From positions 310,001-374,000 of the forward strand of contig NZ_JAGJEA010000005.1 in the NCBI RefSeq assembly GCF_018100805.1: 64,000 nt of DNA, read 5' to 3'. The stretch comes from Aquimarina sp. MMG016 (lineage in GTDB: Bacteria; Bacteroidota; Bacteroidia; Flavobacteriales; Flavobacteriaceae). Below, piece after piece: positions 1 to 64,000 of the stretch (its first letter is position 1; each line of letters begins with the position of its first letter). The notes under the pieces were generated by a model, which was not told the DNA's origin, made no database searches, and worked only from the letters and a program-made list of their open reading frames with translations. The position numbers were made by a program, and so were the translations under genes.

Positions 1-3000
1 ATTCTGATAACTGGCCAAGATGTATACAAATTGCATGGCAGTTGCATGATGCTATGGGCAATTGTATCGAACACCAGGACTATTTAGTACAACCAGAAGG
101 TTTTAACATCCCTTATGATGCTGAGAAAATTCATGGCATATCAACGGAGTTGGCCGCTCAGGATGGTATTACTCTTGAGGAGGTTTTAGAAAAATTCAAT
201 ACAGTTTTATCCAAAACCAAATTTATTGTAGGACAAAATGTTGGTTTTGATGTCAATATCATGGGAGCCGAGTTTTATCGCTTAGGAGTTGATAATCAGC
301 TTCAGGAACTCCCGGTGCTTGACACCTGTACAGAAACTACAGCAGAACTATGTCAGATTCCCGGAGGACGTGGAGGAAAATACAAGTTGCCTACATTAAC
401 AGAATTACACCAACATCTTTTTGGCACTGCGTTTGGAGAAGCGCATAATGCAACAGCCGATGTAGAAGCTACTACGCGCTGTTTTCTGGAGTTAATCCGT
501 AAACAAATATTCACCCAAGAAGAACTTGATGTTCAACCGGATTATTTTCAAAATTTTGCAGAAGCTAATCCTGAACCTATACAAATCATAGGTTTAAAAC
601 ATATTAATCTAAAAAAAGCTTCTCAAAAAATACGAGAAGCCCTGGAAAAACAAGTTGGATCTGATCTGTCGCAGCAGGAGATTGACGATAACCTAGCCGC
701 ACTTGACGAAATAAATTTTACTCACTTACATAATCACACTCAGTTTTCAGTATTACAATCCACCACAAGTATTCCAGGCTTAGTAAAAGTAACGGCAAAG
801 CATAAAATGAATGCTGTCGCAATGACTGATCACGCCAATATGATGGGAGCGTTTCATTTTGTTTCTGCAGTAACAAATCATAACAAAGCAGTAAAGGCAG
901 CTAATGAAGAAGCAATTGAAAATGGTTCAGCACCCACAGGTATAGAAATCAAACCTATTGTAGGTTGTGAGTTTTTTGTCTGCGAAAATCATACAGATAA
1001 ATCCAGAAAAGATAATGGGTATCAAATTGTGATGCTTGCCAAAAACAAAAACGGATATCATAACCTAGCAAAAATGTCTTCCATTGGATTTGTAGATGGG
1101 TTTTACTATTTGCCAAGAATTGATAAAGAAGTAATCAAACAATATAAAGAAGACATCATTGTACTTACAGGAAACCTTTACGGAGAGGTTCCTAGTAAAG
1201 TATTAAACATTGGAGAAAAACAAGCTGAAGAAGCCTTGTTATGGTGGAAAGAAGAGTTTGGTGATGATCTATATATTGAGATTATGCGTCATAACCAGGA
1301 AGATGAAAAAAGGGTAAACCAAGTATTGATCAATTTTGGTAAAAAGCATGATATCAAGATAGTTGCTACCAATAACACATATTATTGCGAGAAAGAGGAT
1401 GCGAACGCCCATGACATTTTACTATGTGTAAAAGATGGCGAAAAGCAGGCAACACCAATTGGACGTGGAAGAGGTTATCGTTACGGATTACCTAATCAGG
1501 AATATTATTTCAAGTCTTCAGAGGAAATGAAAACTTTATTTAAAGATCTTCCTGAAGCCGTTATCAATATCCAGGAAATCGTGGATAAGATAGAACCTTT
1601 TGTATTAGCTAGAGACGTATTATTACCTGCTTTTGATATTCCGGAAAAGTTTCAGTTTGAAGAAGATAAAGTAGATGGTGGGAAAAGAGGTGAAAATGCA
1701 TATTTAAGACATATTACATATGAAGGTGCAAAGATTCGCTATGAAGAAATCACTCCAGAAATTGATGAGCGATTAGATTTTGAACTAAAAGTAATCGAAA
1801 AAACAGGGTATCCAGGATACTTCTTAATTGTAGAAGACTTTATTCGAGCCGCCCGTGATATGGGGGTTTCGGTAGGCCCAGGACGTGGATCAGCTGCCGG
1901 TTCTGCAGTAGCTTATTGCTTATGGATTACCAATCTTGATCCAATTAAGTATGATTTACTTTTTGAGAGATTCTTGAATCCGGATCGTGTAAGTATGCCT
2001 GATATTGATATTGATTTTGATGATGAAGGACGAGGTCGTGTCATGGATTATGTAATTGAAAAATATGGGGCAAATCAAGTAGCACAAATCATTACCTACG
2101 GTACTATGGCAGCAAAATCTTCTATTAGAGATACTGCACGTGTACTAGATCTTCCTTTAGGAGATGCGGATCGTATTGCCAAGTTAATTCCGAATATGTC
2201 TAAACTTGGAAAGATTTTTGGAGTAGACGAAGCTACCTTAAAGAAAAAATTTAGAAGTGATGAACTCGAAAAAGTCAATGAGCTCCTAAATATTGCTGAA
2301 GGTTCAGACCTAGAGGCTGAAACACTGAATCAAGCACGTGTATTAGAAGGTTCAGTAAGAAATACTGGAATTCACGCCTGTGGGGTAATCATTACACCTG
2401 ATGACATTACCAAATTCGTTCCTGTGGCATTAGCAAAGGATTCTGACATGTACTGCACCCAGTTTGATAACTCTGTAGTAGAAAATGCAGGGTTACTAAA
2501 AATGGATTTCCTGGGACTGAAAACCTTAACCCTTATTAAGGATACCGTGAAGATTGTCAAAGCAAAGCATGGTATAGAACTCGATCCGGAAAACTTTCCG
2601 CTAGACGATGAAGAGACTTATGCACTCTTCCAACGCGGGGAAACTGTAGGAATATTCCAATATGAATCTCCTGGGATGCAAAAATATATGAAGGAACTGA
2701 AACCTACAGTTTTTGCAGATCTCATTGCTATGAATGCATTGTATCGTCCAGGTCCTTTAGAATACATCCCTAGTTTCATTAACAGAAAACATGGTACCGA
2801 AGAGATTATTTATGACTTAGAAGCTTGCGAAGAATACCTGAAAGAAACCTACGGAATCACAGTATACCAAGAGCAGGTAATGTTACTTTCGCAAAAGCTA
2901 GCTGATTTCACCAAAGGTGAAGCTGATGTATTGCGTAAAGCAATGGGTAAAAAACAAAAAGCAGTACTGGATAAGATGAAACCTAAGTTTATCTCTCAGG

Positions 3001-4319
3001 CATCTGCCAAAGGACATGCAGAAGATAAACTAGAGAAAATATGGAAAGATTGGGAAGCCTTTGCTGCATATGCTTTTAACAAGTCCCACTCTACTTGTTA
3101 TGCTTGGATTGCTTATCAAACTGCATATCTCAAAGCTCATTACCCTGCAGAATATATGGCTGCAGTGTTATCCAATAACATGAACGACATCAAACAAGTT
3201 ACTTTCTTTATGGAAGAATGTAAGCGAATGAAGTTAGATGTTTTAGGACCTGATGTTAATGAATCTTATCGAAAGTTTTCAGTAAACAAAGACGGTGCGG
3301 TACGATTTGGGATGGGAGCTATTAAAGGAGTAGGTACTGGTGCAGTTGCTACTATAGTAGAAAACAGAAAAGATGGACATTATAAATCCATTTTTGATAT
3401 GGCCAAACGTATTGACCTCAGGGCTGCCAATAAAAAGGCCTTTGAAAGTTTAGCGCTAGCAGGAGGATTTGATTCTTTTGCAAATACTCATCGAGGACAA
3501 TATTTCCATCAGGATGGGGATAGTATTACTTTTCTCGAAAAAGCCATGAAATATGGGGCTAAATATCAGGAAAATGAAAACTCATCTCAGGTAAGCTTGT
3601 TTGGAGAATCTAGCGATGTTCAAATCCCGGAGCCGATAGTCCCTCCATGCGAAGAATGGGGAACCATGGAAAAACTTGCCAGAGAAAAAGAGGTTGTAGG
3701 TATTTATCTCTCAGGGCACCCGCTAGATGATTTTAAATACGAAATGAAATACTTCTGCAATGGCACTTTACTCAATTTTGCAGATCTAGAAAACAATCTG
3801 AATCGTGAAATCTCATTCGGTGGAGTAATTACTGGTGTAGAACACCGTACTTCAAAAAATGGTAAAGGTTGGGCAACTTTTACAATAGAAGACTATAATA
3901 CAGCTCACGAGTTTAGAGTTTTTGGCGAAGATTATCTAAAACATCGTCCATTTTTGGTTCAAAGTACCTTTGTTTATGTCAAAGCTTTTATCAAAGAAGG
4001 CTGGGTTAATCGTGATACAGGTAAAAAAGGTGATCCAAGAATTCAGTTTAATAGTTTCCAACTATTACACGATGTCATGGAAAGCTACGCAAAGAAATTA
4101 ACTATCCAGCTAGACATTAATGATTTGTCGGACTCAAGAATTGATAATTTAAAAGAATTACTGACAGAACATTCTGGAAATCATACGCTGAATTTTGTAA
4201 TTTTCGAAATGGCTGAAAAACTAAAATTACATATGCCAAGTCGAAAACAAAAGGTAAACATATCTCCAGAATTACTCACAGCATTGGAAAATGATTCTGT
4301 TTACTATAAATTGAATTAG
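1..4319 (+). CDS. dnaE: DNA polymerase III alpha subunit with fused proofreading exonuclease (5' partial)
   Basis: Replicative polymerase of the C family. The reading frame is open from base 3, so the gene starts outside the window; the TTG at 42 is internal, and the residues before it (NWPRCIQIAWQ) continue the exonuclease fold. Numbering from 42: a DnaQ-like DEDDh exonuclease occupies about 1-170 (ExoII around GQNVGFDVN, ExoIII around HNATADVEAT; ExoI lies upstream of the window). The PHP domain starts near 226 (THLHNHTQFSVL). The polymerase core has GPGRGSAAGS near 612, the catalytic PDIDIDFDDEGR near 652 and KMDFLGLKTLT near 820. An OB fold follows at about 1255-1330. Exonuclease-DnaE fusion is characteristic of Bacteroidota. 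No domain visible in the window is damaged. Identification is firm. Confidence 0.97.
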   Translation, partial: SDNWPRCIQIAWQLHDAMGNCIEHQDYLVQPEGFNIPYDAEKIHGISTELAAQDGITLEEVLEKFNTVLSKTKFIVGQNVGFDVNIMGAEFYRLGVDNQLQELPVLDTCTETTAELCQIPGGRGGKYKLPTLTELHQHLFGTAFGEAHNATADVEATTRCFLELIRKQIFTQEELDVQPDYFQNFAEANPEPIQIIGLKHINLKKASQKIREALEKQVGSDLSQQEIDDNLAALDEINFTHLHNHTQFSVLQSTTSIPGLVKVTAKHKMNAVAMTDHANMMGAFHFVSAVTNHNKAVKAANEEAIENGSAPTGIEIKPIVGCEFFVCENHTDKSRKDNGYQIVMLAKNKNGYHNLAKMSSIGFVDGFYYLPRIDKEVIKQYKEDIIVLTGNLYGEVPSKVLNIGEKQAEEALLWWKEEFGDDLYIEIMRHNQEDEKRVNQVLINFGKKHDIKIVATNNTYYCEKEDANAHDILLCVKDGEKQATPIGRGRGYRYGLPNQEYYFKSSEEMKTLFKDLPEAVINIQEIVDKIEPFVLARDVLLPAFDIPEKFQFEEDKVDGGKRGENAYLRHITYEGAKIRYEEITPEIDERLDFELKVIEKTGYPGYFLIVEDFIRAARDMGVSVGPGRGSAAGSAVAYCLWITNLDPIKYDLLFERFLNPDRVSMPDIDIDFDDEGRGRVMDYVIEKYGANQVAQIITYGTMAAKSSIRDTARVLDLPLGDADRIAKLIPNMSKLGKIFGVDEATLKKKFRSDELEKVNELLNIAEGSDLEAETLNQARVLEGSVRNTGIHACGVIITPDDITKFVPVALAKDSDMYCTQFDNSVVENAGLLKMDFLGLKTLTLIKDTVKIVKAKHGIELDPENFPLDDEETYALFQRGETVGIFQYESPGMQKYMKELKPTVFADLIAMNALYRPGPLEYIPSFINRKHGTEEIIYDLEACEEYLKETYGITVYQEQVMLLSQKLADFTKGEADVLRKAMGKKQKAVLDKMKPKFISQASAKGHAEDKLEKIWKDWEAFAAYAFNKSHSTCYAWIAYQTAYLKAHYPAEYMAAVLSNNMNDIKQVTFFMEECKRMKLDVLGPDVNESYRKFSVNKDGAVRFGMGAIKGVGTGAVATIVENRKDGHYKSIFDMAKRIDLRAANKKAFESLALAGGFDSFANTHRGQYFHQDGDSITFLEKAMKYGAKYQENENSSQVSLFGESSDVQIPEPIVPPCEEWGTMEKLAREKEVVGIYLSGHPLDDFKYEMKYFCNGTLLNFADLENNLNREISFGGVITGVEHRTSKNGKGWATFTIEDYNTAHEFRVFGEDYLKHRPFLVQSTFVYVKAFIKEGWVNRDTGKKGDPRIQFNSFQLLHDVMESYAKKLTIQLDINDLSDSRIDNLKELLTEHSGNHTLNFVIFEMAEKLKLHMPSRKQKVNISPELLTALENDSVYYKLN

Positions 4320-4486
4320 AAACAATGTATCATTTGATATTCGAATATTATTTATCAACAACATTTTACTCAATGCATTAAATTGTATGGAGAAAAAGTT
4401 TTGTTGATTTTATAAACACATTATAGATTTGCTCAGTTATCTGTAAAAATACCTTTATATTGTAATAGGTTTATTCACTATCACCT

Positions 4487-5707
4487 ATGCAAAAAAAGAT
4501 ATTCATCATCACTACACTAGCAATTATAATCTGTTGCCTTATCTTTTTTTTAACCCTATACAAGCATACAAAAAACGTATATGTAGACATCACCCCTATT
4601 GCAACCCATGATAACGGAATGGAATTTATAGATTCCTCTACTTGCATAGAATGTCATCAACAGATTGTAGAGGATCATTATAAAACAGCACATTATAATT
4701 CTCTAAAAGTTGCAAATGACGAAACTATAAAAGGCAGTTTTAAAAAAGAACATAATAGCTTCAGACTTAATGAAAATGTAATTTTTAATATGATAAAACG
4801 AAGTTCAGGGTTTTATCAGGAACCAATTATCAAGAAACAAAGCACTCCTTTTTATGCTGCTAAGATGGATCTTGTTATAGGATCAGGTACAAAAGGGCAA
4901 TCATACTTGATGTGGAATAAAAACAATTTATTTCAATTGCAGGCTTCTTACTTTACACCAACCAATAGTTGGATCAACAGCCCTGGAGCACCAGATAAGT
5001 TAACACCAGCAAGGCCTGTTATAGAAAGATGTCTAGAATGCCATACCACTTATGCTCAAAATACATCAGGAAACAAAAATGGAAATCAGTTCCATAAAAC
5101 AAACATAGTCTACGGCATAGATTGTCAACGTTGTCATGGCTCGGTAATTAAACACGTAAAATTTCACAAACAGCATCCAAAAGAAAAAACTGCAAAACAT
5201 ATTCTCAAATACAGTTCTCTCACACGTCAACAAAGATTAGATGCCTGTGCGCTTTGTCATTCTGGTTTAAGAACCAAGGCCACAGAACGTGCTTTTACAT
5301 TTATGATCGGAGACACCTTAGCTAACTTCTCTTCTTCTGATTACAATGAAACCAATCTTGAAGACTTAGATGTTCATGGAAATCAATATGATTTATTAAA
5401 AGCAAGTCAATGTTTTAAAAAAAGTGCTACTCTCGATTGTACAACTTGTCATAATCCACATAAAAAGGAAAGAGGTAATATCGCTGTATTCAACCAAAAA
5501 TGTATAGATTGTCACACTACACAGAAAAAACCTATAAACTGTTCGGGGAACAAAAATGAAATCAAGAAAATGGGGAATAATTGTGTGCAATGTCATATGC
5601 CATTGGTCAACAGTAAAATTATGAAAATACAAGTCTCAGAAAAAGATGAAGTCTCAGTTCAGGTAAGAACACATTTTATAGGGATATATAATAAAACTTC
5701 AGACTAA
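4487..5707 (+). CDS. seven-haem c-type cytochrome, membrane anchored
   Basis: 406 residues. A hydrophobic N-terminal segment (about 3-25) acts as signal or anchor, so the rest should be periplasmic. Seven CxxCH haem sites are visible: CIECH (about 53), CLECH (181), CQRCH (211), CALCH (252), CTTCH (317), CIDCH (338) and CVQCH (365). The layout resembles the cytochrome c554 / multihaem electron-carrier group rather than a soluble monohaem cytochrome. No catalytic module outside the haem regions is recognised, so electron transfer to an unknown partner is the safest role. It stands alone, 167 bases after dnaE and convergent with the following minus-strand gene, only 3 bases away. Exact substrate unknown. 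Confidence 0.85.
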   Translation: MQKKIFIITTLAIIICCLIFFLTLYKHTKNVYVDITPIATHDNGMEFIDSSTCIECHQQIVEDHYKTAHYNSLKVANDETIKGSFKKEHNSFRLNENVIFNMIKRSSGFYQEPIIKKQSTPFYAAKMDLVIGSGTKGQSYLMWNKNNLFQLQASYFTPTNSWINSPGAPDKLTPARPVIERCLECHTTYAQNTSGNKNGNQFHKTNIVYGIDCQRCHGSVIKHVKFHKQHPKEKTAKHILKYSSLTRQQRLDACALCHSGLRTKATERAFTFMIGDTLANFSSSDYNETNLEDLDVHGNQYDLLKASQCFKKSATLDCTTCHNPHKKERGNIAVFNQKCIDCHTTQKKPINCSGNKNEIKKMGNNCVQCHMPLVNSKIMKIQVSEKDEVSVQVRTHFIGIYNKTSD

Positions 5708-5710
5708 TTT

Positions 5711-6073
5711 TTAATCAAAAAAACTTCTTGCCCAGTTTTCGGCTTCTTCAAGATCTTTAAAAAAAGTAAAGGCCTCATTCCAAAGCGGCTGTTCTTGCAT
5801 CGCTCTTTTTACTTCTTCAGGATTTTCAGAAACAATAGCAAATCCAATCATATTCTTTAGAATTCTACCTTTATAGACATTAAGGTCTATGTCATGGGGG
5901 TATTTTCTATGAGTTATGAATATAAAATTTCTACCTTTATAGTATTCTTCTAGATAAGAGGTAATTTCACTTGCCGTCTCAATAGTAATGGCAGAGCCTT
6001 CACGCATCACTAAAATTGCATGAGATTCTTTAAAAATTAAGTCACAGTAAGATAATTGGGTTTCTTTCATCAT
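5711..6073 (-). CDS. STAS/SpoIIAA-like small protein
   Basis: 120 residues, no signal peptide, probably cytosolic. The pattern of short beta strands and helices (ILVMREGSAITIETA, then a helix, FIFITHRKYPHD, then GFAIVSENPEEV and a C-terminal amphipathic helix) resembles SpoIIAA/STAS-like proteins common in Flavobacteriia, in which a helix-strand core binds a partner or lipid. I see no phosphorylatable Ser in a confident anti-sigma-antagonist context. Two Met codons open the frame, and either could start it. Divergent from trxA, with about 250 bases of shared upstream DNA. Family assignment rests on fold-like pattern only. Confidence 0.6.
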   Translation of the reverse strand: MMKETQLSYCDLIFKESHAILVMREGSAITIETASEITSYLEEYYKGRNFIFITHRKYPHDIDLNVYKGRILKNMIGFAIVSENPEEVKRAMQEQPLWNEAFTFFKDLEEAENWARSFFD

Positions 6074-6249
6074 CTATAAATCATACATACAAATATAATG
6101 TTAATTTTATTTTGAACACCCTCTCCTTCTTATTTTGAAATTTAATCCCTATTATTGCTTTACATAAGGTATTAGCTAAAGAATAGAACTCAACTATACT
6201 TTAGGTATCAGTAAATTAAATAACCCTATAGCTAAAACAAATATCAGGG

Positions 6250-6283
6250 TTGTAAGCTTTCGCAGAATTATTGACTAATTTTG
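6250..6283 (+). promoter_or_regulatory. predicted trxA promoter
   Basis: Bacteroidota-type -7 element TAATTTTG at 6276-6283 (consensus TAnnTTTG), with TTG at 6250-6252 as a loose -33 element 23 bases upstream. Leader of about 40 bases before the trxA ATG. Confidence 0.55.
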
Positions 6284-6327
6284 TGAATATTTAAAATAAA
6301 TAAAATTTTTAAACAAAATAGATAACT

Positions 6328-6645
6328 ATGGCACTAGAAATAACAGATGCTACTTTTGATGAAGTAGTACTTAAAAGTGATAAACCTGTACTTGTTGACT
6401 TTTGGGCAGCATGGTGTGGCCCTTGTAGAATGGTAGGTCCAATTATCGAGCAAATTAGTGACGAATATGACGGGAAAGCTGTTGTAGGAAAAGTAGATGT
6501 TGATGCGAATCAAGAATTTGCTGCAAAATATGGAGTAAGAAACATCCCAACTGTTTTGGTTTTCCAAAATGGTGAAGTTGTAGGACGTCAGGTTGGAGTA
6601 TCTCCTAAAAACGTATATGCAGAGGCATTAGACTCTCTTTTATAA
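6328..6645 (+). CDS. trxA: thioredoxin
   Basis: 105 residues, the normal length of thioredoxin 1. The redox-active WCGPC lies at residues 29-33 (Cys30, Cys33) after the VLVDFWAAW strand, and the cis-proline loop follows in VRNIPTVLVF. There is no signal peptide, so it is a cytosolic general disulfide reductase supplied by thioredoxin reductase (not in this window). Single gene with its own promoter and a strong terminator 22 bases after the stop codon. Confidence 0.97.
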   Translation: MALEITDATFDEVVLKSDKPVLVDFWAAWCGPCRMVGPIIEQISDEYDGKAVVGKVDVDANQEFAAKYGVRNIPTVLVFQNGEVVGRQVGVSPKNVYAEALDSLL

Positions 6646-6666
6646 AAAAGTACATATTATTAAATC

Positions 6667-6700
6667 AAAAAAGGTTTGGCAAAGTGTCAAACCTTTTTTT
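6667..6700 (+). terminator. rho-independent terminator of trxA
   Basis: Inverted repeat AAAAAAGGTTTG / CAAACCTTTTTTT with a 9-base loop, ending in a run of T. Confidence 0.9.
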
Positions 6701-6773
6701 GTGCATTATATAGTAGTTATACGTATATTGTTTGCAGTAATCATTAAATAAACAAAAGCTTCTATTTTATTCC

Positions 6774-7703
6774 ATGGATATTCAAAAAGAAATAAACAAA
6801 ACCGGAGGTTTTACTAATCTAGAGCTATTAGCTAAACAAGTAGTCGAAGGTTTTATTTCAGGAATGCATAAAAGCCCATTCCATGGTTTTTCTGCAGAAT
6901 TTGCAGAGCATAAAGTATATAACAACGGCGAAAGTACTAAGCATATTGATTGGAAATTATATGCTAAAACCGATAAACTTTTTACTAAAAGATATGAAGA
7001 AGAGACTAATCTAAGGTGTCACATCATTATTGACAATTCCTCTTCAATGCATTTTCCAAAAGTAAAGGAACATCATTTAGGATCTTTGAATAAGATTAGT
7101 TTTGCTGTATTAGCAACTGCTTGTTTAATGAATATCTTAAAAAAACAACGAGACGCTATAGGGCTCAGTATTTATAGTGACCAATATGATTATTACGCTC
7201 CTGAAAAAGGAAGTGAAAGACATCACCAAATGTTATTAAACACTCTTAACAATACACTAATCCATACAACTGAGTCTAAAAAAACAGATACTTACAGTTT
7301 TTTGCATTTAATTGCTGAAAAAATACATCGCAGATCTCTGATTTTTTTATTTACAGATATGCTACAAGCAACCTCTAGCCCTGATAAATTATTTGAAGCA
7401 CTTAGACATTTAAAATATAATAAACACGAAGTTATTTTGTTCCACACTTTTGATAGCGAAAAAGAATTGAATTTTGATTTTAGTAATCGCCCCACTCGAT
7501 ACGTAGATGTTGAAACTGGAGAATTTATTAACCTATACGCCGATAATATCAAGGATAATTACCGAAAAGAAGTTGCTGATTATTTTTATGATCTAAAAAT
7601 GAAATGTGCTCAATACGGAATAAAGTATGTAGCTGCAGACACCACAAAAGATTTTGATAAAATTCTCACAACATATTTAGTTGAAAGACAGAAGTTTGCG
7701 TGA
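6774..7703 (+). CDS. DUF58 domain protein (vWA-like, MoxR-associated type)
   Basis: 309 residues, cytosolic. The family signature around residues 35-75 is clear (FSAEFAEHKVYNNGEST, then HIDWKLYAKTDKLFTKRYEE), followed by a von Willebrand A-like core with a MIDAS-type DNSSSM near 87-92 and later FTDM. DUF58 proteins usually sit beside MoxR AAA+ ATPases and von Willebrand A proteins in Bacteroidota, and are thought to act in chaperone-like maturation. Here no MoxR gene is adjacent, so this is an isolated copy between trxA and tRNA-Asp. Function beyond the family is unknown. Confidence 0.88.
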   Translation: MDIQKEINKTGGFTNLELLAKQVVEGFISGMHKSPFHGFSAEFAEHKVYNNGESTKHIDWKLYAKTDKLFTKRYEEETNLRCHIIIDNSSSMHFPKVKEHHLGSLNKISFAVLATACLMNILKKQRDAIGLSIYSDQYDYYAPEKGSERHHQMLLNTLNNTLIHTTESKKTDTYSFLHLIAEKIHRRSLIFLFTDMLQATSSPDKLFEALRHLKYNKHEVILFHTFDSEKELNFDFSNRPTRYVDVETGEFINLYADNIKDNYRKEVADYFYDLKMKCAQYGIKYVAADTTKDFDKILTTYLVERQKFA

Positions 7704-7740
7704 TTACAAAATATAAAATATAAAAAAAACAAAAAAAACA

Positions 7741-7771
7741 TTTGCGGGTAATAAAATGAGGTGTATATTTG
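7741..7771 (+). promoter_or_regulatory. tRNA-Asp promoter
   Basis: TTTG at 7741-7744, a 19-base spacer, then TATATTTG at 7764-7771: an exact match to the Bacteroidota primary sigma factor consensus, 18 bases before the tRNA. Confidence 0.85.
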
Positions 7772-7789
7772 CATCCGCAATAAGGCCTT

Positions 7790-7863
7790 GGTCTGGTAGT
7801 TCAGTTGGTTAGAATACCTGCCTGTCACGCAGGGGGTCGCGGGTTCGAGTCCCGTCCAGACCG
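7790..7863 (+). tRNA. tRNA-Asp (GTC)
   Basis: 74 bases. The acceptor stem pairs GGTCTGG (7790-7796) with CCAGACC (7856-7862), discriminator G. Anticodon arm CCTGC-CTGTCAC-GCAGG gives anticodon GTC. The T-arm GGGTTCGAGTCCC is intact. CCA is not encoded. Confidence 0.97.
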
Positions 7864-7873
7864 CAAAATTGCT

Positions 7874-7903
7874 AAAGCTTCAATTATAATTGAAGCTTTT
7901 TTT
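7874..7903 (+). terminator. terminator after tRNA-Asp
   Basis: A perfect 26-base palindrome (AAAGCTTCAATT and its complement) runs into TTTTTTT, starting 11 bases after the tRNA. Confidence 0.88.
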
Positions 7904-7924
7904 AGCAAGAAAATGTTGTGTTGT

Positions 7925-7958
7925 CTCACGCCTAGCGTGAGCGGTTTAGTAGTAAACC
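7925..7958. repeat. two tandem small hairpins
   Basis: CTCACGC-CTA-GCGTGAG (7925-7941), then GGTTTA-GTAG-TAAACC (7943-7958). They lie between the tRNA terminator and the 3' end of the minus-strand DUF456 gene. Possibly part of that gene's 3' end or a dispersed intergenic element; function not known. Confidence 0.5.
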
Positions 7959-8013
7959 AATGAGAAGCTTTTCCATATAAATTTGGAGAGGCTTTTTTTA
8001 ATTTATGATCTTT

Positions 8014-8514
8014 TCAAAATAACCCTTCTTTATATTCCCATACTTTTTGAAAATAAAGCACGGCAAACCATACAGAAACGATAAACTTTAATAATGTTCC
8101 CGCCAAAAAACCTATAAAAGATCCAAATGCAGCTTTTAGTGCTTTTGAAGAATCTTCGCTGTTTTTAATAATCTCACCAATAAACGCCCCCGCAAAAGGC
8201 CCAATAATAATCCCAAACGGCCCAAGAAATAGCAGACCAATAATAAGACCAAGAGAACTACCTATCATTCCATATTTAGTTCCGCCAAATTTCTTAGTCC
8301 CCAGGGCTGGCACAATATAATCCAACACCCATACCAAAATCGAGACACCAAGTGTAATTCCTAAAAAAGTCCAATTTTGAGGTATCGCCTTGGTAAAATG
8401 AAGTATTAATAAGCCAATCCACGAAGTAAACGGCCCCGGTAATACAGGAAGAAAACTACCTACTATTCCCAAAACACAAAAAAGAAAACCTACTACTACT
8501 AAAACTATATCCAT
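8014..8514 (-). CDS. DUF456 family membrane protein
   Basis: 166 residues, nearly all hydrophobic, with about four or five membrane segments. The family's glycine-rich re-entrant stretches are obvious: VGSFLPVLPGPFTSW near the N-terminus and the duplicated GLIIGLLFLGPFGIIIGPFAGAFIGE region in the middle. DUF456 proteins are small inner-membrane proteins of unknown function. It is alone on the minus strand. An 18-base dyad lies 19 bases upstream of its start. Confidence 0.88.
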   Translation of the reverse strand: MDIVLVVVGFLFCVLGIVGSFLPVLPGPFTSWIGLLILHFTKAIPQNWTFLGITLGVSILVWVLDYIVPALGTKKFGGTKYGMIGSSLGLIIGLLFLGPFGIIIGPFAGAFIGEIIKNSEDSSKALKAAFGSFIGFLAGTLLKFIVSVWFAVLYFQKVWEYKEGLF

Positions 8515-8532
8515 AATCTATACAATTGTCTA

Positions 8533-8550
8533 TGTGACGAAAATGTCACA
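8533..8550. promoter_or_regulatory. TGTGAC-N6-GTCACA dyad upstream of the DUF456 gene
   Basis: A perfect 6+6 inverted repeat with a 6-base spacer, 19 bases before the DUF456 start. It looks like an operator of a Crp/Fnr-type dimer, but nothing else supports a specific regulator. Confidence 0.4.
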
Positions 8551-8744
8551 GATTTGTTACTTAAGTTTCATCCAAAAGTTAAGTTTCAATAAAAATATAG
8601 CTCAAAAAAATATCACACCTTACCAATTTTATTTAATATTAAAGAAAGTGATATAAAGATTCTGGGAGAACGGTTAACAGGAAATTGATAACTCATCTTC
8701 AGTTTATTTAAACTAAATATTGCAAAACAACACTGGTTTGTTTT

Positions 8745-8814
8745 TTTAACTAAAAAATTAGTTGAAACAAAATATTTCCTATATTTGTCTCATTCAACTA
8801 ATTTTTTAGTTAAA
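8745..8814 (+). promoter_or_regulatory. paired BlaI-type operators flanking the blaI-M56 promoter
   Basis: Two 22-base sequences, 8745-8766 and 8793-8814, are exact reverse complements of each other. Each is itself a dyad, AACTAA-N4-TTAGTT. Between them lies the -7 element TATATTTG (8780-8787), and the second site reaches to within 4 bases of the ATG at 8819. A repressor on both sites would block this promoter, so autoregulation by the first gene is the natural reading. The rest of the 8515-8818 gap contains nothing I recognise except the dyad at 8533. Confidence 0.75.
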
Positions 8815-8818
8815 AATC

Positions 8819-9184
8819 ATGAAGCAACTTACCAAAGCAGAGGAAGAAGTAATGCAATTGTTATGGCGGTTAGAAGAAGCTAATGTAGCTTCTATAATTG
8901 GCCAGATGTCAGACCCTAAACCCGCATACAACACAATTTCCACTATTATTAGAATTTTGGAAAACAAAGCTTTTGTATCTCATCGTAAGGAAGGAAAAGG
9001 GTATATCTATTTCCCTGTAGTTAAAAAAGAAGAGTACAGCAATCAATCATTAAACAAGTTGATGAACAACTACTTTAATGGTTCTTTTAGAAATATGGTT
9101 TCCTTTTTTGTAAAAAAGAATGACATGGATATCAAGGATCTGGAAAAAATTCTAACTGAAATAGATAAAGAAGAAGAAAAATAA
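8819..9184 (+). CDS. BlaI/MecI/CopY family repressor
   Basis: 121 residues. The N-terminal winged helix starts LTKAEEEVMQLLW, with the recognition region PAYNTISTIIRILENKAFVSHRKEGKGYIYFP, followed by a C-terminal dimerisation helix region. Family members repress their own operon and are inactivated by the partner membrane peptidase. It lies 5 bases before the M56 peptidase gene. The two dyads around its promoter are the expected operators. The signal sensed is unknown; beta-lactam resistance should not be assumed, since no beta-lactamase gene is nearby. Confidence 0.92.
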   Translation: MKQLTKAEEEVMQLLWRLEEANVASIIGQMSDPKPAYNTISTIIRILENKAFVSHRKEGKGYIYFPVVKKEEYSNQSLNKLMNNYFNGSFRNMVSFFVKKNDMDIKDLEKILTEIDKEEEK

Positions 9185-9189
9185 TTATC

Positions 9190-11013
9190 ATGCTCTACTA
9201 TATCTTACAAACCCTACTGTTTCAGCTATTATTCCTCATCATTTATGATGTATTTCATAAAAAGGATACTTTTTTCTCTTTAAACAGAGCTTATTTACTT
9301 ATTACATCTGTACTATCATTTGTATTGCCTTTTATAAAAATCAAAAGCATTCAAGAAAATATCCCTGAAGAATATGCAGTTAATCTACCAACTATTTTTA
9401 TAGGTCAACAGCCAGAAAATATTCTAGCTGCAGAGACAGTAACTACTATACAAAACACCTCTTATATCTTCGATAATATAAACTGGTGGATTGTAATTTA
9501 TGTTAGCGGTGTAATTCTAATGCTTTTGCATCTAATTTCAAAAAGTGTAAAACTCAGAAAACTTAGAACTCATTCTACTCATACCAAAATCGGGAATTAC
9601 AAACTACTTACTTTACCTAAAAGCAAAGATGCATTCTCTTTTTGGAACACAATTTATCTCGGAGACAGAATACCTCAATTAGAAAAAGAACGGATTATCG
9701 CCCATGAGATTGTACACCTGGAACAAAAACATTCATTAGATCTATTATGGTTCGAAATGCTAAAAATCATCTTCTGGTTTAACCCTTTGGTATATGTTTA
9801 TCAATCCAATATAAATACATTACACGAATTTATTGCTGATGCAAAAAGTGTTGGAGTTCTTGGAAAAAGAAAATACTATGAACAATTATTAAATACTGTC
9901 TTTGATACCGAAGATATAAAGTTCATTAATCAATTTTATAATCACTCTTTACTCAAAAAACGAATATTAATGTTGCAAAAATCTAAATCCAAAGCTATCG
10001 TAAAATATAAATACTTGGTAATATTACCTATTCTTACTCTAATGATTGTACTAAGTTCTTTTGTTAAAGATCAAGAAAGTTTAATTCCACCAATGAATAA
10101 ACAGACGACAGATAAGTTACAAAGTGAAACAAATAAAATCCATTATAACAACCTTCAAAAAAACAACACTACTGGTACAAATATAGATCCGAAAAGCACC
10201 AAAAATACGGAAGCTCCTATATCTATTAATGACACTGAGAAAAAAGAGCTTGAAAATAAGCTTTCAGAAGAAATTAATAACAAAACTAGAAATACTAAAC
10301 ACACTGTAATTCCTCAAAAATTAGATTTTCCTTTTGATGAGGTTGAAAAAACACCAACTACAGAATCTTGCAAAGATATTGCCGATAATACCGAGCGCAA
10401 AAAATGTGTATCTGATGAAATCAAAAAATTCGTAAACGAAAACTTCAACATAGCGGAAATGCGTAAATATGCGCAACCGGATATGAATAGAATCTATGTA
10501 CGTTTCAAAATTGACACGCTAGGAAACATAGCAGATATACAAGCTCGTGGTCCAGCACCAGAAATGCAAAAAGAAGCTACTCGAGTAATTAAGTTACTGC
10601 CACAGATGATTCCTGGAGAACATAAAGGACAAAAAGTTTCTGTTTTATACACCTTACCTATCGTGTTCTTTAATTCTGCTAAGACGGAAGAAAACAAAAT
10701 TCAAAAAAAACCTGTGATTACAGAAGGTAATATAATCTCAGAAAACTTAACTGAGCATCTGGATCATGATATTAAATCAGGATATTATTTGATCACTAAT
10801 ATTTTTAAGCATAAAAATTATCTTGATAAAATGCTTAAAAAATTCAATGAATTAGGGCTTCCTGCAAAAATGTTTAAAAACCCAAAAGATGGGTACTCTT
10901 ACGTCTATCTTGGAAGATACGACACACTAGAAGAAGCAAAAAAGAAACTATTAAATAATCTGGATAAAAGATACTATGGAGATATGTATATTCTAAAAGT
11001 ATATGGAAAATAA
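9190..11013 (+). CDS. M56 (BlaR1-like) membrane metallopeptidase with TonB-like and SPOR-like C-terminus
   Basis: 607 residues. Three N-terminal membrane segments (about 3-20, 32-52, 96-116) precede the zinc site HEIVH near 172-176, with a downstream Glu in LHEFIAD. A further membrane segment (about 276-293) follows. The outer part is a Lys/Asn-rich linker; then a TonB C-terminal-like region at about 436-495 (ARGPAPEMQKEATRVI, VSVLYTLPIVFF); then about 80 residues resembling a SPOR domain (GYYLITNIFKHK, YVYLGRYDTLEEAKKKL). In the BlaR1 scheme the peptidase is activated by an external signal and cleaves the cognate BlaI. The SPOR-like end suggests peptidoglycan sensing; this is inference. Confidence 0.88.
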   Translation: MLYYILQTLLFQLLFLIIYDVFHKKDTFFSLNRAYLLITSVLSFVLPFIKIKSIQENIPEEYAVNLPTIFIGQQPENILAAETVTTIQNTSYIFDNINWWIVIYVSGVILMLLHLISKSVKLRKLRTHSTHTKIGNYKLLTLPKSKDAFSFWNTIYLGDRIPQLEKERIIAHEIVHLEQKHSLDLLWFEMLKIIFWFNPLVYVYQSNINTLHEFIADAKSVGVLGKRKYYEQLLNTVFDTEDIKFINQFYNHSLLKKRILMLQKSKSKAIVKYKYLVILPILTLMIVLSSFVKDQESLIPPMNKQTTDKLQSETNKIHYNNLQKNNTTGTNIDPKSTKNTEAPISINDTEKKELENKLSEEINNKTRNTKHTVIPQKLDFPFDEVEKTPTTESCKDIADNTERKKCVSDEIKKFVNENFNIAEMRKYAQPDMNRIYVRFKIDTLGNIADIQARGPAPEMQKEATRVIKLLPQMIPGEHKGQKVSVLYTLPIVFFNSAKTEENKIQKKPVITEGNIISENLTEHLDHDIKSGYYLITNIFKHKNYLDKMLKKFNELGLPAKMFKNPKDGYSYVYLGRYDTLEEAKKKLLNNLDKRYYGDMYILKVYGK

Positions 11014-11101
11014 AAGCTATTAAAAAATAACCGCCCCATAAGATCTTCATACTATCAAAAAAATTATGTAGTTTGCTATTTGCTAAATTGCATAACAAAT
11101 A

Positions 11102-11581
11102 ATGAGTAAGAGATATTGGTATATTTATTTAATTGTGCTCACATCCACTTCATGTGATAACTTTGTTTTTAAAAAAGATAATCGCAAAGATATCATTCAA
11201 AAAAAGTGGAGTGAGGTAGATAAAAATGAAGTGGATCAACCTCCTCTATTCAAAACTTGTCAATACAAAACAGAAAAAGAACTCGAACGGTGTTTCCAAA
11301 ATACGATTACCAAACATATTCAGGATCACCTGATAGATCATACTTTTAAGGTGCAAGAAGCTATCAATGATACGGTTTGGGTTCCATTACTAATTACAAA
11401 AGACGGAGAGATTATTCTAGAAGAATTTTTACTGCCAGACATCATTCAGAATCAAGTTCCTGATTTTAAGACTGTTTTAGAAGCCAGTATTAGTTCCCTT
11501 CCAGAAGCTGAACCTGCACATACAAGAGGGACTCCAACCTCAGCACGCTATAAACTTCCTTTGGTAATAGATATTGATTAA
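11102..11581 (+). CDS. lipoprotein with degenerate TonB C-terminal-like domain
   Basis: 159 residues. The signal peptide ends in a lipobox-like LTSTSC, so Cys18 would be lipidated. The last 70 residues (TVWVPLLITKDGEIILEEF, then ARYKLPLVIDID) follow the strand pattern seen in the TonB-like segment of the preceding M56 protein, including the terminal yxLPlv strand. It is 88 bases downstream on the same strand and may be co-transcribed. Role unknown; it could compete with or complement the M56 outer domain. Confidence 0.65.
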   Translation: MSKRYWYIYLIVLTSTSCDNFVFKKDNRKDIIQKKWSEVDKNEVDQPPLFKTCQYKTEKELERCFQNTITKHIQDHLIDHTFKVQEAINDTVWVPLLITKDGEIILEEFLLPDIIQNQVPDFKTVLEASISSLPEAEPAHTRGTPTSARYKLPLVIDID

Positions 11582-11637
11582 TAGTTTTGCTTAGTTTGAA
11601 TTATGTAGTTTTGTAAAACACAATGTAAAATTTCCTT

Positions 11638-12195
11638 TTGACTAAAGAAAAAATCATATTAGGTATTGATCCGGGAACTACAATAATGGGTTTTGGGCTC
11701 ATAAAAGTTGTCAATAAAAAAATGTCTTTTCTGCAATTGAACGAATTGCAACTGAGTAAATATGATGATCATTACCTAAAACTAAAGCTTATTTTTGAGA
11801 GAACAGTAGAACTCATAGATACTTATCATCCTGATGAAATCGCTATTGAAGCTCCTTTCTTTGGTAAAAACGTGCAATCTATGCTTAAATTAGGTCGTGC
11901 TCAAGGAGTAGCTATGGCTGCAGGATTAAGCCGTGAAGTACCAATTACAGAGTATTCTCCAAAAAAAATAAAAATGGCCATTACAGGAAATGGTAACGCC
12001 AGTAAAGAACAAGTTGCCAAAATGCTACAAAGCCTTTTACAACTCAAAACTTTACCAAAAAATCTGGATTCTACTGATGGATTAGCTGCTGCAGTTTGCC
12101 ACTTTTATAATATGGGTAGAGCAGATATTGTGGGTAAAAGTTATACGGGCTGGGCAGCTTTTGTAAAACAGAATGAGAAAAGAGTAAAAAAGTAG
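11638..12195 (+). CDS. ruvC: crossover junction endodeoxyribonuclease RuvC
   Basis: 185 residues, normal length. Resolves Holliday junctions with RuvAB. The four acidic catalytic residues are visible: Asp11 in GIDPGTT, Glu71 in AIEAPFFGKN, and Asp144/Asp147 in NLDSTDGLAAAVCH. The start is TTG at 11638: a stop codon lies in frame at 11626-11628 and there is no ATG before the conserved GIDPG. It is followed after 16 bases by hemW, so the two are probably co-transcribed. Confidence 0.95.
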   Translation: MTKEKIILGIDPGTTIMGFGLIKVVNKKMSFLQLNELQLSKYDDHYLKLKLIFERTVELIDTYHPDEIAIEAPFFGKNVQSMLKLGRAQGVAMAAGLSREVPITEYSPKKIKMAITGNGNASKEQVAKMLQSLLQLKTLPKNLDSTDGLAAAVCHFYNMGRADIVGKSYTGWAAFVKQNEKRVKK

Positions 12196-12211
12196 TTACG
12201 AATTACGATAT

Positions 12212-13399
12212 TTGATTTCAGATTATATAAATTTCATAAATCACACTCTAAAATCTAAAATTATCAGCGGTATCTACATCCATATCCCATTTTGCAAACA
12301 AGCATGTCATTATTGTGATTTTCATTTTTCAACTTCGTTGGAAAAGAAAGATCAGATGGTATTTGCTATTTGTAATGAAATTAAGCTTCGAAGACCAGAA
12401 ATTGATGATTACGAAGAGATTCAAACCATTTACTTTGGTGGAGGAACACCGACAGTATTATCAGTTAGTGCTCTTCGGTTTATTATTGACACTATTTATG
12501 AAAACTACCTAGTAGCCGATGATGCCGAAATTACTATAGAAGCTAACCCAGATGATCTTACCGAAGAAAATATCAAAGCATTAGCAAAAACTCAAGTCAA
12601 TAGACTAAGTATTGGGATTCAGTCCTTCTTTGATGAAGACCTGAAAATTATGAACCGTGCTCATAATGCTCAAGAAGCTCTGCATTGCTTGTCCCTAGCG
12701 ACTCGCGAGTTTGAGAATATTTCGATAGATCTAATTTATGGTGTTCCTAATATGTCTACGGAACGTTGGAAACAGAATATTCAACAGGCTTTGGATTCTG
12801 GAGTACCGCATATTTCTTGTTATGCTTTAACGGTAGAACCTAATACTGCATTACCTAAATTGATCGAAAAAGGAGAAATCCCACCTGTTGATGATCATCT
12901 CGCTCAACAACATTTTGAGGTTTTAGTAGAAACCTTAGAAAATAACGATTTTGAACATTATGAACTCTCCAATTTTGGAAAATCTGGTTTCTTTAGTAAG
13001 AATAACACTGCGTATTGGCAAGGCAAAAAGTATTTGGGTATTGGCCCTTCTGCGCATTCATACAGTGGTAAACAACGAAGTTGGAATATCAAAAACAACA
13101 TAAAATACATCAAAGCTCTACAGCAAAACGAGCTTCCTAATGAGACAGAAGACTTAACAACTATAGATCGGTATAACGAATACGTGATGACTGGTTTAAG
13201 GACAATTTGGGGAGTTTCTTTAGACAAAGTAGAAAAAGAATTTGGTAATAAACATAAAGAACATCTTCTGCTACAAGCTAAGAAACATCTCGATGAACAT
13301 TTATTGTTTTTGGACAAAGACAAACTATTAGTTACCAAAAAAGGAAAGTTTCTTAGTGACGGTATTGCAAGTGATCTTTTCTTAGTAAATTTAGGGTAG
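12212..13399 (+). CDS. hemW: radical SAM haem chaperone HemW (oxygen-independent coproporphyrinogen oxidase-like)
   Basis: Radical SAM signature CKQACHYC (Cys28, Cys32, Cys35 counted from the TTG at 12212), preceded by GIYIHIPF and followed by TIYFGGGTPT, IEANPDDLT and the HemW C-terminal domain. HemW homologues bind haem and insert it into respiratory enzymes rather than oxidising coproporphyrinogen. The start is uncertain: conserved sequence begins at SGIYIHIPF (about 12266) and no ATG precedes it in frame, so either TTG at 12212 or a rare ATT/ATC start near 12260 is used. The first 16 codons look like AT-rich non-coding DNA. Confidence 0.92.
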   Translation: MISDYINFINHTLKSKIISGIYIHIPFCKQACHYCDFHFSTSLEKKDQMVFAICNEIKLRRPEIDDYEEIQTIYFGGGTPTVLSVSALRFIIDTIYENYLVADDAEITIEANPDDLTEENIKALAKTQVNRLSIGIQSFFDEDLKIMNRAHNAQEALHCLSLATREFENISIDLIYGVPNMSTERWKQNIQQALDSGVPHISCYALTVEPNTALPKLIEKGEIPPVDDHLAQQHFEVLVETLENNDFEHYELSNFGKSGFFSKNNTAYWQGKKYLGIGPSAHSYSGKQRSWNIKNNIKYIKALQQNELPNETEDLTTIDRYNEYVMTGLRTIWGVSLDKVEKEFGNKHKEHLLLQAKKHLDEHLLFLDKDKLLVTKKGKFLSDGIASDLFLVNLG

Positions 13400-13412
13400 C
13401 AAAATATGGGCT

Positions 13413-14210
13413 GTGAAAGAAAAGTACGATATCATAGGGATTGATTACAATACAACAAGAAAAGCAGATCCTTATCTCTTCAGTCGATTACTTTTTCACC
13501 TCGATCCTAATTCAAAAGAAACCTATCTGGATATTGGATGTGGTACTGGTAATTATACTAATGAATTCGCCAAAAAAGGTTATCAATTTATAGGTATTGA
13601 CCCTTCATACAAAATGCTGGAAAAGGCAAAGGCCAAAAATGATACTATAACATGGAAAATAGGCAAAGCCGAAAAAATTGATTTACCCAACGAAAGTATT
13701 AATGGGATTATTGCCAGTTTAACATTACATCATTGGACGGATTTAAAACAGGGTTTTTCTGAGCTCAATAGAATTTTAAAACCTAATGGCAAAATTGTAG
13801 TTTTTACGGCTACTCCCTCTCAAATGAATGGATATTGGCTGAATCATTATTTTCCGAAAATGCTAGAAGATTCAAAAAATCAGATGCCTTCTTACGAAGT
13901 AATTGAAGATACACTTAAGATCAATAACCTGGAAATTGAAATCACTGAAAAATATTTTATCCAACCAGATTTGCGCGATCTATTTCTTTATTCTGGAAAG
14001 CACAATCCTAAGCTATATTTTGACCCTAAGGTACAGCAAGGAATTTCTTCTTTCTCGTCCCTTGCTAACACTGAAGAAGTTGAAAAAGGGCTAAAAATTT
14101 TGAAGCAAGACATTGTTTCAGGAAACATACAACGTATTATTAAAAAATATGAAAATACAGATGGAGATTATCTTTTTATGGTTATCAAAAAATCTAAAAA
14201 CAATTTATGA
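13413..14210 (+). CDS. class I SAM-dependent methyltransferase
   Basis: 265 residues starting at GTG 13413; the nearby ATG at 13406 is out of frame. Methyltransferase motif I is TYLDIGCGTGNY (about 38-47), then FIGIDPSYKML, and motif IV/V ASLTLHHWTDLKQGF and ELNRILKPNGKIVVF, as in the UbiE/BioC-like small-molecule branch. Substrate unknown. Its stop overlaps the ATG of the cyclase gene (ATGA), indicating translational coupling. Confidence 0.88.
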   Translation: MKEKYDIIGIDYNTTRKADPYLFSRLLFHLDPNSKETYLDIGCGTGNYTNEFAKKGYQFIGIDPSYKMLEKAKAKNDTITWKIGKAEKIDLPNESINGIIASLTLHHWTDLKQGFSELNRILKPNGKIVVFTATPSQMNGYWLNHYFPKMLEDSKNQMPSYEVIEDTLKINNLEIEITEKYFIQPDLRDLFLYSGKHNPKLYFDPKVQQGISSFSSLANTEEVEKGLKILKQDIVSGNIQRIIKKYENTDGDYLFMVIKKSKNNL

Positions 14211-14953
14211 TTACAAGAATTACGTATAACAAACAATTCTACACTGTCGATTTATCAAAACCTCTTGATATTTCTATTCCTATTAGAGCTTCAGAAGAAA
14301 ATATAAATGCCTGGTATATATCAGCTCCTAAAATTGAACCCGTTAAAGATGGAGATTGGGTTGGCAAAGTATCTGAAGGAGCATCTACAAACTTTAATAA
14401 CATCTCTTTTAATCCACACGGACACGGAACACATACCGAATGTGTAGGTCATATCACTCCTGAATTCCACAGCATTAATCAAACATTAAAACAGTTTTTC
14501 TTTTTAGCAGAAGTTATTTCGGTTAAACCGAAAAAACTAAAAGAAGACTACATAATTACCAAAGAACAAATCAAAACTGTAATTACTTCAAAAAACTCCA
14601 AAGCACTAATCATAAGAACACTTCCTAATAAAGAAGATAAGCTTAATAAGCAATATTCTCATACCAATTGGCCGTACCTTACAGAAGAAGCTGCTTCTTA
14701 CATTAGAGATTTAGATATAGAGCATTTACTGATCGACTTACCCTCCATCGATAAAGAAAAGGATAATGGTAAGTTATTGGCACATAAAGCATTTTGGAAT
14801 TATCCTGAATCAACCAGATATCAAGCTACTATAACAGAGATGATTTACGTAGCCAATGATATCAGAGATGGACAATATATATTAAATCTTCAGATTGCCT
14901 CATTCGAAAATGACGCTTCCCCAAGTAAACCGGTACTATATAAAATATTATAA
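14207..14953 (+). CDS. cyclase family protein (kynurenine formamidase-like fold)
   Basis: 248 residues. The family metal-binding motif HGHGTH is at 71-76, after DLSKPLDISIPI at 16-27, with later LLIDLPSIDKEKDNGKLLAH and the closing LNLQIASFENDASPSKPVLY. These proteins are metal-dependent amidohydrolases or cyclases such as arylformamidase. No other tryptophan catabolic gene is here, so the substrate cannot be set. Overlaps the methyltransferase by 4 bases and is 2 bases from the DUF4260 gene. Confidence 0.85.
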   Translation: MITRITYNKQFYTVDLSKPLDISIPIRASEENINAWYISAPKIEPVKDGDWVGKVSEGASTNFNNISFNPHGHGTHTECVGHITPEFHSINQTLKQFFFLAEVISVKPKKLKEDYIITKEQIKTVITSKNSKALIIRTLPNKEDKLNKQYSHTNWPYLTEEAASYIRDLDIEHLLIDLPSIDKEKDNGKLLAHKAFWNYPESTRYQATITEMIYVANDIRDGQYILNLQIASFENDASPSKPVLYKIL

Positions 14954-14955
14954 TA

Positions 14956-15312
14956 ATGAAAACGACATTAAAACTTGAAGAGATTGCCATGTTGGGATTA
15001 AGTATTTATCTATTCAGTTTACTATCCTATCCTTGGTGGTTATTTTTAGTTTTATTTCTCACTCCGGATATTGGGATGATTGGATATGCTATACATAATA
15101 AAGCAGGTGCATTTTGTTACAATCTATTTCATCATAAAGGATTAGCAATATTAATATATGGTCTAGGAGTTTATGTATCTAATGAATTACTTCAGTTTTC
15201 CGGCATTATTCTCTTTGGCCATGCTTCTTTTGATAGAATACTAGGATATGGTCTGAAGTACGAAAAAGGTTTTAAATTTACACACCTAGGTGAAATAGGG
15301 AAAAAGAATTAG
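14956..15312 (+). CDS. DUF4260 family membrane protein
   Basis: 118 residues with three or four membrane segments. Family landmarks: PWWLFLVLFLTPDIGMIGY, YNLFHHKGLAI and the tail FGHASFDRILGYGLKY. Unknown function; widespread in Bacteroidota and some Firmicutes. Sits in a string of genes with spacings of 1-3 bases. Confidence 0.88.
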   Translation: MKTTLKLEEIAMLGLSIYLFSLLSYPWWLFLVLFLTPDIGMIGYAIHNKAGAFCYNLFHHKGLAILIYGLGVYVSNELLQFSGIILFGHASFDRILGYGLKYEKGFKFTHLGEIGKKN

Positions 15313-15313
15313 C

Positions 15314-15931
15314 ATGGAATTATTATTTGTAGGGTTATTAGGTGGTGCTATCGTAGCGTATTTTATTTTTGCCAGATTCAGTATTGCCAAAAATCGATCA
15401 ACTGTACGCTCACAGTCTACAGTGTTGATGGAAAAAATAAAAAATGTATGCAAACTGATTACTGTTGAAGGTGATTTTGCAGAAATTTATCACTACGAGA
15501 GTGTAAAAGAAAAATTTTTTAAACTATTATCAGGAACTAAAAAAGCACTAATTGTAATCGATGCTAAAGCTTATGTCGGTTTTGATTTATCCCAGGTCAA
15601 ACTGGAAAGTGACACCAAAAACAAGCGTATTATTCTTACGCATTTTCCGCAACCAAAATTACTTACCATAGAAACCGATTTTAAATACTATGATAAAAAA
15701 GAAGGTTGGTTAAATCCATTTACCTCTGGTGACTTAACAGAATTAAACAAAGAAGCTAAACAGTTTATCAAAGATAAAATTCCGCAAAGCGGTTTAATGG
15801 AATCTGCAAGGAGAGAAGCGTTAACAGCTATCTCTCTAATGGAAACCCTTGCACAAGCTATAGGCTGGGAACTAGATTATTCTGCATTAGAATTAGATAA
15901 TAAGGATAACGCAAAACAGCTAGAGGAATAA
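15314..15931 (+). CDS. DUF4230 domain protein
   Basis: 205 residues: one N-terminal membrane helix (about 3-21), then the DUF4230 body with the pattern VCKLITVEGDFAEIYHY, KKALIVIDAKAYVGFDL and GLMESARREALTAISLMETLAQ near the C-terminus. Likely inner-membrane anchored with an outward domain. Function not known. Its last base overlaps the first base of the acetyltransferase gene. Confidence 0.88.
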   Translation: MELLFVGLLGGAIVAYFIFARFSIAKNRSTVRSQSTVLMEKIKNVCKLITVEGDFAEIYHYESVKEKFFKLLSGTKKALIVIDAKAYVGFDLSQVKLESDTKNKRIILTHFPQPKLLTIETDFKYYDKKEGWLNPFTSGDLTELNKEAKQFIKDKIPQSGLMESARREALTAISLMETLAQAIGWELDYSALELDNKDNAKQLEE

Positions 15932-16338
15932 TGAGTTTAGAAATTTCAACTGATCATAAAAGGTTAGATATTGACTTCATACATCAATTTCTTACCAATG
16001 CATATTGGGCAAAAGGGAGAACTCGTGAAGAGGTCGTAATTAGTATTAATAACTGTTTGAGTTTTGGGGTTTATTATAAAAACAAACAAATTGGATTTGC
16101 CCGAATCTTAACTGATTATACAGTTTTTGCATACTTGATGGATGTATTTATCGTTGAAGAGTATAGAGGTAAAGGATATTCAAAACAATTGATGCAAGCT
16201 ATTGTAGAACACCCGAATTTACAAAATGTAAAAAGATGGATGTTAGCTACTAAAGATGCTCACGGTTTATATCAACAATTTGGGTTCAAGCCACTTCCTG
16301 ATCCTTCATTGATTATGGGTAAACTTATAGAACGTTAA
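15931..16338 (+). CDS. GNAT family N-acetyltransferase
   Basis: 135 residues, a single GNAT domain. The acetyl-CoA loop is seen as VFIVEEYRGKGYSKQLMQAI (Q/R-x-x-G-x-G/A), followed by LATKDAHGLYQQFGFKPL, typical of the small YdfB/ElaA-like branch. Acceptor unknown. Part of the closely spaced hemW-to-mutS run. Confidence 0.9.
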   Translation: MSLEISTDHKRLDIDFIHQFLTNAYWAKGRTREEVVISINNCLSFGVYYKNKQIGFARILTDYTVFAYLMDVFIVEEYRGKGYSKQLMQAIVEHPNLQNVKRWMLATKDAHGLYQQFGFKPLPDPSLIMGKLIER

Positions 16339-16341
16339 AAG

Positions 16342-16698
16342 ATGAATGTAGAAATATTTAGAGACTATTGCTTAGCAAAAAAGGGAGTAACAGAAGAATT
16401 TCCTTTTGATGAAAATACACTAGTTTTTAAGGTAATGGGAAAAATGTTTGCACTTACGGGACTAAACAGAATACCTTTTAGTGTTAACCTAAAATGTAAT
16501 CCTGATCGGGCTATAGAACTTAGAGAATATCATCCCGAAATTACACCAGGCTATCATATGAGTAAAACACATTGGAATACAATAGACTTTACAGGCGGTC
16601 TCCCAACCGATCTATTATTTGAATTAATAGATCATTCTTATGATTTGGTTGTAAACAGCCTTACTAAAAAACTAAAACAAGAATTAGAAAATCTATAA
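16342..16698 (+). CDS. MmcQ/YjbR family protein
   Basis: 118 residues. Hallmarks of the YjbR family (double-wing fold, proposed DNA binding): RDYCLAKKGVTEEFPF, VFKVMGKMFAL, NLKCNPDRAIELRE and PGYHMSKTHWNTIDF. Often encoded beside acetyltransferases, as here. Precise role unknown. Confidence 0.92.
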   Translation: MNVEIFRDYCLAKKGVTEEFPFDENTLVFKVMGKMFALTGLNRIPFSVNLKCNPDRAIELREYHPEITPGYHMSKTHWNTIDFTGGLPTDLLFELIDHSYDLVVNSLTKKLKQELENL

Positions 16699-16781
16699 AA
16701 ATTGAGAATATAGAAGAAAATTAAAAGAATATAGACTACTTCTATTTTCTATGTTATTTCTCTATTTTTCTGATTAACAAT

Positions 16782-18551
16782 ATGAACAACCCACACGAAT
16801 TTTACAAACAGCAAATATCCCTACATACTCAATCTCTAAAGAAAGTAAAACAACAATTAGCGATTTCGAGTACAACCCGATTAGTGGTTTTCCTGGCTAT
16901 TATTTCGGTAATCTATTTTGGATATCCTAATACTCAGATTATTATAGGAAGTATTGCTATTGGGATCACAATATTTATCTTTTTAGTCAATCGGCATACA
17001 GATCTTAGCTACACCAGAGATAAGCTTCAAAAACTTATAGATATTAATCAATTAGAACTAGATGTCTTTAACGATGATATTAGTAAACTTTCTCCAGGAA
17101 AGGAATATATTGATACTACTCACCTCTATAGTCACGATATAGATCTTTTTGGTGTCCGTTCTTTTTTTCAATATGGTAATCGTACAACTACGCTGGCAGG
17201 TAAAGATACTTTGGCCTCTATACTCACTGAGAATTCAATTGATGATATCGAAAGAAAACAGCAAGCCATTAAAAACCTGACAGGGCTGCCAAAGTGGAGA
17301 CAAGAATTCAGTGCTATTGCTTCTTTAGTTGATGTAACTGCACCTATTTCTGTTATTCAAAAATGGTTACAGAACTATACTCCTTTCGTACCAAAAGTTA
17401 TGAAGATTCTTCCAGGTATGGTATCCGCAATTTCCATATTGATGTTAGTCTTATTATTTTTAGATATTATCACATTCCAAGTGTTTTTATTTTGGTTTTT
17501 TATTGGGCTTGCGATCGCTGGAACTCAACTAAAAAAAGTAAATGCTTTATATAATGATGCTAGTAAAGTAAAAGATACTTTTGAACAGTATTATAAATTA
17601 GTTGCTCTTATCGAAAAAGAAGAATTTTCTTCAGCTTTATTAAAAGAAAAACAGCAACTAGTGATTAGTAATAATGAAAAAGCCTCTCAAACCCTAAAAC
17701 AATTTGCAAGTATTCTTAGCGCATTTGATCAACGTAATAATATGATGTTTGGTGTTTTTGCGAATGGTTTAGCATTGTGGGATATCATACAAAGCTATCG
17801 TATTGAACAGTGGATTACCAAAAATCATGATAAAGTAACCCAATGGTTTGAGGTAATAGCCTTCTTTGATGCCTATAACTCATTAGGTAATTTTGCATTC
17901 AATCATCCAAAGTATGTATACCCTAGAATTGTATCTGATAATATCATTCTTAAGGCAAAAGAGCTTGGTCATCCCATGCTAAATACGCTAAAAAGAATTG
18001 ATAATGATATTGAGATTAACCGTGAACAGTTTTTTATTATCACAGGAGCCAATATGGCCGGAAAGAGTACCTTTCTGCGCACAGTAGCTTTGCAAATAGT
18101 GATGTCCAATATTGGATTACCAGTTTGTGCAAAATCTTGTGAATACAATCCTATCAAACTGATTTCCAGTATGCGAACTTCAGATTCATTAAGTGATGAT
18201 GCTTCCTATTTCTTTTCTGAACTAACTCAACTAAAAAAGATTGTCGACAAACTCGAAGAAGATGAGTACTTTATCATTTTAGATGAAATCCTAAAAGGAA
18301 CCAATAGTAAAGATAAAGCAGCAGGGTCGAGAAAATTTGTAGAAAAATTAGTTGGAGCCAATGCTTCTGGTATTATTGCCACTCACGACTTAAGTTTATG
18401 TGAGATCACTTCAGAATTGCCACAAGTAGAAAACCGTTTTTTTGATGCTCAGATTGTAAATGATGAACTTTATTTTGATTACAAATTCAAGGATGGTGTT
18501 TGTCAAAATATGAATGCCTCTTTTTTATTGAAGAAGATGGGGATTGTGTAA
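16782..18551 (+). CDS. membrane-anchored MutS-family ATPase (MutS-related protein)
   Basis: 589 residues. Two hydrophobic helices near 30-66 and two near 205-245 flank a helical core; the C-terminal ATPase has the MutS-type Walker A GANMAGKST (about 421-429), the downstream SSMRTSDSLSDDASYFFSEL signature and Walker B FIILDEILKG with NSKDKAAGS, then ATHDLSL. The mismatch-recognition and connector domains of MutS are absent and there is no Smr nuclease, so this is neither MutS nor MutS2. The family is common in Bacteroidota and its role is unassigned. Ends 27 bases inside the convergent AraC gene. Confidence 0.85.
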   Translation: MNNPHEFYKQQISLHTQSLKKVKQQLAISSTTRLVVFLAIISVIYFGYPNTQIIIGSIAIGITIFIFLVNRHTDLSYTRDKLQKLIDINQLELDVFNDDISKLSPGKEYIDTTHLYSHDIDLFGVRSFFQYGNRTTTLAGKDTLASILTENSIDDIERKQQAIKNLTGLPKWRQEFSAIASLVDVTAPISVIQKWLQNYTPFVPKVMKILPGMVSAISILMLVLLFLDIITFQVFLFWFFIGLAIAGTQLKKVNALYNDASKVKDTFEQYYKLVALIEKEEFSSALLKEKQQLVISNNEKASQTLKQFASILSAFDQRNNMMFGVFANGLALWDIIQSYRIEQWITKNHDKVTQWFEVIAFFDAYNSLGNFAFNHPKYVYPRIVSDNIILKAKELGHPMLNTLKRIDNDIEINREQFFIITGANMAGKSTFLRTVALQIVMSNIGLPVCAKSCEYNPIKLISSMRTSDSLSDDASYFFSELTQLKKIVDKLEEDEYFIILDEILKGTNSKDKAAGSRKFVEKLVGANASGIIATHDLSLCEITSELPQVENRFFDAQIVNDELYFDYKFKDGVCQNMNASFLLKKMGIV

Positions 18552-19388
18552 CCTCTTTTTAAATTCTGATGGAGTTATACCTTTTATCATTTTAAACTTC
18601 CTATTGAAATTAGAAAGATTTCTAAACCCACTAGAAAAAGAAGCTTCACTAATAGATATATCTAGCTCTTTGGATATCATCTGACATGAGTTTTCTATTC
18701 TTACTTCGGTTAAAAACTGAAAAAAAGTCTTATTTGTCCTTTGTTTAAAATACCTGCAAAAAGCATTTGGAGTCATATTAGCAATACTAGAAGCTTCGTT
18801 TAATGTAATATCTCTATGAAAATCATTTATCACTAATTGAAAAACATTTGCCATTCGTTTCCCTTCATTGTCAGTATAATTTTTCTTTGGAACTGATTCT
18901 GATATCGTCTTTACATCTATTTGACAAAAAAGCTTTAAAATTTTCAAAAAAGTAATAAAACGATCCAACTTATGCTCCTCTTCTTTAATAGCTAATATTT
19001 GTTCTTTTAATTCATCTTTTTGGCTTATCACTTTTACACCATAAGATATATTTCTGAAGAAATTTGTTAAATCCTCAAATTCCGAAAGGTCAAAAAACTC
19101 TTCCCCAAAAGATTGTTCAGTGAAAAACATAGAAATCATATATGATTCTGAAGAAGAGTAGTTACTTTTTAATACATGAGGTACATGGCTACCAAAAATC
19201 AGAATATCATCAGCTTTGTAGTTTGTAATAGAATCGCCGACAATCAAACTACCTTCCCCGGATACGATAAGAGAAATCTGAATCTCCTCGTGTTGATGAA
19301 GTTTATCATAAAAAAAATCACCTCTATCCTCTTGAATGATGAGAGTTGTAGCGGTAGTTTTAGGTATTTTAAATGGTAATGCCTTCAT
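18525..19388 (-). CDS. AraC-family regulator of the hydroxyproline operon
   Basis: 287 residues. An N-terminal cupin-like domain (DKLHQHEEIQISLIVSGEG, DDILIFGSHVPHVL) is joined to two HTH motifs at the C-terminus (ITLNEASSIANMTPNAFCRY, then the ISEASFSSGFRNLSNFNRKF signature and GITPSEFKK). Divergent from the operon beginning at 19519, with 130 bases between that hold direct repeats, so it most likely activates that operon in response to hydroxyproline or an intermediate. Convergently overlaps the MutS-like gene by 27 bases. Confidence 0.92.
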   Translation of the reverse strand: MKALPFKIPKTTATTLIIQEDRGDFFYDKLHQHEEIQISLIVSGEGSLIVGDSITNYKADDILIFGSHVPHVLKSNYSSSESYMISMFFTEQSFGEEFFDLSEFEDLTNFFRNISYGVKVISQKDELKEQILAIKEEEHKLDRFITFLKILKLFCQIDVKTISESVPKKNYTDNEGKRMANVFQLVINDFHRDITLNEASSIANMTPNAFCRYFKQRTNKTFFQFLTEVRIENSCQMISKELDISISEASFSSGFRNLSNFNRKFKMIKGITPSEFKKRLHNPHLLQ

Positions 19389-19396
19389 ATAACTAA

Positions 19397-19501
19397 ATCA
19401 ATATTAATCATTTAATTGATATTAATCATTATATAAGGTAATATAGTATCATAAATGGCTAATTTCATAACATACTACACATATCAATCATAATATCTTT
19501 G
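19397..19501 (+). promoter_or_regulatory. divergent control region of the hydroxyproline operon
   Basis: The 12-base sequence ATATTAATCATT occurs at 19401-19412 and again at 19419-19430 (period 18). ATCAAT at 19397 and ATTGAT at 19415 add dyad symmetry. A -7 element TATCTTTG lies at 19494-19501 with no good TTG at -33, as expected for an activator-dependent promoter. Confidence 0.6.
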
Positions 19502-19518
19502 ATCAAAATTCACATATT

Positions 19519-20451
19519 ATGTCAATACAATGGGAAGGTGTAATGCCTGCAGTAACAACAAAATTTACTGATGAAGATACTTTAGACCTAAAAATGTTTA
19601 AAGTAAATGTTTTAGCTCAACTCGAAGCAGGAGTACATGGAATTATACTAGGAGGGACTTTAGGAGAAGCCAGTACCTTAAGTGATGAGGAAAAAAGAAT
19701 TCTGGTTAGAACTACAGTAGATATTGTCTCAGCTAAGGTTCCTGTAATTATTAATATTGCAGAGCAAACTACAAAAGGTGCTATTGAAGCTGCAAGGAAA
19801 GCAAAAGAAGATGGTGCAAGTGCTTTAATGATGTTACCTCCTATGAGATATAAAGCAGGGGATAAAGAAACTGTAACTTACTTTTCTGAAGTTGCCAGAA
19901 ATACAGATTTACCTATTATGGTATACAACAACCCCATAGACTATAAAATTGAAGTAACCTTAGATATGTTTGAAGAATTATTACAATTTGATAATATTCA
20001 AGCTGTAAAAGAATCCACTCGGGATATTTCTAATGTAACACGTATCAAAAATAGATTTGGAGATCGTTTAAAGATATTAAGTGGTGTTGATACATTGGCA
20101 TTAGAAAGTCTATTGATGGGAGCTGATGGTTGGGTCGCAGGATTAGTAGATGCATTTCCAGCAGAAACCGTGGCTATTTACGAACTTCAAAAAGCAGGCA
20201 GAGTTAAAGAAGCTATCGATATCTACCGATGGTTTTTACCATTGTTAGAGTTAGATATAAACCCTAAATTAGTACAAAACATTAAACTAGCAGAGGTAGC
20301 AACCGGAATTGGCACTGAAAACGTGCGAGCTCCGCGATTACCACTTTTTGGAGAAGAACGTAACAGAGTATTACAGATTATAGAAAAAGGCATAAAAACC
20401 AGACCTAAATTACCTGATTACAAAACATTAAACCATTCACTATCAAACTAA
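19519..20451 (+). CDS. dihydrodipicolinate synthase-family protein, probable 1-pyrroline-4-hydroxy-2-carboxylate deaminase
   Basis: 310 residues, DapA-like TIM barrel. Schiff-base lysine in QAVKESTRD (about 164), catalytic Tyr in MVYNNP (about 136), and the substrate-carboxylate loop GGTLGEAST (about 41-49). By context this is the deaminase turning 1-pyrroline-4-hydroxy-2-carboxylate into 2-oxoglutarate semialdehyde, not lysine-pathway DapA: the next three genes supply every other step of 4-hydroxyproline breakdown. First gene of the operon, 18 bases before the dehydrogenase gene. Confidence 0.88.
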   Translation: MSIQWEGVMPAVTTKFTDEDTLDLKMFKVNVLAQLEAGVHGIILGGTLGEASTLSDEEKRILVRTTVDIVSAKVPVIINIAEQTTKGAIEAARKAKEDGASALMMLPPMRYKAGDKETVTYFSEVARNTDLPIMVYNNPIDYKIEVTLDMFEELLQFDNIQAVKESTRDISNVTRIKNRFGDRLKILSGVDTLALESLLMGADGWVAGLVDAFPAETVAIYELQKAGRVKEAIDIYRWFLPLLELDINPKLVQNIKLAEVATGIGTENVRAPRLPLFGEERNRVLQIIEKGIKTRPKLPDYKTLNHSLSN

Positions 20452-20468
20452 ATCATTAATTCACCTCT

Positions 20469-22058
20469 TTGAATATGATAACAGGAAAAAATTATATAGG
20501 AAATCAACTTTTATCAGAAGGTAACAAAACCTACAAAACGTTGAATCCCAAGCTGAATATTGAAAACGAGCATACTTTTTTTGAAGCTTCAGAGGAAGAA
20601 ATAAATATGGCAGTATCACTAGCCTCAAAAGCTTTTGAAACTTTTAAAAAGGTATCAAGATTCAAAAAAGCTGAATTCCTCAATGCTATTGCAGATGAAA
20701 TCCTGGCTTTAGATACTATATTAATTAATACTTATATGTCCGAAACAGGCTTACCAGAAGGAAGAGCAAAAGGTGAACGAGGAAGAACCATAGGTCAATT
20801 AAGAATGTTTGCAGACCTTGTAACAAATGGCTCTTGGGTAGAAGCTACTATTGACACTGCTGATTTGGACAGAAAACCAATACCAAAGCAGGATATTCGT
20901 AAAATGCTTATCCCTTTAGGGCCTGTGGTTGTTTTTGGAGCTAGTAATTTTCCGTTAGCGTACTCTACAGCTGGTGGAGATACTGCCGCTGCATTTGCAG
21001 CTGGATGCCCGGTAATTGTAAAATCGCATCCTATGCATGCCGGAACTGGTGAGTTAGTTGCTTCTGCAATCATCAAAGCAGCTCAAAAAACCGGAATGCC
21101 TAATGGCGTTTTTTCTAACCTGAACAGTTCAGGGATTGAAGTCGGAGTTCAACTCGTAAAACATCCAAATGTAAAAGCAGTAGGTTTTACAGGGAGTATT
21201 CGTGGGGGTAGAGCATTGTTTGATCTAGCATCACAACGACCAGAACCGATACCGGTTTTTGCAGAAATGGGAAGTATAAATCCCGTTATCTTACTGCCGA
21301 AAGCAACCAAATCCAGAGGAGAAAATCTTGCTAAAACATATGCTAAGTCTATTACTTTAGGAACAGGACAATTTTGTACTAATCCAGGGTTGATTATAGG
21401 AATTAAAGGAGAAGCTTTGGATAGTTTTATTCAAATACTGTCTAATGAAATTATAAAAATTGAACCTTCTTGCATGTTACATCCTAATATCATTGGCAAC
21501 TACGAAAGAAATAAAGCTAATGCATTACAACAAGATGGGTTATCGGTTACCGCAGAGTATGATCAAGATATTGCGATAAATCATGCTAGACAAACGATTA
21601 CTACTGTAGAAGGAAAAACATTTTTAGAAAACACAACCTTACACCAAGAAATATTTGGACCTTTTTCTTTAGTAGTACAATGTGAGAGCGCAGAAGAATT
21701 AGAAACCATAATATCTAATCTAGAAGGACAACTAACAGGAACTATCATCGCAGAAAATGAGGAAGCTTCAACATATAATTCAGTGATTGAAGCACTCCAA
21801 AACAGAGTTGGAAGAATTATTTTTAATGGAGTGCCAACTGGTGTAGAAGTATGCCCGGCGATGTTACACGGGGGACCTTATCCTGCTTCAACAGATAGCA
21901 GATTTACCGCTGTGGGTATTCACTCTATTAAAAGATGGGTGAGACCATTTAGTTACCAGAGTTGGCCGAATGATTTGTTGCCTGATGAGCTTAAAAATGA
22001 AAATCCACTCCATATTTCTAGACTTGTAAACGGTATCCAAACTAATGAATCGATCTAA
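20469..22058 (+). CDS. 2-oxoglutarate semialdehyde dehydrogenase (aldehyde dehydrogenase family)
   Basis: 529 residues, the length of the NADP-dependent alpha-ketoglutaric semialdehyde dehydrogenase branch. Catalytic Cys in GTGQFCTNPG (about 302), general-base Glu in FAEMGSINPV (about 264), cofactor motifs VVFGASNFPLAYS and VGFTGSIRGGRALF. Converts 2-oxoglutarate semialdehyde to 2-oxoglutarate, the last step of hydroxyproline catabolism. Its 3' end overlaps the next start by 14 bases if the first ATG is used. Confidence 0.92.
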   Translation: MNMITGKNYIGNQLLSEGNKTYKTLNPKLNIENEHTFFEASEEEINMAVSLASKAFETFKKVSRFKKAEFLNAIADEILALDTILINTYMSETGLPEGRAKGERGRTIGQLRMFADLVTNGSWVEATIDTADLDRKPIPKQDIRKMLIPLGPVVVFGASNFPLAYSTAGGDTAAAFAAGCPVIVKSHPMHAGTGELVASAIIKAAQKTGMPNGVFSNLNSSGIEVGVQLVKHPNVKAVGFTGSIRGGRALFDLASQRPEPIPVFAEMGSINPVILLPKATKSRGENLAKTYAKSITLGTGQFCTNPGLIIGIKGEALDSFIQILSNEIIKIEPSCMLHPNIIGNYERNKANALQQDGLSVTAEYDQDIAINHARQTITTVEGKTFLENTTLHQEIFGPFSLVVQCESAEELETIISNLEGQLTGTIIAENEEASTYNSVIEALQNRVGRIIFNGVPTGVEVCPAMLHGGPYPASTDSRFTAVGIHSIKRWVRPFSYQSWPNDLLPDELKNENPLHISRLVNGIQTNESI

Positions 22059-23070
22059 AATGTCGAAAACAACTTTTAAATGTATTGATGCACATACCTG
22101 TGGTAATCCGGTTCGAGTAGTTACTACTGGGCATCCCCCTTTAAAAGGTAAATCAATGAGCGAAAAGCGGCAGCATTTCTTAAAAGAATTTGATTGGATC
22201 CGAACAGGACTAATGTTTGAACCTCGTGGACACGATATGATGAGTGGCAGTTTTTTGTTCGAACCACATGATCCGCAGAATGATTTTGCGATTCTGTTTA
22301 TAGAAACTTCAGGGTGTTTACCTATGTGTGGACACGGAACTATTGGAACAATTACTATCGCAATTGAAGAAGGTTTAATTCATCCTAAAACTCCTGGAAA
22401 AATACGAATGGAAGCTCCAGCAGGATTAGTAGAAATCCAATATCAAAAAACCGGAAAAAAAGTAGAGTGGGTAAAGCTTAAAAATGTAAAGTCTTACCTC
22501 GCAGCAGAAAATTTAACAACAGATTGTCCTGAATTAGGAGGTTTGATTTTTGATGTTGCCTACGGCGGAAATTTTTATGCTATTATTGATACACAAGAAA
22601 ACTTTAATGGGGTACAAAATTTCACAGCAAGTAAACTTATTCAATACTCTCAAATCATACGGAAACGTATAAACAAAAAATATCCGGATCACTTTATTCA
22701 TCCTGAAAACGAAACCATAAGAGATGTAAGTCATATCCTATGGACAGGAGATCCAATTAATCCAGCTTCATCAGGAAGAAATGCAGTTTTTTATGGAGAT
22801 AAGGCCATTGACAGGTCTCCTTGTGGAACTGGGACTTCTGCAAGAATGGCGCAGTTGTATGCTAAAGGCAAATTACAACAAGGTGATGAATTCATTCATG
22901 AAAGTTTTATTGGCAGCACTTTTATTGGGCGAATCGAAAAAGAAACCAAATTAGATGGCAAAAAAGCTATTATACCGAGTATCCAAGGATGGGCAAAAGT
23001 ATATGGGTATAATCATATCATTATTGATAGTGAAGATGACCCGTATGCTCACGGATTTCAAGTAATATAA
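22045..23070 (+). CDS. 4-hydroxyproline 2-epimerase (proline racemase family)
   Basis: 341 residues from the first ATG; a second ATG at 22060 sits closer to the conserved FKCIDAHTCGNPV and may be the true start. The two catalytic cysteines are seen in CLPMCGHGTIG (about 95) and DRSPCGTGTSAR (about 259). Interconverts trans-4-hydroxy-L-proline and cis-4-hydroxy-D-proline. Two-Cys family members also include proline racemase, but the gene neighbourhood fits hydroxyproline. One base before the FAD oxidoreductase gene. Confidence 0.92.
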   Translation: MNRSKMSKTTFKCIDAHTCGNPVRVVTTGHPPLKGKSMSEKRQHFLKEFDWIRTGLMFEPRGHDMMSGSFLFEPHDPQNDFAILFIETSGCLPMCGHGTIGTITIAIEEGLIHPKTPGKIRMEAPAGLVEIQYQKTGKKVEWVKLKNVKSYLAAENLTTDCPELGGLIFDVAYGGNFYAIIDTQENFNGVQNFTASKLIQYSQIIRKRINKKYPDHFIHPENETIRDVSHILWTGDPINPASSGRNAVFYGDKAIDRSPCGTGTSARMAQLYAKGKLQQGDEFIHESFIGSTFIGRIEKETKLDGKKAIIPSIQGWAKVYGYNHIIIDSEDDPYAHGFQVI

Positions 23071-23071
23071 T

Positions 23072-24319
23072 ATGACAAAAGAAGTAATAATCATTGGGGG
23101 TGGAATCATAGGACTATGCTCAGCATATTATTTGAGTAAAGAAGGGCATCAAGTCACTGTAATTGATCAATCTTCTATGGATTTTGGAGCGTCTTATGTT
23201 AATGCCGGGTATTTGACTCCTAGTCATATTATTCCTTTAGCAGCTCCTGGTGTTATGAAAAAAGGGTTGAAATGGATGTTTAATCCAGCCAGTCCATTGT
23301 TTATTAAACCTCGTTTAAATCAAAATCTACTAAGATGGGCTTGGGCTTTTAATAAATCTTGCTCTATAAAAAATGTAGAACGTAGTATCACTGCTATTAA
23401 GGATATTAACTTGTTGGGGCGAGATCTATATGCTGAAATTAAACAACAAGAGAAATTTAAATTTCAGTTAGAACGAAAGGGGTTACTTATGCTTTGTCAA
23501 ACAGATAAAATGCTTGAAGAAGAAATCCAAGTTGCCGAAGTTGCTAAAAAAGAAGGGTTAACAGTAAAAGATCTTTCGCTGGACGAATTAAAGCAAATGG
23601 AACCCAATGCACAGTTCAATGCCAAAGGAGCTGTATGGTATGAATGTGATGGTCATACTACTCCTCACGTATTTATGGATGAGATGAAAGCATATTTAAA
23701 AACGTCTGGAGTCGTCTTTCTTAAAAATGAAAAAGTAATTGATATTACAGTTAAAGGTGAAAAAATAAATACTATATACACCGAAAACAGTACTTATCAA
23801 GCAGATGAGTTCATATTAGCAGCTGGTTCTTGGTCAAATATATTGAGTAAAAAATTAGGAATTCAACTATTATTAGAAGCCGGAAAAGGATACCGAATTA
23901 ATGCAGCAAGAGATCTGGGGATTACAATCCCCACTATATTAGCTGAAGCAAAAGTAGCGATCACTCCAATGCAGGGTTTTACCAGATTTGCAGGAACTAT
24001 GGAAATTGCAGGGATAAATCATAATATCAATCAAGTACGAGTTGAAGCTATTGCAAATGCTACAAAAAGATATTACCCAAAAATCGAACTTTCTACATCT
24101 GAAAAAGATAATGCAGCTTGCGGTCTAAGACCCGTATCACCTGACGGAATGGCTTATATAGGAAAGTCCTACAAATGCAAAAATCTAACTATTGCTACAG
24201 GTCATGCTATGATGGGTTGGAGCATGGGGCCTGCAACTGGAAAATTAGTTTCAGAAATAATTTCTGACAAGAAAACTTCTTTAGATCTCGATGTTTATCA
24301 TCCAGACAGAAAGTTTTAA
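23072..24319 (+). CDS. FAD-dependent oxidoreductase, probable D-hydroxyproline dehydrogenase
   Basis: 415 residues, DAO/DadA fold. Dinucleotide motif IIGGGIIGLCSAYYL at 6-20 followed by VTVIDQ; FAD-contacting C-terminal GLRPVSPDGMAYIG and ATGHAMMGWSMGP. Oxidises cis-4-hydroxy-D-proline to 1-pyrroline-4-hydroxy-2-carboxylate, feeding the first gene of the operon. No separate electron-transfer subunits are present, so this is the single-subunit, DadA-like type that passes electrons to the membrane quinone pool (inference). Last gene of the operon. Confidence 0.9.
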   Translation: MTKEVIIIGGGIIGLCSAYYLSKEGHQVTVIDQSSMDFGASYVNAGYLTPSHIIPLAAPGVMKKGLKWMFNPASPLFIKPRLNQNLLRWAWAFNKSCSIKNVERSITAIKDINLLGRDLYAEIKQQEKFKFQLERKGLLMLCQTDKMLEEEIQVAEVAKKEGLTVKDLSLDELKQMEPNAQFNAKGAVWYECDGHTTPHVFMDEMKAYLKTSGVVFLKNEKVIDITVKGEKINTIYTENSTYQADEFILAAGSWSNILSKKLGIQLLLEAGKGYRINAARDLGITIPTILAEAKVAITPMQGFTRFAGTMEIAGINHNINQVRVEAIANATKRYYPKIELSTSEKDNAACGLRPVSPDGMAYIGKSYKCKNLTIATGHAMMGWSMGPATGKLVSEIISDKKTSLDLDVYHPDRKF

Positions 24320-24430
24320 GTTTTTCTAAAGCTATTTACATTAATTCTGTCAACCAAAACAAGGTCGAAGTATACACATCAGGAATCTCTTGACTCCGCT
24401 GAAGGTGACAGAGGGAAAATCTTCAAGAAG

Positions 24431-25531
24431 TTACAAAATCCCAGTCTGTCTTTTATAAAAGGCATCCTGTTGTTTTTTCATCATTTCACGAGCAATTTTC
24501 TTTTTATAAGCATATAATTCTTCTTCTTCAGTAAGGTCACCATATACTCTATCATTAATAGTATGATCTGTATCTAGTACTACTCTGCGTTGTCCTTCTT
24601 TCTGAGCAACCCAGGTTTTCACTTCTCCTTCTATATCCTCTAATTTAAAATCGTATTCGCCTTTTGGAGATAACAGTTTTGCAAAAATCGGCGAAGTTTC
24701 TATTGCCAGAAACAATAAAAAGATAAAGAAACTAGGTAGCCAGGGGAGTTCATTTAAAGCATTAACTCTTGCCATTAACCCATCAAAGTTATCAATGATA
24801 GGTTGAGAATTAACTACTTGATCTTCATACTCAGCAGACAACTCTGCTTTTTGAACTTCTAATCCTGTAATTTTTTCAGTATTTGTTTTCTTTAATTCCG
24901 CCAGTTCTGCCAAAGCAGCATCGTGTTTTTCTCTTTTCTCTTTGTATACAGGGCCTTTACCTAATAGTTTAGTCCCTTCCCGACCTTCAGCTTCTGCTAT
25001 ATAAGTATCATACAGAGTATTTACCTCTGTTTCTTTAGAAATTATTTCTTCCTTTAAGCTTGTTATTTCTGAATCGATCCCTGTAATAACAGGAGTATAT
25101 TGAGTTGCTATTTGCTCTTTATTTGCCAGGGTAAAATCATTTTTCTGTTCTAACAAAACACGATCAATTTCCTTTTCGAATATTTTTAATTCCAAAGGTT
25201 TAGATATTACAACTGCAATAATTACTGCTAAAACAATTCTTGGAGAAGCCTGCAGTAGTTCATCCATAAAATTTTCCTTTTTCTTAATCGTTGAGACTAT
25301 AAACCGGTCTAGGTTGAAAATTAATAATCCCCAAACTACTCCAAAGAAAACTGCAGTAAAATAATTATCAAATACAGTATATAATGCATAACTGGCAGCA
25401 ATAAAAGCCATAACAGCTGTAAAGAAAACCGTAGCGCCAATACCTGCATATTTATTTTGTTCCCCATTGGAACAATCCGATAAAATATTTGCATCAGCTC
25501 CCGAGCAGAGAATAAAAAAACGTTTTAACAT
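24431..25531 (-). CDS. DUF4407 domain membrane protein
   Basis: 366 residues. Starts MLKRFFILCSGADANIL, typical of the family. Three membrane segments at about 28-52, 60-80 and 92-110, a long charged coiled coil (about 115-245) and a fourth membrane segment near 262-285, then a short cytosolic tail ending in a basic helix. The topology places the coiled coil outside the cytoplasm. Unknown function; common in Flavobacteriia. Follows the M56 gene on the same strand but is separated from it by a strong terminator. Confidence 0.88.
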   Translation of the reverse strand: MLKRFFILCSGADANILSDCSNGEQNKYAGIGATVFFTAVMAFIAASYALYTVFDNYFTAVFFGVVWGLLIFNLDRFIVSTIKKKENFMDELLQASPRIVLAVIIAVVISKPLELKIFEKEIDRVLLEQKNDFTLANKEQIATQYTPVITGIDSEITSLKEEIISKETEVNTLYDTYIAEAEGREGTKLLGKGPVYKEKREKHDAALAELAELKKTNTEKITGLEVQKAELSAEYEDQVVNSQPIIDNFDGLMARVNALNELPWLPSFFIFLLFLAIETSPIFAKLLSPKGEYDFKLEDIEGEVKTWVAQKEGQRRVVLDTDHTINDRVYGDLTEEEELYAYKKKIAREMMKKQQDAFYKRQTGIL

Positions 25532-25593
25532 AATCTAAGGGTTTTTGATTGAAACTAATATACAGAACGTTGATTTACAGCAAAATGTTGCAC

Positions 25594-25620
25594 AAAAAAA
25601 CTCCCTAGTGGGAGTTTAAA
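25594..25620 (-). terminator. terminator of the second M56 gene
   Basis: Read on the minus strand, the stem AAACTCCC/GGGAGTTT with a 4-base loop is followed by TTTTTTT, 23 bases after the M56 stop codon. Confidence 0.88.
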
Positions 25621-25642
25621 CATCAGAAAAGTGGATCATTAA

Positions 25643-27706
25643 CTAATTATTGTCTAATGATTCTTTGTGCTTCTTTAAAGCTTTCATTCTTTTTTCTTGA
25701 GCCTTTTGCTGCGTCTCTTTAAGTTTTTTAGTAGCTTCTAATTGCTTTTTTCTAGCTTTTTCGATTTTCTTTTTGGTTTCCTTCTCCAACTTTCGCATTT
25801 CTTTTTCGAGTTTTTTTAGTTCTTCTTCATTTCCAAGATTTTCTCTTTGCATTCTCATACGAGATCTCTCCATTTTCATTGCTAATTGAGCTTCTTCTCG
25901 TGCCAAGGCTGCTTCAGAACGAGCTCTTTCTCTTTCTAACTTCATCGCTATCTGGGCTTCTTCACGAGCGACTTGAGCTTCCATTCTGGCCATTGCTCTT
26001 ACTTTTTCTGCCTGTTCTCTGGATTTTTTTGACTGCTCCATAGCCATCGCTCTAGCTTTTTCCGCCGCTTCTCTAGCTCTCACCTGACTTTCTTGCGCTC
26101 TCACATAATTTCTTTCTCTTGCTTGCATCGCCCTACTTCTACTTCTCTCAGCCTTTTTTGCTGCAATTGCTGCCTTACGTCTTGCCAGCTCTTGCACTCG
26201 TTCTGCTTTCCTTACATCTGCCCTTGTATTTTCTCTGGATTCACCCTCAATCATTTCTGCTTCAGCTAACGCTTCTTCTGCCTCTACCATTGCTATAGCT
26301 GCTTCTTGTTCTGCTTCCATTTCAGCCACCTCAGCATATTCTCTGGCTAATTCTGCTTGTTCTACTTGATCTTCCATCTCTTCCGATGTTGGTGCTAAAG
26401 GAGGAGTCGGAGGTGTTGGAGCAATACCTTTTTCGAATTTTCCCACTGCCTTAGGTGATTTTGGAGCTCTGGCTGGAGAAGGTAGGTCACTTACTTCTCC
26501 TTTTCTAACTCTCAGAGATGGCGGAACTGGAGGTGCTGGCGGAATTAAATCGTGATCAGGATTTGCCTTATATAATCGCGTAGATCGGTAAGCATTATTT
26601 ACCTTATCCAAAAATTCGTCATTAACGTTCTGTAATTTTACATTAAAATTAAATCCCGCTAATTCATCATCTTCCCATGTCTTGGTGAGATCATCGATCG
26701 TATTAGCCAATTTATCCAAAGTAACAGAAATACCATTTACTCTTATCTGCTCATTTTTGACTCTAATTTCTATGTCCTTGTCCTGAGTACTCGTCGTTTT
26801 AGAGTAACTCCAATTATTTTTTTCCTGTGCTACTATTTCATTATTAAAAAATAACACACATAGTAATAAAACAGGTAATACAGCTAGCAATTTTAGTGCT
26901 ACTCTTTTTTTAGAAAATTCTTTAGTCATCATTTGTAATCGTTTTTTGGTTAATGAATAATTAATAGTACTTGTAAGTGCAGTTTGATTAGAACTACTGG
27001 GGTAACTTACAAGCAAGTTTACATAATGCTGTATCGAAAATTGATGTTTCAATACGGTTTGGTCTGCAAGGAACTCATGATTTAACTTAATGGATTTTTT
27101 AATCCAGAACAGTAATGGATTAAACCAAAATATAACTTGCAATACCTCTACAAACAGTATATCTAAGGTATGTCTTTGATTTACGTGAGCTTTTTCATGA
27201 AATAATACTTCTTCAGGAATAGCTTTTTGTAAAAATTCGGTTTTTGACACAAAAATGTATTTCAAAAAGGTATGTGGGATTACAGATCCTCCTAATAATA
27301 CATTTGTATGTGATTGTTCTCTTAGTTTTTCGTTACTTCTTACTTTTTGGGTAAGGTTATATATATTTCTAATAAATCTAAATGTAAAGACTATGACTCC
27401 TATTCCATATATAGTCCACAACAATATAGAAAGGTAGTTTGTAGGTTTTTCTACAACTTGATACACTTTTGTAGTATACCCAGGATTAGTGGTTACTTCT
27501 ACAGGTGCAACCAATATTTCTTCAGGATTAATGTATACTTCCTTTTCATAGGTAAATGTCATCAATGGAATTGTATAGGCAAACATCATACTGAATATCA
27601 GATAATATCGCTTAAGGTTATGGATCTTTTCTTTTTCTAAAAAGAGCTTATAAAATGTTCCTAACACCAATAAGCAAAGTGAGGATTTGATTAGATAAGC
27701 TATCAT
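25643..27706 (-). CDS. M56 (BlaR1-like) membrane metallopeptidase with a long charged helical tail
   Basis: 687 residues. Membrane helices at about 3-22, 35-52 and 92-112; zinc motif HEKAH near 169 with Glu in NHEFLADQ; a fourth membrane helix near 276-292. The remainder is unusual: a mixed region, a proline-rich linker (PPAPPVPPS, APTPPTPPLAP) at about 395-455, then about 230 residues with alternating Glu/Arg/Lys/Ala and almost no helix breakers, which should be a long coiled coil or single alpha helix. Overlaps the start of its BlaI partner by 4 bases, so the pair is translationally coupled. Substrate presumably that BlaI. Confidence 0.87.
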   Translation of the reverse strand: MIAYLIKSSLCLLVLGTFYKLFLEKEKIHNLKRYYLIFSMMFAYTIPLMTFTYEKEVYINPEEILVAPVEVTTNPGYTTKVYQVVEKPTNYLSILLWTIYGIGVIVFTFRFIRNIYNLTQKVRSNEKLREQSHTNVLLGGSVIPHTFLKYIFVSKTEFLQKAIPEEVLFHEKAHVNQRHTLDILFVEVLQVIFWFNPLLFWIKKSIKLNHEFLADQTVLKHQFSIQHYVNLLVSYPSSSNQTALTSTINYSLTKKRLQMMTKEFSKKRVALKLLAVLPVLLLCVLFFNNEIVAQEKNNWSYSKTTSTQDKDIEIRVKNEQIRVNGISVTLDKLANTIDDLTKTWEDDELAGFNFNVKLQNVNDEFLDKVNNAYRSTRLYKANPDHDLIPPAPPVPPSLRVRKGEVSDLPSPARAPKSPKAVGKFEKGIAPTPPTPPLAPTSEEMEDQVEQAELAREYAEVAEMEAEQEAAIAMVEAEEALAEAEMIEGESRENTRADVRKAERVQELARRKAAIAAKKAERSRSRAMQARERNYVRAQESQVRAREAAEKARAMAMEQSKKSREQAEKVRAMARMEAQVAREEAQIAMKLERERARSEAALAREEAQLAMKMERSRMRMQRENLGNEEELKKLEKEMRKLEKETKKKIEKARKKQLEATKKLKETQQKAQEKRMKALKKHKESLDNN

Positions 27707-28074
27707 AACTTTTGTTTTTTGATTTGTTGATCTACAATCTTCTTTAATTCTTCTAATTCTGAAGTCGAAAGATTCGTTTCTGAAGTAAAGAAAGATGCAA
27801 ACTGAGAAGCAGAATTATTAAAGAAATTCTTGATTAGACCATTTACGTGCTTAGAGAAATAATCTGTCTTTTTTACAAGTGGATAATACTCTCTGGATTT
27901 ACCATATAAAGTATAATCTACAAAGTTTTTATCCTGCATTCTTTTAAGTAAAGTAGCTACTGTAGTAGTTGCAGGCTTAGGATCAGGATATGCATCCAAA
28001 AGATCTTTCATAAAGGCTTTCTCTAATTTCCAGAGATATTTCATTAACTGTTCTTCGGCTTTGGATAGCTGCAT
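27703..28074 (-). CDS. BlaI/MecI/CopY family repressor
   Basis: 123 residues. Winged-helix start LSKAEEQLMKYLWKLEKAF, recognition region PATTTVATLLKRMQDKNFVDY and GKSREYYPLV, then a dimerisation helix. Paralogue of the plus-strand repressor at 8819 but with a different operator. A MecI-type TACA-N2-TGTA dyad overlies its own -7 element. Confidence 0.92.
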   Translation of the reverse strand: MQLSKAEEQLMKYLWKLEKAFMKDLLDAYPDPKPATTTVATLLKRMQDKNFVDYTLYGKSREYYPLVKKTDYFSKHVNGLIKNFFNNSASQFASFFTSETNLSTSELEELKKIVDQQIKKQKL

Positions 28075-28097
28075 TGCTCTACTTAATTAGAATTAAC

Positions 28098-28132
28098 TCT
28101 ACAAATGTAGAATAAAAAATTGTATTTCCAAA
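28098..28132 (-). promoter_or_regulatory. promoter and BlaI operator of the minus-strand blaI-M56 pair
   Basis: On the minus strand, TTTG (28132-28129), a 19-base spacer and TACATTTG (28109-28102) match the consensus promoter exactly. The dyad TCTACA-AA-TGTAGA (28098-28111) overlaps the -7 element and has the classic BlaI/MecI core TACAnnTGTA, so repressor binding would exclude RNA polymerase. Confidence 0.82.
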
Positions 28133-28363
28133 TATTTGCCTTCAAAAAATATAAGACCTGCACTCGATCTCTTATAATTTCAATCATATTTCATACAACT
28201 AAGAGAAGTATAAGGCGCACAGGTAGGTATTTATTAATATATCTTTATTTATCGCGTAGCACGTTTTTCAATATATCCCATAAACTACTTAATATACTTC
28301 TTTCCAATAATTTTAATAATTCAAAATTTATTAGTATCATTGTGATATCAAAATAATACTATT

Positions 28364-29215
28364 ATGAAGAAAGAAAAAATTATAAAAGCAGGCAACGGTT
28401 ACTTGGTCTTTGGAGTATTGATAGTTTTAATTGTGTCCCTTATCACTGGAATAACAACTACAGAAAATCGCTGGTTTTTCATATTACTTCCTGTAATATT
28501 ACTGATCATTAAAGGTTTTTTTATTGTGAACCCAAATAATTCTAAAGTAATGGTACTGTTTGGAGCATATAAAGGAACAGTGATAGAAAATGGTTTCTTT
28601 TGGGCAAATCCTTTTTATACGAAAGAAAAAATCTCCTTGCGAGCAAGGAATTTTGATAGTGAACGCGTAAAGGTGAATGATAAGGTTGGGAATCCGATTA
28701 TGATCAATGTGATTTTGGTTTGGAAAGTGAATAATACCTATAAAGCTGCCTTTGAAGTGGATCACTATCAGGAATTCGTTCGTGTACAAACCGATGCTGC
28801 AGTGAGAAAACTTGCGGGATCGTATCCATACGATAACTTTGATGATGCACGAACTGAGTTAACATTAAGATCTGGAATGGATGAGGTAAATGAGGCTTTA
28901 GAGAATGAAATTACAGAACGTCTAGCAATGGCAGGTATCAAAGTGTTGGAAGCTAGAATAGGATATTTGGCATATGCTCCCGAAATAGCAAGCGCTATGC
29001 TAAAAAGACAACAAGCTGTTGCTATCGTAGCTGCTCGTAAGAAAATTGTGGAAGGAGCAGTGGGAATGGTAGAAGATGCTTTGGCAAAATTATCTGAAGA
29101 TGATATAATTGATTTTGATGATGACAAAAAAGCATCCATGGTGAGTAATTTAATGGTAGTTTTGTGTGGAGATAAGGAGGCTATACCTGTCATCAATGCA
29201 GGTAGCTTAAATTAG
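28364..29215 (+). CDS. SPFH (band 7) domain membrane protein
   Basis: 283 residues. Two adjacent hydrophobic helices (about 12-31 and 38-57), then the SPFH domain: VLFGAYKGTVIENGFFW, ARNFDSERVKVNDKVGNPI, VRVQTDAAVRKLAG and the helical AMLKRQQAVAIVAARKKIVEGAVGMVEDAL end. The family forms large membrane-associated oligomers. Six bases before an Arc-like gene; this two-gene order recurs in many bacteria. Confidence 0.9.
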   Translation: MKKEKIIKAGNGYLVFGVLIVLIVSLITGITTTENRWFFILLPVILLIIKGFFIVNPNNSKVMVLFGAYKGTVIENGFFWANPFYTKEKISLRARNFDSERVKVNDKVGNPIMINVILVWKVNNTYKAAFEVDHYQEFVRVQTDAAVRKLAGSYPYDNFDDARTELTLRSGMDEVNEALENEITERLAMAGIKVLEARIGYLAYAPEIASAMLKRQQAVAIVAARKKIVEGAVGMVEDALAKLSEDDIIDFDDDKKASMVSNLMVVLCGDKEAIPVINAGSLN

Positions 29216-29221
29216 TAATTC

Positions 29222-29407
29222 ATGAGTAAGAAAAAGTCATTTGTCCTGAGGATTGATCCTGAAACATTCAAGTCAATTGAAAAATGGGCTGATGATGAAT
29301 TCAGAAGTGTTAACGGACAGCTAGAATGGATGATTAATAAGTCCTTAAAAGATGCTAAACGACTAAAACAAAAGAATCAATCTGAAGATTCGGACGAAAA
29401 GAAATAA
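29222..29407 (+). CDS. Arc-like ribbon-helix-helix protein
   Basis: 61 residues. The segment KSFVLRIDPETFKSIEKWAD fits the strand and first helix of an Arc/MetJ ribbon-helix-helix fold, followed by SVNGQLEWMINKSLKDA. The tail is charged. Usually a dimeric DNA-binding protein, but alongside SPFH genes its role is not known. Co-transcribed with the SPFH gene. Confidence 0.82.
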   Translation: MSKKKSFVLRIDPETFKSIEKWADDEFRSVNGQLEWMINKSLKDAKRLKQKNQSEDSDEKK

Positions 29408-29425
29408 GCGATTGATGCATATATG

Positions 29426-29470
29426 AATAGACCTGCAAAAGTAGTTTCTCCAAAACTTTGCAGGTCTATT
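29426..29470 (+). terminator. terminator-like hairpin after the SPFH-Arc pair
   Basis: A 16-17 base stem from AATAGACCTGC to GCAGGTCTATT with one bulged base. No long T run follows, so it may act as a 3' stabiliser rather than a classic terminator. Confidence 0.65.
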
Positions 29471-29587
29471 TGCGTTAGGGATTGAACGGTTTTGTCTGAG
29501 CTCCTTACCTATTTTATTTTACACTTTGCTCATGCCTATGACCCATAAACCTGAGAGAAGTTAACCTTGATTTTAACAGTTAATTAG

Positions 29588-29637
29588 GTAAGAGCGAGTA
29601 GAGAAAGCCCGACCCCGATCCAAATCGGGGTAACGCC
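29588..29637 (-). repeat. candidate dispersed flavobacterial intergenic element
   Basis: Immediately 3' of the minus-strand peptidase: GGCGTTA, then the hairpin CCCCGAT-N4-ATCGGGG (29613-29630), then TCGGGCTTTC. From memory this GGCGTTA / GGGGTCGGGCTTTC layout resembles sequences found downstream of many genes in Flavobacteriia. No second copy occurs in this window. Confidence 0.4.
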
Positions 29638-31029
29638 TTAATCCTTGCTCAGTTCTGTAAAATACTTATAAAATAATGGTATAGTTTCTATTCCTTTTAG
29701 GTAATTCCAAATCCCGAAATGCTCGTTAGGTGAATGAATAGCATCACTATCCAACCCAAATCCCATTAAGATAGTTTTACTCCTTAGTTCTTTTTCGAAT
29801 AAAGAAACTATGGGTATACTTCCTCCACTCCGTTGTGGAATAGGTGTTTTTCCAAAGGTATCAGTATAAGCTTTACTTGCTGCTTGATATCCAATACTAT
29901 CAATGGGTGTTACATACCCTTGTCCCCCATGATGCGGAGTTACTTTTACGGTTACTGCTTCGGGAGCAATATTTTCAAAATGTTTTTGGAATAGTTCAGT
30001 AATCTCCTCCCAATCCTGATTAGGCACTAAACGCATAGAAATTTTTGCAAATGCTTTACTGGCAATCACTGTCTTTGCGCCTTCTCCTGTATATCCTCCC
30101 CAAATTCCGTTAACATCCAGTGTTGGGCGAATTGAATTTCGTTCATTTGTAGAGTATCCATCTTCACCATATATATCTTTGATATCTAATGAGTTTTTAT
30201 ATGCTTCTAAAGAAAATGGTGCTTTGGCCATTTCCGCACGTTCTTCCGCGGATAATTCTTCTACCTTATCATAAAAACCAGGGATGGTAATATGATTGTT
30301 CTCATCATGAAGTGAGGCAATCATTTTGGTCAATACATTGATTGGATTAGCCACAGCTCCTCCATACAAACCACTATGTAAATCTCTATTAGGACCAGTA
30401 ACTTCGACCTCTACATAACTTAGACCTCTCAATCCAGTAGTAATAGAGGGTACATCTTTAGCGATCATTCCTGTATCACTGATCAGAATCACATCATTAG
30501 CCAATTTTTCCTGATTGCGTTCTACAAACCACCCAAGACTTTTACTCCCTACTTCTTCTTCTCCTTCGATCATGAATTTGACATTACAAGGTAACTGGTT
30601 GGTTTTGGTCATCAGTTCCAGCGCTTTGACATGCATATACATTTGCCCTTTATCATCACAAGAACCTCTTGCAAAAATTGCTCCTTCAGGATGTATCTCT
30701 GTTTTCTTAATCACGGGTTCAAATGGTGGGCTGTCCCACAATTCCATAGGATCCGGTGGTTGCACATCATAGTGACCATATACTAAAACTGTTGGTAAGT
30801 CGGGGCTAATTATTTTTTCTCCATAAACAATAGGATATCCTGGAGTTTCACAGATTTCTACTTTATCGCAGCCAGCCGTTTCTAAACTTTCTTTAATAGC
30901 ACCCGCAGTTTTGATGACATCTTTTTCATAAGCCGAATCAGCACTAATTGAGGGCATTTTTAATAGTTCTAGAAGCTCGTTTATAAAACGATCTTTATGT
31001 TCCTGAACATAGGATTGAATATTTTGCAT
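29638..31029 (-). CDS. M20 family dipeptidase
   Basis: 463 residues, the length of CNDP-type dipeptidases. Metal ligands: VYGHYDVQPP (His86, Asp88), ARGSCDDKGQ (Asp near 120-121), EGEEEVGS (Glu pair near 151-153) and HSPNEHF close to the C-terminus. The lid/dimerisation domain sits between. No signal peptide, so a cytosolic di-zinc peptidase that splits dipeptides. Single gene on the minus strand. Confidence 0.93.
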   Translation of the reverse strand: MQNIQSYVQEHKDRFINELLELLKMPSISADSAYEKDVIKTAGAIKESLETAGCDKVEICETPGYPIVYGEKIISPDLPTVLVYGHYDVQPPDPMELWDSPPFEPVIKKTEIHPEGAIFARGSCDDKGQMYMHVKALELMTKTNQLPCNVKFMIEGEEEVGSKSLGWFVERNQEKLANDVILISDTGMIAKDVPSITTGLRGLSYVEVEVTGPNRDLHSGLYGGAVANPINVLTKMIASLHDENNHITIPGFYDKVEELSAEERAEMAKAPFSLEAYKNSLDIKDIYGEDGYSTNERNSIRPTLDVNGIWGGYTGEGAKTVIASKAFAKISMRLVPNQDWEEITELFQKHFENIAPEAVTVKVTPHHGGQGYVTPIDSIGYQAASKAYTDTFGKTPIPQRSGGSIPIVSLFEKELRSKTILMGFGLDSDAIHSPNEHFGIWNYLKGIETIPLFYKYFTELSKD

Positions 31030-31082
31030 GAGATGAGTTAATTTTTGCCTAAAGTACTAAAAGTTTATATTTTTTTGGAAGG

Positions 31083-31115
31083 TTGTTTTTATTTTAAAAC
31101 TATTCCTTATATTTG
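31083..31115 (+). promoter_or_regulatory. tRNA-Leu promoter
   Basis: -7 element TATATTTG at 31108-31115, the same octamer as at tRNA-Asp. The nearest TTG upstream (31083-31085) gives a long 22-base spacer. Confidence 0.55.
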
Positions 31116-31180
31116 CACCCGCTTACTAATAAAAGTAAGTGATTTTGTACTGAGTCCTAAGTGGTACAAAAATAAATAAT

Positions 31181-31262
31181 GCGGGCGTGGTGGAATTGGT
31201 AGACACGCTAGACTTAGGATCTAGTGCCGCGAGGTGTGAGAGTTCGAGTCTCTCCGCCCGCA
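31181..31262 (+). tRNA. tRNA-Leu (TAG)
   Basis: 82 bases with a long variable arm, as expected for a class II tRNA. Acceptor GCGGGCG (31181-31187) pairs with CGCCCGC (31255-31261), discriminator A. Anticodon arm CTAGA-CTTAGGA-TCTAG gives anticodon TAG. CCA not encoded. Confidence 0.96.
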
Positions 31263-31270
31263 CAGCAAAG

Positions 31271-31301
31271 AAAAACCCAGATCAGTTGATCTGGGTTTTT
31301 T
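31271..31301 (+). terminator. terminator after tRNA-Leu
   Basis: Stem AAAAACCCAGATCA / TGATCTGGGTTTTT with a 2-base loop, ending in T's. Confidence 0.9.
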
Positions 31302-31362
31302 GTTTGGGGTAACACTTTGGATGGATCAAGCTAAAATAAACAACATCTTCAAAATATTAAAT

Positions 31363-31406
31363 GTACCCTAAAATCGGATTCTTCAACCTATTTTAAATTA
31401 TCTTTG
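31363..31406 (+). promoter_or_regulatory. promoter of the 7TM sensor gene with one GTACCCT half-site
   Basis: Consensus -7 element TATCTTTG at 31399-31406. A single GTACCCT (31363-31369) lies 29 bases upstream, close to where paired copies sit at other genes (30-31 bases). No partner copy is found at period 11 or 12, so this may be a weak or degenerate site. Confidence 0.45.
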
Positions 31407-31432
31407 ATCAAGTCATAGTTGCCCTTCTTGAG

Positions 31433-33151
31433 ATGAAAAAATCGTTAACCTCTTTATTTTTATTTATAGAGCCTCAATTATACATAGGTGTTATAGGTAT
31501 GTTGATGATACTTTTTACGGGTTGTGGGGGCAAAAATCAAGATGTTCCTACTATGGAAAAAGGGACATTAGATCTTTCTGATTGGGATTTTGGTACAAAT
31601 CCTGAAGTTTCGATTGAAGGAAAAGGCCTGTTTTACTGGAAACAATGGCCACTTAATGAAAGTAATAACTTTACTCCCGCTTTATTACAATCAGCTGATA
31701 CGATTTCCTGGCCAGGCGCAATATGGTCTCAAAAAATAGATGAAGGTCAAGGCTACGGAACATTTCGGTTTTTTATCCAAAGAAAAAAGCTTCAAAAGTC
31801 TTTGATGTTAAATATTTCCCGATGCCTTGCTGCTGCGCAAGTATGGATTAATGGAAAAAAAATCCTCGATCATGGACAGATCTCAAAAACCGCTGATCTG
31901 GAAAAGATCGATGGGCGCCCTTTGCGATTTGAACTACCCAATGAACCTAATTTGGATGTAATGTTATTGGTTTCCAACCATAAGCATCGATTAGGAGGCG
32001 GTTTTGCTTTAAGAACCAAGATTCAGGAAGCAACCCATTTTATCAACGATAATAAAGCAATACCATTAATTGAAGGAGTGGTTACGTTTCTTATTTTACT
32101 TTTTGGGGGGTATCAGATTTTACATTTTTTCAGCTTCCCAAAGTATTCCTATTTTCTGTATTTTGGGTTGTTTTGCTTATTAGGAGTATCACGACAATTG
32201 TTCGTCGGAGAGGGCTTGATTTATTATTTCTTTCCCGAAATCTCATTTGAAAGCGTTCAAAAAATGCGATATATTGGTTATTACGGCGGGCTGTCATCTG
32301 TATTTATGTATCATGCTTTATTATTTCCAGGATACGTTTCCCTAAAGTTTGTACGACTTTTAGTTTTAATTCCTATTCTTGGGGTTTTGTATGTCATTGT
32401 TACACCTGTTTTTTATAGCACCTACAGTGCTCTATTCTTTCAGGTATTTGGACTGTTTGTGATCCTGTTAGGTTTTTATCAAATGATTATGGCAGTACGA
32501 GATAAAAAACCATATGCCAAAGGAATGCTGATCAGTATGGGAATTACCTGTGCAATGCTTGCAAATGATCTTTTGAATGCAATGTTGATCATACAAACAC
32601 AATATATAATTACATATGGCTTTTTGTTTTATGTCTGCTTTCAAATTATCCTGAATAACCGAATACAATTACAAACCGAAAAGCAGCTGGTCAAATTATC
32701 TACCGATATCGAAAATATGACCGAGCGAATCAGCAAGAAAGAAGAAGAAATATCAGAACTACGAAATGAAACCTTTCAACAATTGAAGTCTAAAGAAAAA
32801 CTGGTAGAAAATCTGAAAAAAGTTGCTTCTCATGATGAGTCGATTTCCATCCAAAACTTAATTGCAGATCTTAAATCAGAACTATTAGAAGATTCACAAT
32901 TAACTTTGATCAAAAACGACATCGAAACATTGAATTACGAATTTACACGACGCATTAAAGAAATCCATCCCAATTTGACCGATACCGATCTGGAGATATG
33001 TACCTACCTGCGAATGTCTTTAGGAAGAAAAGAAATTGCCAGACTTCGTTTTACTTCGATAGAAGCTGTAAAAAAATCTCGAAGTCGTTTACGTAAGAGA
33101 ATGAATCTTTCTACAGATGTAAACTTGGAGGAGTATATAAAATCTATTTAG
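31433..33151 (+). CDS. 7TM sensor lipoprotein with cytoplasmic LuxR-like HTH
   Basis: 572 residues. N-terminal lipobox-like LFTGC (Cys31), an outer beta-rich domain (about 35-200) resembling the DISM extracellular sensor domain, seven membrane helices (about 205-410), a coiled coil (about 415-470) and a C-terminal HTH (LTDTDLEICTYLRMSLGRKE, then SIEAVKKSRSRLRKRM) of the GerE-like type common in Bacteroidota sensors. It thus joins signal detection and DNA binding in one chain with no phosphorelay. The HTH resembles that of the regulator at 33893. Ligand unknown; a carbohydrate is plausible from the domain type. Confidence 0.82.
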   Translation: MKKSLTSLFLFIEPQLYIGVIGMLMILFTGCGGKNQDVPTMEKGTLDLSDWDFGTNPEVSIEGKGLFYWKQWPLNESNNFTPALLQSADTISWPGAIWSQKIDEGQGYGTFRFFIQRKKLQKSLMLNISRCLAAAQVWINGKKILDHGQISKTADLEKIDGRPLRFELPNEPNLDVMLLVSNHKHRLGGGFALRTKIQEATHFINDNKAIPLIEGVVTFLILLFGGYQILHFFSFPKYSYFLYFGLFCLLGVSRQLFVGEGLIYYFFPEISFESVQKMRYIGYYGGLSSVFMYHALLFPGYVSLKFVRLLVLIPILGVLYVIVTPVFYSTYSALFFQVFGLFVILLGFYQMIMAVRDKKPYAKGMLISMGITCAMLANDLLNAMLIIQTQYIITYGFLFYVCFQIILNNRIQLQTEKQLVKLSTDIENMTERISKKEEEISELRNETFQQLKSKEKLVENLKKVASHDESISIQNLIADLKSELLEDSQLTLIKNDIETLNYEFTRRIKEIHPNLTDTDLEICTYLRMSLGRKEIARLRFTSIEAVKKSRSRLRKRMNLSTDVNLEEYIKSI

Positions 33152-33249
33152 TTTTTATTGGATCAGCTGATGTAAAAGCAGAAAAATCTTTGTTTAATAG
33201 AGTAGTTTAAAAAACTGAAACTCCTTGTTTTTATAGGGATTTAGGGCTT

Positions 33250-33307
33250 GTACCCCTAGGTGTACCCTCTATTTTTTATAGAAAAATGAATTTTATCAGT
33301 TACTTAG
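33250..33307 (+). promoter_or_regulatory. direct-repeat promoter element, regulatory cassette
   Basis: GTACCCC (33250-33256) and GTACCCT (33262-33268), period 12, then 31 bases to TTACTTAG (33300-33307), a poor -7 element. Same layout as at the LRR genes and the cytochrome c peroxidase gene. Confidence 0.6.
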
Positions 33308-33328
33308 CAGTATGATTAATTAACTATT

Positions 33329-33487
33329 ATGATACCTTTTTTGAAAAAGATATTTATCGCTGAAAAATCAAATAGTCAATTTGAGAAAATTCAGGATATG
33401 GAAATGAAGAAAAAAAAGCTAGAAGATATCCTAAATAATTTGCAAAAGATAGAAGAAGAACTAAGACAAGTAAAAAAAAGTAACTAG
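33329..33487 (+). CDS. small coiled-coil protein (52 residues)
   Basis: Frame MIPFLKKIFIAEK... to ...LRQVKKSN, ending TAG at 33485-33487, 2 bases before the next ATG. Residues 17-50 are a charged heptad-like helix (EDILNNLQKIEEELRQVKK). The spacing, the promoter just upstream and good codon use support a real gene. No family recognised; a helical partner or adaptor for the two downstream proteins is a guess. Confidence 0.6.
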   Translation: MIPFLKKIFIAEKSNSQFEKIQDMEMKKKKLEDILNNLQKIEEELRQVKKSN

Positions 33488-33489
33488 AT

Positions 33490-33900
33490 ATGGACCCCTT
33501 AAATATGTATATAATGACAGAAAACACTTCTCCTCTGTATACTCCTCCAACCTGGAAGCATCATATGAATGTAGAATATATAGAAATCGATTTTACAGGA
33601 TTGTATGAAGAAGAAGATATTATTCAATGCGTGTCAGATGCAGCTGAAATGGGACTTCAGCGACCAGATAAATCAGTTCGGGCATTGGTGTACACTAAAG
33701 GAATGAAAACAAGTCCGAAGGCCATGCGGACTATTAAAAAATTAGGCAAACTAGTACAACCCAAGCTTAAAAAGTCCGCATTGGTGGGATCTGTAGGGAT
33801 TGTGTCATTATTAATGAAAATATATATCAGTTATACAGGTAGTAAGATCAAGTTTTTTACGGACAAAGAAGCTGCTATTAAATATGTAACGAATGATTAA
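33490..33900 (+). CDS. STAS/SpoIIAA-like protein
   Basis: 136 residues, soluble. The alternating strand-helix pattern (VEYIEIDFTGLYEEEDI, VRALVYTKGMKTSP, KSALVGSVGIVSLLM, SKIKFFTDKEAAIKYV) resembles STAS/SpoIIAA-like proteins and broadly the protein at 5711. An alternative start is the second Met (codon 7) or ninth codon region. Overlaps the next gene by 8 bases. Likely a protein-interaction module of the neighbouring regulator; unproven. Confidence 0.6.
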   Translation: MDPLNMYIMTENTSPLYTPPTWKHHMNVEYIEIDFTGLYEEEDIIQCVSDAAEMGLQRPDKSVRALVYTKGMKTSPKAMRTIKKLGKLVQPKLKKSALVGSVGIVSLLMKIYISYTGSKIKFFTDKEAAIKYVTND

Positions 33901-34747
33901 TATTGATACTGAATCTACAAGTGATTATAATGAAGCTATCATATCAGTAGTTACAACTGATAAAGAATTGGAATTTATGGAGCTGTTGAAAGAGCGTAAT
34001 GTAAAGGTTCACTTGATGGATGCGATTCCTACGGATATAGAATCCTGGGAAGTAAGCCCGGATACTATTATTTTGGACAATAAGATCGATAAAGATTGGG
34101 AAAGTAAATTAGATAGTATCAGAAAAATCAGTGCTTATAAAGATATACCAGTTATTGTATTAAACAATGATGAAGTGCAGATCGAAGATGTCTTTTCTAA
34201 CTGGAACAAAGAATTTTTGTTTGTACAGCGAGAAAATTCGAAGTCAATTCTTCGAGCGGTTATGGCAACAGTGAAATATTGGAAAAGATTAAATAGCGTT
34301 TTACTTAAGACAAATCAATTGAACAGAATTTTATCAACCAACTATTTGATCCTGGATGCCAAAAATGAATGTTTAGAAAAAGTACAACAACAACTCAATC
34401 AGCTTCACACTATAATTACACCAGAAATCAAAAAAGAACTCCTGAAGATAGATGATTTAATTGCCGATAACTTAAAAAAAGGAGATCACTATCAACTGTT
34501 TAAAGCACATTTTGAAGAGGTGCATCCGTTGTTTTATAAAAAGTTACTGGCGATCAATGAAGATTTATCGAATAATGATCTCAAACTCGCAGCTTTTCTA
34601 AAGATGAATTTTAATAATTCTGAAATATCATTTTTTATGGGAATATCAATTGCCGGAGTTAAAAAAGCGATACAACGATTACGTGTAAAGCTGGGACTAC
34701 AACCTCAAGAATCGTTACGACAGTTTATATTTACGATAGAAGTCTAA
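33893..34747 (+). CDS. receiver-like regulator with LuxR-type HTH
   Basis: 284 residues. The first 120 follow a response-regulator-like alternation (AIISVVTTDKELEFMELL, DTIILDNKID, DIPVIVLNNDEV) but the acidic pocket is not canonical, so phosphorylation is doubtful. A helical linker follows, and the last 70 residues (HPLFYKKLLAINEDLSNNDL, SIAGVKKAIQRLRVKLGL) match the pattern of the HTH in the 7TM sensor at 31433. Third gene of the cassette; candidate binder of the direct repeats, including those of its own promoter. Confidence 0.7.
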   Translation: MINIDTESTSDYNEAIISVVTTDKELEFMELLKERNVKVHLMDAIPTDIESWEVSPDTIILDNKIDKDWESKLDSIRKISAYKDIPVIVLNNDEVQIEDVFSNWNKEFLFVQRENSKSILRAVMATVKYWKRLNSVLLKTNQLNRILSTNYLILDAKNECLEKVQQQLNQLHTIITPEIKKELLKIDDLIADNLKKGDHYQLFKAHFEEVHPLFYKKLLAINEDLSNNDLKLAAFLKMNFNNSEISFFMGISIAGVKKAIQRLRVKLGLQPQESLRQFIFTIEV

Positions 34748-34781
34748 AAGTTAAATGTTAAATATGATAATTAAAGACAAT

Positions 34782-34837
34782 GTCTCCCATAAGTCTCCCT
34801 TTTTAGTTTTTTTTAACAAAAGCGGATGGTAATTTTG
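34782..34837 (+). promoter_or_regulatory. direct-repeat promoter element, first LRR gene
   Basis: GTCTCCC at 34782-34788 and 34793-34799 (period 11), 30 bases, then a perfect -7 element TAATTTTG at 34830-34837. Confidence 0.7.
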
Positions 34838-35162
34838 AACCATAAAATAAAGTAAGTGAATAATATAATAATTAACCCAAATCAGAGCTAGTTAGTATAC
34901 CACTGAACTTTTAAAAGCCTAAAATCTCTATACTATGAACATCATACACTTTTTTCCTTAGAAAGAAATGAATAGAGAAGTTATTAACTTCTTGTTATGA
35001 TCATACTTTACAAGGAATTTTTCCAATAAAAGGTAGCATTTCATACTGCAATCACTTTGTACTGTGCAAAGTGACATAGGATCTTTTTTGCCAAAAGTAA
35101 AGCAACAATTACTAAGAAAATAAATAAAAACTTTTACATAGAACTTTTAATACTACCCCTTT
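34838..35162 (+). other. long structured 5' leader of the first LRR gene
   Basis: About 320 bases between the predicted -7 element and the ATG, with no credible ORF. Two hairpins: AGAAGTT-ATT-AACTTCT (34976-34992) and TCACTTTG-N7-CAAAGTGA (35052-35074). The latter is followed by ATCTTTTTT, which could act as an attenuator. CCCCTTT abuts the start codon. Confidence 0.45.
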
Positions 35163-38100
35163 ATGAAAAGAAATTTACTTAACCTATTCATTCTTTTAAT
35201 CCCGATTTGGTCTTTTGGCCAATCGTGTGGAGCTTTAATGGTTCCAATATCTATTGAAGATCGTGTAAATGAATCTACCCAAATTGTAGAAGGTGTTATT
35301 ACCAGTAGCCAGAGTTATTGGGATATATCAAAACATAATATCTATACCTTGCATACTGTAAGTGTATACGCAGATATGCTTGGTAATAGTGCTTCATCCG
35401 TACAATTTGTAACGATGGGCGGGCAGGTAGGCGATGCTATGCAAATAACTTCTAGTGAAGCTTCGTTAGAAGTTGGAGTTATAGCTACCTTTTTCTTAAA
35501 AGAAAGTGCAGTAAAACTTAGCGGCAAAAGCACTATGTATGAGCTTGTAGGAGCCGCACAAGGAGTCATAAAATATAGTAAGCGTAGCGACAGTGCATCT
35601 GATGTTTTTAACAAATATCAATCTATTACAAAAGAATTATACCCCAAAATCCAAAGAGTCACTGCCAAAAGGTTTAGAACCCTACAAAAACGCCCTACCG
35701 TTGCGGATAGAACTACTACCAATGCAAAAGCATTACTGGCAACACCCGCTATTTCTAATTTCTCGCCAACTTCTGCTAGTGCAGGTACGCAAACCGTTTT
35801 AACCATTAACGGTTCTAATTTTGGAACTGTCGCTGGTACTGTAAGTTTTCCAAATGCCAATGCGGGCGGTCTCTCCTATACAGATGCCTTAAGTTCTGAG
35901 ATTATTAGTTGGTCGGATACACAGATCCAGGTACAGGTCCCTTCGTTGGCAGGTACAGGTGCTATTCAGGTGACCAATAGTACTGCCGAAACAGGAACAA
36001 GTAATGCTAATCTTACTGTAACCTATAGTCATCTTAATGCAACATTTAGTGCAGAAGCTTTTCCAACAGCATTACAGGATGATGATGGTAATGGTGGTTT
36101 TACTTTTCAGTATCATACTGATTTTGATACCAGTAGCGCAAAATCTTATTTTGAAGAAGCCTTTGCATTATGGAACTGTGAATCTAATATCAACTTTGTA
36201 TTTGGTAGCACGACAACAACAGATGTCTCTGTAGATGACGGTGTCAATATAGTACGATTCGACAACGGCTCAGAATTACCCATTAACGTTTTAGGACGTG
36301 TCACCACACGTTTCTTAGGTAGTTGCCCAACAACAAACCGAATGGTCGTAAAGGAATTAGATGTCACTTGGAACGATGATATTAACTGGTATTACGGTAG
36401 TGGTACGCCAAGTGCTACGCAATATGATTTTAAAAGCGTAGCCTTACATGAATTAGGGCATGCGCATCAATTAGGACACGTGATTGACCCTGGTTTAGTG
36501 ATGCATTATTCTCTGGGAAGTGGCGATGTTAGCTATGCCTTAAACCAGAACGATATTGATGGCGCCACATATACCATGGGCTTATTTACAGAATCTGTTG
36601 GCTGTAGTTCAATCCCCATGACTGAACAAATCAATTGTTGTGACGATATCGTTATTAATTCTCAACCAACAGATAGTAGTACAGAAGTTGATGGTGACGC
36701 ACAATTTGTCGTTGACGCTTCTAATTTCACGCAAGTAAACTGGTTAGTAAGTGTGTCAGGAAGTAGTTTATTTTCTACGGTATCTGATAATGCCTTGTTT
36801 TCTGGCTCTAATACCGCAACCTTATCCCTGCAAAATGTACCATTGAGTTATGATGGCTATAGATTTCGAGCAGTATTACAAAATGAATGTGGTACGGAGA
36901 CACCGACAAACATTGCGACACTAAACGTTCTTGAATATACAGCTATTCCAGATGCAAATTTTGAAGCAGCTTTAAGTGCCTATGATGATATTCCTGGCGA
37001 TGGACAAGTGCCAACTGCCAATATCGAAATGTTGACCAATTTAAATGTGAGTGATGCTAACATTTCAGACCTTACTGGGCTTGAAGATTTTGTACAACTA
37101 ACAGCTTTGGATATTTCCGAAAATAATCTCACAACGGTATCTTTAAGTACACTTACGAATCTTGAAGTTTTTGAAGCCGACGCCAATTTTAATTTAACCA
37201 GTGTAGATCTATCTGGTAATACAGCACTAAGAGAAATTTCTTTAGAAGATTGTACTGCGCTTACAACTTTGAATCTCAGCACAAATACGTCATTAGAAAT
37301 TTTAAGCGCCAGCCAATCAGGCTTAGCTTCCATTACGCTTGGTAATTTGCCTAATCTAACCTCTGTCGATTTAGGTTTTACGAATGTAACGACTTTGGAT
37401 TTTTCAGCAGCTACATCATTAGTAATTCTAAATGTACCTAACTGTCAACTTACCAGTTTGAATGTCACTAATGGTAACAATACCATTATTACAAATTTTG
37501 TGACACTTAACAATCCAAATTTATTCTGTATTGCTGTAGATGATGTCGCTTTCGCGGAAGCGAACTTTACAAATATCGATGCTCAAACCAGCTTTAGTGA
37601 CACCAATTGCTATACGACAATCTCAGATGCTAATTTTGAAACTGCTCTACACAATTTAGGCTATGATGACATTTTAGGGGATGGGCAGGTACCAACGGCC
37701 TTAATTGCTGGAGTCACAACTTTGGATGTAGACAACACTGGTATCACAGATTTAACAGGTATAGCAGACTTTACATCACTCGTAAACCTTGATATTGATG
37801 ATAATAATATCAACACCGTAGATCTTAGCAATAATAAGCAACTGCAAGTGTTAGTGGCGAAAGACGCTAACATCCAAAACTTAAACCTTGATGGGTTGAC
37901 CAATTTGTATCAGATATCATTGCAATTTAATGTCATAACCAGTCTGGACTTATCTACCAATACAGCAATACGTTCTATGAATATAAGCCTTAATGAATTG
38001 ACGTATGTAAATCTGCAAAATGGAAATAACAGTATCATTACCGACCTTGATGCGCGTTCTAATGATAACTTAGAATGTATCTTAGTTGATGACGTAAATA

Positions 38101-41100
38101 TTGTGAACACAGCTAGTATTTATACGGACAGCCAAACCAACCTTTCTCAATACTGTACGTATACGGCAATACCAGATGCCAATTTTGAAACTGCTTTAGA
38201 GAATTTGGGCTATGACGACATTTCGGGTGATGGACAAGTTCCCACAGCCTTGATAGAAACGGTAACCTCTCTATTTGTAGGTAATGCTAACATTTCTGAT
38301 CTAACTGGGATCGAAGATTTTACAGCTCTGGAAACTCTAGCGGCCTTCCAGAATAATCTGACCACGCTAGATCTGTCTAACAATTTAGCATTGACCTTTT
38401 TATCAGCGCCCGACAATAATATCAGCAGTCTTGATTTAGGAACCAATACAAGCTACGAAACCATTTTTATAAGAGAAAATAATCTTTCGGAAATTGACGT
38501 CACAGGTTTTACAAGTTTAGAGTGGCTGGACTTGAAGAATAACCCCATAACTGCATTAGATGTAAGCAGTAATTTGGACTTAGCACAATTGCAATGTGAG
38601 GGTTGTAATCTGTTTAGCCTAAATATGAAAAATGGTAACAATACAAATATTTCAAACTTTGATATTGGGCTTAATCCTAATCTTACTTGCGTTTTAGTAG
38701 ATGATGCCGCCTACAGTACGGCTAACTGGACAAGTGTCGATGTACAAACTGTATTTAATGATGTGGAGTGCGCTGCTATAAGCTATATAGCCATACCTGA
38801 TGCTAATTTTGAAACTGCTTTAGGTAACTTAGGCTATGATGATATTTCTGGGGATGGACAAATACCAACAACGACAATAGAAACCCTAACCTCTCTAGAT
38901 GTAAGTAACGCCAGTATTGCTAACCTTACAGGAATTGAAGCTTTTGTGGATTTAGAATCTTTAATAGTAAATGACAATACCATTTCCAGTATCAATTTAG
39001 GCAGTAATACAAAAATAAAGATACTTAATGCAAGGAATAATGGATTGACTTCCTTAGATATTAGCACTTGTACTGATATGGATTTATTGTTATTGGAAAA
39101 TAACAGTTTAACTAGTTTGGATCTTTCAAAAAACACACAACTTACGAGAATTTGGGCTCAAAATAACAACTTTAATTCGTTTGATGTTACTAATAACCCA
39201 CTATTACGGGCTATTGGCATCAGTAACAGTAATTTGACAAGTTTAGATTTAACGAAAAATATAGCACTACAACAACTCTATGCTGCAGGCAACTCTATAA
39301 CAGAGGTTGATTTAAGTAACAGTCCAGCTATGAGAATTGTAAGCTTACATACGAATAACTTATCCAGTTTCAACATCCAAAATGGAAACAATGCGAATAT
39401 TACAGCCTTTGAATTAGCAAACAATTCCAGTCTAACCTGTGTACAGGTAGATGATGCCGCCTACAGTACTACTAACTGGACCGATGTGGATGCGCAAACC
39501 AACTTTTCAGAAACAGCATATTGTGAGTATACAGCAATCCCAGGTGCAAGTTTTGAAGGGACTCTAGAATTTCTTGGTTATGATGATATTCCTGGTGATG
39601 GACGAGTGCCAACAGCACTCATAAAGGGTATAACAACGCTATCTATTGCCGGTATGGATATTAGTGACCTAACGGGTATTGAAGATTTTACAGCTTTAGA
39701 ATATTTACAATGTAGTGATAACACGCTAACAAGCCTAGATATAAGTAGTAACACAGCATTAGAAAGACTGTATTGTAATAGAAATAGTTTAACAGATTTA
39801 GAACTTGGTTTCAATACCGTTTTAACTTCATTAAATTGCGAGGATAACAATTTAAGTACTTTAAACCTCTTAGATAGTCCTGCGCTAGAAGATATTCTAA
39901 TTAGCAATAACCCAATAACATCATTAGACTTTATAAACAATTGGGCACTGATTTCGATTACTGCTAAAAGTACTAATGTCATTGATGTTGATTTAACAAT
40001 GTTGCCTAGTTTGGAAGAAGTTGTTTTTTCTGGGAATAATATTTCTTCTTTTAATTTGAAAAATAATAACAATGGTAACATTGACAAATTTGAAGTATCT
40101 AATACACCTTCTTTATCTTGTATTTCCGTAGATGACGCTTCATATGCTACTACCAATTGGACGTCTGTAGATGCCCATGTAAGTTTTTCAGAAACCAGTT
40201 ATTGTCAATATACTTCCGTACCTGATAGTAATTTTGAAACGGCTCTAGAAAATTTTGGCTATGATGATATTTCTGGTGACGGACAGGTGCCAACTGCATT
40301 GATTTCTGGAGTTACCGATTTAAATCTTTTGGGAGCTACAGTAACAGATTTAACAGGAATAGCAGACTTTGATTCACTTACAAGGCTTCAGATTTCAGGT
40401 AATAATATAAGTACTGTAGACCTCAGCAATAATTCACAATTAGAGACGCTTACGGCAGTAGATTGTAATATACAAACCTTAAATGTTACAGGATTGACAA
40501 ATCTTAACTTTTTGTTAGTAGAGGTTAACCAATTGACGAGCTTAGACCTATCCACAACACCGGCAGTAAGTTCCATCGATTTGAGAGACAATAATCTAAC
40601 TGAATTGAACTTACAAAATGGGAACAATACCACTATTACCTCGTTCGACATCCGTTCCAATCCTGACTTAAGCTGTGTTCAGGTAGATGATGCAGCATAC
40701 AGTACAGCCAACTGGATCAATGTAGATGCGCAAACCAACTTTTCAGAAACACAGTATTGTGAATACACCGCAATTCCTGATGCAAATTTTGAAGCTACTT
40801 TAGGATATTTGGGCTATGATGATATTTCCGGTGATGGGCAAGTACCCACAGCATTGATTGAAGGGGTTACAACCTTATCCGTTATCAATATGGAGATATC
40901 TGACCTTACCGGAATTGAAGATTTTACGGCTTTGGAAGAATTGAATGTTGATACAAATTTTCTTTCTGATCTTGACCTGAGCGCTAATACCAACCTTATT
41001 AAAATTGAATGTGGCTCTAATTCCATGGATTCAATCAACCTGAATGGTTTAACAGCTTTAGAGGAGTTTGACGGTGGTTCTAATGACTATACAACATTAG

Positions 41101-43955
41101 ATTTTTCTACTAACACTAGCCTCACAAAATTATACTGTGACAGTAATGACTTAACAGCGCTTGATGTAAGTAACAATACGATACTTACCGATTTAGATTG
41201 TAGTAATAATGCATTAACGACACTTAACGTAAGAAACGGAAATAACACCAATGTCACCAACTTTAATGCTACTAACAATCCTAATTTAGATTGTATCCAG
41301 GTAGATGATGTCACGTACAGTACCACTAATTGGACCAATGTAGATGCGCAAACCAACTTTTCAGAAACAGCATATTGTGAATACACAGCAATTCCAGATG
41401 CTAATTTTGAAACGGCTCTAGCAAATTTAGGATATGATGATATTTCTGGTGATGGACAAGTACCAACAGAGCTAATAAAAACGGTAGCTTCCTTAAGCGT
41501 AAGTAGTGCTAATATCAGTGATCTTACAGGAATTGAAGATTTTACGGCTTTACGCCAGTTTTTTGTTTCTCGTAATAATCTGACTACGCTAGACCTTTCC
41601 AACAATCCTTTAATAAGTAACTTGGGAGCTAAAAACAACAATATTAGTACACTTAATCTGGGTACTAATACCAACTATCAATTAATAGATTTAAGTAATA
41701 ATAATCTGACCTCATTTGATGCGAGTAATTTTACCGGACTAGCATTACTAGAACTCAACAATAATCCGATTACGAGTATGGATTTGAGCGCTAATATTGA
41801 ATTAGGAAACTTTGAGTGCTCTGGTTGTGACTTATCAAGCCTAAATATTCAAAATGGTAATTACCTTCATATTAGCACTTTTAAAGTCCGAAATAATCCA
41901 AACTTAACATGCGTGCTGGTGGATGATGTTGCATACAGTACTGCTAATTGGACAAATATTGACGCGCAAACCAGTTTTAGCGAAACCTATTGTCTTTATA
42001 CACAAATCCCAGATGCTAATTTTGAAGCCGCTTTGGATGCTTTAGGTTATGATGATATTTCGTCAGATGGGCAAGTGCCTACAGCTCTTATTGAAGTAGT
42101 TACTAGTTTAAATTTGTTCAACAGTAATATAGCGGATTTAACAGGTATTGAAGATTTTAGAGCACTAGAATTGCTTAATCTTACAAATAATAACCTAACG
42201 TCCCTAGATGTAAGTACAAATACAAATTTAGAAGTTCTAAACTGTGAAAATAATAGTCTTACAGCCTTGGATGTAACTGCTAATGTATTACTTGAAACAC
42301 TTGTTGCTAGCGGAAACGCTTTGGGAAATATTGATGTAAGTACAAATACTTACTTAGAAATTTTATTACTTAATACCTGTGGCCTTTCCAGTATAGATTT
42401 GTCTAACAACAAATTATTATCACTAGTAGGTCTATCTAATAACCAATTAACTACCCTGGATTTTACTGTAAATACAAGTTTAGAAGATCTATATGTAGAC
42501 AATAATGAATTAGCTTTTTTAAACTTTAAAAATGGTGATAATACCAATATAAAAGCTTTTAATGCAACTAACAATTCAGAATTAGAATGCATTTTAGTCG
42601 ATGATGCTACTTATAGTACAACTTACTGGACGAATATTGATGCACAAACCAGTTTTAGTGATACTTACTGTCGTTACACGACAATACCAGATGCAAATTT
42701 TGAAGCAGCTCTAGAAGCTTTAGGTTATGATGATATATCAGGTGACGGACAAGTGCCTACAGCTTTAATAGAAACCGTAGGTTTTCTAAGTGTAAGTAAT
42801 GCTAATATTGCCGACCTCACAGGAATTGAAGCTTTTGTAGCCTTAGGAGAACTGGTTTTAACTGGAAATAATCTAACTGCGCTAGACCTTTCCAATAATA
42901 CCTCATTAGGTCTCTTAAGTGCAGCAGATAATAACATTAGTACATTCAACTTAGGAACCAATACCAATTACGAAGCCATCGTATTGAGTAACAATAATCT
43001 TACAGCATTTGATGCCAGCAATCTTTCTGTATTATCGTCTTTACAATTAAACAATAATCCGATCACTGTATTAGACTTGAGTGCTAGTACGGCTCTACAG
43101 ACATTTCAATGTTCAAATTGCGATTTGTCAAGTCTCAATGTTCAGAATGGGAACAACACAGATATGGTAACCTTTGATATTTTAGGTAATCCGAACTTAA
43201 CCTGTGTCATTGTAGATGATGCGGCGTACAGTACCACAAACTGGACTAATATTGATGTACAAACAACTTTTAGTGAAACTTCTTGTATTACAGATTATGC
43301 AGTAGCTATAAAAGCGTATGTACAAGGCGCAGCTTTGAATCCGAATGAAGGCGAAGAAAGCTTACTGCGTGATGACTTACGTGTCGCCGGATTAATACCA
43401 ACCACAAGTCCGTATACAGATGCGTTAACCTGTGATGCAACAGTATTTGATAGCACTGGAAATGATGCTATTGTCGATTGGGTTTGGGTAGAATTGAGAG
43501 ATCAAAATGATGTTACTGTAGTGATCGCAGGACAATCCGCCTTATTACAACGTGATGGAGATATCGTTGCAGTAGACGGAGTTTCTGATGTAGCATTTTC
43601 GATCGAAGCTGATGATTATTATGTCTTGATAACACATCGTAATCATTTGGGGATACGCTCGGCGAATACGGTTTCATTATCTGCTACCACCGCGATCCTT
43701 GATCTTACAACAGATACTTCGCTCATTCTTGGAGGTACCAATGCAGTTACCGAGATCAGAAATGGCACTTATGCTATGCTCGCCGGAGATGGAGATGCTA
43801 ATGGGCAAATCCAGAATACAGATATCAATACAGTAATCACCTTACTTGGTGGATCCGGATATAGTGATGCCGATATGGATATGAATGGTCAGGTACAAAA
43901 TACAGATATTAATAACCTCATGAACCCCAATGTAGGAAAAGGAGAACAATTTTAA
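35163..43955 (+). CDS. giant secreted metzincin / leucine-rich-repeat protein with dockerin-like C-terminus
   Basis: 2930 residues. Signal peptide (about 1-19). An IPT/TIG-like domain near 200-280 (ISNFSPTSASAGTQTVLTI) is followed by a matrixin-type protease with HELGHAHQLGH (His429 onward) and Met-turn VMHYS, an Ig-like domain (about 495-590), and ten LRR modules (about 592-2710), each opening IPDANFE..LGYDDISGDGQVPT and closing LNxxNGNNTN...CVLVDDA. The C-terminus has a conserved domain (AIKAYVQGAALNP, IVDWVWVELRDQND) and two calcium-type loops, GDGDANGQIQNTD and DMDMNGQVQNTD, then NPNVGKGEQF. No T9SS sorting domain is seen. Probably a surface adhesin or protease. Confidence 0.88.
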   Translation: MKRNLLNLFILLIPIWSFGQSCGALMVPISIEDRVNESTQIVEGVITSSQSYWDISKHNIYTLHTVSVYADMLGNSASSVQFVTMGGQVGDAMQITSSEASLEVGVIATFFLKESAVKLSGKSTMYELVGAAQGVIKYSKRSDSASDVFNKYQSITKELYPKIQRVTAKRFRTLQKRPTVADRTTTNAKALLATPAISNFSPTSASAGTQTVLTINGSNFGTVAGTVSFPNANAGGLSYTDALSSEIISWSDTQIQVQVPSLAGTGAIQVTNSTAETGTSNANLTVTYSHLNATFSAEAFPTALQDDDGNGGFTFQYHTDFDTSSAKSYFEEAFALWNCESNINFVFGSTTTTDVSVDDGVNIVRFDNGSELPINVLGRVTTRFLGSCPTTNRMVVKELDVTWNDDINWYYGSGTPSATQYDFKSVALHELGHAHQLGHVIDPGLVMHYSLGSGDVSYALNQNDIDGATYTMGLFTESVGCSSIPMTEQINCCDDIVINSQPTDSSTEVDGDAQFVVDASNFTQVNWLVSVSGSSLFSTVSDNALFSGSNTATLSLQNVPLSYDGYRFRAVLQNECGTETPTNIATLNVLEYTAIPDANFEAALSAYDDIPGDGQVPTANIEMLTNLNVSDANISDLTGLEDFVQLTALDISENNLTTVSLSTLTNLEVFEADANFNLTSVDLSGNTALREISLEDCTALTTLNLSTNTSLEILSASQSGLASITLGNLPNLTSVDLGFTNVTTLDFSAATSLVILNVPNCQLTSLNVTNGNNTIITNFVTLNNPNLFCIAVDDVAFAEANFTNIDAQTSFSDTNCYTTISDANFETALHNLGYDDILGDGQVPTALIAGVTTLDVDNTGITDLTGIADFTSLVNLDIDDNNINTVDLSNNKQLQVLVAKDANIQNLNLDGLTNLYQISLQFNVITSLDLSTNTAIRSMNISLNELTYVNLQNGNNSIITDLDARSNDNLECILVDDVNIVNTASIYTDSQTNLSQYCTYTAIPDANFETALENLGYDDISGDGQVPTALIETVTSLFVGNANISDLTGIEDFTALETLAAFQNNLTTLDLSNNLALTFLSAPDNNISSLDLGTNTSYETIFIRENNLSEIDVTGFTSLEWLDLKNNPITALDVSSNLDLAQLQCEGCNLFSLNMKNGNNTNISNFDIGLNPNLTCVLVDDAAYSTANWTSVDVQTVFNDVECAAISYIAIPDANFETALGNLGYDDISGDGQIPTTTIETLTSLDVSNASIANLTGIEAFVDLESLIVNDNTISSINLGSNTKIKILNARNNGLTSLDISTCTDMDLLLLENNSLTSLDLSKNTQLTRIWAQNNNFNSFDVTNNPLLRAIGISNSNLTSLDLTKNIALQQLYAAGNSITEVDLSNSPAMRIVSLHTNNLSSFNIQNGNNANITAFELANNSSLTCVQVDDAAYSTTNWTDVDAQTNFSETAYCEYTAIPGASFEGTLEFLGYDDIPGDGRVPTALIKGITTLSIAGMDISDLTGIEDFTALEYLQCSDNTLTSLDISSNTALERLYCNRNSLTDLELGFNTVLTSLNCEDNNLSTLNLLDSPALEDILISNNPITSLDFINNWALISITAKSTNVIDVDLTMLPSLEEVVFSGNNISSFNLKNNNNGNIDKFEVSNTPSLSCISVDDASYATTNWTSVDAHVSFSETSYCQYTSVPDSNFETALENFGYDDISGDGQVPTALISGVTDLNLLGATVTDLTGIADFDSLTRLQISGNNISTVDLSNNSQLETLTAVDCNIQTLNVTGLTNLNFLLVEVNQLTSLDLSTTPAVSSIDLRDNNLTELNLQNGNNTTITSFDIRSNPDLSCVQVDDAAYSTANWINVDAQTNFSETQYCEYTAIPDANFEATLGYLGYDDISGDGQVPTALIEGVTTLSVINMEISDLTGIEDFTALEELNVDTNFLSDLDLSANTNLIKIECGSNSMDSINLNGLTALEEFDGGSNDYTTLDFSTNTSLTKLYCDSNDLTALDVSNNTILTDLDCSNNALTTLNVRNGNNTNVTNFNATNNPNLDCIQVDDVTYSTTNWTNVDAQTNFSETAYCEYTAIPDANFETALANLGYDDISGDGQVPTELIKTVASLSVSSANISDLTGIEDFTALRQFFVSRNNLTTLDLSNNPLISNLGAKNNNISTLNLGTNTNYQLIDLSNNNLTSFDASNFTGLALLELNNNPITSMDLSANIELGNFECSGCDLSSLNIQNGNYLHISTFKVRNNPNLTCVLVDDVAYSTANWTNIDAQTSFSETYCLYTQIPDANFEAALDALGYDDISSDGQVPTALIEVVTSLNLFNSNIADLTGIEDFRALELLNLTNNNLTSLDVSTNTNLEVLNCENNSLTALDVTANVLLETLVASGNALGNIDVSTNTYLEILLLNTCGLSSIDLSNNKLLSLVGLSNNQLTTLDFTVNTSLEDLYVDNNELAFLNFKNGDNTNIKAFNATNNSELECILVDDATYSTTYWTNIDAQTSFSDTYCRYTTIPDANFEAALEALGYDDISGDGQVPTALIETVGFLSVSNANIADLTGIEAFVALGELVLTGNNLTALDLSNNTSLGLLSAADNNISTFNLGTNTNYEAIVLSNNNLTAFDASNLSVLSSLQLNNNPITVLDLSASTALQTFQCSNCDLSSLNVQNGNNTDMVTFDILGNPNLTCVIVDDAAYSTTNWTNIDVQTTFSETSCITDYAVAIKAYVQGAALNPNEGEESLLRDDLRVAGLIPTTSPYTDALTCDATVFDSTGNDAIVDWVWVELRDQNDVTVVIAGQSALLQRDGDIVAVDGVSDVAFSIEADDYYVLITHRNHLGIRSANTVSLSATTAILDLTTDTSLILGGTNAVTEIRNGTYAMLAGDGDANGQIQNTDINTVITLLGGSGYSDADMDMNGQVQNTDINNLMNPNVGKGEQF
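36937..43289 (+). repeat. ten-module LRR array
   Basis: Modules begin near 36937, 37609, 38158, 38783, 39526, 40207, 40762, 41380, 41995 and 42673, each 550-745 bases, built of about 21-residue LRRs of the form LTSLDLSNNTALxxLxxxxNN. By internal pattern modules 2 and 6 pair, 5 and 7 pair, and 3, 8 and 10 form a third group. Confidence 0.85.
43290..43955 (+). repeat. C-terminal duplicated block, copy 1
   Basis: 666 bases aligned without gaps to 46108-46773 in the next gene. The last 250 bases differ at only about three positions, far closer than the LRR parts of the two genes. Confidence 0.9.
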
Positions 43956-44026
43956 TGATCCTATTGATATAAACCACGATAGAGATATGAAGTCAAACGC
44001 CAATAAAACAAGCAGATACCGCCCTA

Positions 44027-44084
44027 GTACCCCCACGTGTACCCCTTGTTTTATTGGTTAGTTAAAGAACAACGTATACTATTG
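44027..44084 (+). promoter_or_regulatory. direct-repeat promoter element, second LRR gene
   Basis: GTACCCC at 44027-44033 and 44039-44045 (period 12), 31 bases, then TACTATTG at 44077-44084, one mismatch from TAnnTTTG. Confidence 0.7.
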
Positions 44085-44142
44085 CAGAAATATGTAGATC
44101 AACAACATTTTGTACAAAGACTTTGAAAAAACCCCTTAAGAA

Positions 44143-46773
44143 ATGAAAAATAAATACTTTTTACGAATCCTGTTTTTTATTAGTATTACTACTAGCTATG
44201 CTCAGTATACCAGTATTCCTGATGCTAATTTTGAAGCGGCTTTAGACGCTTTGGGTTATGATGATATTTCAGGTGATGGACAAGTGCCTACCAATAATAT
44301 TAATACTATTATTACATTGGATATTTCTAGTCAAAATATCTCTGATTTAACAGGGATTGAAGGTTTTGTAGCTTTAGAAGAATTAATTGCTTATGAAAAT
44401 ATGTTCACAACAATTGATCTAAGTAATAATTCTGCTTTAGAAATATTAGATCTTTCAAATACACCACTTACAGAACTTGATCTAAGTGCTTTAACGAATC
44501 TTAAAGAATTAACCCTTGTAAATACTGATCTTAATGCCTTAGATGTAACCACAAATATAGGTTTAACATCATTTATCGCTACTTCCAATAACGTTGAGTA
44601 TTATGATCTAAGGAATAATACGTTACTCGAAGTAGTAGTAATTTCTTCTAGTGCAACAAAATTCATAAATATAAAAAATGGTAATAATGAAAATATAACG
44701 AATCATGCGATTTATGGAGATCCAGACCTGTGCGTTGCTGTAGATAATCTTACATATAGCCAAACAAATTGGGTAAATGCACAATCCACGGATATTTATA
44801 CTGATGGATTTTGTAGGTATACTGCTATCCCGGATGCTAATTTTGAGGCAGCACTATCTGCCTATGATGATATCGCTAATGATGGACAGGTACCGACAGA
44901 AAATATAGCCACGGTAACTACCTTAAACATTGCAAATAATAGTATTAACAGTTTAGATGGAATTGAAGACTTTACAGCCTTAGGAACTTTACGATGTACC
45001 AATAACTCCATTACAACTTTGGATCTTTCTGCCTTAACAAACCTTACGTTTTTGTGGTGTAATCAGAACCAATTGACGGCTTTAGATATATCTAACAATA
45101 CAGCCTTAACCTTTGTGAATGCTAGCCAAAATACAATTAATAGTTTCAACGGTACGGGATTGAATCTCCTTGAAGTTTTATACTTGTGGTCGAATCAATT
45201 GTCCAGTATTGATGTAAGTGATATGACAGCATTGACCGAACTTGATATGTTTGGTAATTTGTTGACAAGTTTAGATGTTTCAAATACTACAGGATTACAA
45301 GAAATAAATCTTAGAGGAAATAGTCTAACAACACTAGACCTATCAAATAATACGGCACTCATCGAAGTTGATGTAAGAAATAATGATGTGATGAGCTTGA
45401 ATATAAAAAATGGCAACAATACCAATATCACAAGTTTTACGGCAACTTCAAATCCAAATCTAACCTGTATTTTAGTGGATGATGCCGCCTACAGTACTGC
45501 CAACTGGACAAGTATCGACGCTCAAACCAGTTTTAGTGATACCTATTGTCGTTATACGGCCATACCAGATGCTAATTTTGAAGCAGCTTTAGAAACTTTA
45601 GGTTATGATGATATTTCTGGTGACGGACAAGTGCCAACCGTACTTATTGAAAACGTGACAATCCTAACCATACAATTTGCAAATATTAGCGATTTAACGG
45701 GTATAGAGGATTTTATAGCCATTGAAGACCTGATCATTTCATATAACGGATTTACTTCATTAGATGTCAGTAACAATCTTAACTTAACCTATCTAGAATG
45801 CGGGTATAGTAGTTTGAGTAGTTTAGATGTGAGCAACAATACCTTACTAGAAACCTTATGGGTAAATACAACTCCAATAACATCTTTAGACCTAAGTCAA
45901 AATGTAAATCTAGTTGATCTGGTGGCGAGTAGTAATAATGCACTCACAAGTCTAAACATACAGAACGGTAATAACACCAATATGACGCGATTTGATACAG
46001 ATGGGTCAAATAATCTCACCTGCGTGTTAGTAGATGATGCGAGTTACAGTACGACCAATTGGACAGACATAGGCGATAATACAAGTTTTAGTGAAACCAG
46101 TTGTACTACAGATTATGCACTAGCTATAAAAGCGTTTGTACAAGGCGCAGCCTTGAATCCAAATGAAGGCGAAGAAAGCTTACTGCGTGATGACTTACGT
46201 GTCGCTGGACTAATCCCAACCACAAGCCCATATACAGACGGCTTAACTTGTGATGCTTCGGTATTTACTGCTACAGGTGCAGATGCTATTGTCGATTGGG
46301 TTTGGGTAGAATTGAGAGATCAAAATGATGCTACCATAGTCATTGCAGGACAATCCGCCTTATTACAGCGTGATGGAGATATCGTTGCAGCAGACGGAGT
46401 TTCTGAGGTAGCATTTTCGATTGAAGCTGATGATTATTATGTTTTGATAACACATCGTAATCATTTGGGGATACGCTCAGCAAATACGGTTTCGTTATCT
46501 GCTACCACCGCGATCCTTGATCTTACCACAGATACTTCGCTCATTCTTGGAGGTACCAATGCAGTTACCGAGATCAGAAATGGCACTTATGCTATGCTTG
46601 CCGGAGATGGAGATGCTAATGGGCAAATCCAGAATACAGATATCAATACAGTAATCACCTTACTTGGTGGATCCGGATATAGTGATGCCGATATGGATAT
46701 GAATGGTCAGGTACAAAATACAGATATTAATAACCTCATGAACCCCAACGTAGGAAAAGGAGAACAATTTTAG
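44143..46773 (+). CDS. secreted leucine-rich-repeat protein with dockerin-like C-terminus
   Basis: 876 residues. Signal peptide FLRILFFISITTSYAQ (cleavage near 21), then directly three LRR modules, the first two starting YTSIPDANFEAAL and YTAIPDANFEAAL, and from about 655 the same C-terminal block as the upstream gene: AIKAFVQGAALNP domain, GDGDANGQIQNTD and DMDMNGQVQNTD loops, final NPNVGKGEQF. No protease domain and no T9SS sorting domain. Has its own direct-repeat promoter. Probably a cell-surface or matrix LRR adhesin that docks through the C-terminus. Confidence 0.88.
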   Translation: MKNKYFLRILFFISITTSYAQYTSIPDANFEAALDALGYDDISGDGQVPTNNINTIITLDISSQNISDLTGIEGFVALEELIAYENMFTTIDLSNNSALEILDLSNTPLTELDLSALTNLKELTLVNTDLNALDVTTNIGLTSFIATSNNVEYYDLRNNTLLEVVVISSSATKFINIKNGNNENITNHAIYGDPDLCVAVDNLTYSQTNWVNAQSTDIYTDGFCRYTAIPDANFEAALSAYDDIANDGQVPTENIATVTTLNIANNSINSLDGIEDFTALGTLRCTNNSITTLDLSALTNLTFLWCNQNQLTALDISNNTALTFVNASQNTINSFNGTGLNLLEVLYLWSNQLSSIDVSDMTALTELDMFGNLLTSLDVSNTTGLQEINLRGNSLTTLDLSNNTALIEVDVRNNDVMSLNIKNGNNTNITSFTATSNPNLTCILVDDAAYSTANWTSIDAQTSFSDTYCRYTAIPDANFEAALETLGYDDISGDGQVPTVLIENVTILTIQFANISDLTGIEDFIAIEDLIISYNGFTSLDVSNNLNLTYLECGYSSLSSLDVSNNTLLETLWVNTTPITSLDLSQNVNLVDLVASSNNALTSLNIQNGNNTNMTRFDTDGSNNLTCVLVDDASYSTTNWTDIGDNTSFSETSCTTDYALAIKAFVQGAALNPNEGEESLLRDDLRVAGLIPTTSPYTDGLTCDASVFTATGADAIVDWVWVELRDQNDATIVIAGQSALLQRDGDIVAADGVSEVAFSIEADDYYVLITHRNHLGIRSANTVSLSATTAILDLTTDTSLILGGTNAVTEIRNGTYAMLAGDGDANGQIQNTDINTVITLLGGSGYSDADMDMNGQVQNTDINNLMNPNVGKGEQF
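46108..46773 (+). repeat. C-terminal duplicated block, copy 2
   Basis: Gap-free counterpart of 43290-43955, in the same orientation 2818 bases downstream. Confidence 0.9.
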
Positions 46774-46807
46774 TAAAACCATTGATAAAACAAAGAGATA
46801 TAAAATT

Positions 46808-46863
46808 GTCTCCCAATTGTCTCCTTTTTTTATTGATTAGTAAAACAACAATATATACTATTG
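46808..46863 (+). promoter_or_regulatory. direct-repeat promoter element, third LRR gene
   Basis: GTCTCCC at 46808-46814 and GTCTCCT at 46819-46825 (period 11), 30 bases, then TACTATTG at 46856-46863, the same -7 octamer as the second LRR gene. Confidence 0.7.
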
Positions 46864-46922
46864 CATTAGTATTGGCAGTAACTAATATGTTACAAAAAAT
46901 ACGTTATAAAAGCCCCTTAAAT

Positions 46923-49900
46923 ATGAATAAAAAATACTTTTTACGAATCCTGTTTTTTATTAGCATTACTACTAGCTATGCTCAGTATACCAGTATTCCT
47001 GATGCTAATTTTGAAGCCGCATTGGTATCCTTAGATGATATACCTGAAGACGGAAGAATTCCAACAGGGAATATTAATAGCATAACTTCATTAAATGTTG
47101 CCAATAAAAACATTAGTAGTTTATCAGGTATCGAAGATTTTGATTCGTTAAAGCAATTAACGGCTAACGGAAACTCATTAACTAGTATAGAGGTAAGTAA
47201 TCTTACAGACTTAGAGGAGTTGATAGTATATGATAATCAGATTAGTTCAATTGATTTATCCAATAATTTGAATTTAATTGAAATTGATGTATATAATAAT
47301 CGATTATCAAGTTTAGATATCTCACAAAATACTTCAATCGTAAATGTTTTTGCCGATAGTAATTCAATTACAAGTTTAGATGCAACAGAAAATACATTTT
47401 TAGAACGACTTGACGTTAGCAATAATAATTTGTCTTCATTAAATATTAAGAATGGGAATAACACTGGTATAAAAAGTTTTGGAGCTACTGGAAATGTAAA
47501 TTTAAGTTGTATAGTTGTTGATGATATTTCTTATGCAGAATCAAACTTTACTAATATCGATAGTGGAGTGAGTTTCAAGATCACAAGTTGTGATCACATT
47601 TCTATTCCTGATGCCAATTTTGAAGCCGCCCTTAGTGCTTATGACGATATTGCTGCGGATGGTCAAGTTCCTATCGCAAATATTCAAAATTTAACTTCTT
47701 TAAATATAGCTAATAGCAATATCAGTAGTTTATCAGGAATTGAATATTTTACCTCATTAACCCAATTAATAGCTAATGGTAATTTATTAACTACAGTTGA
47801 TGTAAGCGATTTAACAGCGTTAGAAGAATTGATTTTGTTTGAAAATCAAATTATATCTATTGATTTGAGCAAAAATGTAAATCTAATCGAATTAGACTTT
47901 TTTGGAAATTCATTAGCCAGCATAGATCTTTCGCAAAATATAGCACTTCAAAAAGTATTTATTGATAATAACGTATTAACAGCATTAGATCTTTCAAATA
48001 ATCCTGCTTTAAAACGACTTGATGTCAAGAATAATAATTTATCGTCCTTAAATATTAAAAATGGAAATAATACAAATATTACAGGATTTGGAGCTACAGG
48101 AAATACAAATTTAAAATGTATTTTGGTGGATGATGTATCGTTTGCTCAGGCAAACTTTACTGGTATTGATGCTGGAGTGGTTTTCAATACAGTTAACTGT
48201 GATTATATAAGCATACCAGATTCAAATTTTGAGTCAGCCTTGTTCGATTTAGGTTATGATGATGTCTCGGGAGATGGCCAAGTACCAACTGATTTAATTA
48301 GCGGATTAACCTCGTTAAATCTAGTGAGTAAAAATATTGCAGATGCTACTGGAATCGAAGCATTCGTTGCTTTAGAAGAGTTAAATATTTACAGTAATAA
48401 TTTAACAAGTATTGATATAAGTTCAAATACTCAACTCAAACATCTGAGATGTCAAAACAACCAAATCACATCGTTAGATGTTACTTCGAATACATTGCTT
48501 GAAACCCTAATATGTGATCATAACCCATTGACAAGTTTAGAGGTGTCACAGAACACATTGTTGAATAATATTAATGTTTCCAGCACTTCAATAAGAACAA
48601 TTGATCTTTCTAATAATACAGCTTTAACTGTTTTAACTGCAGAGGATATGATATTGTTATCCCTGGATGTAAGTAGCAATCCGTTGCTAGAAGAAGTATC
48701 GTTAATAAACGGGGATTTTATCAGTATTAATTTAAAGAACGGAGGGAATACCAATGTCGTGGACATATATCTTGATGGTAATACTAGCTTAAACTGCGTG
48801 TCTGTTGATGATGTTACGTATGCAACCACAAATTGGACGGATATTGACGATTCAAGTGTATTTACTACTGATGCTTGTATAATTAATTACACTTTAATTC
48901 CGGATTCAGCTTTTGAAACGCGTTTATACGATTTAGGTTATGATGATATTAGCGGTGATGGTCAGGTTCCTACAGCATTAATCCAATCAGTTACAAACTT
49001 AGATTTAAGTAGCTCAGCAATATCAGATGTAACTGGTATTAAGTATTTTACATCTTTAGAAATTTTAAATGTTTCTTCAAATGCGATTATAAATTTAGAT
49101 TTAAGTGGAAATACGGTAATTAAAGAAATCTACGCAGAGCCGTCAAATGCTGATACTATCAATGTAAGTAATATGACAGCTTTAGAAATAGTACACTGTA
49201 ATAGTGCAAATTCTTTAACTACCTTAACACTTACAGGAGCTACAAGTTTAAAGGAATTAAGTATTTATAATACAGTAAATCTTACCAGTTTAGATGTAAG
49301 TACCAATACAGCATTAGAAAAAATAACCAGTTATAGTAGTTCTTTAACAAACTTAAATACTACGGGGGCTATAAGTTTAAAAGAGTTACAACTCAATACA
49401 TCACAAATCTCGAGTTTAGATTTGAGTACAAATACGGCTTTAGAAATAGTGAATGCAAATAGCTCTGCTTTATCTTCAATCAACATCAATGGAGCCACAG
49501 CACTTAAAGAGTTATATGTGTATCAAACACTAATTTCATCGCTAGATGTTTCAACAAATACGGCATTAACTAAGTTGCATTGTTACGGTTCAGGAGGGTT
49601 AACTTCGTTGGATCTTTCAACCAATACTGCTTTAACAGATATACAATGTCAAAATACAGGCATTACTAGTTTAGATGTTTCAACAAATGTAAATTTAGAA
49701 ACGCTTTATTGCCAAAATAATGCATTAACAGATATCAACTTAAAAAATGGAAACAATACCATTCTTACCGATTTAAATATCACAAATAATAGTGAATTGG
49801 CATGTGTTCTGGTTGATAATGTAGTTTATGCAAATACCAACTTTACGAATGTTGATAGCAATGTAACGTTTACGGTAACAGATTGCGGATATACACAAAT

Positions 49901-51362
49901 ACCGGATGCAGAGTTTGAAGCTGCATTAGCTTTTCTTGATGATATTCTGGGTGATGGTCAAGTACCTTCAGCCGCTATTGGAGGTCTAGTAAACTTAAGC
50001 TTTAGGAATAATGAGCTAATATCAGATTTTACAGGGATAGAGGCTTTTGTGAGTTTAGAGCGTTTTAGTTATATAACATCTGGTACTATAACAAATTTAG
50101 ATTTTTCTAATAATCGTAACCTTACAAGTGTAACTATAGCAAATAATAATATAACATCCATCAATCTCACCCAAAATACATTACTAGAAAATATAAGCCT
50201 CAGGGGGAATAATTTGTCCGAAATAGATCTTTCTCAAAATGTATTATTAACCGATTTAACATTAGATAATAACGCTAACCTTACAGCAATAGATTTATCT
50301 AACAATACTACTTTAATTAATTTATCCGTTGGTAGTTGCTCATTATCTAGTGTAGATCTCTCAAAGAATCCCTTGTTAACTTATGTTTACATTGGAGAAA
50401 ATGACTTAACGAGTATTGATGTAAGCAACAATTTGTTACTAAAAGACCTTTATATTTATGATAATCCAATTGAAGGGTATTTAGACCTTAGTAATTTAGA
50501 AGACCTTGTTGAGGTAGATTTTAGTAATTGTGAAGTAACTGCTATAAATCTTAAAAATGGGAATAATGAAAACATCACTTATTTTGATGCTACCAACAAT
50601 CTAAATTTAACCTGTATTCAAGTAGATGATGCTACCTACGCCACTACAAATTGGACTAATATTGACAATACAACGAGTTTTAGTGAAGACTGTGGTTATG
50701 CAATAACAGTTGCTCCCAAAGTATTTTTACAAGGAGCAAAGACCAATCCAATTGCCGGAGAAGAAAACTGGATGCGTGATGACTTAAGAACGTCAGATTT
50801 TATTCCGACGACTAGCCCATATACCGATGCACTTACCTGCGATGCCTCCGTGTTTTTGAGCACAGGTAGTGATGCTATCGTAGATTGGGTGTGGATAGAG
50901 TTGAGAGATAAAAATGATCCCACCATAATTATAGAAGGACGATCCGGATTACTGCAAAGAGATGGTGATGTTGTCGCGGTAGATGGTACATCGAGTCTTG
51001 AGTTTTCAGCCTCATCAGACGCCTACTATGTAATGATCACACACCGCAATCACCTTGGGATTCGTTCTGCCAGTACTGTTACATTATCATCCACAGGTAC
51101 AACTATTGATTTTACAAACGATACATCGCTTATTGAAGGAGGAGCTAATGCGGTCGTTGACCTGGGAAGTAGTTCGTTTGCGATATTGGCAGGAGACTAT
51201 GACGAGAATGGTCAGATCCAGAATTCTGATATTAATGCTGTAATTTCCTTCTTAGGTAATTCTGGATATAGTAATGCAGATCTGGATATGAATGGTCAGA
51301 TTCAGAATTCTGATATTAATAATATTTTAAATCCTAATGTAGGAAAAGGAGAACAATTTTAA
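46923..51362 (+). CDS. large secreted leucine-rich-repeat protein with dockerin-like C-terminus
   Basis: 1479 residues from ATG 46923. The frame is open back to 46782, but that stretch covers the promoter, and the signal peptide YFLRILFFISITTSYAQ begins right after this ATG, nearly identical to that of the preceding gene. Five LRR modules, the first two a tandem pair (ISSLSGIEDFDSLKQLTANG and ISSLSGIEYFTSLTQLIANG). The C-terminal domain (VFLQGAKTNPIAGEENWMRD) and loops GDYDENGQIQNSD and DLDMNGQIQNSD are diverged from the other two, but the last residues NPNVGKGEQF are identical. No T9SS sorting domain. Probably co-transcribed with the T9SS protein 20 bases downstream. Confidence 0.88.
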   Translation: MNKKYFLRILFFISITTSYAQYTSIPDANFEAALVSLDDIPEDGRIPTGNINSITSLNVANKNISSLSGIEDFDSLKQLTANGNSLTSIEVSNLTDLEELIVYDNQISSIDLSNNLNLIEIDVYNNRLSSLDISQNTSIVNVFADSNSITSLDATENTFLERLDVSNNNLSSLNIKNGNNTGIKSFGATGNVNLSCIVVDDISYAESNFTNIDSGVSFKITSCDHISIPDANFEAALSAYDDIAADGQVPIANIQNLTSLNIANSNISSLSGIEYFTSLTQLIANGNLLTTVDVSDLTALEELILFENQIISIDLSKNVNLIELDFFGNSLASIDLSQNIALQKVFIDNNVLTALDLSNNPALKRLDVKNNNLSSLNIKNGNNTNITGFGATGNTNLKCILVDDVSFAQANFTGIDAGVVFNTVNCDYISIPDSNFESALFDLGYDDVSGDGQVPTDLISGLTSLNLVSKNIADATGIEAFVALEELNIYSNNLTSIDISSNTQLKHLRCQNNQITSLDVTSNTLLETLICDHNPLTSLEVSQNTLLNNINVSSTSIRTIDLSNNTALTVLTAEDMILLSLDVSSNPLLEEVSLINGDFISINLKNGGNTNVVDIYLDGNTSLNCVSVDDVTYATTNWTDIDDSSVFTTDACIINYTLIPDSAFETRLYDLGYDDISGDGQVPTALIQSVTNLDLSSSAISDVTGIKYFTSLEILNVSSNAIINLDLSGNTVIKEIYAEPSNADTINVSNMTALEIVHCNSANSLTTLTLTGATSLKELSIYNTVNLTSLDVSTNTALEKITSYSSSLTNLNTTGAISLKELQLNTSQISSLDLSTNTALEIVNANSSALSSININGATALKELYVYQTLISSLDVSTNTALTKLHCYGSGGLTSLDLSTNTALTDIQCQNTGITSLDVSTNVNLETLYCQNNALTDINLKNGNNTILTDLNITNNSELACVLVDNVVYANTNFTNVDSNVTFTVTDCGYTQIPDAEFEAALAFLDDILGDGQVPSAAIGGLVNLSFRNNELISDFTGIEAFVSLERFSYITSGTITNLDFSNNRNLTSVTIANNNITSINLTQNTLLENISLRGNNLSEIDLSQNVLLTDLTLDNNANLTAIDLSNNTTLINLSVGSCSLSSVDLSKNPLLTYVYIGENDLTSIDVSNNLLLKDLYIYDNPIEGYLDLSNLEDLVEVDFSNCEVTAINLKNGNNENITYFDATNNLNLTCIQVDDATYATTNWTNIDNTTSFSEDCGYAITVAPKVFLQGAKTNPIAGEENWMRDDLRTSDFIPTTSPYTDALTCDASVFLSTGSDAIVDWVWIELRDKNDPTIIIEGRSGLLQRDGDVVAVDGTSSLEFSASSDAYYVMITHRNHLGIRSASTVTLSSTGTTIDFTNDTSLIEGGANAVVDLGSSSFAILAGDYDENGQIQNSDINAVISFLGNSGYSNADLDMNGQIQNSDINNILNPNVGKGEQF

Positions 51363-51382
51363 AAAACAAATACCCCTTACTT

Positions 51383-52282
51383 ATGAAAAATATGAAATTT
51401 ATGTACAATACGAACCGGAACACCTTAAGGCTTTTGATTTGCCTATTGTTTATGAGTATGACGATCCAGGCTCAGGAAATCCATTTTACCTTTGCCAATG
51501 TCCAAAAAACCATTGAAAATGGAAATTACTATTATGAAGCCGATGTGATGATTGAAGCTTCAGAGGATTTCAAATTGGGATCAGGTCAGGTGTATCTAAC
51601 CTATAATCCAGAGGCATTTGGTGAAGATGTTTCAAAAAATAATAGTATCCAATATGAGTATGAATCTGGCTATATTTTAGGCGAGAACTATACATTACCA
51701 GCCTACAAAAGTTTTATGCAGAATGACAATACCGCGAATCGCGTATCTTTTGCTTTTCAACAAGGTGTAAGTGCAGAATCTATGACTAAAGAGAATGTAA
51801 CCACTATTGCTAAACCTTTGTTTCATATCAAATTAAAATATGCAGATGCTACCCAAGATCCAATGATTGCTTTTGAAGAAGGAGAAGTTTTTCAAGATCA
51901 GTTTTTTACTGCTTGTGGTAGTATGCTCAAAAGTGGAGTCAAAGCTGGATTCCCTGATTGTGCCAACTTACCAGGTAAACAATTAGTAAATGACACCTAC
52001 GATTCTAGCGGAGCCTCTTTACAAGTCTTAAATGTAGAAGATCAAAATCCAGATACCATCAGCTTATATCCAAATCCTGTTAAAGATTATTTTAGAATTC
52101 AAGGATTAGGAAATATTACTACTGATATTCGTATTACCGATATCAATGGGAAACTGGTAAAAAACCTTTCAGGTCATTCATTAGACAACACTATAAACAT
52201 ATCGCAATTGCAAACAGGTGTATATTTCATTCAAATAGGTAGTCAAAACTCCCAAAAAAGCTACAAACTAATCAAGGAATAG
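51383..52282 (+). CDS. T9SS-sorted protein with cohesin-like beta-sandwich
   Basis: 299 residues. Signal peptide ending TIQAQ. Residues 33-210 form a beta-rich domain (YYYEADVMIEASEDFKLGSG, VYLTYNPEAFG, PLFHIKLKYADA, then two Cys in FFTACG and GFPDC) whose order of strands resembles cohesins; this is a pattern judgement, not a search result. The last 75 residues are a type A T9SS sorting domain (SLYPNPVKDYFRIQG, ITDINGKLV, LQTGVYFIQIG, YKLIKE). Expected to be attached at the cell surface. Sits immediately after the third dockerin-like LRR gene. Confidence 0.8.
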   Translation: MKNMKFMYNTNRNTLRLLICLLFMSMTIQAQEIHFTFANVQKTIENGNYYYEADVMIEASEDFKLGSGQVYLTYNPEAFGEDVSKNNSIQYEYESGYILGENYTLPAYKSFMQNDNTANRVSFAFQQGVSAESMTKENVTTIAKPLFHIKLKYADATQDPMIAFEEGEVFQDQFFTACGSMLKSGVKAGFPDCANLPGKQLVNDTYDSSGASLQVLNVEDQNPDTISLYPNPVKDYFRIQGLGNITTDIRITDINGKLVKNLSGHSLDNTINISQLQTGVYFIQIGSQNSQKSYKLIKE

Positions 52283-52436
52283 CAGAAATATAAGAAACAA
52301 ATAACAGGCAAAGTAGCATTCTTTTAAGTAGCTCCAAGAGACACCTCATAATAGAGCTAACAGGGATTCCCTTGCCTAAAACGTAAGAGAAAATAAAATC
52401 AGAAACACCTCAATAAACCTAATAAAAAGTAAATTC

Positions 52437-54470
52437 ATGAAAAAAATAATACTATTTACCTTGCTGATATGTCTCTCGACATATGTGAATGCACAAGACG
52501 TCACGTTTACGTTTCAAAATGCCAGAAACACCAATGATGGAGTAGACGACTTTTATGAAGCAGATATTTATATAGCATCTTCAGAAGATTTTAAACTAGG
52601 ATCAGGACAAATCTATTTTACCTACAATACTGCCGCTTTTGGCGTAAATATCGATGGCAGTGGTAATTTTGATTACCTACAGCCAGATGGTTCTATCTTG
52701 GCAGAGACCTATAGTAGTTTTCCTGCTTATCAGTCTTTTATTACCAATGATAATACTAGTGCTAGAGTTTCTACATCTTTTCAACAAGGATTAAGTAGTG
52801 GTACCATTACAGCAAATAATGTAACGAGTACTCCAAAACATTTATTTAGTATTAAAATCAAATATGAAGATATCAATGAAGATCCAACAGTTGCTTTCGA
52901 AACTGGTTCTGTATTCTTAGATCAATTCTTTACAGCTTGTGGTCCTGCAACCTTTGGTTTTCCGGATTGCACAAACAATCCAGGGGTGCAACTTATCAAT
53001 GATACTTTTGATTCTTCTGGAGCAGAAATTGATATCGCACCTCCGGTAATTACTTTACTAGGTAATGCTGCTGAGACTGTTGAAGCAGGAAGCACATATA
53101 CTGATGCAGGAGCTACTGCACTAGATAATAAAGATGGAGATATTACAGCAGACATTGTTACGGTAAACCCAGTAGACACTTCTGTTACTGGAGTATATAC
53201 TGTTACCTACAATGTAAGTGATGCTGCTGGAAACGATGCTACAGAAGTAACCAGAGAAGTTACCGTTTCTGATACAACCGTTCCTGTCATTAGTTTAACA
53301 GGAGATGCAGCGGTAACTGTGGAAGCTGGTTCTACCTATTCAGATGCAGGAGCCACAGCCAGTGATTCATTAGATGGTGATATCACCGCAGACATAGTTA
53401 CGGTAAACCCAGTAGACACTTCTGTGCCTGGAGTATATACTGTTACCTATAATGTAAGTGATGCAGAAGGAAATGATGCTGTAGAAGTGACTCGAGAAGT
53501 TACTGTTGTCGATACTACTGCTCCCACAATTGTACTAAATGGTTCCGCTAACGAAACTGCTGAGGCTGGAAGTACCTATACAGATTCTGGAGCTACTGCT
53601 AGTGATATTGTAGATGGAGATCTTACAACAAGTATTATTGTAGTAAACCCAGTAGACACTTCTGTGCCTGGAGTATATACTGTTACCTATAATGTAAGTG
53701 ATGCAGAAGGAAATGATGCTGTAGAAGTGACTCGAGAAGTTACTGTTTCTGATACTACCATACCTGTAATTACATTATCAGGCGATGCAGCAGTAACTGT
53801 AGAAGCAGGAACTACCTATACCGATGCAGGTGCTACCGCTTCCGATTCTTTTGATGGTGATATCACTGCGGATATTGCTATCGTAAATCCAGTAAATACA
53901 GCTGTGCCAGGAGTGTATACAGTAACTTATAATGTAAGCGATGCAGCAGGGAATGATGCCGTAGAAGTTACCAGAGAAGTAACCGTTTCGGATACTACCA
54001 TACCAGTAATTACCTTGCTAGGAGATGATCCAATAGAGATCGCACAAGGAACCACCTATACAGATGCAGGTGCAACAGCAAGTGACTCTTTTGATGGTGA
54101 TATTACAGGAGATATTGTGGTGGTAAATCCAGTGGACACTTCTGTAGATGGAACCTATACCATAACCTATAATGTTATGGATGCAGCGGGGAATGCAGCC
54201 GTACAAATTACTAGAACGGTAACAGTGTCTCCCCTACTTGGCATAGAAGACAACGAAATTGATGGTTTAGCAATATATCCTAATCCAGTAACCGATATCC
54301 TCACTATTACATTACCAGTAGAAAATGTAATTATGTATAGTCCTACTGGTCAAAAAGTATTAGAAACCGTAGAAAACAAAGTAGATCTTTCTTCTTTTGA
54401 AACAGGCATATACTTTGTTCAAATACAAACGCCAAAGGGTACTACGGTAAAACGGATTATTAAAGATTAA
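52437..54470 (+). CDS. T9SS-sorted protein: cohesin-like domain, five DUF5011 Ig-like repeats
   Basis: 677 residues. Signal peptide ending VNAQ. The N-terminal domain (about 22-200) is a paralogue of that in the preceding gene (FYEADIYIASSEDFKLGSG, YFTYNTAAFG, HLFSIKIKYED, FFTACG...GFPDC). Five Ig-like repeats of about 78 residues follow, each with VEAGSTYTDAGATA, DGDIT and GVYTVTYNVSDAAGND; repeats 2-4 are very alike in DNA. The end is a T9SS type A sorting domain (LAIYPNPVTDILTITL, FETGIYFVQIQTPKG, KRIIKD). It reads as a surface receptor head raised on an Ig stalk. Confidence 0.85.
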   Translation: MKKIILFTLLICLSTYVNAQDVTFTFQNARNTNDGVDDFYEADIYIASSEDFKLGSGQIYFTYNTAAFGVNIDGSGNFDYLQPDGSILAETYSSFPAYQSFITNDNTSARVSTSFQQGLSSGTITANNVTSTPKHLFSIKIKYEDINEDPTVAFETGSVFLDQFFTACGPATFGFPDCTNNPGVQLINDTFDSSGAEIDIAPPVITLLGNAAETVEAGSTYTDAGATALDNKDGDITADIVTVNPVDTSVTGVYTVTYNVSDAAGNDATEVTREVTVSDTTVPVISLTGDAAVTVEAGSTYSDAGATASDSLDGDITADIVTVNPVDTSVPGVYTVTYNVSDAEGNDAVEVTREVTVVDTTAPTIVLNGSANETAEAGSTYTDSGATASDIVDGDLTTSIIVVNPVDTSVPGVYTVTYNVSDAEGNDAVEVTREVTVSDTTIPVITLSGDAAVTVEAGTTYTDAGATASDSFDGDITADIAIVNPVNTAVPGVYTVTYNVSDAAGNDAVEVTREVTVSDTTIPVITLLGDDPIEIAQGTTYTDAGATASDSFDGDITGDIVVVNPVDTSVDGTYTITYNVMDAAGNAAVQITRTVTVSPLLGIEDNEIDGLAIYPNPVTDILTITLPVENVIMYSPTGQKVLETVENKVDLSSFETGIYFVQIQTPKGTTVKRIIKD

Positions 54471-54895
54471 TGATGATGAAAGAATTTATACTAAAACATA
54501 GATTGTCAATAACATTAACATTGTTTTATGCATCTGTGTTTTATACGATTGTACGATTATCTTTTGCTTGATTAGATAATCTATATGCTGATCATGTTTC
54601 TTGTATTAAAGAGTTAAGGGGCTTTATATAAGGAAAAAATCATTAGAAAATCAGCGACGATGGCTGCCTGGAACTTGTTTTTCGGGCAGTCTTTTGTAAT
54701 GAAGAAAATTAGTCATAAAAGTTTTAAAGTTTGATACTTTCTTTGACTTTGATACTTATTCTAAAAAAAATCAATAATCTGATAGAGCAGCGCTTATAAG
54801 TTTTTTTTATGATTGCCTCATCCTGAAAAACAGTCCTCTAGAAGCAACCTATTTCCAGTTTTTGCATCCATAAGATAACCACACAACTAAAACAT
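54470..54895 (+). other. gap without a clear gene
   Basis: 424 bases. A 33-codon frame at 54470-54571 (MMMKEFILKHRLSITLTLFY...) overlaps the upstream stop codon but has no other support. A weak hairpin CTGCC/GGCAG near 54664-54690 followed by TTTT may end the upstream transcript. Nothing else recognised. Confidence 0.4.
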
Positions 54896-55369
54896 ATGAA
54901 GCAAATATTTTTTCTACTATCCCTATTTTTTATGGTTTCCTGCAGTAATGATGATACTGACCCTTGCTCTGTAGGCGTATTAGATACATCTACCGATATA
55001 GGTTTACAAAATTTATTCATAGAGTTAGTTGACACTGAAGGAAACAATCTTATCGAAAACGGTACATATAGTGCAAATGACATCTCTATAAGTTATAATA
55101 ATTCTATAATTACAGGTGTTGTTTTCCAACAAGTTCAATCTATTCAGTATTTTATTATCATGAACATTTTTGGACAGGAAGGAGATAATATTTTTTTAAT
55201 TAACTTAAATGATACTGAAACCGATACTCTAATATTAAACCTCAGCATTGAACCAGGTGACCTTTGTTTACCTGATTTCAGAAAACTAAATGCAGTAACT
55301 TATAATGAAATCGAGCAAAATATTGAAGATTTTGAAGGTGAAAACAAAATTACCGTGATAAAACCATAA
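54896..55369 (+). CDS. hypothetical lipoprotein
   Basis: 157 residues. Signal peptide with lipobox MVSCSNDD (Cys16) and acidic residues directly after the Cys, which in Bacteroidota favours outer-membrane or surface placement. The body is beta-strand-rich with no recognised family; three further cysteines (DPCSVG, DLCLP region). Convergent with the cytochrome c peroxidase gene across two hairpins. No link to neighbours can be shown. Confidence 0.6.
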   Translation: MKQIFFLLSLFFMVSCSNDDTDPCSVGVLDTSTDIGLQNLFIELVDTEGNNLIENGTYSANDISISYNNSIITGVVFQQVQSIQYFIIMNIFGQEGDNIFLINLNDTETDTLILNLSIEPGDLCLPDFRKLNAVTYNEIEQNIEDFEGENKITVIKP

Positions 55370-55411
55370 CATAGTTTTAGATCAATCCGTTATATATTAA
55401 AAAACAAAAAA

Positions 55412-55471
55412 CCGTCCTATTATAGAACGGCTCCTTAATCCTGGTTAATATTCCCCCTTGCGATATTAACC
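55412..55471. terminator. tandem hairpins between convergent genes
   Basis: CCGT-CCTA...-ACGG stem at 55412-55430, followed on the minus strand by TTTTTTGTTTTTT, so a good terminator for the peroxidase transcript. A second stem GGTTAATAT/ATATTAACC (55443-55471) lies between it and the peroxidase stop codon. Confidence 0.75.
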
Positions 55472-55485
55472 AAATATATTATGAT

Positions 55486-56676
55486 TTAATTTATAAAAGG
55501 ATTACTCCATTTTTCATCAGTATATATGTTGGTTCCTGACAATGTCTTTAAAAAAGCTTCTAAAGCAGCTATCTCATCATTAGTAAGATTTAGGTTTTGA
55601 CCATTTCCTCCCGGACCACCAAGCAAACGATTATCCAGACTTGGGTTTCCAGTAGGGTCAATATTATCATAATGATTAATCACTTCTGCAATAGATCCCA
55701 TACTAGCATCGTGCATTAACGCTCCGTTAAGTACACCTGCATTATTTACAATATCTCTTAGAGAAGGAGATCTCGTAACATCAAAATCAGAAGCTCCTGC
55801 ATCTCCAAAAACTCCAGTAACTCCATTATTGAGGCTTTGAGGGTCTATGGAAAAATCAGGTGCTCTATGACAGGTAATACAACCCGCTCCATTTTGATTA
55901 GGAGGATTTACAAAAATTCTCTTTCCTAAGTTTTCCTGTGCAGTAAAATTTGGAAAATCCTGATTGTCATTTGGTATAACTGCCCTTCCGGCATCATATT
56001 TGGCATCAAAAGATTGAATACTACGTATAAATTGTGCTAAACACTCTTGTAATCTTTCCTCAGTAATCGTTGTATTTCCATAAGCAAACTGAAAGAGATC
56101 GTCATAATATTCAATCTCGCTCAATTTAGTAAGTAAATCGGCCAACCCTGAATCTCCATCCTGTCCGCTAAAGCCCATTTCGGCATGATCCTGTATTGGT
56201 TGAGTTGTTTGTGCTTCTAATGTATTTGCTCGCTCATCCCAGAAGAATCGGGTTTCATCAGAAAATCTCGCATTGACCAATCTCATACTATGTCTCCCTG
56301 TCACCCCATTAACTCCAGTACTTACATCATCATTATCTCCAAAAGCAAAGGCTTGTTTATGGCAACTCGAACAAGAAATAGTGTTATTAGTAGATAGATT
56401 TTTATCATAAAACAAAACTCTTCCTAATGTAGCTTTAGCATCTGTAATAGCATTACCGTCGGTATTATCTCTGGTAATATATGTCGGAATCGTTTGATTG
56501 GCATAATTAGCTAAATTGTTTAAATCTAAATTCTGACCAAAAGTTTCCTGAAATACTGAAGAGGTAATAATTGGATCCTCTTCTTCAGTCACAATTGGAA
56601 TATATTCATTTTCTTCATTAGAACATCCCACAATAATTAATGCGATGAACGCCATCCATAGATTTCTTACTTTCAT
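55486..56676 (-). CDS. di-haem cytochrome c peroxidase (MauG/CcpA family), lipoprotein
   Basis: 396 residues. Lipobox IALIIVGC (Cys18). Two haem c sites: SCSSCHKQ (about 102-106) and GAGCITCHRAP (about 266-270), with the family landmarks LGRVLFYDKNLS and FFWDERANTLEAQTTQPI between and LMHDASMGSIAEVINHY and LTNDEIAALEAFLKTLSG near the end. Reduces hydrogen peroxide with electrons from cytochromes, or acts as a MauG-like oxidase. Downstream of the TonB receptor on the same strand but separated by 170 bases that hold its own direct-repeat promoter. Confidence 0.92.
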   Translation of the reverse strand: MKVRNLWMAFIALIIVGCSNEENEYIPIVTEEEDPIITSSVFQETFGQNLDLNNLANYANQTIPTYITRDNTDGNAITDAKATLGRVLFYDKNLSTNNTISCSSCHKQAFAFGDNDDVSTGVNGVTGRHSMRLVNARFSDETRFFWDERANTLEAQTTQPIQDHAEMGFSGQDGDSGLADLLTKLSEIEYYDDLFQFAYGNTTITEERLQECLAQFIRSIQSFDAKYDAGRAVIPNDNQDFPNFTAQENLGKRIFVNPPNQNGAGCITCHRAPDFSIDPQSLNNGVTGVFGDAGASDFDVTRSPSLRDIVNNAGVLNGALMHDASMGSIAEVINHYDNIDPTGNPSLDNRLLGGPGGNGQNLNLTNDEIAALEAFLKTLSGTNIYTDEKWSNPFIN

Positions 56677-56702
56677 ATTTTGGGTTTAATAGATTTGGAA
56701 AT

Positions 56703-56760
56703 CAAATATATCACAGGATACGATTTATACCTAATATACAAGGGGTACAATTAGGGGTAC
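56703..56760 (-). promoter_or_regulatory. direct-repeat promoter element, cytochrome c peroxidase gene
   Basis: On the minus strand, GTACCCC at 56760-56754 and 56748-56742 (period 12), 31 bases, then the perfect -7 element TATATTTG (56710-56703), 26 bases before the ATG. Same architecture as at the LRR genes. Confidence 0.75.
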
Positions 56761-56846
56761 AACATACAATTCCCTAACTGTAAAGACTTTATCAAACTAT
56801 TTATTATATATCTTCAATTTAAAACTTAGTATACACCATACTTTTT

Positions 56847-59066
56847 TTAATCCGAATGGTGCTCTAATTCATTGCCAAAAGGTTTTAAAATAATCCCTAC
56901 ACTAAAAATAAATCCATCAGTGGGTGCATAGATTTCCGGAAACGTCGGATTATCGTGAGGTGGTAATACCAAAGGTGAGAATCTGCTCTGTCGTCGATCC
57001 GTAAAGTTTTCAAAATTCACAAAAGTGCTCCCCCAGGTAAAGTTGCGCATGGCTAATAACCCCATAGTTATAAAATCTGTCGTTTCTGTACCATTAGAAA
57101 GGAATTGCTTACCCGTATAATAGGTTTCAAAACCAATACGCCATTTTGGAGATTCGTACATAATAACGCTACCTGCATTATGTCTGGCCGTTAGAGGTTT
57201 CTGAGGGTTCCCCGGTAAGTAATTTAATCTAGTATCTATAAAAGCATAGTTTAAAAACCATCTGAAGTCCTTATAACTGAATTTAATATTAGTCTCCGCA
57301 CCTTTGCTTAAAATAACGTCCTCTGCATTTTCGAATTGAAAGAAACCGTTATTCGTACTGTTTAATAACAATCCATTTTCTATAGCGGTTACATAGAATA
57401 ACTGATTTATAGAAAAGCCAATCTCATCAGTTAACCCAGCTTGATAATTAAAATCCAGGTTTACACCATAGGAATGTTCTGCTTTGAGCACATCTTTGTT
57501 AATAGGGAGTACATTTTCAAAATTTACAAATTCTGCCTCCTCAGTAAAAATGTCCGGCACTTTATATCCTAAACCACCTCCTATTCTACTAGAAAATGAG
57601 GTTCCTGCCTTAAACAATAATGAAACTTTGGGTAAAACAAAAAATCCCCAATCTTTTGCATAATCTGTTCTTAATCCTGTTTCCAGAATCCACTGATCAG
57701 AGAAATCATAAGTATTATTAGCAAATAACCCAAAGGTCACATCGCTTTGATTTCTTTCTATAGTCTGTGAATCTTCATCAAAATCAGTAGAATATAAATT
57801 CGCTCCTAATACCCAATCTGCTTTTATTCCTTGTTTGTGATATGTAGCCTCAGTAAAAGTATTCCATTGCTTTCCTTTAAATGTGATATCAGGAATTACT
57901 AAATCCCGATCAAAAAAAGCAATACTATTTTTCACCTTTATTGAACTTAGTGAATCTAGCTGTGTTTCATAAACCGCTTGACTACTAATCCGCTTTGAAA
58001 GGTTTTCTTCAGTATATTGATGGATTCCATCTCGCCCTTCTTCAATTTTAACGATATCACCACCTTTTCTATCATCATATGTACCGTTAAGACCAAACCA
58101 TATTTTAGTTCTTTCAGAGGGATAATAAAATAGTTTAGGATTAAGTACTATCGAATAAGTTTGTGGTAAATTACTAAAACCATCGTCTTCGGGATCATAT
58201 GCTTTCTGATAATTTCCTGAACCAAAAATTGTTGTTCCCCATTTGTTGTTGCGCTTACCATAAAATACATTTGCTGTACTACCTAATGCCTGTGTTTGCG
58301 TCACCATGATATCTAATTGAGGTTCTATTTCAGGTGTTTTAGAAACCATATTTACCAAACCTGCAATAGCTCCACCTCCATATAACGTAGAAGAACTCCC
58401 TTTGATAATTTCGAATTGTTTTAAGTCAACCGGTGGGATTTGCATAATGCTCAATCCACTGGAAAAACCACCGTATAACGGGAATCCATCTCTTAGTAAT
58501 TGTGTGTATCTTCCGTCTAATCCCTGTATCCTGATATTAGCATTACCACTGCTCAAAGAAGTTTGCTGCATTTGTATACCTGTACTTTCACGAAGTACCA
58601 TTGAAATATTGGTAGCGTTCATTGCTACTTTTTCTCCTAATTCTTCTCCGCCAATAAATTCTATACGCGTAGGTATTCTTTTAATAGTTCTTGTACTTCG
58701 TGTGGATTGTAACACTACCTCATCCAAGGCATTTGCACTTTCTTTAAGATAAAAAATAAAAGGTTCTTGATTACTAGGTATTTGTATAATGGCTTCTATA
58801 GATTCAAAACCAATAAACGAAACCTCTATCTCATATGTACCATAAGGTATATTACTGATAGTCGCTATTCCATCAAAAGCTGTGATCCCACCTTTTTCTA
58901 ATGTTTTGATCAAAACTGATGCACCTAATAATGGTTCTTTTTCCTTCTCTGTCAGAACTTTTATTTTTACCGTGCTTGATTGCACATCGTCTTGCGCTGA
59001 AATCTGAAAGGTTGCAAAAACGCAAACCAATATAGTGAGCCAAAGGCTCATAATTCTTGTATACAT
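56847..59066 (-). CDS. TonB-dependent outer-membrane receptor
   Basis: 739 residues. Signal peptide ending FQISAQ, a carboxypeptidase-regulatory-like beta domain (about 30-110: GASVLIKTLEKGGITAFDGI, GTYEIEVSFIGFESIE), plug (about 120-245: RIPTRIEFIGGEEL, NIRIQGLDGRYTQLLRDG, IIKGSSSTLYGGGAIAGLVN) and a 22-strand-type barrel with the end GFIFSVGIILKPFG. Not SusC-type: it is too short and no SusD is nearby. The upstream DUF6660 gene suggests transport of a metal complex (inference). Confidence 0.92.
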   Translation of the reverse strand: MYTRIMSLWLTILVCVFATFQISAQDDVQSSTVKIKVLTEKEKEPLLGASVLIKTLEKGGITAFDGIATISNIPYGTYEIEVSFIGFESIEAIIQIPSNQEPFIFYLKESANALDEVVLQSTRSTRTIKRIPTRIEFIGGEELGEKVAMNATNISMVLRESTGIQMQQTSLSSGNANIRIQGLDGRYTQLLRDGFPLYGGFSSGLSIMQIPPVDLKQFEIIKGSSSTLYGGGAIAGLVNMVSKTPEIEPQLDIMVTQTQALGSTANVFYGKRNNKWGTTIFGSGNYQKAYDPEDDGFSNLPQTYSIVLNPKLFYYPSERTKIWFGLNGTYDDRKGGDIVKIEEGRDGIHQYTEENLSKRISSQAVYETQLDSLSSIKVKNSIAFFDRDLVIPDITFKGKQWNTFTEATYHKQGIKADWVLGANLYSTDFDEDSQTIERNQSDVTFGLFANNTYDFSDQWILETGLRTDYAKDWGFFVLPKVSLLFKAGTSFSSRIGGGLGYKVPDIFTEEAEFVNFENVLPINKDVLKAEHSYGVNLDFNYQAGLTDEIGFSINQLFYVTAIENGLLLNSTNNGFFQFENAEDVILSKGAETNIKFSYKDFRWFLNYAFIDTRLNYLPGNPQKPLTARHNAGSVIMYESPKWRIGFETYYTGKQFLSNGTETTDFITMGLLAMRNFTWGSTFVNFENFTDRRQSRFSPLVLPPHDNPTFPEIYAPTDGFIFSVGIILKPFGNELEHHSD

Positions 59067-59124
59067 TAAAATATATTATTGATTAAATAAAAAATTGATT
59101 GAGGCTATATTGCCTCCGAACATA

Positions 59125-59448
59125 TTAAGTAATCAATTGAGGAGGTTGAAGAATGGTGAGCGTTACATCTTTTATAAAACCCTCATTATGAGAAAAAATC
59201 TCAGCCGGGATTTCTAAGATTGGAAGTGTCGACTGATACAAATCAAAATTAATCACATGTATATGGCAGCAGTAACAATAACAAAAGGATGAGCATATAT
59301 CTGTTTCGCTATCGCTATGTTTATGATCTGTATCCATATCCTGAGAAAGTTCTATATGAACATCATCTACATCTGTGCAATTATCCTCACAAAACACAAA
59401 GTTGAGCCCTAGAAGGTAAATTGATAATATGACAGTAAAAACTTTCAT
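59125..59448 (-). CDS. DUF6660-like small secreted protein
   Basis: 107 residues from the ATG at 59448; an upstream in-frame Met at 59544 adds 32 residues that cover promoter and hairpin DNA, and the signal peptide MKVFTVILSIYLLGLNFVFC starts only here. After it come DNCTDVDD and the Cys/His-rich CSSFCYCYCCHIHV, the family's hallmark. Such proteins are often found just upstream of TonB receptors and metal efflux genes in Flavobacteriia, so metal binding is likely. 58 bases before the receptor gene; probably one operon. Confidence 0.75.
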   Translation of the reverse strand: MKVFTVILSIYLLGLNFVFCEDNCTDVDDVHIELSQDMDTDHKHSDSETDICSSFCYCYCCHIHVINFDLYQSTLPILEIPAEIFSHNEGFIKDVTLTILQPPQLIT

Positions 59449-59520
59449 ATCACAAAGATAAAAGAAAAAGATAGCTAATGGTATTACAAAATGATATAAA
59501 GATTTTTCTATATAAATTAA

Positions 59521-59552
59521 ATAGCGACTTAAATTAAAATTCAAGTCGCTAT
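59521..59552 (-). terminator. hairpin terminator of the DJ-1/PfpI gene
   Basis: Stem AGCGACTT...AAGTCGCT (13 pairs with one mismatch) downstream of the stop codon at 59585 on the minus strand, followed by a T-rich stretch. Confidence 0.7.
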
Positions 59553-59584
59553 CACTTAGTTGAGTTGATGTATGTAAGAAAATA

Positions 59585-60268
59585 CTATTGCAGCCTTTTT
59601 AATAATAATTCAGCAACTAATTCTGAAGAAGCTGGATTTTGCCCTGTAATCAATAAACCATCCTCTAATGCATATGGAGCCCAGTCATCACTTTTAGAAT
59701 AAATCCCTCCATTCTCTTTTAGCATATCCTCTACGAGAAAAGGAACGATAGATGTCAACTGTACCGCATCTTCTTCGGTATTAGCAAATCCGGTAACCTT
59801 TTTTCCTTTAACTAAAGGTGTGCCATCACCACTTTTAGCATTTTTAAATACAGCCGGAGCATGACAAACCGCACTAACAGGTTTATTGTTACTATAAAAA
59901 TCTTCGATTAGCGAAATTGAGTTTTTATCCTCTGCCAGATCCCATAATGGCCCATGCCCTCCAGGATAAAATACAGCATCATAGTCAGATTGGTTTACCG
60001 TCTCTAACACCAATGTTTTTGATAAACTTTCTTGAGTCTCTTTGTCACCATTAAATCTTATCGTAGCAGGTGTTTCAAAATCTGAAGTAGCACTAGTAGG
60101 ATCCATAGGTGGTTGTCCTCCTTTTGGCGAAGCAATAGTGATATCAACTCCATTATCCTTCAATACATAATAAGGAGCAGCAAATTCTTCAATCCAAAAC
60201 CCTGTTTTGTGTCCGGTATCTCCTAAATCTTCATGACTTGTCAATACAAATAATACTTTTTTCATCAT
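59585..60268 (-). CDS. DJ-1/PfpI family protein (Hsp31-like glyoxalase/chaperone type)
   Basis: 227 residues. Nucleophile Cys135 in VSAVCHAPAVF, the acidic partner Glu in TGFWIEEFAAPY (about 27-28), and ASPKGGQPPMDPTS plus FYPGGHGPLWDL, the pattern of the class 1 glutamine-amidotransferase-like branch with glyoxalase III or deglycase activity. Cytosolic. Encoded 107 bases after a Crp/Fnr regulator on the same strand, so regulation by it is likely. Confidence 0.9.
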   Translation of the reverse strand: MMKKVLFVLTSHEDLGDTGHKTGFWIEEFAAPYYVLKDNGVDITIASPKGGQPPMDPTSATSDFETPATIRFNGDKETQESLSKTLVLETVNQSDYDAVFYPGGHGPLWDLAEDKNSISLIEDFYSNNKPVSAVCHAPAVFKNAKSGDGTPLVKGKKVTGFANTEEDAVQLTSIVPFLVEDMLKENGGIYSKSDDWAPYALEDGLLITGQNPASSELVAELLLKRLQ

Positions 60269-60375
60269 TATATGTTTTATGAGTTATTTTTTTGTGTAGT
60301 AGTTCTGGTTGCTAAGTTGTATAACTACAAAATTACACTAATGATTTCTGAAAAAAATTGATGTATGATAAGAAA

Positions 60376-60960
60376 CTATTCTTGAGCAATTTCTTTTCTA
60401 ATTCTACTCAAACTTTCTGTAGTAATCCCTAGATAAGAAGCTATATGATAGTTTTTTACGTTCCTTTCAATGTTGGGATAACTATGTATAAAAGAAAGGT
60501 ATCTTTCTTTTGCAGATTGTGCTAAATTAGCAAGAATTCTTTTTTGAAAACTAGCAAAAGCTTTTTCCATTTTCTTTCTAAAGAATGTTTCTAATTGTGG
60601 GACTTTATCATATAAATTTTCCATATCTTTTTTAGATATTCTATATAATATAGCATCCTGAATACACTCGATAGTCATAATAGCTTTACTATTTGTAAAA
60701 AAAGCAGTGTAATCACTAATCCACCAGTCTTTTATGGCAAACTGTATGGTATGCTCTTTAGCTGAACTATCAAGAAAATAGGCTCTTAAACACCCTTCAT
60801 AAACAAAATATTGATCCATAACGATGTCATCAGACTTTAAAATGGTAGTCCCTTTATTTAGGCTAAGTTTTTCGAATGTGTTTTCTATAAGATTTATTTC
60901 TTCTAAAGAAAAAGAAGTGTCTTTAAATATTTCCGGTATGATTGAGTTATAGGTGTTCAT
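60376..60960 (-). CDS. Crp/Fnr family transcription regulator
   Basis: 194 residues. Cyclic-nucleotide-binding-like beta barrel (LNKGTTILKSDDIVMDQYFV, YEGCLRAYFLD) and a C-terminal winged helix (YHIASYLGITTESLSRIRKEI). No Cys cluster for an iron-sulfur centre and no clear cAMP-binding arginine, as in the many small flavobacterial members. Likely controls the DJ-1 gene that follows. Confidence 0.88.
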   Translation of the reverse strand: MNTYNSIIPEIFKDTSFSLEEINLIENTFEKLSLNKGTTILKSDDIVMDQYFVYEGCLRAYFLDSSAKEHTIQFAIKDWWISDYTAFFTNSKAIMTIECIQDAILYRISKKDMENLYDKVPQLETFFRKKMEKAFASFQKRILANLAQSAKERYLSFIHSYPNIERNVKNYHIASYLGITTESLSRIRKEIAQE

Positions 60961-61205
60961 CTAAAAACAGTAGAGAGAAAATTTATTACAACGTAGTAAT
61001 ATATTATTCATTATACTACCGATGAAAATTATATTAAGTATTTAAATCAATAATTGTAAAATCCAAAAATAACGGAAAATCTCTCATTATTGGTTTGAAA
61101 ACAGAAGTTTAGAAATAATTACACATTCCTTCCTAACCAAGCTGACAAATATCATAGTTGCTCTACCCTATCTGGTCTATTTTTAGGATATAAAAATGAG
61201 TGACC

Positions 61206-62042
61206 ATGAAAAATATTCTGCTTCCAACCGATTTTTCTGACAATGCCAGAAATGCGATCAACTACGCCATGGAGTTTTTTAAAAATGAACTCTGTACGTT
61301 TTACATACTCAATGTTCAGAAAGCATCAAGCTATACTACTGATGACCTGATGGTTGCTCCTGCAAACACGACTATTCATCAGTCTGTAATTAGTGATGCC
61401 AAAAAGAAATTGGATATCATTGTAGAAGAGTTAAAAACTGCTTATTCTCAAGAAAATTATACCTTTCATTCACTTACTGACTATGATGTATTTACAGATG
61501 CTATTAGACAAGCAGTACAAGCTAAGGATATTGATCTGATTATTATGGGTACCAATGGAGCAACAGGTGCAGCAGAAGTTGTTTTTGGTAGTAACACTCT
61601 AAATGTAATTCGAAAGGTAGATTGTCCTATTATTGCTATCCCACAAGGATTCATATTCAAACCCCTTAAAAAAGTATTGTTTACCATAGATAATGGAGAT
61701 CATTTTATTACTGAAGGTATAGAACCTCTTATGGATGTCCTGGTAAAGTATAAATCTTCATTACGTATTCTAAAGATCAAAGAAGATGAAACAGTTACCG
61801 TTGCTGAGTTTGATGACAAAAAACATATGAAAGCGTTTTTTAAAGATATAAATCATACCTTTCACTCTATAATCAATGTCCCAACAGCCTTGGCCATTAA
61901 TAGTTTTGTGCAAATTATGAATGTAGACATGACTGCTATGTTTATCAAAAGAGAAACATTTTTAGAACGATTTTTTAAAGGATCCGAAACCTCCAAAATT
62001 AGTTATGGAACCCGAGTACCACTATTGATTATGCATAGTTGA
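61206..62042 (+). CDS. universal stress protein (two Usp domains)
   Basis: 278 residues from ATG 61206; an in-frame GTG two codons earlier is less likely. First Usp domain: MKNILLPTDFSDNARNAINY and the ATP-binding GTNGATGAAEVVFGSNT (G-x2-G-x9-G-S). The second half (KKVLFTIDNGDHF, ...PLLIMHS) is a degenerate Usp domain without the ATP motif. Stress-response nucleotide-binding protein. Its stop is 20 bases before the ATG of cardiolipin synthase. Confidence 0.9.
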   Translation: MKNILLPTDFSDNARNAINYAMEFFKNELCTFYILNVQKASSYTTDDLMVAPANTTIHQSVISDAKKKLDIIVEELKTAYSQENYTFHSLTDYDVFTDAIRQAVQAKDIDLIIMGTNGATGAAEVVFGSNTLNVIRKVDCPIIAIPQGFIFKPLKKVLFTIDNGDHFITEGIEPLMDVLVKYKSSLRILKIKEDETVTVAEFDDKKHMKAFFKDINHTFHSIINVPTALAINSFVQIMNVDMTAMFIKRETFLERFFKGSETSKISYGTRVPLLIMHS

Positions 62043-62062
62043 TCAAACACCAACAGCATCCT

Positions 62063-63484
62063 ATGATATATTATATCGCAATTGCTTTATATATCCTCAT
62101 CGGAACCTTTATTATCGTTAGGTTACTTCTTAATGGAATGAGACCTACCAAAACCTTAGCCTGGTTGCTTACCATTTTTACGATTCCTATTGGAGGTATC
62201 TTCTTATACCTTATGCTCGGTAGAAATCGAAGAAAGAATAAGCTTTTTAGACTCAAGCGTACACCAGAAGTAAGTGCTTTTACAAAAAGAGCATTACAAG
62301 AATGTTCACCTATTACACAAGAAGAATTTACAGAGCATCATAAAATCATTTCGCTCATTACCCGAAATTCTCATTTTGCTCCAAGCACAGGTAATCAGGT
62401 GAAACTTCTTAAAAATGGAGTAACCACTTTTAAAGCTATTTTTGAAGCACTGCGCAATGCAGAACACTTTATTTATCTGGAATATTACATTTTTGAAGAA
62501 GGAGAACTAACTGATGAACTTTTAGAACTTTTTCAGGAAAAGGTGAATCAAGGAGTCTCTATTAAAATACTCTATGATGGTATTGGAAGTTTATCACTAA
62601 GCAAAATGTATGTTAAAAAACTACGAAATATTGGGGTGGAGATTCATAAATTTTTACCTATTCGATTTGGTAAGTTTTTATCCTCTATCAATTATAGAAA
62701 TCACAGAAAAATTATTGTTGTTGATGGTAAAATTGCTTTTACCGGAGGCATCAATGTTGCTGATAAATACCTAAAAGGTGATCCTACACTCGGTATGTGG
62801 TATGATACACATCTACAGATTAAAGGCCCTGCTGTAAATAGTCTTAAAGCTATTTTTGTTTTGGATTGGTATCTGGTAAGTAATGATAAAACCATACTAA
62901 ATACTTCTACCTTTGTTGATCATACTAAAAAAGGGGTGTCATCAGTCCAGATTGTACATAGCGGCCCTGATGATGATTTCTCCTCTACGCAACAAATGTA
63001 TTTTTCTATAATTAGCGAGGCTAAAAAGTATGTTTATATTACTAATCCATATATCATCCCGGGAGAATCCATCCTGGACGCATTAAAAATAGCTGCTATG
63101 AGTGGCGTCGATGTGAGGTTACTACTTTCCGAAAAATCCGATAATATTATTGTACGTTGGTGTGTACGATCATATTTTGAACGTTTACTACAAGCCGGAG
63201 TAAAAATTTGTTTGTTCCCAGAAGGTTTTATGCATAGTAAAACTATTGTAGCAGATAATACTATTTCTTCTGTAGGTACTACCAATCTGGATATTCGTAG
63301 CTTCGAACAAAATTATGAAGTCAATGCAGTAATTTATGACGATGAATTTGCCGTAGCACTAAAAAATGATTTTTTAGAAAATTGTTATAAAAGTGTTTCG
63401 CTTAACTATAATACCTTTGTACACAGACCATGGATACATAAATTAAAAGAAGGTATTGCTAAAATCTTTAGCCCGGTTTTATAA
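62063..63484 (+). CDS. cls: cardiolipin synthase (phospholipase D family)
   Basis: 473 residues from ATG 62063; a TTG at 62039 would overlap the upstream stop codon. Two N-terminal membrane helices (IYYIAIALYILIGTFIIVRL and LAWLLTIFTIPIGGIFLYLM), then two HKD active sites: NHRKIIVVDGKIAFTGG and HSKTIVADNTISSVGTTN. Joins two phosphatidylglycerol molecules into cardiolipin at the inner membrane. Followed after 12 bases by a patatin gene, suggesting a lipid-remodelling unit. Confidence 0.93.
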   Translation: MIYYIAIALYILIGTFIIVRLLLNGMRPTKTLAWLLTIFTIPIGGIFLYLMLGRNRRKNKLFRLKRTPEVSAFTKRALQECSPITQEEFTEHHKIISLITRNSHFAPSTGNQVKLLKNGVTTFKAIFEALRNAEHFIYLEYYIFEEGELTDELLELFQEKVNQGVSIKILYDGIGSLSLSKMYVKKLRNIGVEIHKFLPIRFGKFLSSINYRNHRKIIVVDGKIAFTGGINVADKYLKGDPTLGMWYDTHLQIKGPAVNSLKAIFVLDWYLVSNDKTILNTSTFVDHTKKGVSSVQIVHSGPDDDFSSTQQMYFSIISEAKKYVYITNPYIIPGESILDALKIAAMSGVDVRLLLSEKSDNIIVRWCVRSYFERLLQAGVKICLFPEGFMHSKTIVADNTISSVGTTNLDIRSFEQNYEVNAVIYDDEFAVALKNDFLENCYKSVSLNYNTFVHRPWIHKLKEGIAKIFSPVL

Positions 63485-63496
63485 ATAACAGATTAT

Positions 63497-64000
63497 ATGA
63501 AAGATCCAAAAAAGATAGGAGTGGTACTTTCTGGTGGTGGATTTAAAGGTGTAGCCCATATCGGAGCTATACAGGCACTGGAGGAGACAGGAATTGTTCC
63601 ACAATATGTTTCTGGAACTAGTGCTGGAGCTCTGGTAGGATCCTTATATGCAGGAGGGTATACACCCCATGAAATCAAAGATTTCTTTAAAAAAACACCT
63701 TTATTTAAGTTTAATCGCTTTACGCGAAAGAAAGCCGGTTTCCTGGATTCTGAAAAATTCTATGATGACCTCATTACCTTCTTACCAGAGAACTCTTTTG
63801 AAGCATTGCAAAAAAAACTTTTTGTTAATGCTACAAACTTAGTAGAAGGTACAACAAAAGTATTCAGTACTGGTCCATTAATTAAACCCTTATTAGCTTC
63901 AGCTGCATTTCCGGGAGTTTTTACACCGATACTTATTGATGGAGAACTATATGCGGATGGAGGGATTTTGGATAATTTTCTGGTTACTCCTCTCCAAAAA
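63497..64000 (+). CDS. patatin-like phospholipase (3' partial)
   Basis: 168 residues visible from ATG 63497; the frame runs off the window. Oxyanion-hole motif SGGGFKGVAHIG (about 12-23), nucleophile GTSAG (Ser about 42) and the catalytic Asp in YADGGILDNF (about 155). RssA-like bacterial patatins are cytosolic or membrane-associated lipid acyl hydrolases. Co-directional with cls 12 bases away. Confidence 0.93.
   Translation, partial: MKDPKKIGVVLSGGGFKGVAHIGAIQALEETGIVPQYVSGTSAGALVGSLYAGGYTPHEIKDFFKKTPLFKFNRFTRKKAGFLDSEKFYDDLITFLPENSFEALQKKLFVNATNLVEGTTKVFSTGPLIKPLLASAAFPGVFTPILIDGELYADGGILDNFLVTPLQK

Follow-up and report, generated by a model that had tools for sequence, protein, structure and literature searches.

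The paired direct repeats at five promoters of the window, the 64,000-nucleotide stretch of Aquimarina sp. MMG016 DNA analyzed here, are probably operators of linked regulators that carry a divergent LuxR/GerE-like helix-turn-helix (HTH) domain. From comparison of sequences, two such domains would dock head-to-tail on each pair and aid RNA polymerase at the flavobacterial -7 box TAnnTTTG. The sites lie at a fixed distance from this box, are linked to one regulator family, covary in heptamer with the recognition helix, and are recurrently followed right away by a small protein gene. Features of the window are listed in Table 1.

Table 1. Putative operators, -7 boxes, regulators and neighboring genes in the window.
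Feature	Position	Strand	Sequence or product	Remarks
P0001	31433..33151	+	regulator; 7TMR-DISM 7TM domain, helical linker, C-terminal HTH (weakly assigned as LuxR/GerE-like)	
Operator 1	33248..33268	+	TTGTACCCC-N3-GTGTACCCT	period 12; 98 nt past P0001
-7-like box, operator 1	33300..33307	+	TTACTTAG	poor match to TAnnTTTG
P0005	33329..33487	+	52-aa heptad-rich, coiled-coil-like protein	outside the 80-aa ORF list
P0002	33490..33900	+	SpoIIAA-like (STAS-fold) protein	Pfam SpoIIAA-like E 1.8e-6
P0003	33893..34747	+	C-terminal HTH of the P0001 type, hexamer KKAIQR	N-terminal half without assigned domain
Operator 2	34780..34799	+	(T)GTCTCCC-N4-GTCTCCC	period 11; precedes LRR1
-7 box, LRR1	34830..34837	+	TAATTTTG	6/6 of TAnnTTTG
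LRR1	35163..43955	+	2930-aa LRR protein	matrixin and TIG domains
Operator 3	44027..44045	+	GTACCCC-N5-GTACCCC	precedes LRR2
-7 box, LRR2	44077..44084	+	TACTATTG	5/6 of TAnnTTTG
LRR2	44143..46773	+	876-aa LRR protein	
Operator 4	46806..46825	+	TTGTCTCCC-N2-TTGTCTCCT	period 11; precedes LRR3
-7 box, LRR3	46856..46863	+	TACTATTG	5/6 of TAnnTTTG
LRR3	46923..51362	+	1479-aa LRR protein	alternative in-frame ATG 36 nt upstream possible
Cytochrome c peroxidase	55486..56676	-	di-haem, MauG-type, lipoprotein-like gene	Pfam CCP_MauG E 7e-43
-7 box, peroxidase gene	56703..56710	-	TATATTTG	6/6 of TAnnTTTG
Operator 5	56742..56762	-	TTGTACCCC-N3-TTGTACCCC	period 12; precedes cytochrome c peroxidase gene

Repeat pairs and promoter geometry

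The preliminary description of this DNA had proposed one promoter element, GTACCCC-N5-GTACCCC or GTCTCCC-N4-GTCTCCC, shared by five promoters. All five pairs are present, the first form being exact at 44027 (+) and 56742-56760 (-) and the second at 34782, but those at 33250 and 46808 each contain one mismatch, their second copies being GTACCCT and GTCTCCT. The pairs are promoter-linked and tie the three LRR genes and the cytochrome c peroxidase gene to the regulatory cassette; they represent, however, two putative operators with different heptamers, which are part of a larger set. The element is broader than first noted and comprises two head-to-tail copies of, roughly, TTG followed by five variable bases, with a period of 10, 11 or 12. 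Operator 2 is also present unchanged in another genome (G423, L094:12278), and the LRR2 and LRR3 promoters are homologous, with operators 3 and 4 in the same frame and the heptamers swapped.

The half-sites are spaced by one helical turn and the proximal TTG position lies about 40 nt upstream of the -7 box, which has been placed at -12 to -5 (PMC9723704). This distance is 40 nt at 33250, 44027 and 56760 and 39 nt at 34782 and 46808, so that the fixed spacer first described, one base less at the latter two, holds within the window. The coupling of a shorter period to a shorter spacer fails in relatives, where the constant is the distance of about 40 nt at periods 10, 11 and 12. A -7-like box is found 39-41 nt from 30 of 53 repeats; box matches number 31 at these three distances, against 21 at the other 62 distances within 16-80. 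Requiring a -7 box but allowing one mismatch yields 28 sites, all of period 10-12; 20 other periods give no site. In all cases read, the sites stop some 10 bp short of -33 on the upstream side, clear of the core promoter. The activator-like placement suggested earlier is supported by this fixed upstream distance. An octamer resembling TTACTTAG, TTATTTAG, occurs at an equal distance ahead of the same kind of small gene at two loci (L098, L106), and at an equal distance at a third (L104).

Abundance of the repeats and linkage to regulators

We compared the intergenic DNA of the window (28 segments, 6,200 bases) with exact dinucleotide shuffles. GC-rich 7-mer repeats of period 10-12 occur five times, versus a shuffled mean of 0.065 and a maximum of 2 in 1000 shuffles, so the motif frequency does exceed that of shuffled DNA. 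Taken as motifs alone with three mismatches allowed, the GTACCCC pattern has five matches, a number reached in 0 of 100 window shuffles, and the GTCTCCC pattern has two, reached in 20 of 100. The joint pattern has four exact matches in the 5.35-Mb genome. Three of them belong to the window, and the fourth lies at a second giant-LRR cluster, adjoining a TPR-HTH regulator.

Genome-wide enrichment of the exact GTACCCC pair, which had been expected, is not seen across the family. Among 397 family genomes there are 11 matches, 3 of them in the Aquimarina genome itself; the 8 in the other 396 compare with 7 for a backward control. The heptamer itself is thus not conserved across the family, and a genome-wide test therefore works only per regulator. 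The degenerate TGTMYCC pair of period 12 shows no excess in 37 genus genomes either (13 matches, 10 in the control). Six of these 13 are regulator-linked (3 in G000, 2 in G423, 1 in G407) and five look like chance, while those in G428 and G429 are one 19-mer (C33), with no regulator seen by the A3 profile within 3 kb. For TGCACCC at period 12, the 397 genomes hold 8 pairs versus 4 in the control; three lie 21-100 nt after the HTH match of a close regulator, two elsewhere in one of those regulator-linked genomes, and three are unlinked. TGACACC-N3-TGACACC has 15 matches in 37 genomes, 13 of them inside regulator cassettes (control 1), and the pair is present in 8 of 8 genomes found with a KSMRRR regulator, once with a mismatch.

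The sites also accompany the regulators in relatives. A site lies within 5 kb of 45 of 67 close regulators and 0 of 165 control ORFs, counts that include orthologous cassettes, which are not independent, and own loci picked partly for their sites. For 32 of the 67 the site is within 600 nt, and 22 have none within 5 kb. Repeats of period 10-12 number 33 in 118.7 kb of intergenic DNA around same-genus regulators, versus 1 in 66.5 kb of control stretches (binomial p 7e-6), and 24 in 87.4 kb in other genera, versus 1 in 24.0 kb, with controls unmatched for gene type in both cases. An exact repeat is absent from 16 of 46 regulator loci, four of which (L100, L110, L163, L166) have one-mismatch sites. 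ORFs resembling P0005 immediately follow the sites in 10 other loci, and the gene order around P0002 is matched in G423 (L094). We found no published description of the motif or of the family in the open-access papers searched, a scope outside which most subscription journals lie.

Regulators and their recognition helices

P0001 matches the Pfam 7TMR-DISM_7TM domain (E 7e-16), and P0003 has no Pfam or NCBIfam match; its single-sequence fold is uninformative (pLDDT 37). The front ends of related regulators elsewhere are 7TM, TPR or Y_Y_Y. The C-terminal HTH, common to paralogues and with the recognition-helix hexamer KKSRSR in P0001, has no Pfam HTH match in either protein, and its assignment as a divergent LuxR/GerE-like domain is weak. 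The Pfam GerE model (PF00196) is listed for six of eight relatives but below its gathering cut-off (best 21.0 and 20.9 bits; cut-off 23.5), and is absent from the listings for P0001 and P0003. The A3 profile matches the VraR chain 2rnj with E 8e-4, a score equalled by the designed protein 6msp (7e-4). In a model of the HTH (pLDDT 65), the helix order fits the four-helix LuxR-type fold. LuxR-type domains take the top Foldseek ranks, all with E above 0.8 and TM of at most 0.48, and no match attains E 0.001. Searches of P0001 and P0003 revealed no AraC-type HTH or histidine kinase (Pfam, NCBIfam), no Trans_reg_C or receiver match at E 0.01 (Pfam), and no SARP domain (Pfam).

Across genera, the heptamer tends to change together with the recognition helix of the adjoining regulator. 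KS[ST]RFR pairs with TGCACCC in four genera, RKSR[YH]R with TGTCC[GC]C in three and KTSRFR with TGAACCC in two, and KKAR[HY]R pairs with TGTCCAC in two distant paralogues. Over 18 distinct hexamers the covariation has r 0.42, equalled in 1 of 20000 permutations. The second hexamer residue is associated with T as third base (9/10 versus 3/10, Fisher p 0.02), a contrast picked after the data had been seen. The match is not one-to-one, because KKSRSR accompanies TGTACCC in the window, TGTCCCC in G423 and both in G179. A partner protein with an unrelated helix, QLLREQ, adjoins TGACACC.

The proteins encoded at 31433 and 33893, suggested earlier as binders, are the best candidates. P0001 is the most likely predicted reader of GTACCCC and P0003 that of GTCTCCC. 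P0001 would act through TGT[A/C]CCC on LRR2, on the peroxidase gene and on the operon downstream of itself, and the TGTCTCC sites of LRR1 and LRR3 would be read by P0003.

Proposed mechanism and comparison with known systems

From these patterns we infer binding, activation sign, dimer geometry, sensed signals and feedback of the small protein on the regulator. Two HTH domains would lie head-to-tail on the same DNA face immediately before the -33 region, each on its own TTG+5 half-site, and would help RNA polymerase at TAnnTTTG in a class I/II-like activation. The genes driven by the operators would be those for surface proteins and, next to many of the regulators, for a protein of about 50 aa.

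OmpR/PhoB-type boxes, such as those of PhoB, are 7-bp direct repeats with 4-5 bp spacers. It is unlikely that the pairs are operators of another, unlinked regulator such as a response regulator of this type: their form and position would suit the class, as seen with KdpE (PMC3264566), but the heptamers vary by cassette and follow the linked HTH, which a single unlinked protein would not explain, and conserved heptamers are confined to regulator cassettes. We also consider it improbable that the same regulators act as repressors, bound without signal and released by it. Sequence does not fix the sign, and sites adjoining a regulator gene could autoregulate either way, but the place occupied, about 10 bp clear of -33, is the usual one for an activator. 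That the repeats are sites of recombination or inversion, by which the LRR genes are shuffled or switched, is very improbable. The swapped heptamers in the homologous LRR2 and LRR3 promoters and a perfect 13-nt inverted repeat flanking the LRR2 operator would agree with such a role; this inverted repeat, however, occurs at only that one of 39 sites tested (next longest 10), and neither regulator-specific heptamers nor a constant spacing from the -7 box would be expected of recombination sites. Chance repeats in AT-rich intergenic DNA are refuted as the origin of the whole set by shuffles, controls, period and -7 distance, although the GTCTCCC pattern, taken alone with three mismatches, is not rare in shuffles.

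Operators of the linked, HTH-bearing regulators thus stay the favored reading. To our knowledge, little is known about the regulators and operators of giant flavobacterial surface proteins. Tentatively, the regulators may form a membrane-linked family in which helix and half-sites diversified together, so that every surface-protein cluster has its own operator within a common frame. The hexamer would then be a readable protein-DNA code (KS[ST]RFR for TGCACCC, KTSRFR for TGAACCC), and the product of about 50 aa might be a feedback partner of the helical linker. If so, the regulator of each surface cluster in these genomes would be predictable from sequence alone. The family would also offer a natural helix-operator series for studying the evolution of HTH specificity, and the analysis points to a small-protein family that gene finders miss.

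NarL sites are mostly inverted repeats. The regulators may resemble NarL/GerE (LuxR) proteins, to judge by weak profile similarity and the helix order of the model, whereas P0001 and P0003 are without a canonical receiver domain by Pfam. The Bacteroidetes SusR-like and HTCS regulators likewise adjoin the genes they control, and their predicted direct-repeat motifs track the DNA-binding domain (PMC3878776). Compared by period only, their pairs differ from those described here: site centers are 67 or 77 bp apart for SusR-like proteins of Bacteroides and about 21 bp for HTCS (Ravcheev et al. 2013, PMC3878776), versus a period of 10-12. Their targets are sugar-use genes, and the HTCS carry an AraC-type HTH. 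Half-sites one turn apart are also bound by KdpE (OmpR/PhoB), with two direct 6-bp copies and a 5-bp spacer, but proteins of this class use a winged helix and a phosphorylated receiver, and the KdpE sites are AT-rich (PMC3264566). The SARP-LAL regulators, PimR among them, require two heptamers for binding; these direct repeats have a period of 10-11, with spacers of 3-4 nt, and lie upstream of the core promoter. The proteins, however, come from Streptomyces and bind through a SARP domain and not a LuxR-type HTH (PMC5930380). MilO, a LuxR-family, pathway-specific activator of the mildiomycin genes of Streptoverticillium rimofaciens, binds head-to-tail repeats whose consensus, TGTC(N)3CGGT, is near the TGTCC heptamers described here; its three 11-bp repeats have 2-nt spacers (13-bp period) and lie 142 bp upstream of the start, in an actinobacterium (PMC11784345). 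Overall, comparable repeats are known as targets of KdpE, of a SARP protein and of a LuxR protein from Streptomyces, whereas those published for the Bacteroides SusR and HTCS regulators have another spacing.

Tandem repeats and their promoter geometry

All five paired repeats lie where the preliminary description had placed them; in two of the five, the second copy deviates by one base. The intergenic segments of the window (6,200 bases) contain five GC-rich 7-mer repeats with a period of 10-12, versus a mean of 0.065 and a maximum of 2 in 1000 exact dinucleotide shuffles. Genome-wide, GTMYCCC-N4/5-GTMYCCC has four exact matches (Table). The match on contig C33 is inside a second giant-LRR cluster, with an LRR gene of >2,000 aa; a 54-aa ORF that starts 82 nt after it resembles a 52-aa ORF of the window, and the next large gene encodes a TPR-HTH regulator. 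These surroundings tie the repeat to a gene neighbourhood, beyond LRR promoters alone.

Coordinates of repeats and neighbouring features (bare numbers, window; C, contigs of the same genome unless marked)
Feature	Position	Remark
GTMYCCC pair, exact	34782, 44027, 56760, C33:152547
GTMYCCC pair	33250	one mismatch to the pattern
52-aa ORF	33329
Inverted repeat, perfect, 13 nt	44000-44012, 44045-44057	around LRR2 operator
157-aa lipoprotein-like ORF	54896-55369	between Ig-domain protein and peroxidase gene; no Pfam match
TGTCCAC	beside C29:64545
TGTAGGG, at three positions	near C28:469189
TGACACC, period 10	beside C33:171265
Large secreted proteins	C28:422-465 kb	L070, L071, L038; three TGTAGGG pairs, period 12
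L194, regulator and site	G407:C1:477383	-7 box at 41 nt; 82-aa ORF follows

When a -7 box was required 39-41 nt from the proximal TTG position and no more than one mismatch was tolerated, 28 sites were found at periods 10-12 and none at 20 other periods (8, 9, 13-30); the corresponding counts in 20 control stretches were 0 and 1. A -7-like box is present at 39-41 nt in 30 of 53 exact TG-anchored repeats; both strands were counted, and some entries come from repeats that look palindromic and were read on the wrong strand. Box matches number 31 at distances of 39-41 nt (22 at exactly 40) versus 21 over the other 62 distances. Start codons mostly lie 62-108 nt after the proximal TG. Since the -7 consensus TAnnTTTG is placed at -12 to -5 (PMC9723704), the half-sites would fall at about -52 and -62. 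This is just upstream of -33, as first described, and is the place of an activator. The inverted repeat around the LRR2 operator is absent at the other 38 sites tested. In L108, L110 (imperfect), L111, L113, L114 and L116, TACGTA-N4-TACGTA (period 10), possibly a further tandem site, lies 16-37 nt upstream of TGACACC or TGCCACC operators.

Regulators associated with the repeats

The regulator P0001 has a 7TMR-DISM front end, and its C-terminal HTH, common to the second regulator P0003, recurs at 12 other genomic locations, bringing the total to 14. Pfam did not recognise this HTH in P0001 or P0003 and gave GerE in six of eight relatives (E 2.6e-4 to 0.07), every one under the cut-off. A profile search reached VraR with an E value of 8e-4, which a designed protein equals. 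Modelled from its sequence alone (pLDDT 65), the P0001 domain shows the helix order of a LuxR-type HTH, and LuxR-type domains top the Foldseek list, none significantly. We infer a divergent LuxR/GerE-like HTH.

A site lies within 5 kb of 45 of the 67 close regulators (A3 profile score at least 115) and within 600 nt of 32, although these are not independent cases because tandem regulators share sites. Within 5 kb, sites accompany 8/24 middling and 4/6 remote relatives, and none of 165 control ORFs (>=300 aa, 24 arbitrary stretches). Scanning the own-genome paralogue stretches revealed further repeats at the same periods (Table). Counting a few repeats clearly of a different type (e.g. GCCATGG, GGCTTCA), 24 same-genus regulator neighbourhoods (118.7 kb) hold 33 intergenic repeats of period 10-12 versus 1 in 66.5 kb of controls (20 stretches, of which 16 were arbitrary and the own genome supplied four), and 21 versus 11 at other periods of 8-40; 22 neighbourhoods of other genera (87.4 kb) hold 24 versus 1 in eight arbitrary stretches (24.0 kb), and 29 versus 6 at other periods. 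An exact repeat is lacking in 16/46 neighbourhoods. Across 37 whole genomes, 13 of 15 TGACACC-N3-TGACACC matches are in regulator cassettes of seven genomes; the other two are outside cassettes and without a -7 box. An eighth genome with the same regulator carries the pair with one mismatch.

Short HTH proteins (192-254 aa, some membrane-anchored as judged by eye) adjoin the TPR regulator in L096, L105, L108, L113 and L114, often with their own site before or after. Distant Y_Y_Y-type HTH regulators of ~936 aa (L180, L182, L184, L185) have their own period-11 repeats near the gene (TGTTGAGG, TGTTGTGG, TTGTAGTGG), so the regulatory mode may be wider. The clustered secreted proteins on C28 have their C-terminal ~220 aa in common with the LRR genes. 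The 82-aa ORF of L194 can be read as a RiPP precursor that carries a GG leader.

Probable operator sequence, recognition helix and predicted targets

Each regulator was paired with the nearest same-strand site <=500 nt downstream, giving 32 regulators with 18 distinct recognition hexamers. Without ancestry correction, hexamer identity correlates with heptamer identity at r 0.42 (1/20000 permutations as high), at 0.32 in an earlier version including three typed rows (38/20000), and at 0.32 domain-wide (1/5000). KS[ST]RFR pairs with TGCACCC in four genera (G402, G414, G320, G313, G156), RKSR[YH]R with TGTCC[GC]C in three, KTSRFR with TGAACCC in two, and KSMRRR with TGACACC. KKARHR and KKARYR, from two distant own-genome paralogues, pair with TGTCCAC; KK-I hexamers with TGTCTCC (P0003, L102) or TGTCACC (L154). 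Because KKSRSR pairs with TGTACCC in the window, TGTCCCC in G423 and one of each in G179, the base differing between them is loose.

A TGTACCC site lies 98 nt downstream of P0001 and a TGTCTCC site 35 nt downstream of P0003. Genome G423 repeats this order, its sites being TGTCCCC and TGTCTCC; a P0003-like gene and a period-11 TGTCTCC site co-occur in both. From this order, LRR2, the peroxidase gene and the small-protein operon were assigned as predicted targets of P0001, and LRR1 and LRR3 as those of P0003. Around the -7 box, the promoter of LRR2 is homologous to that of LRR3, but the two carry different heptamers, a pattern that an exchange of the operator would produce.

ORFs of 49-64 aa start directly after sites at 11 loci in eight genomes of five genera (window, L006, L035, L094, L098, L106, L166, L167, L168, L169, L175), membership being judged by eye on the alignment, with L169 and L175 weakest. 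Their common pattern, a basic start, heptads and ...L..IE..LK..., may be read as a coiled coil; a role as feedback partner would be our guess.

Relation to known systems

Our search of the open-access literature found no published description of the regulator family or motif. SusR-like and HTCS motifs are likewise predicted direct repeats, but with spacings of 67/77 bp and about 21 bp (PMC3878776). PimR (PMC5930380) and KdpE (PMC3264566) show the one-turn geometry with different protein families, and MilO, a LuxR-family protein, is able to bind TGTC-containing direct repeats (PMC11784345).
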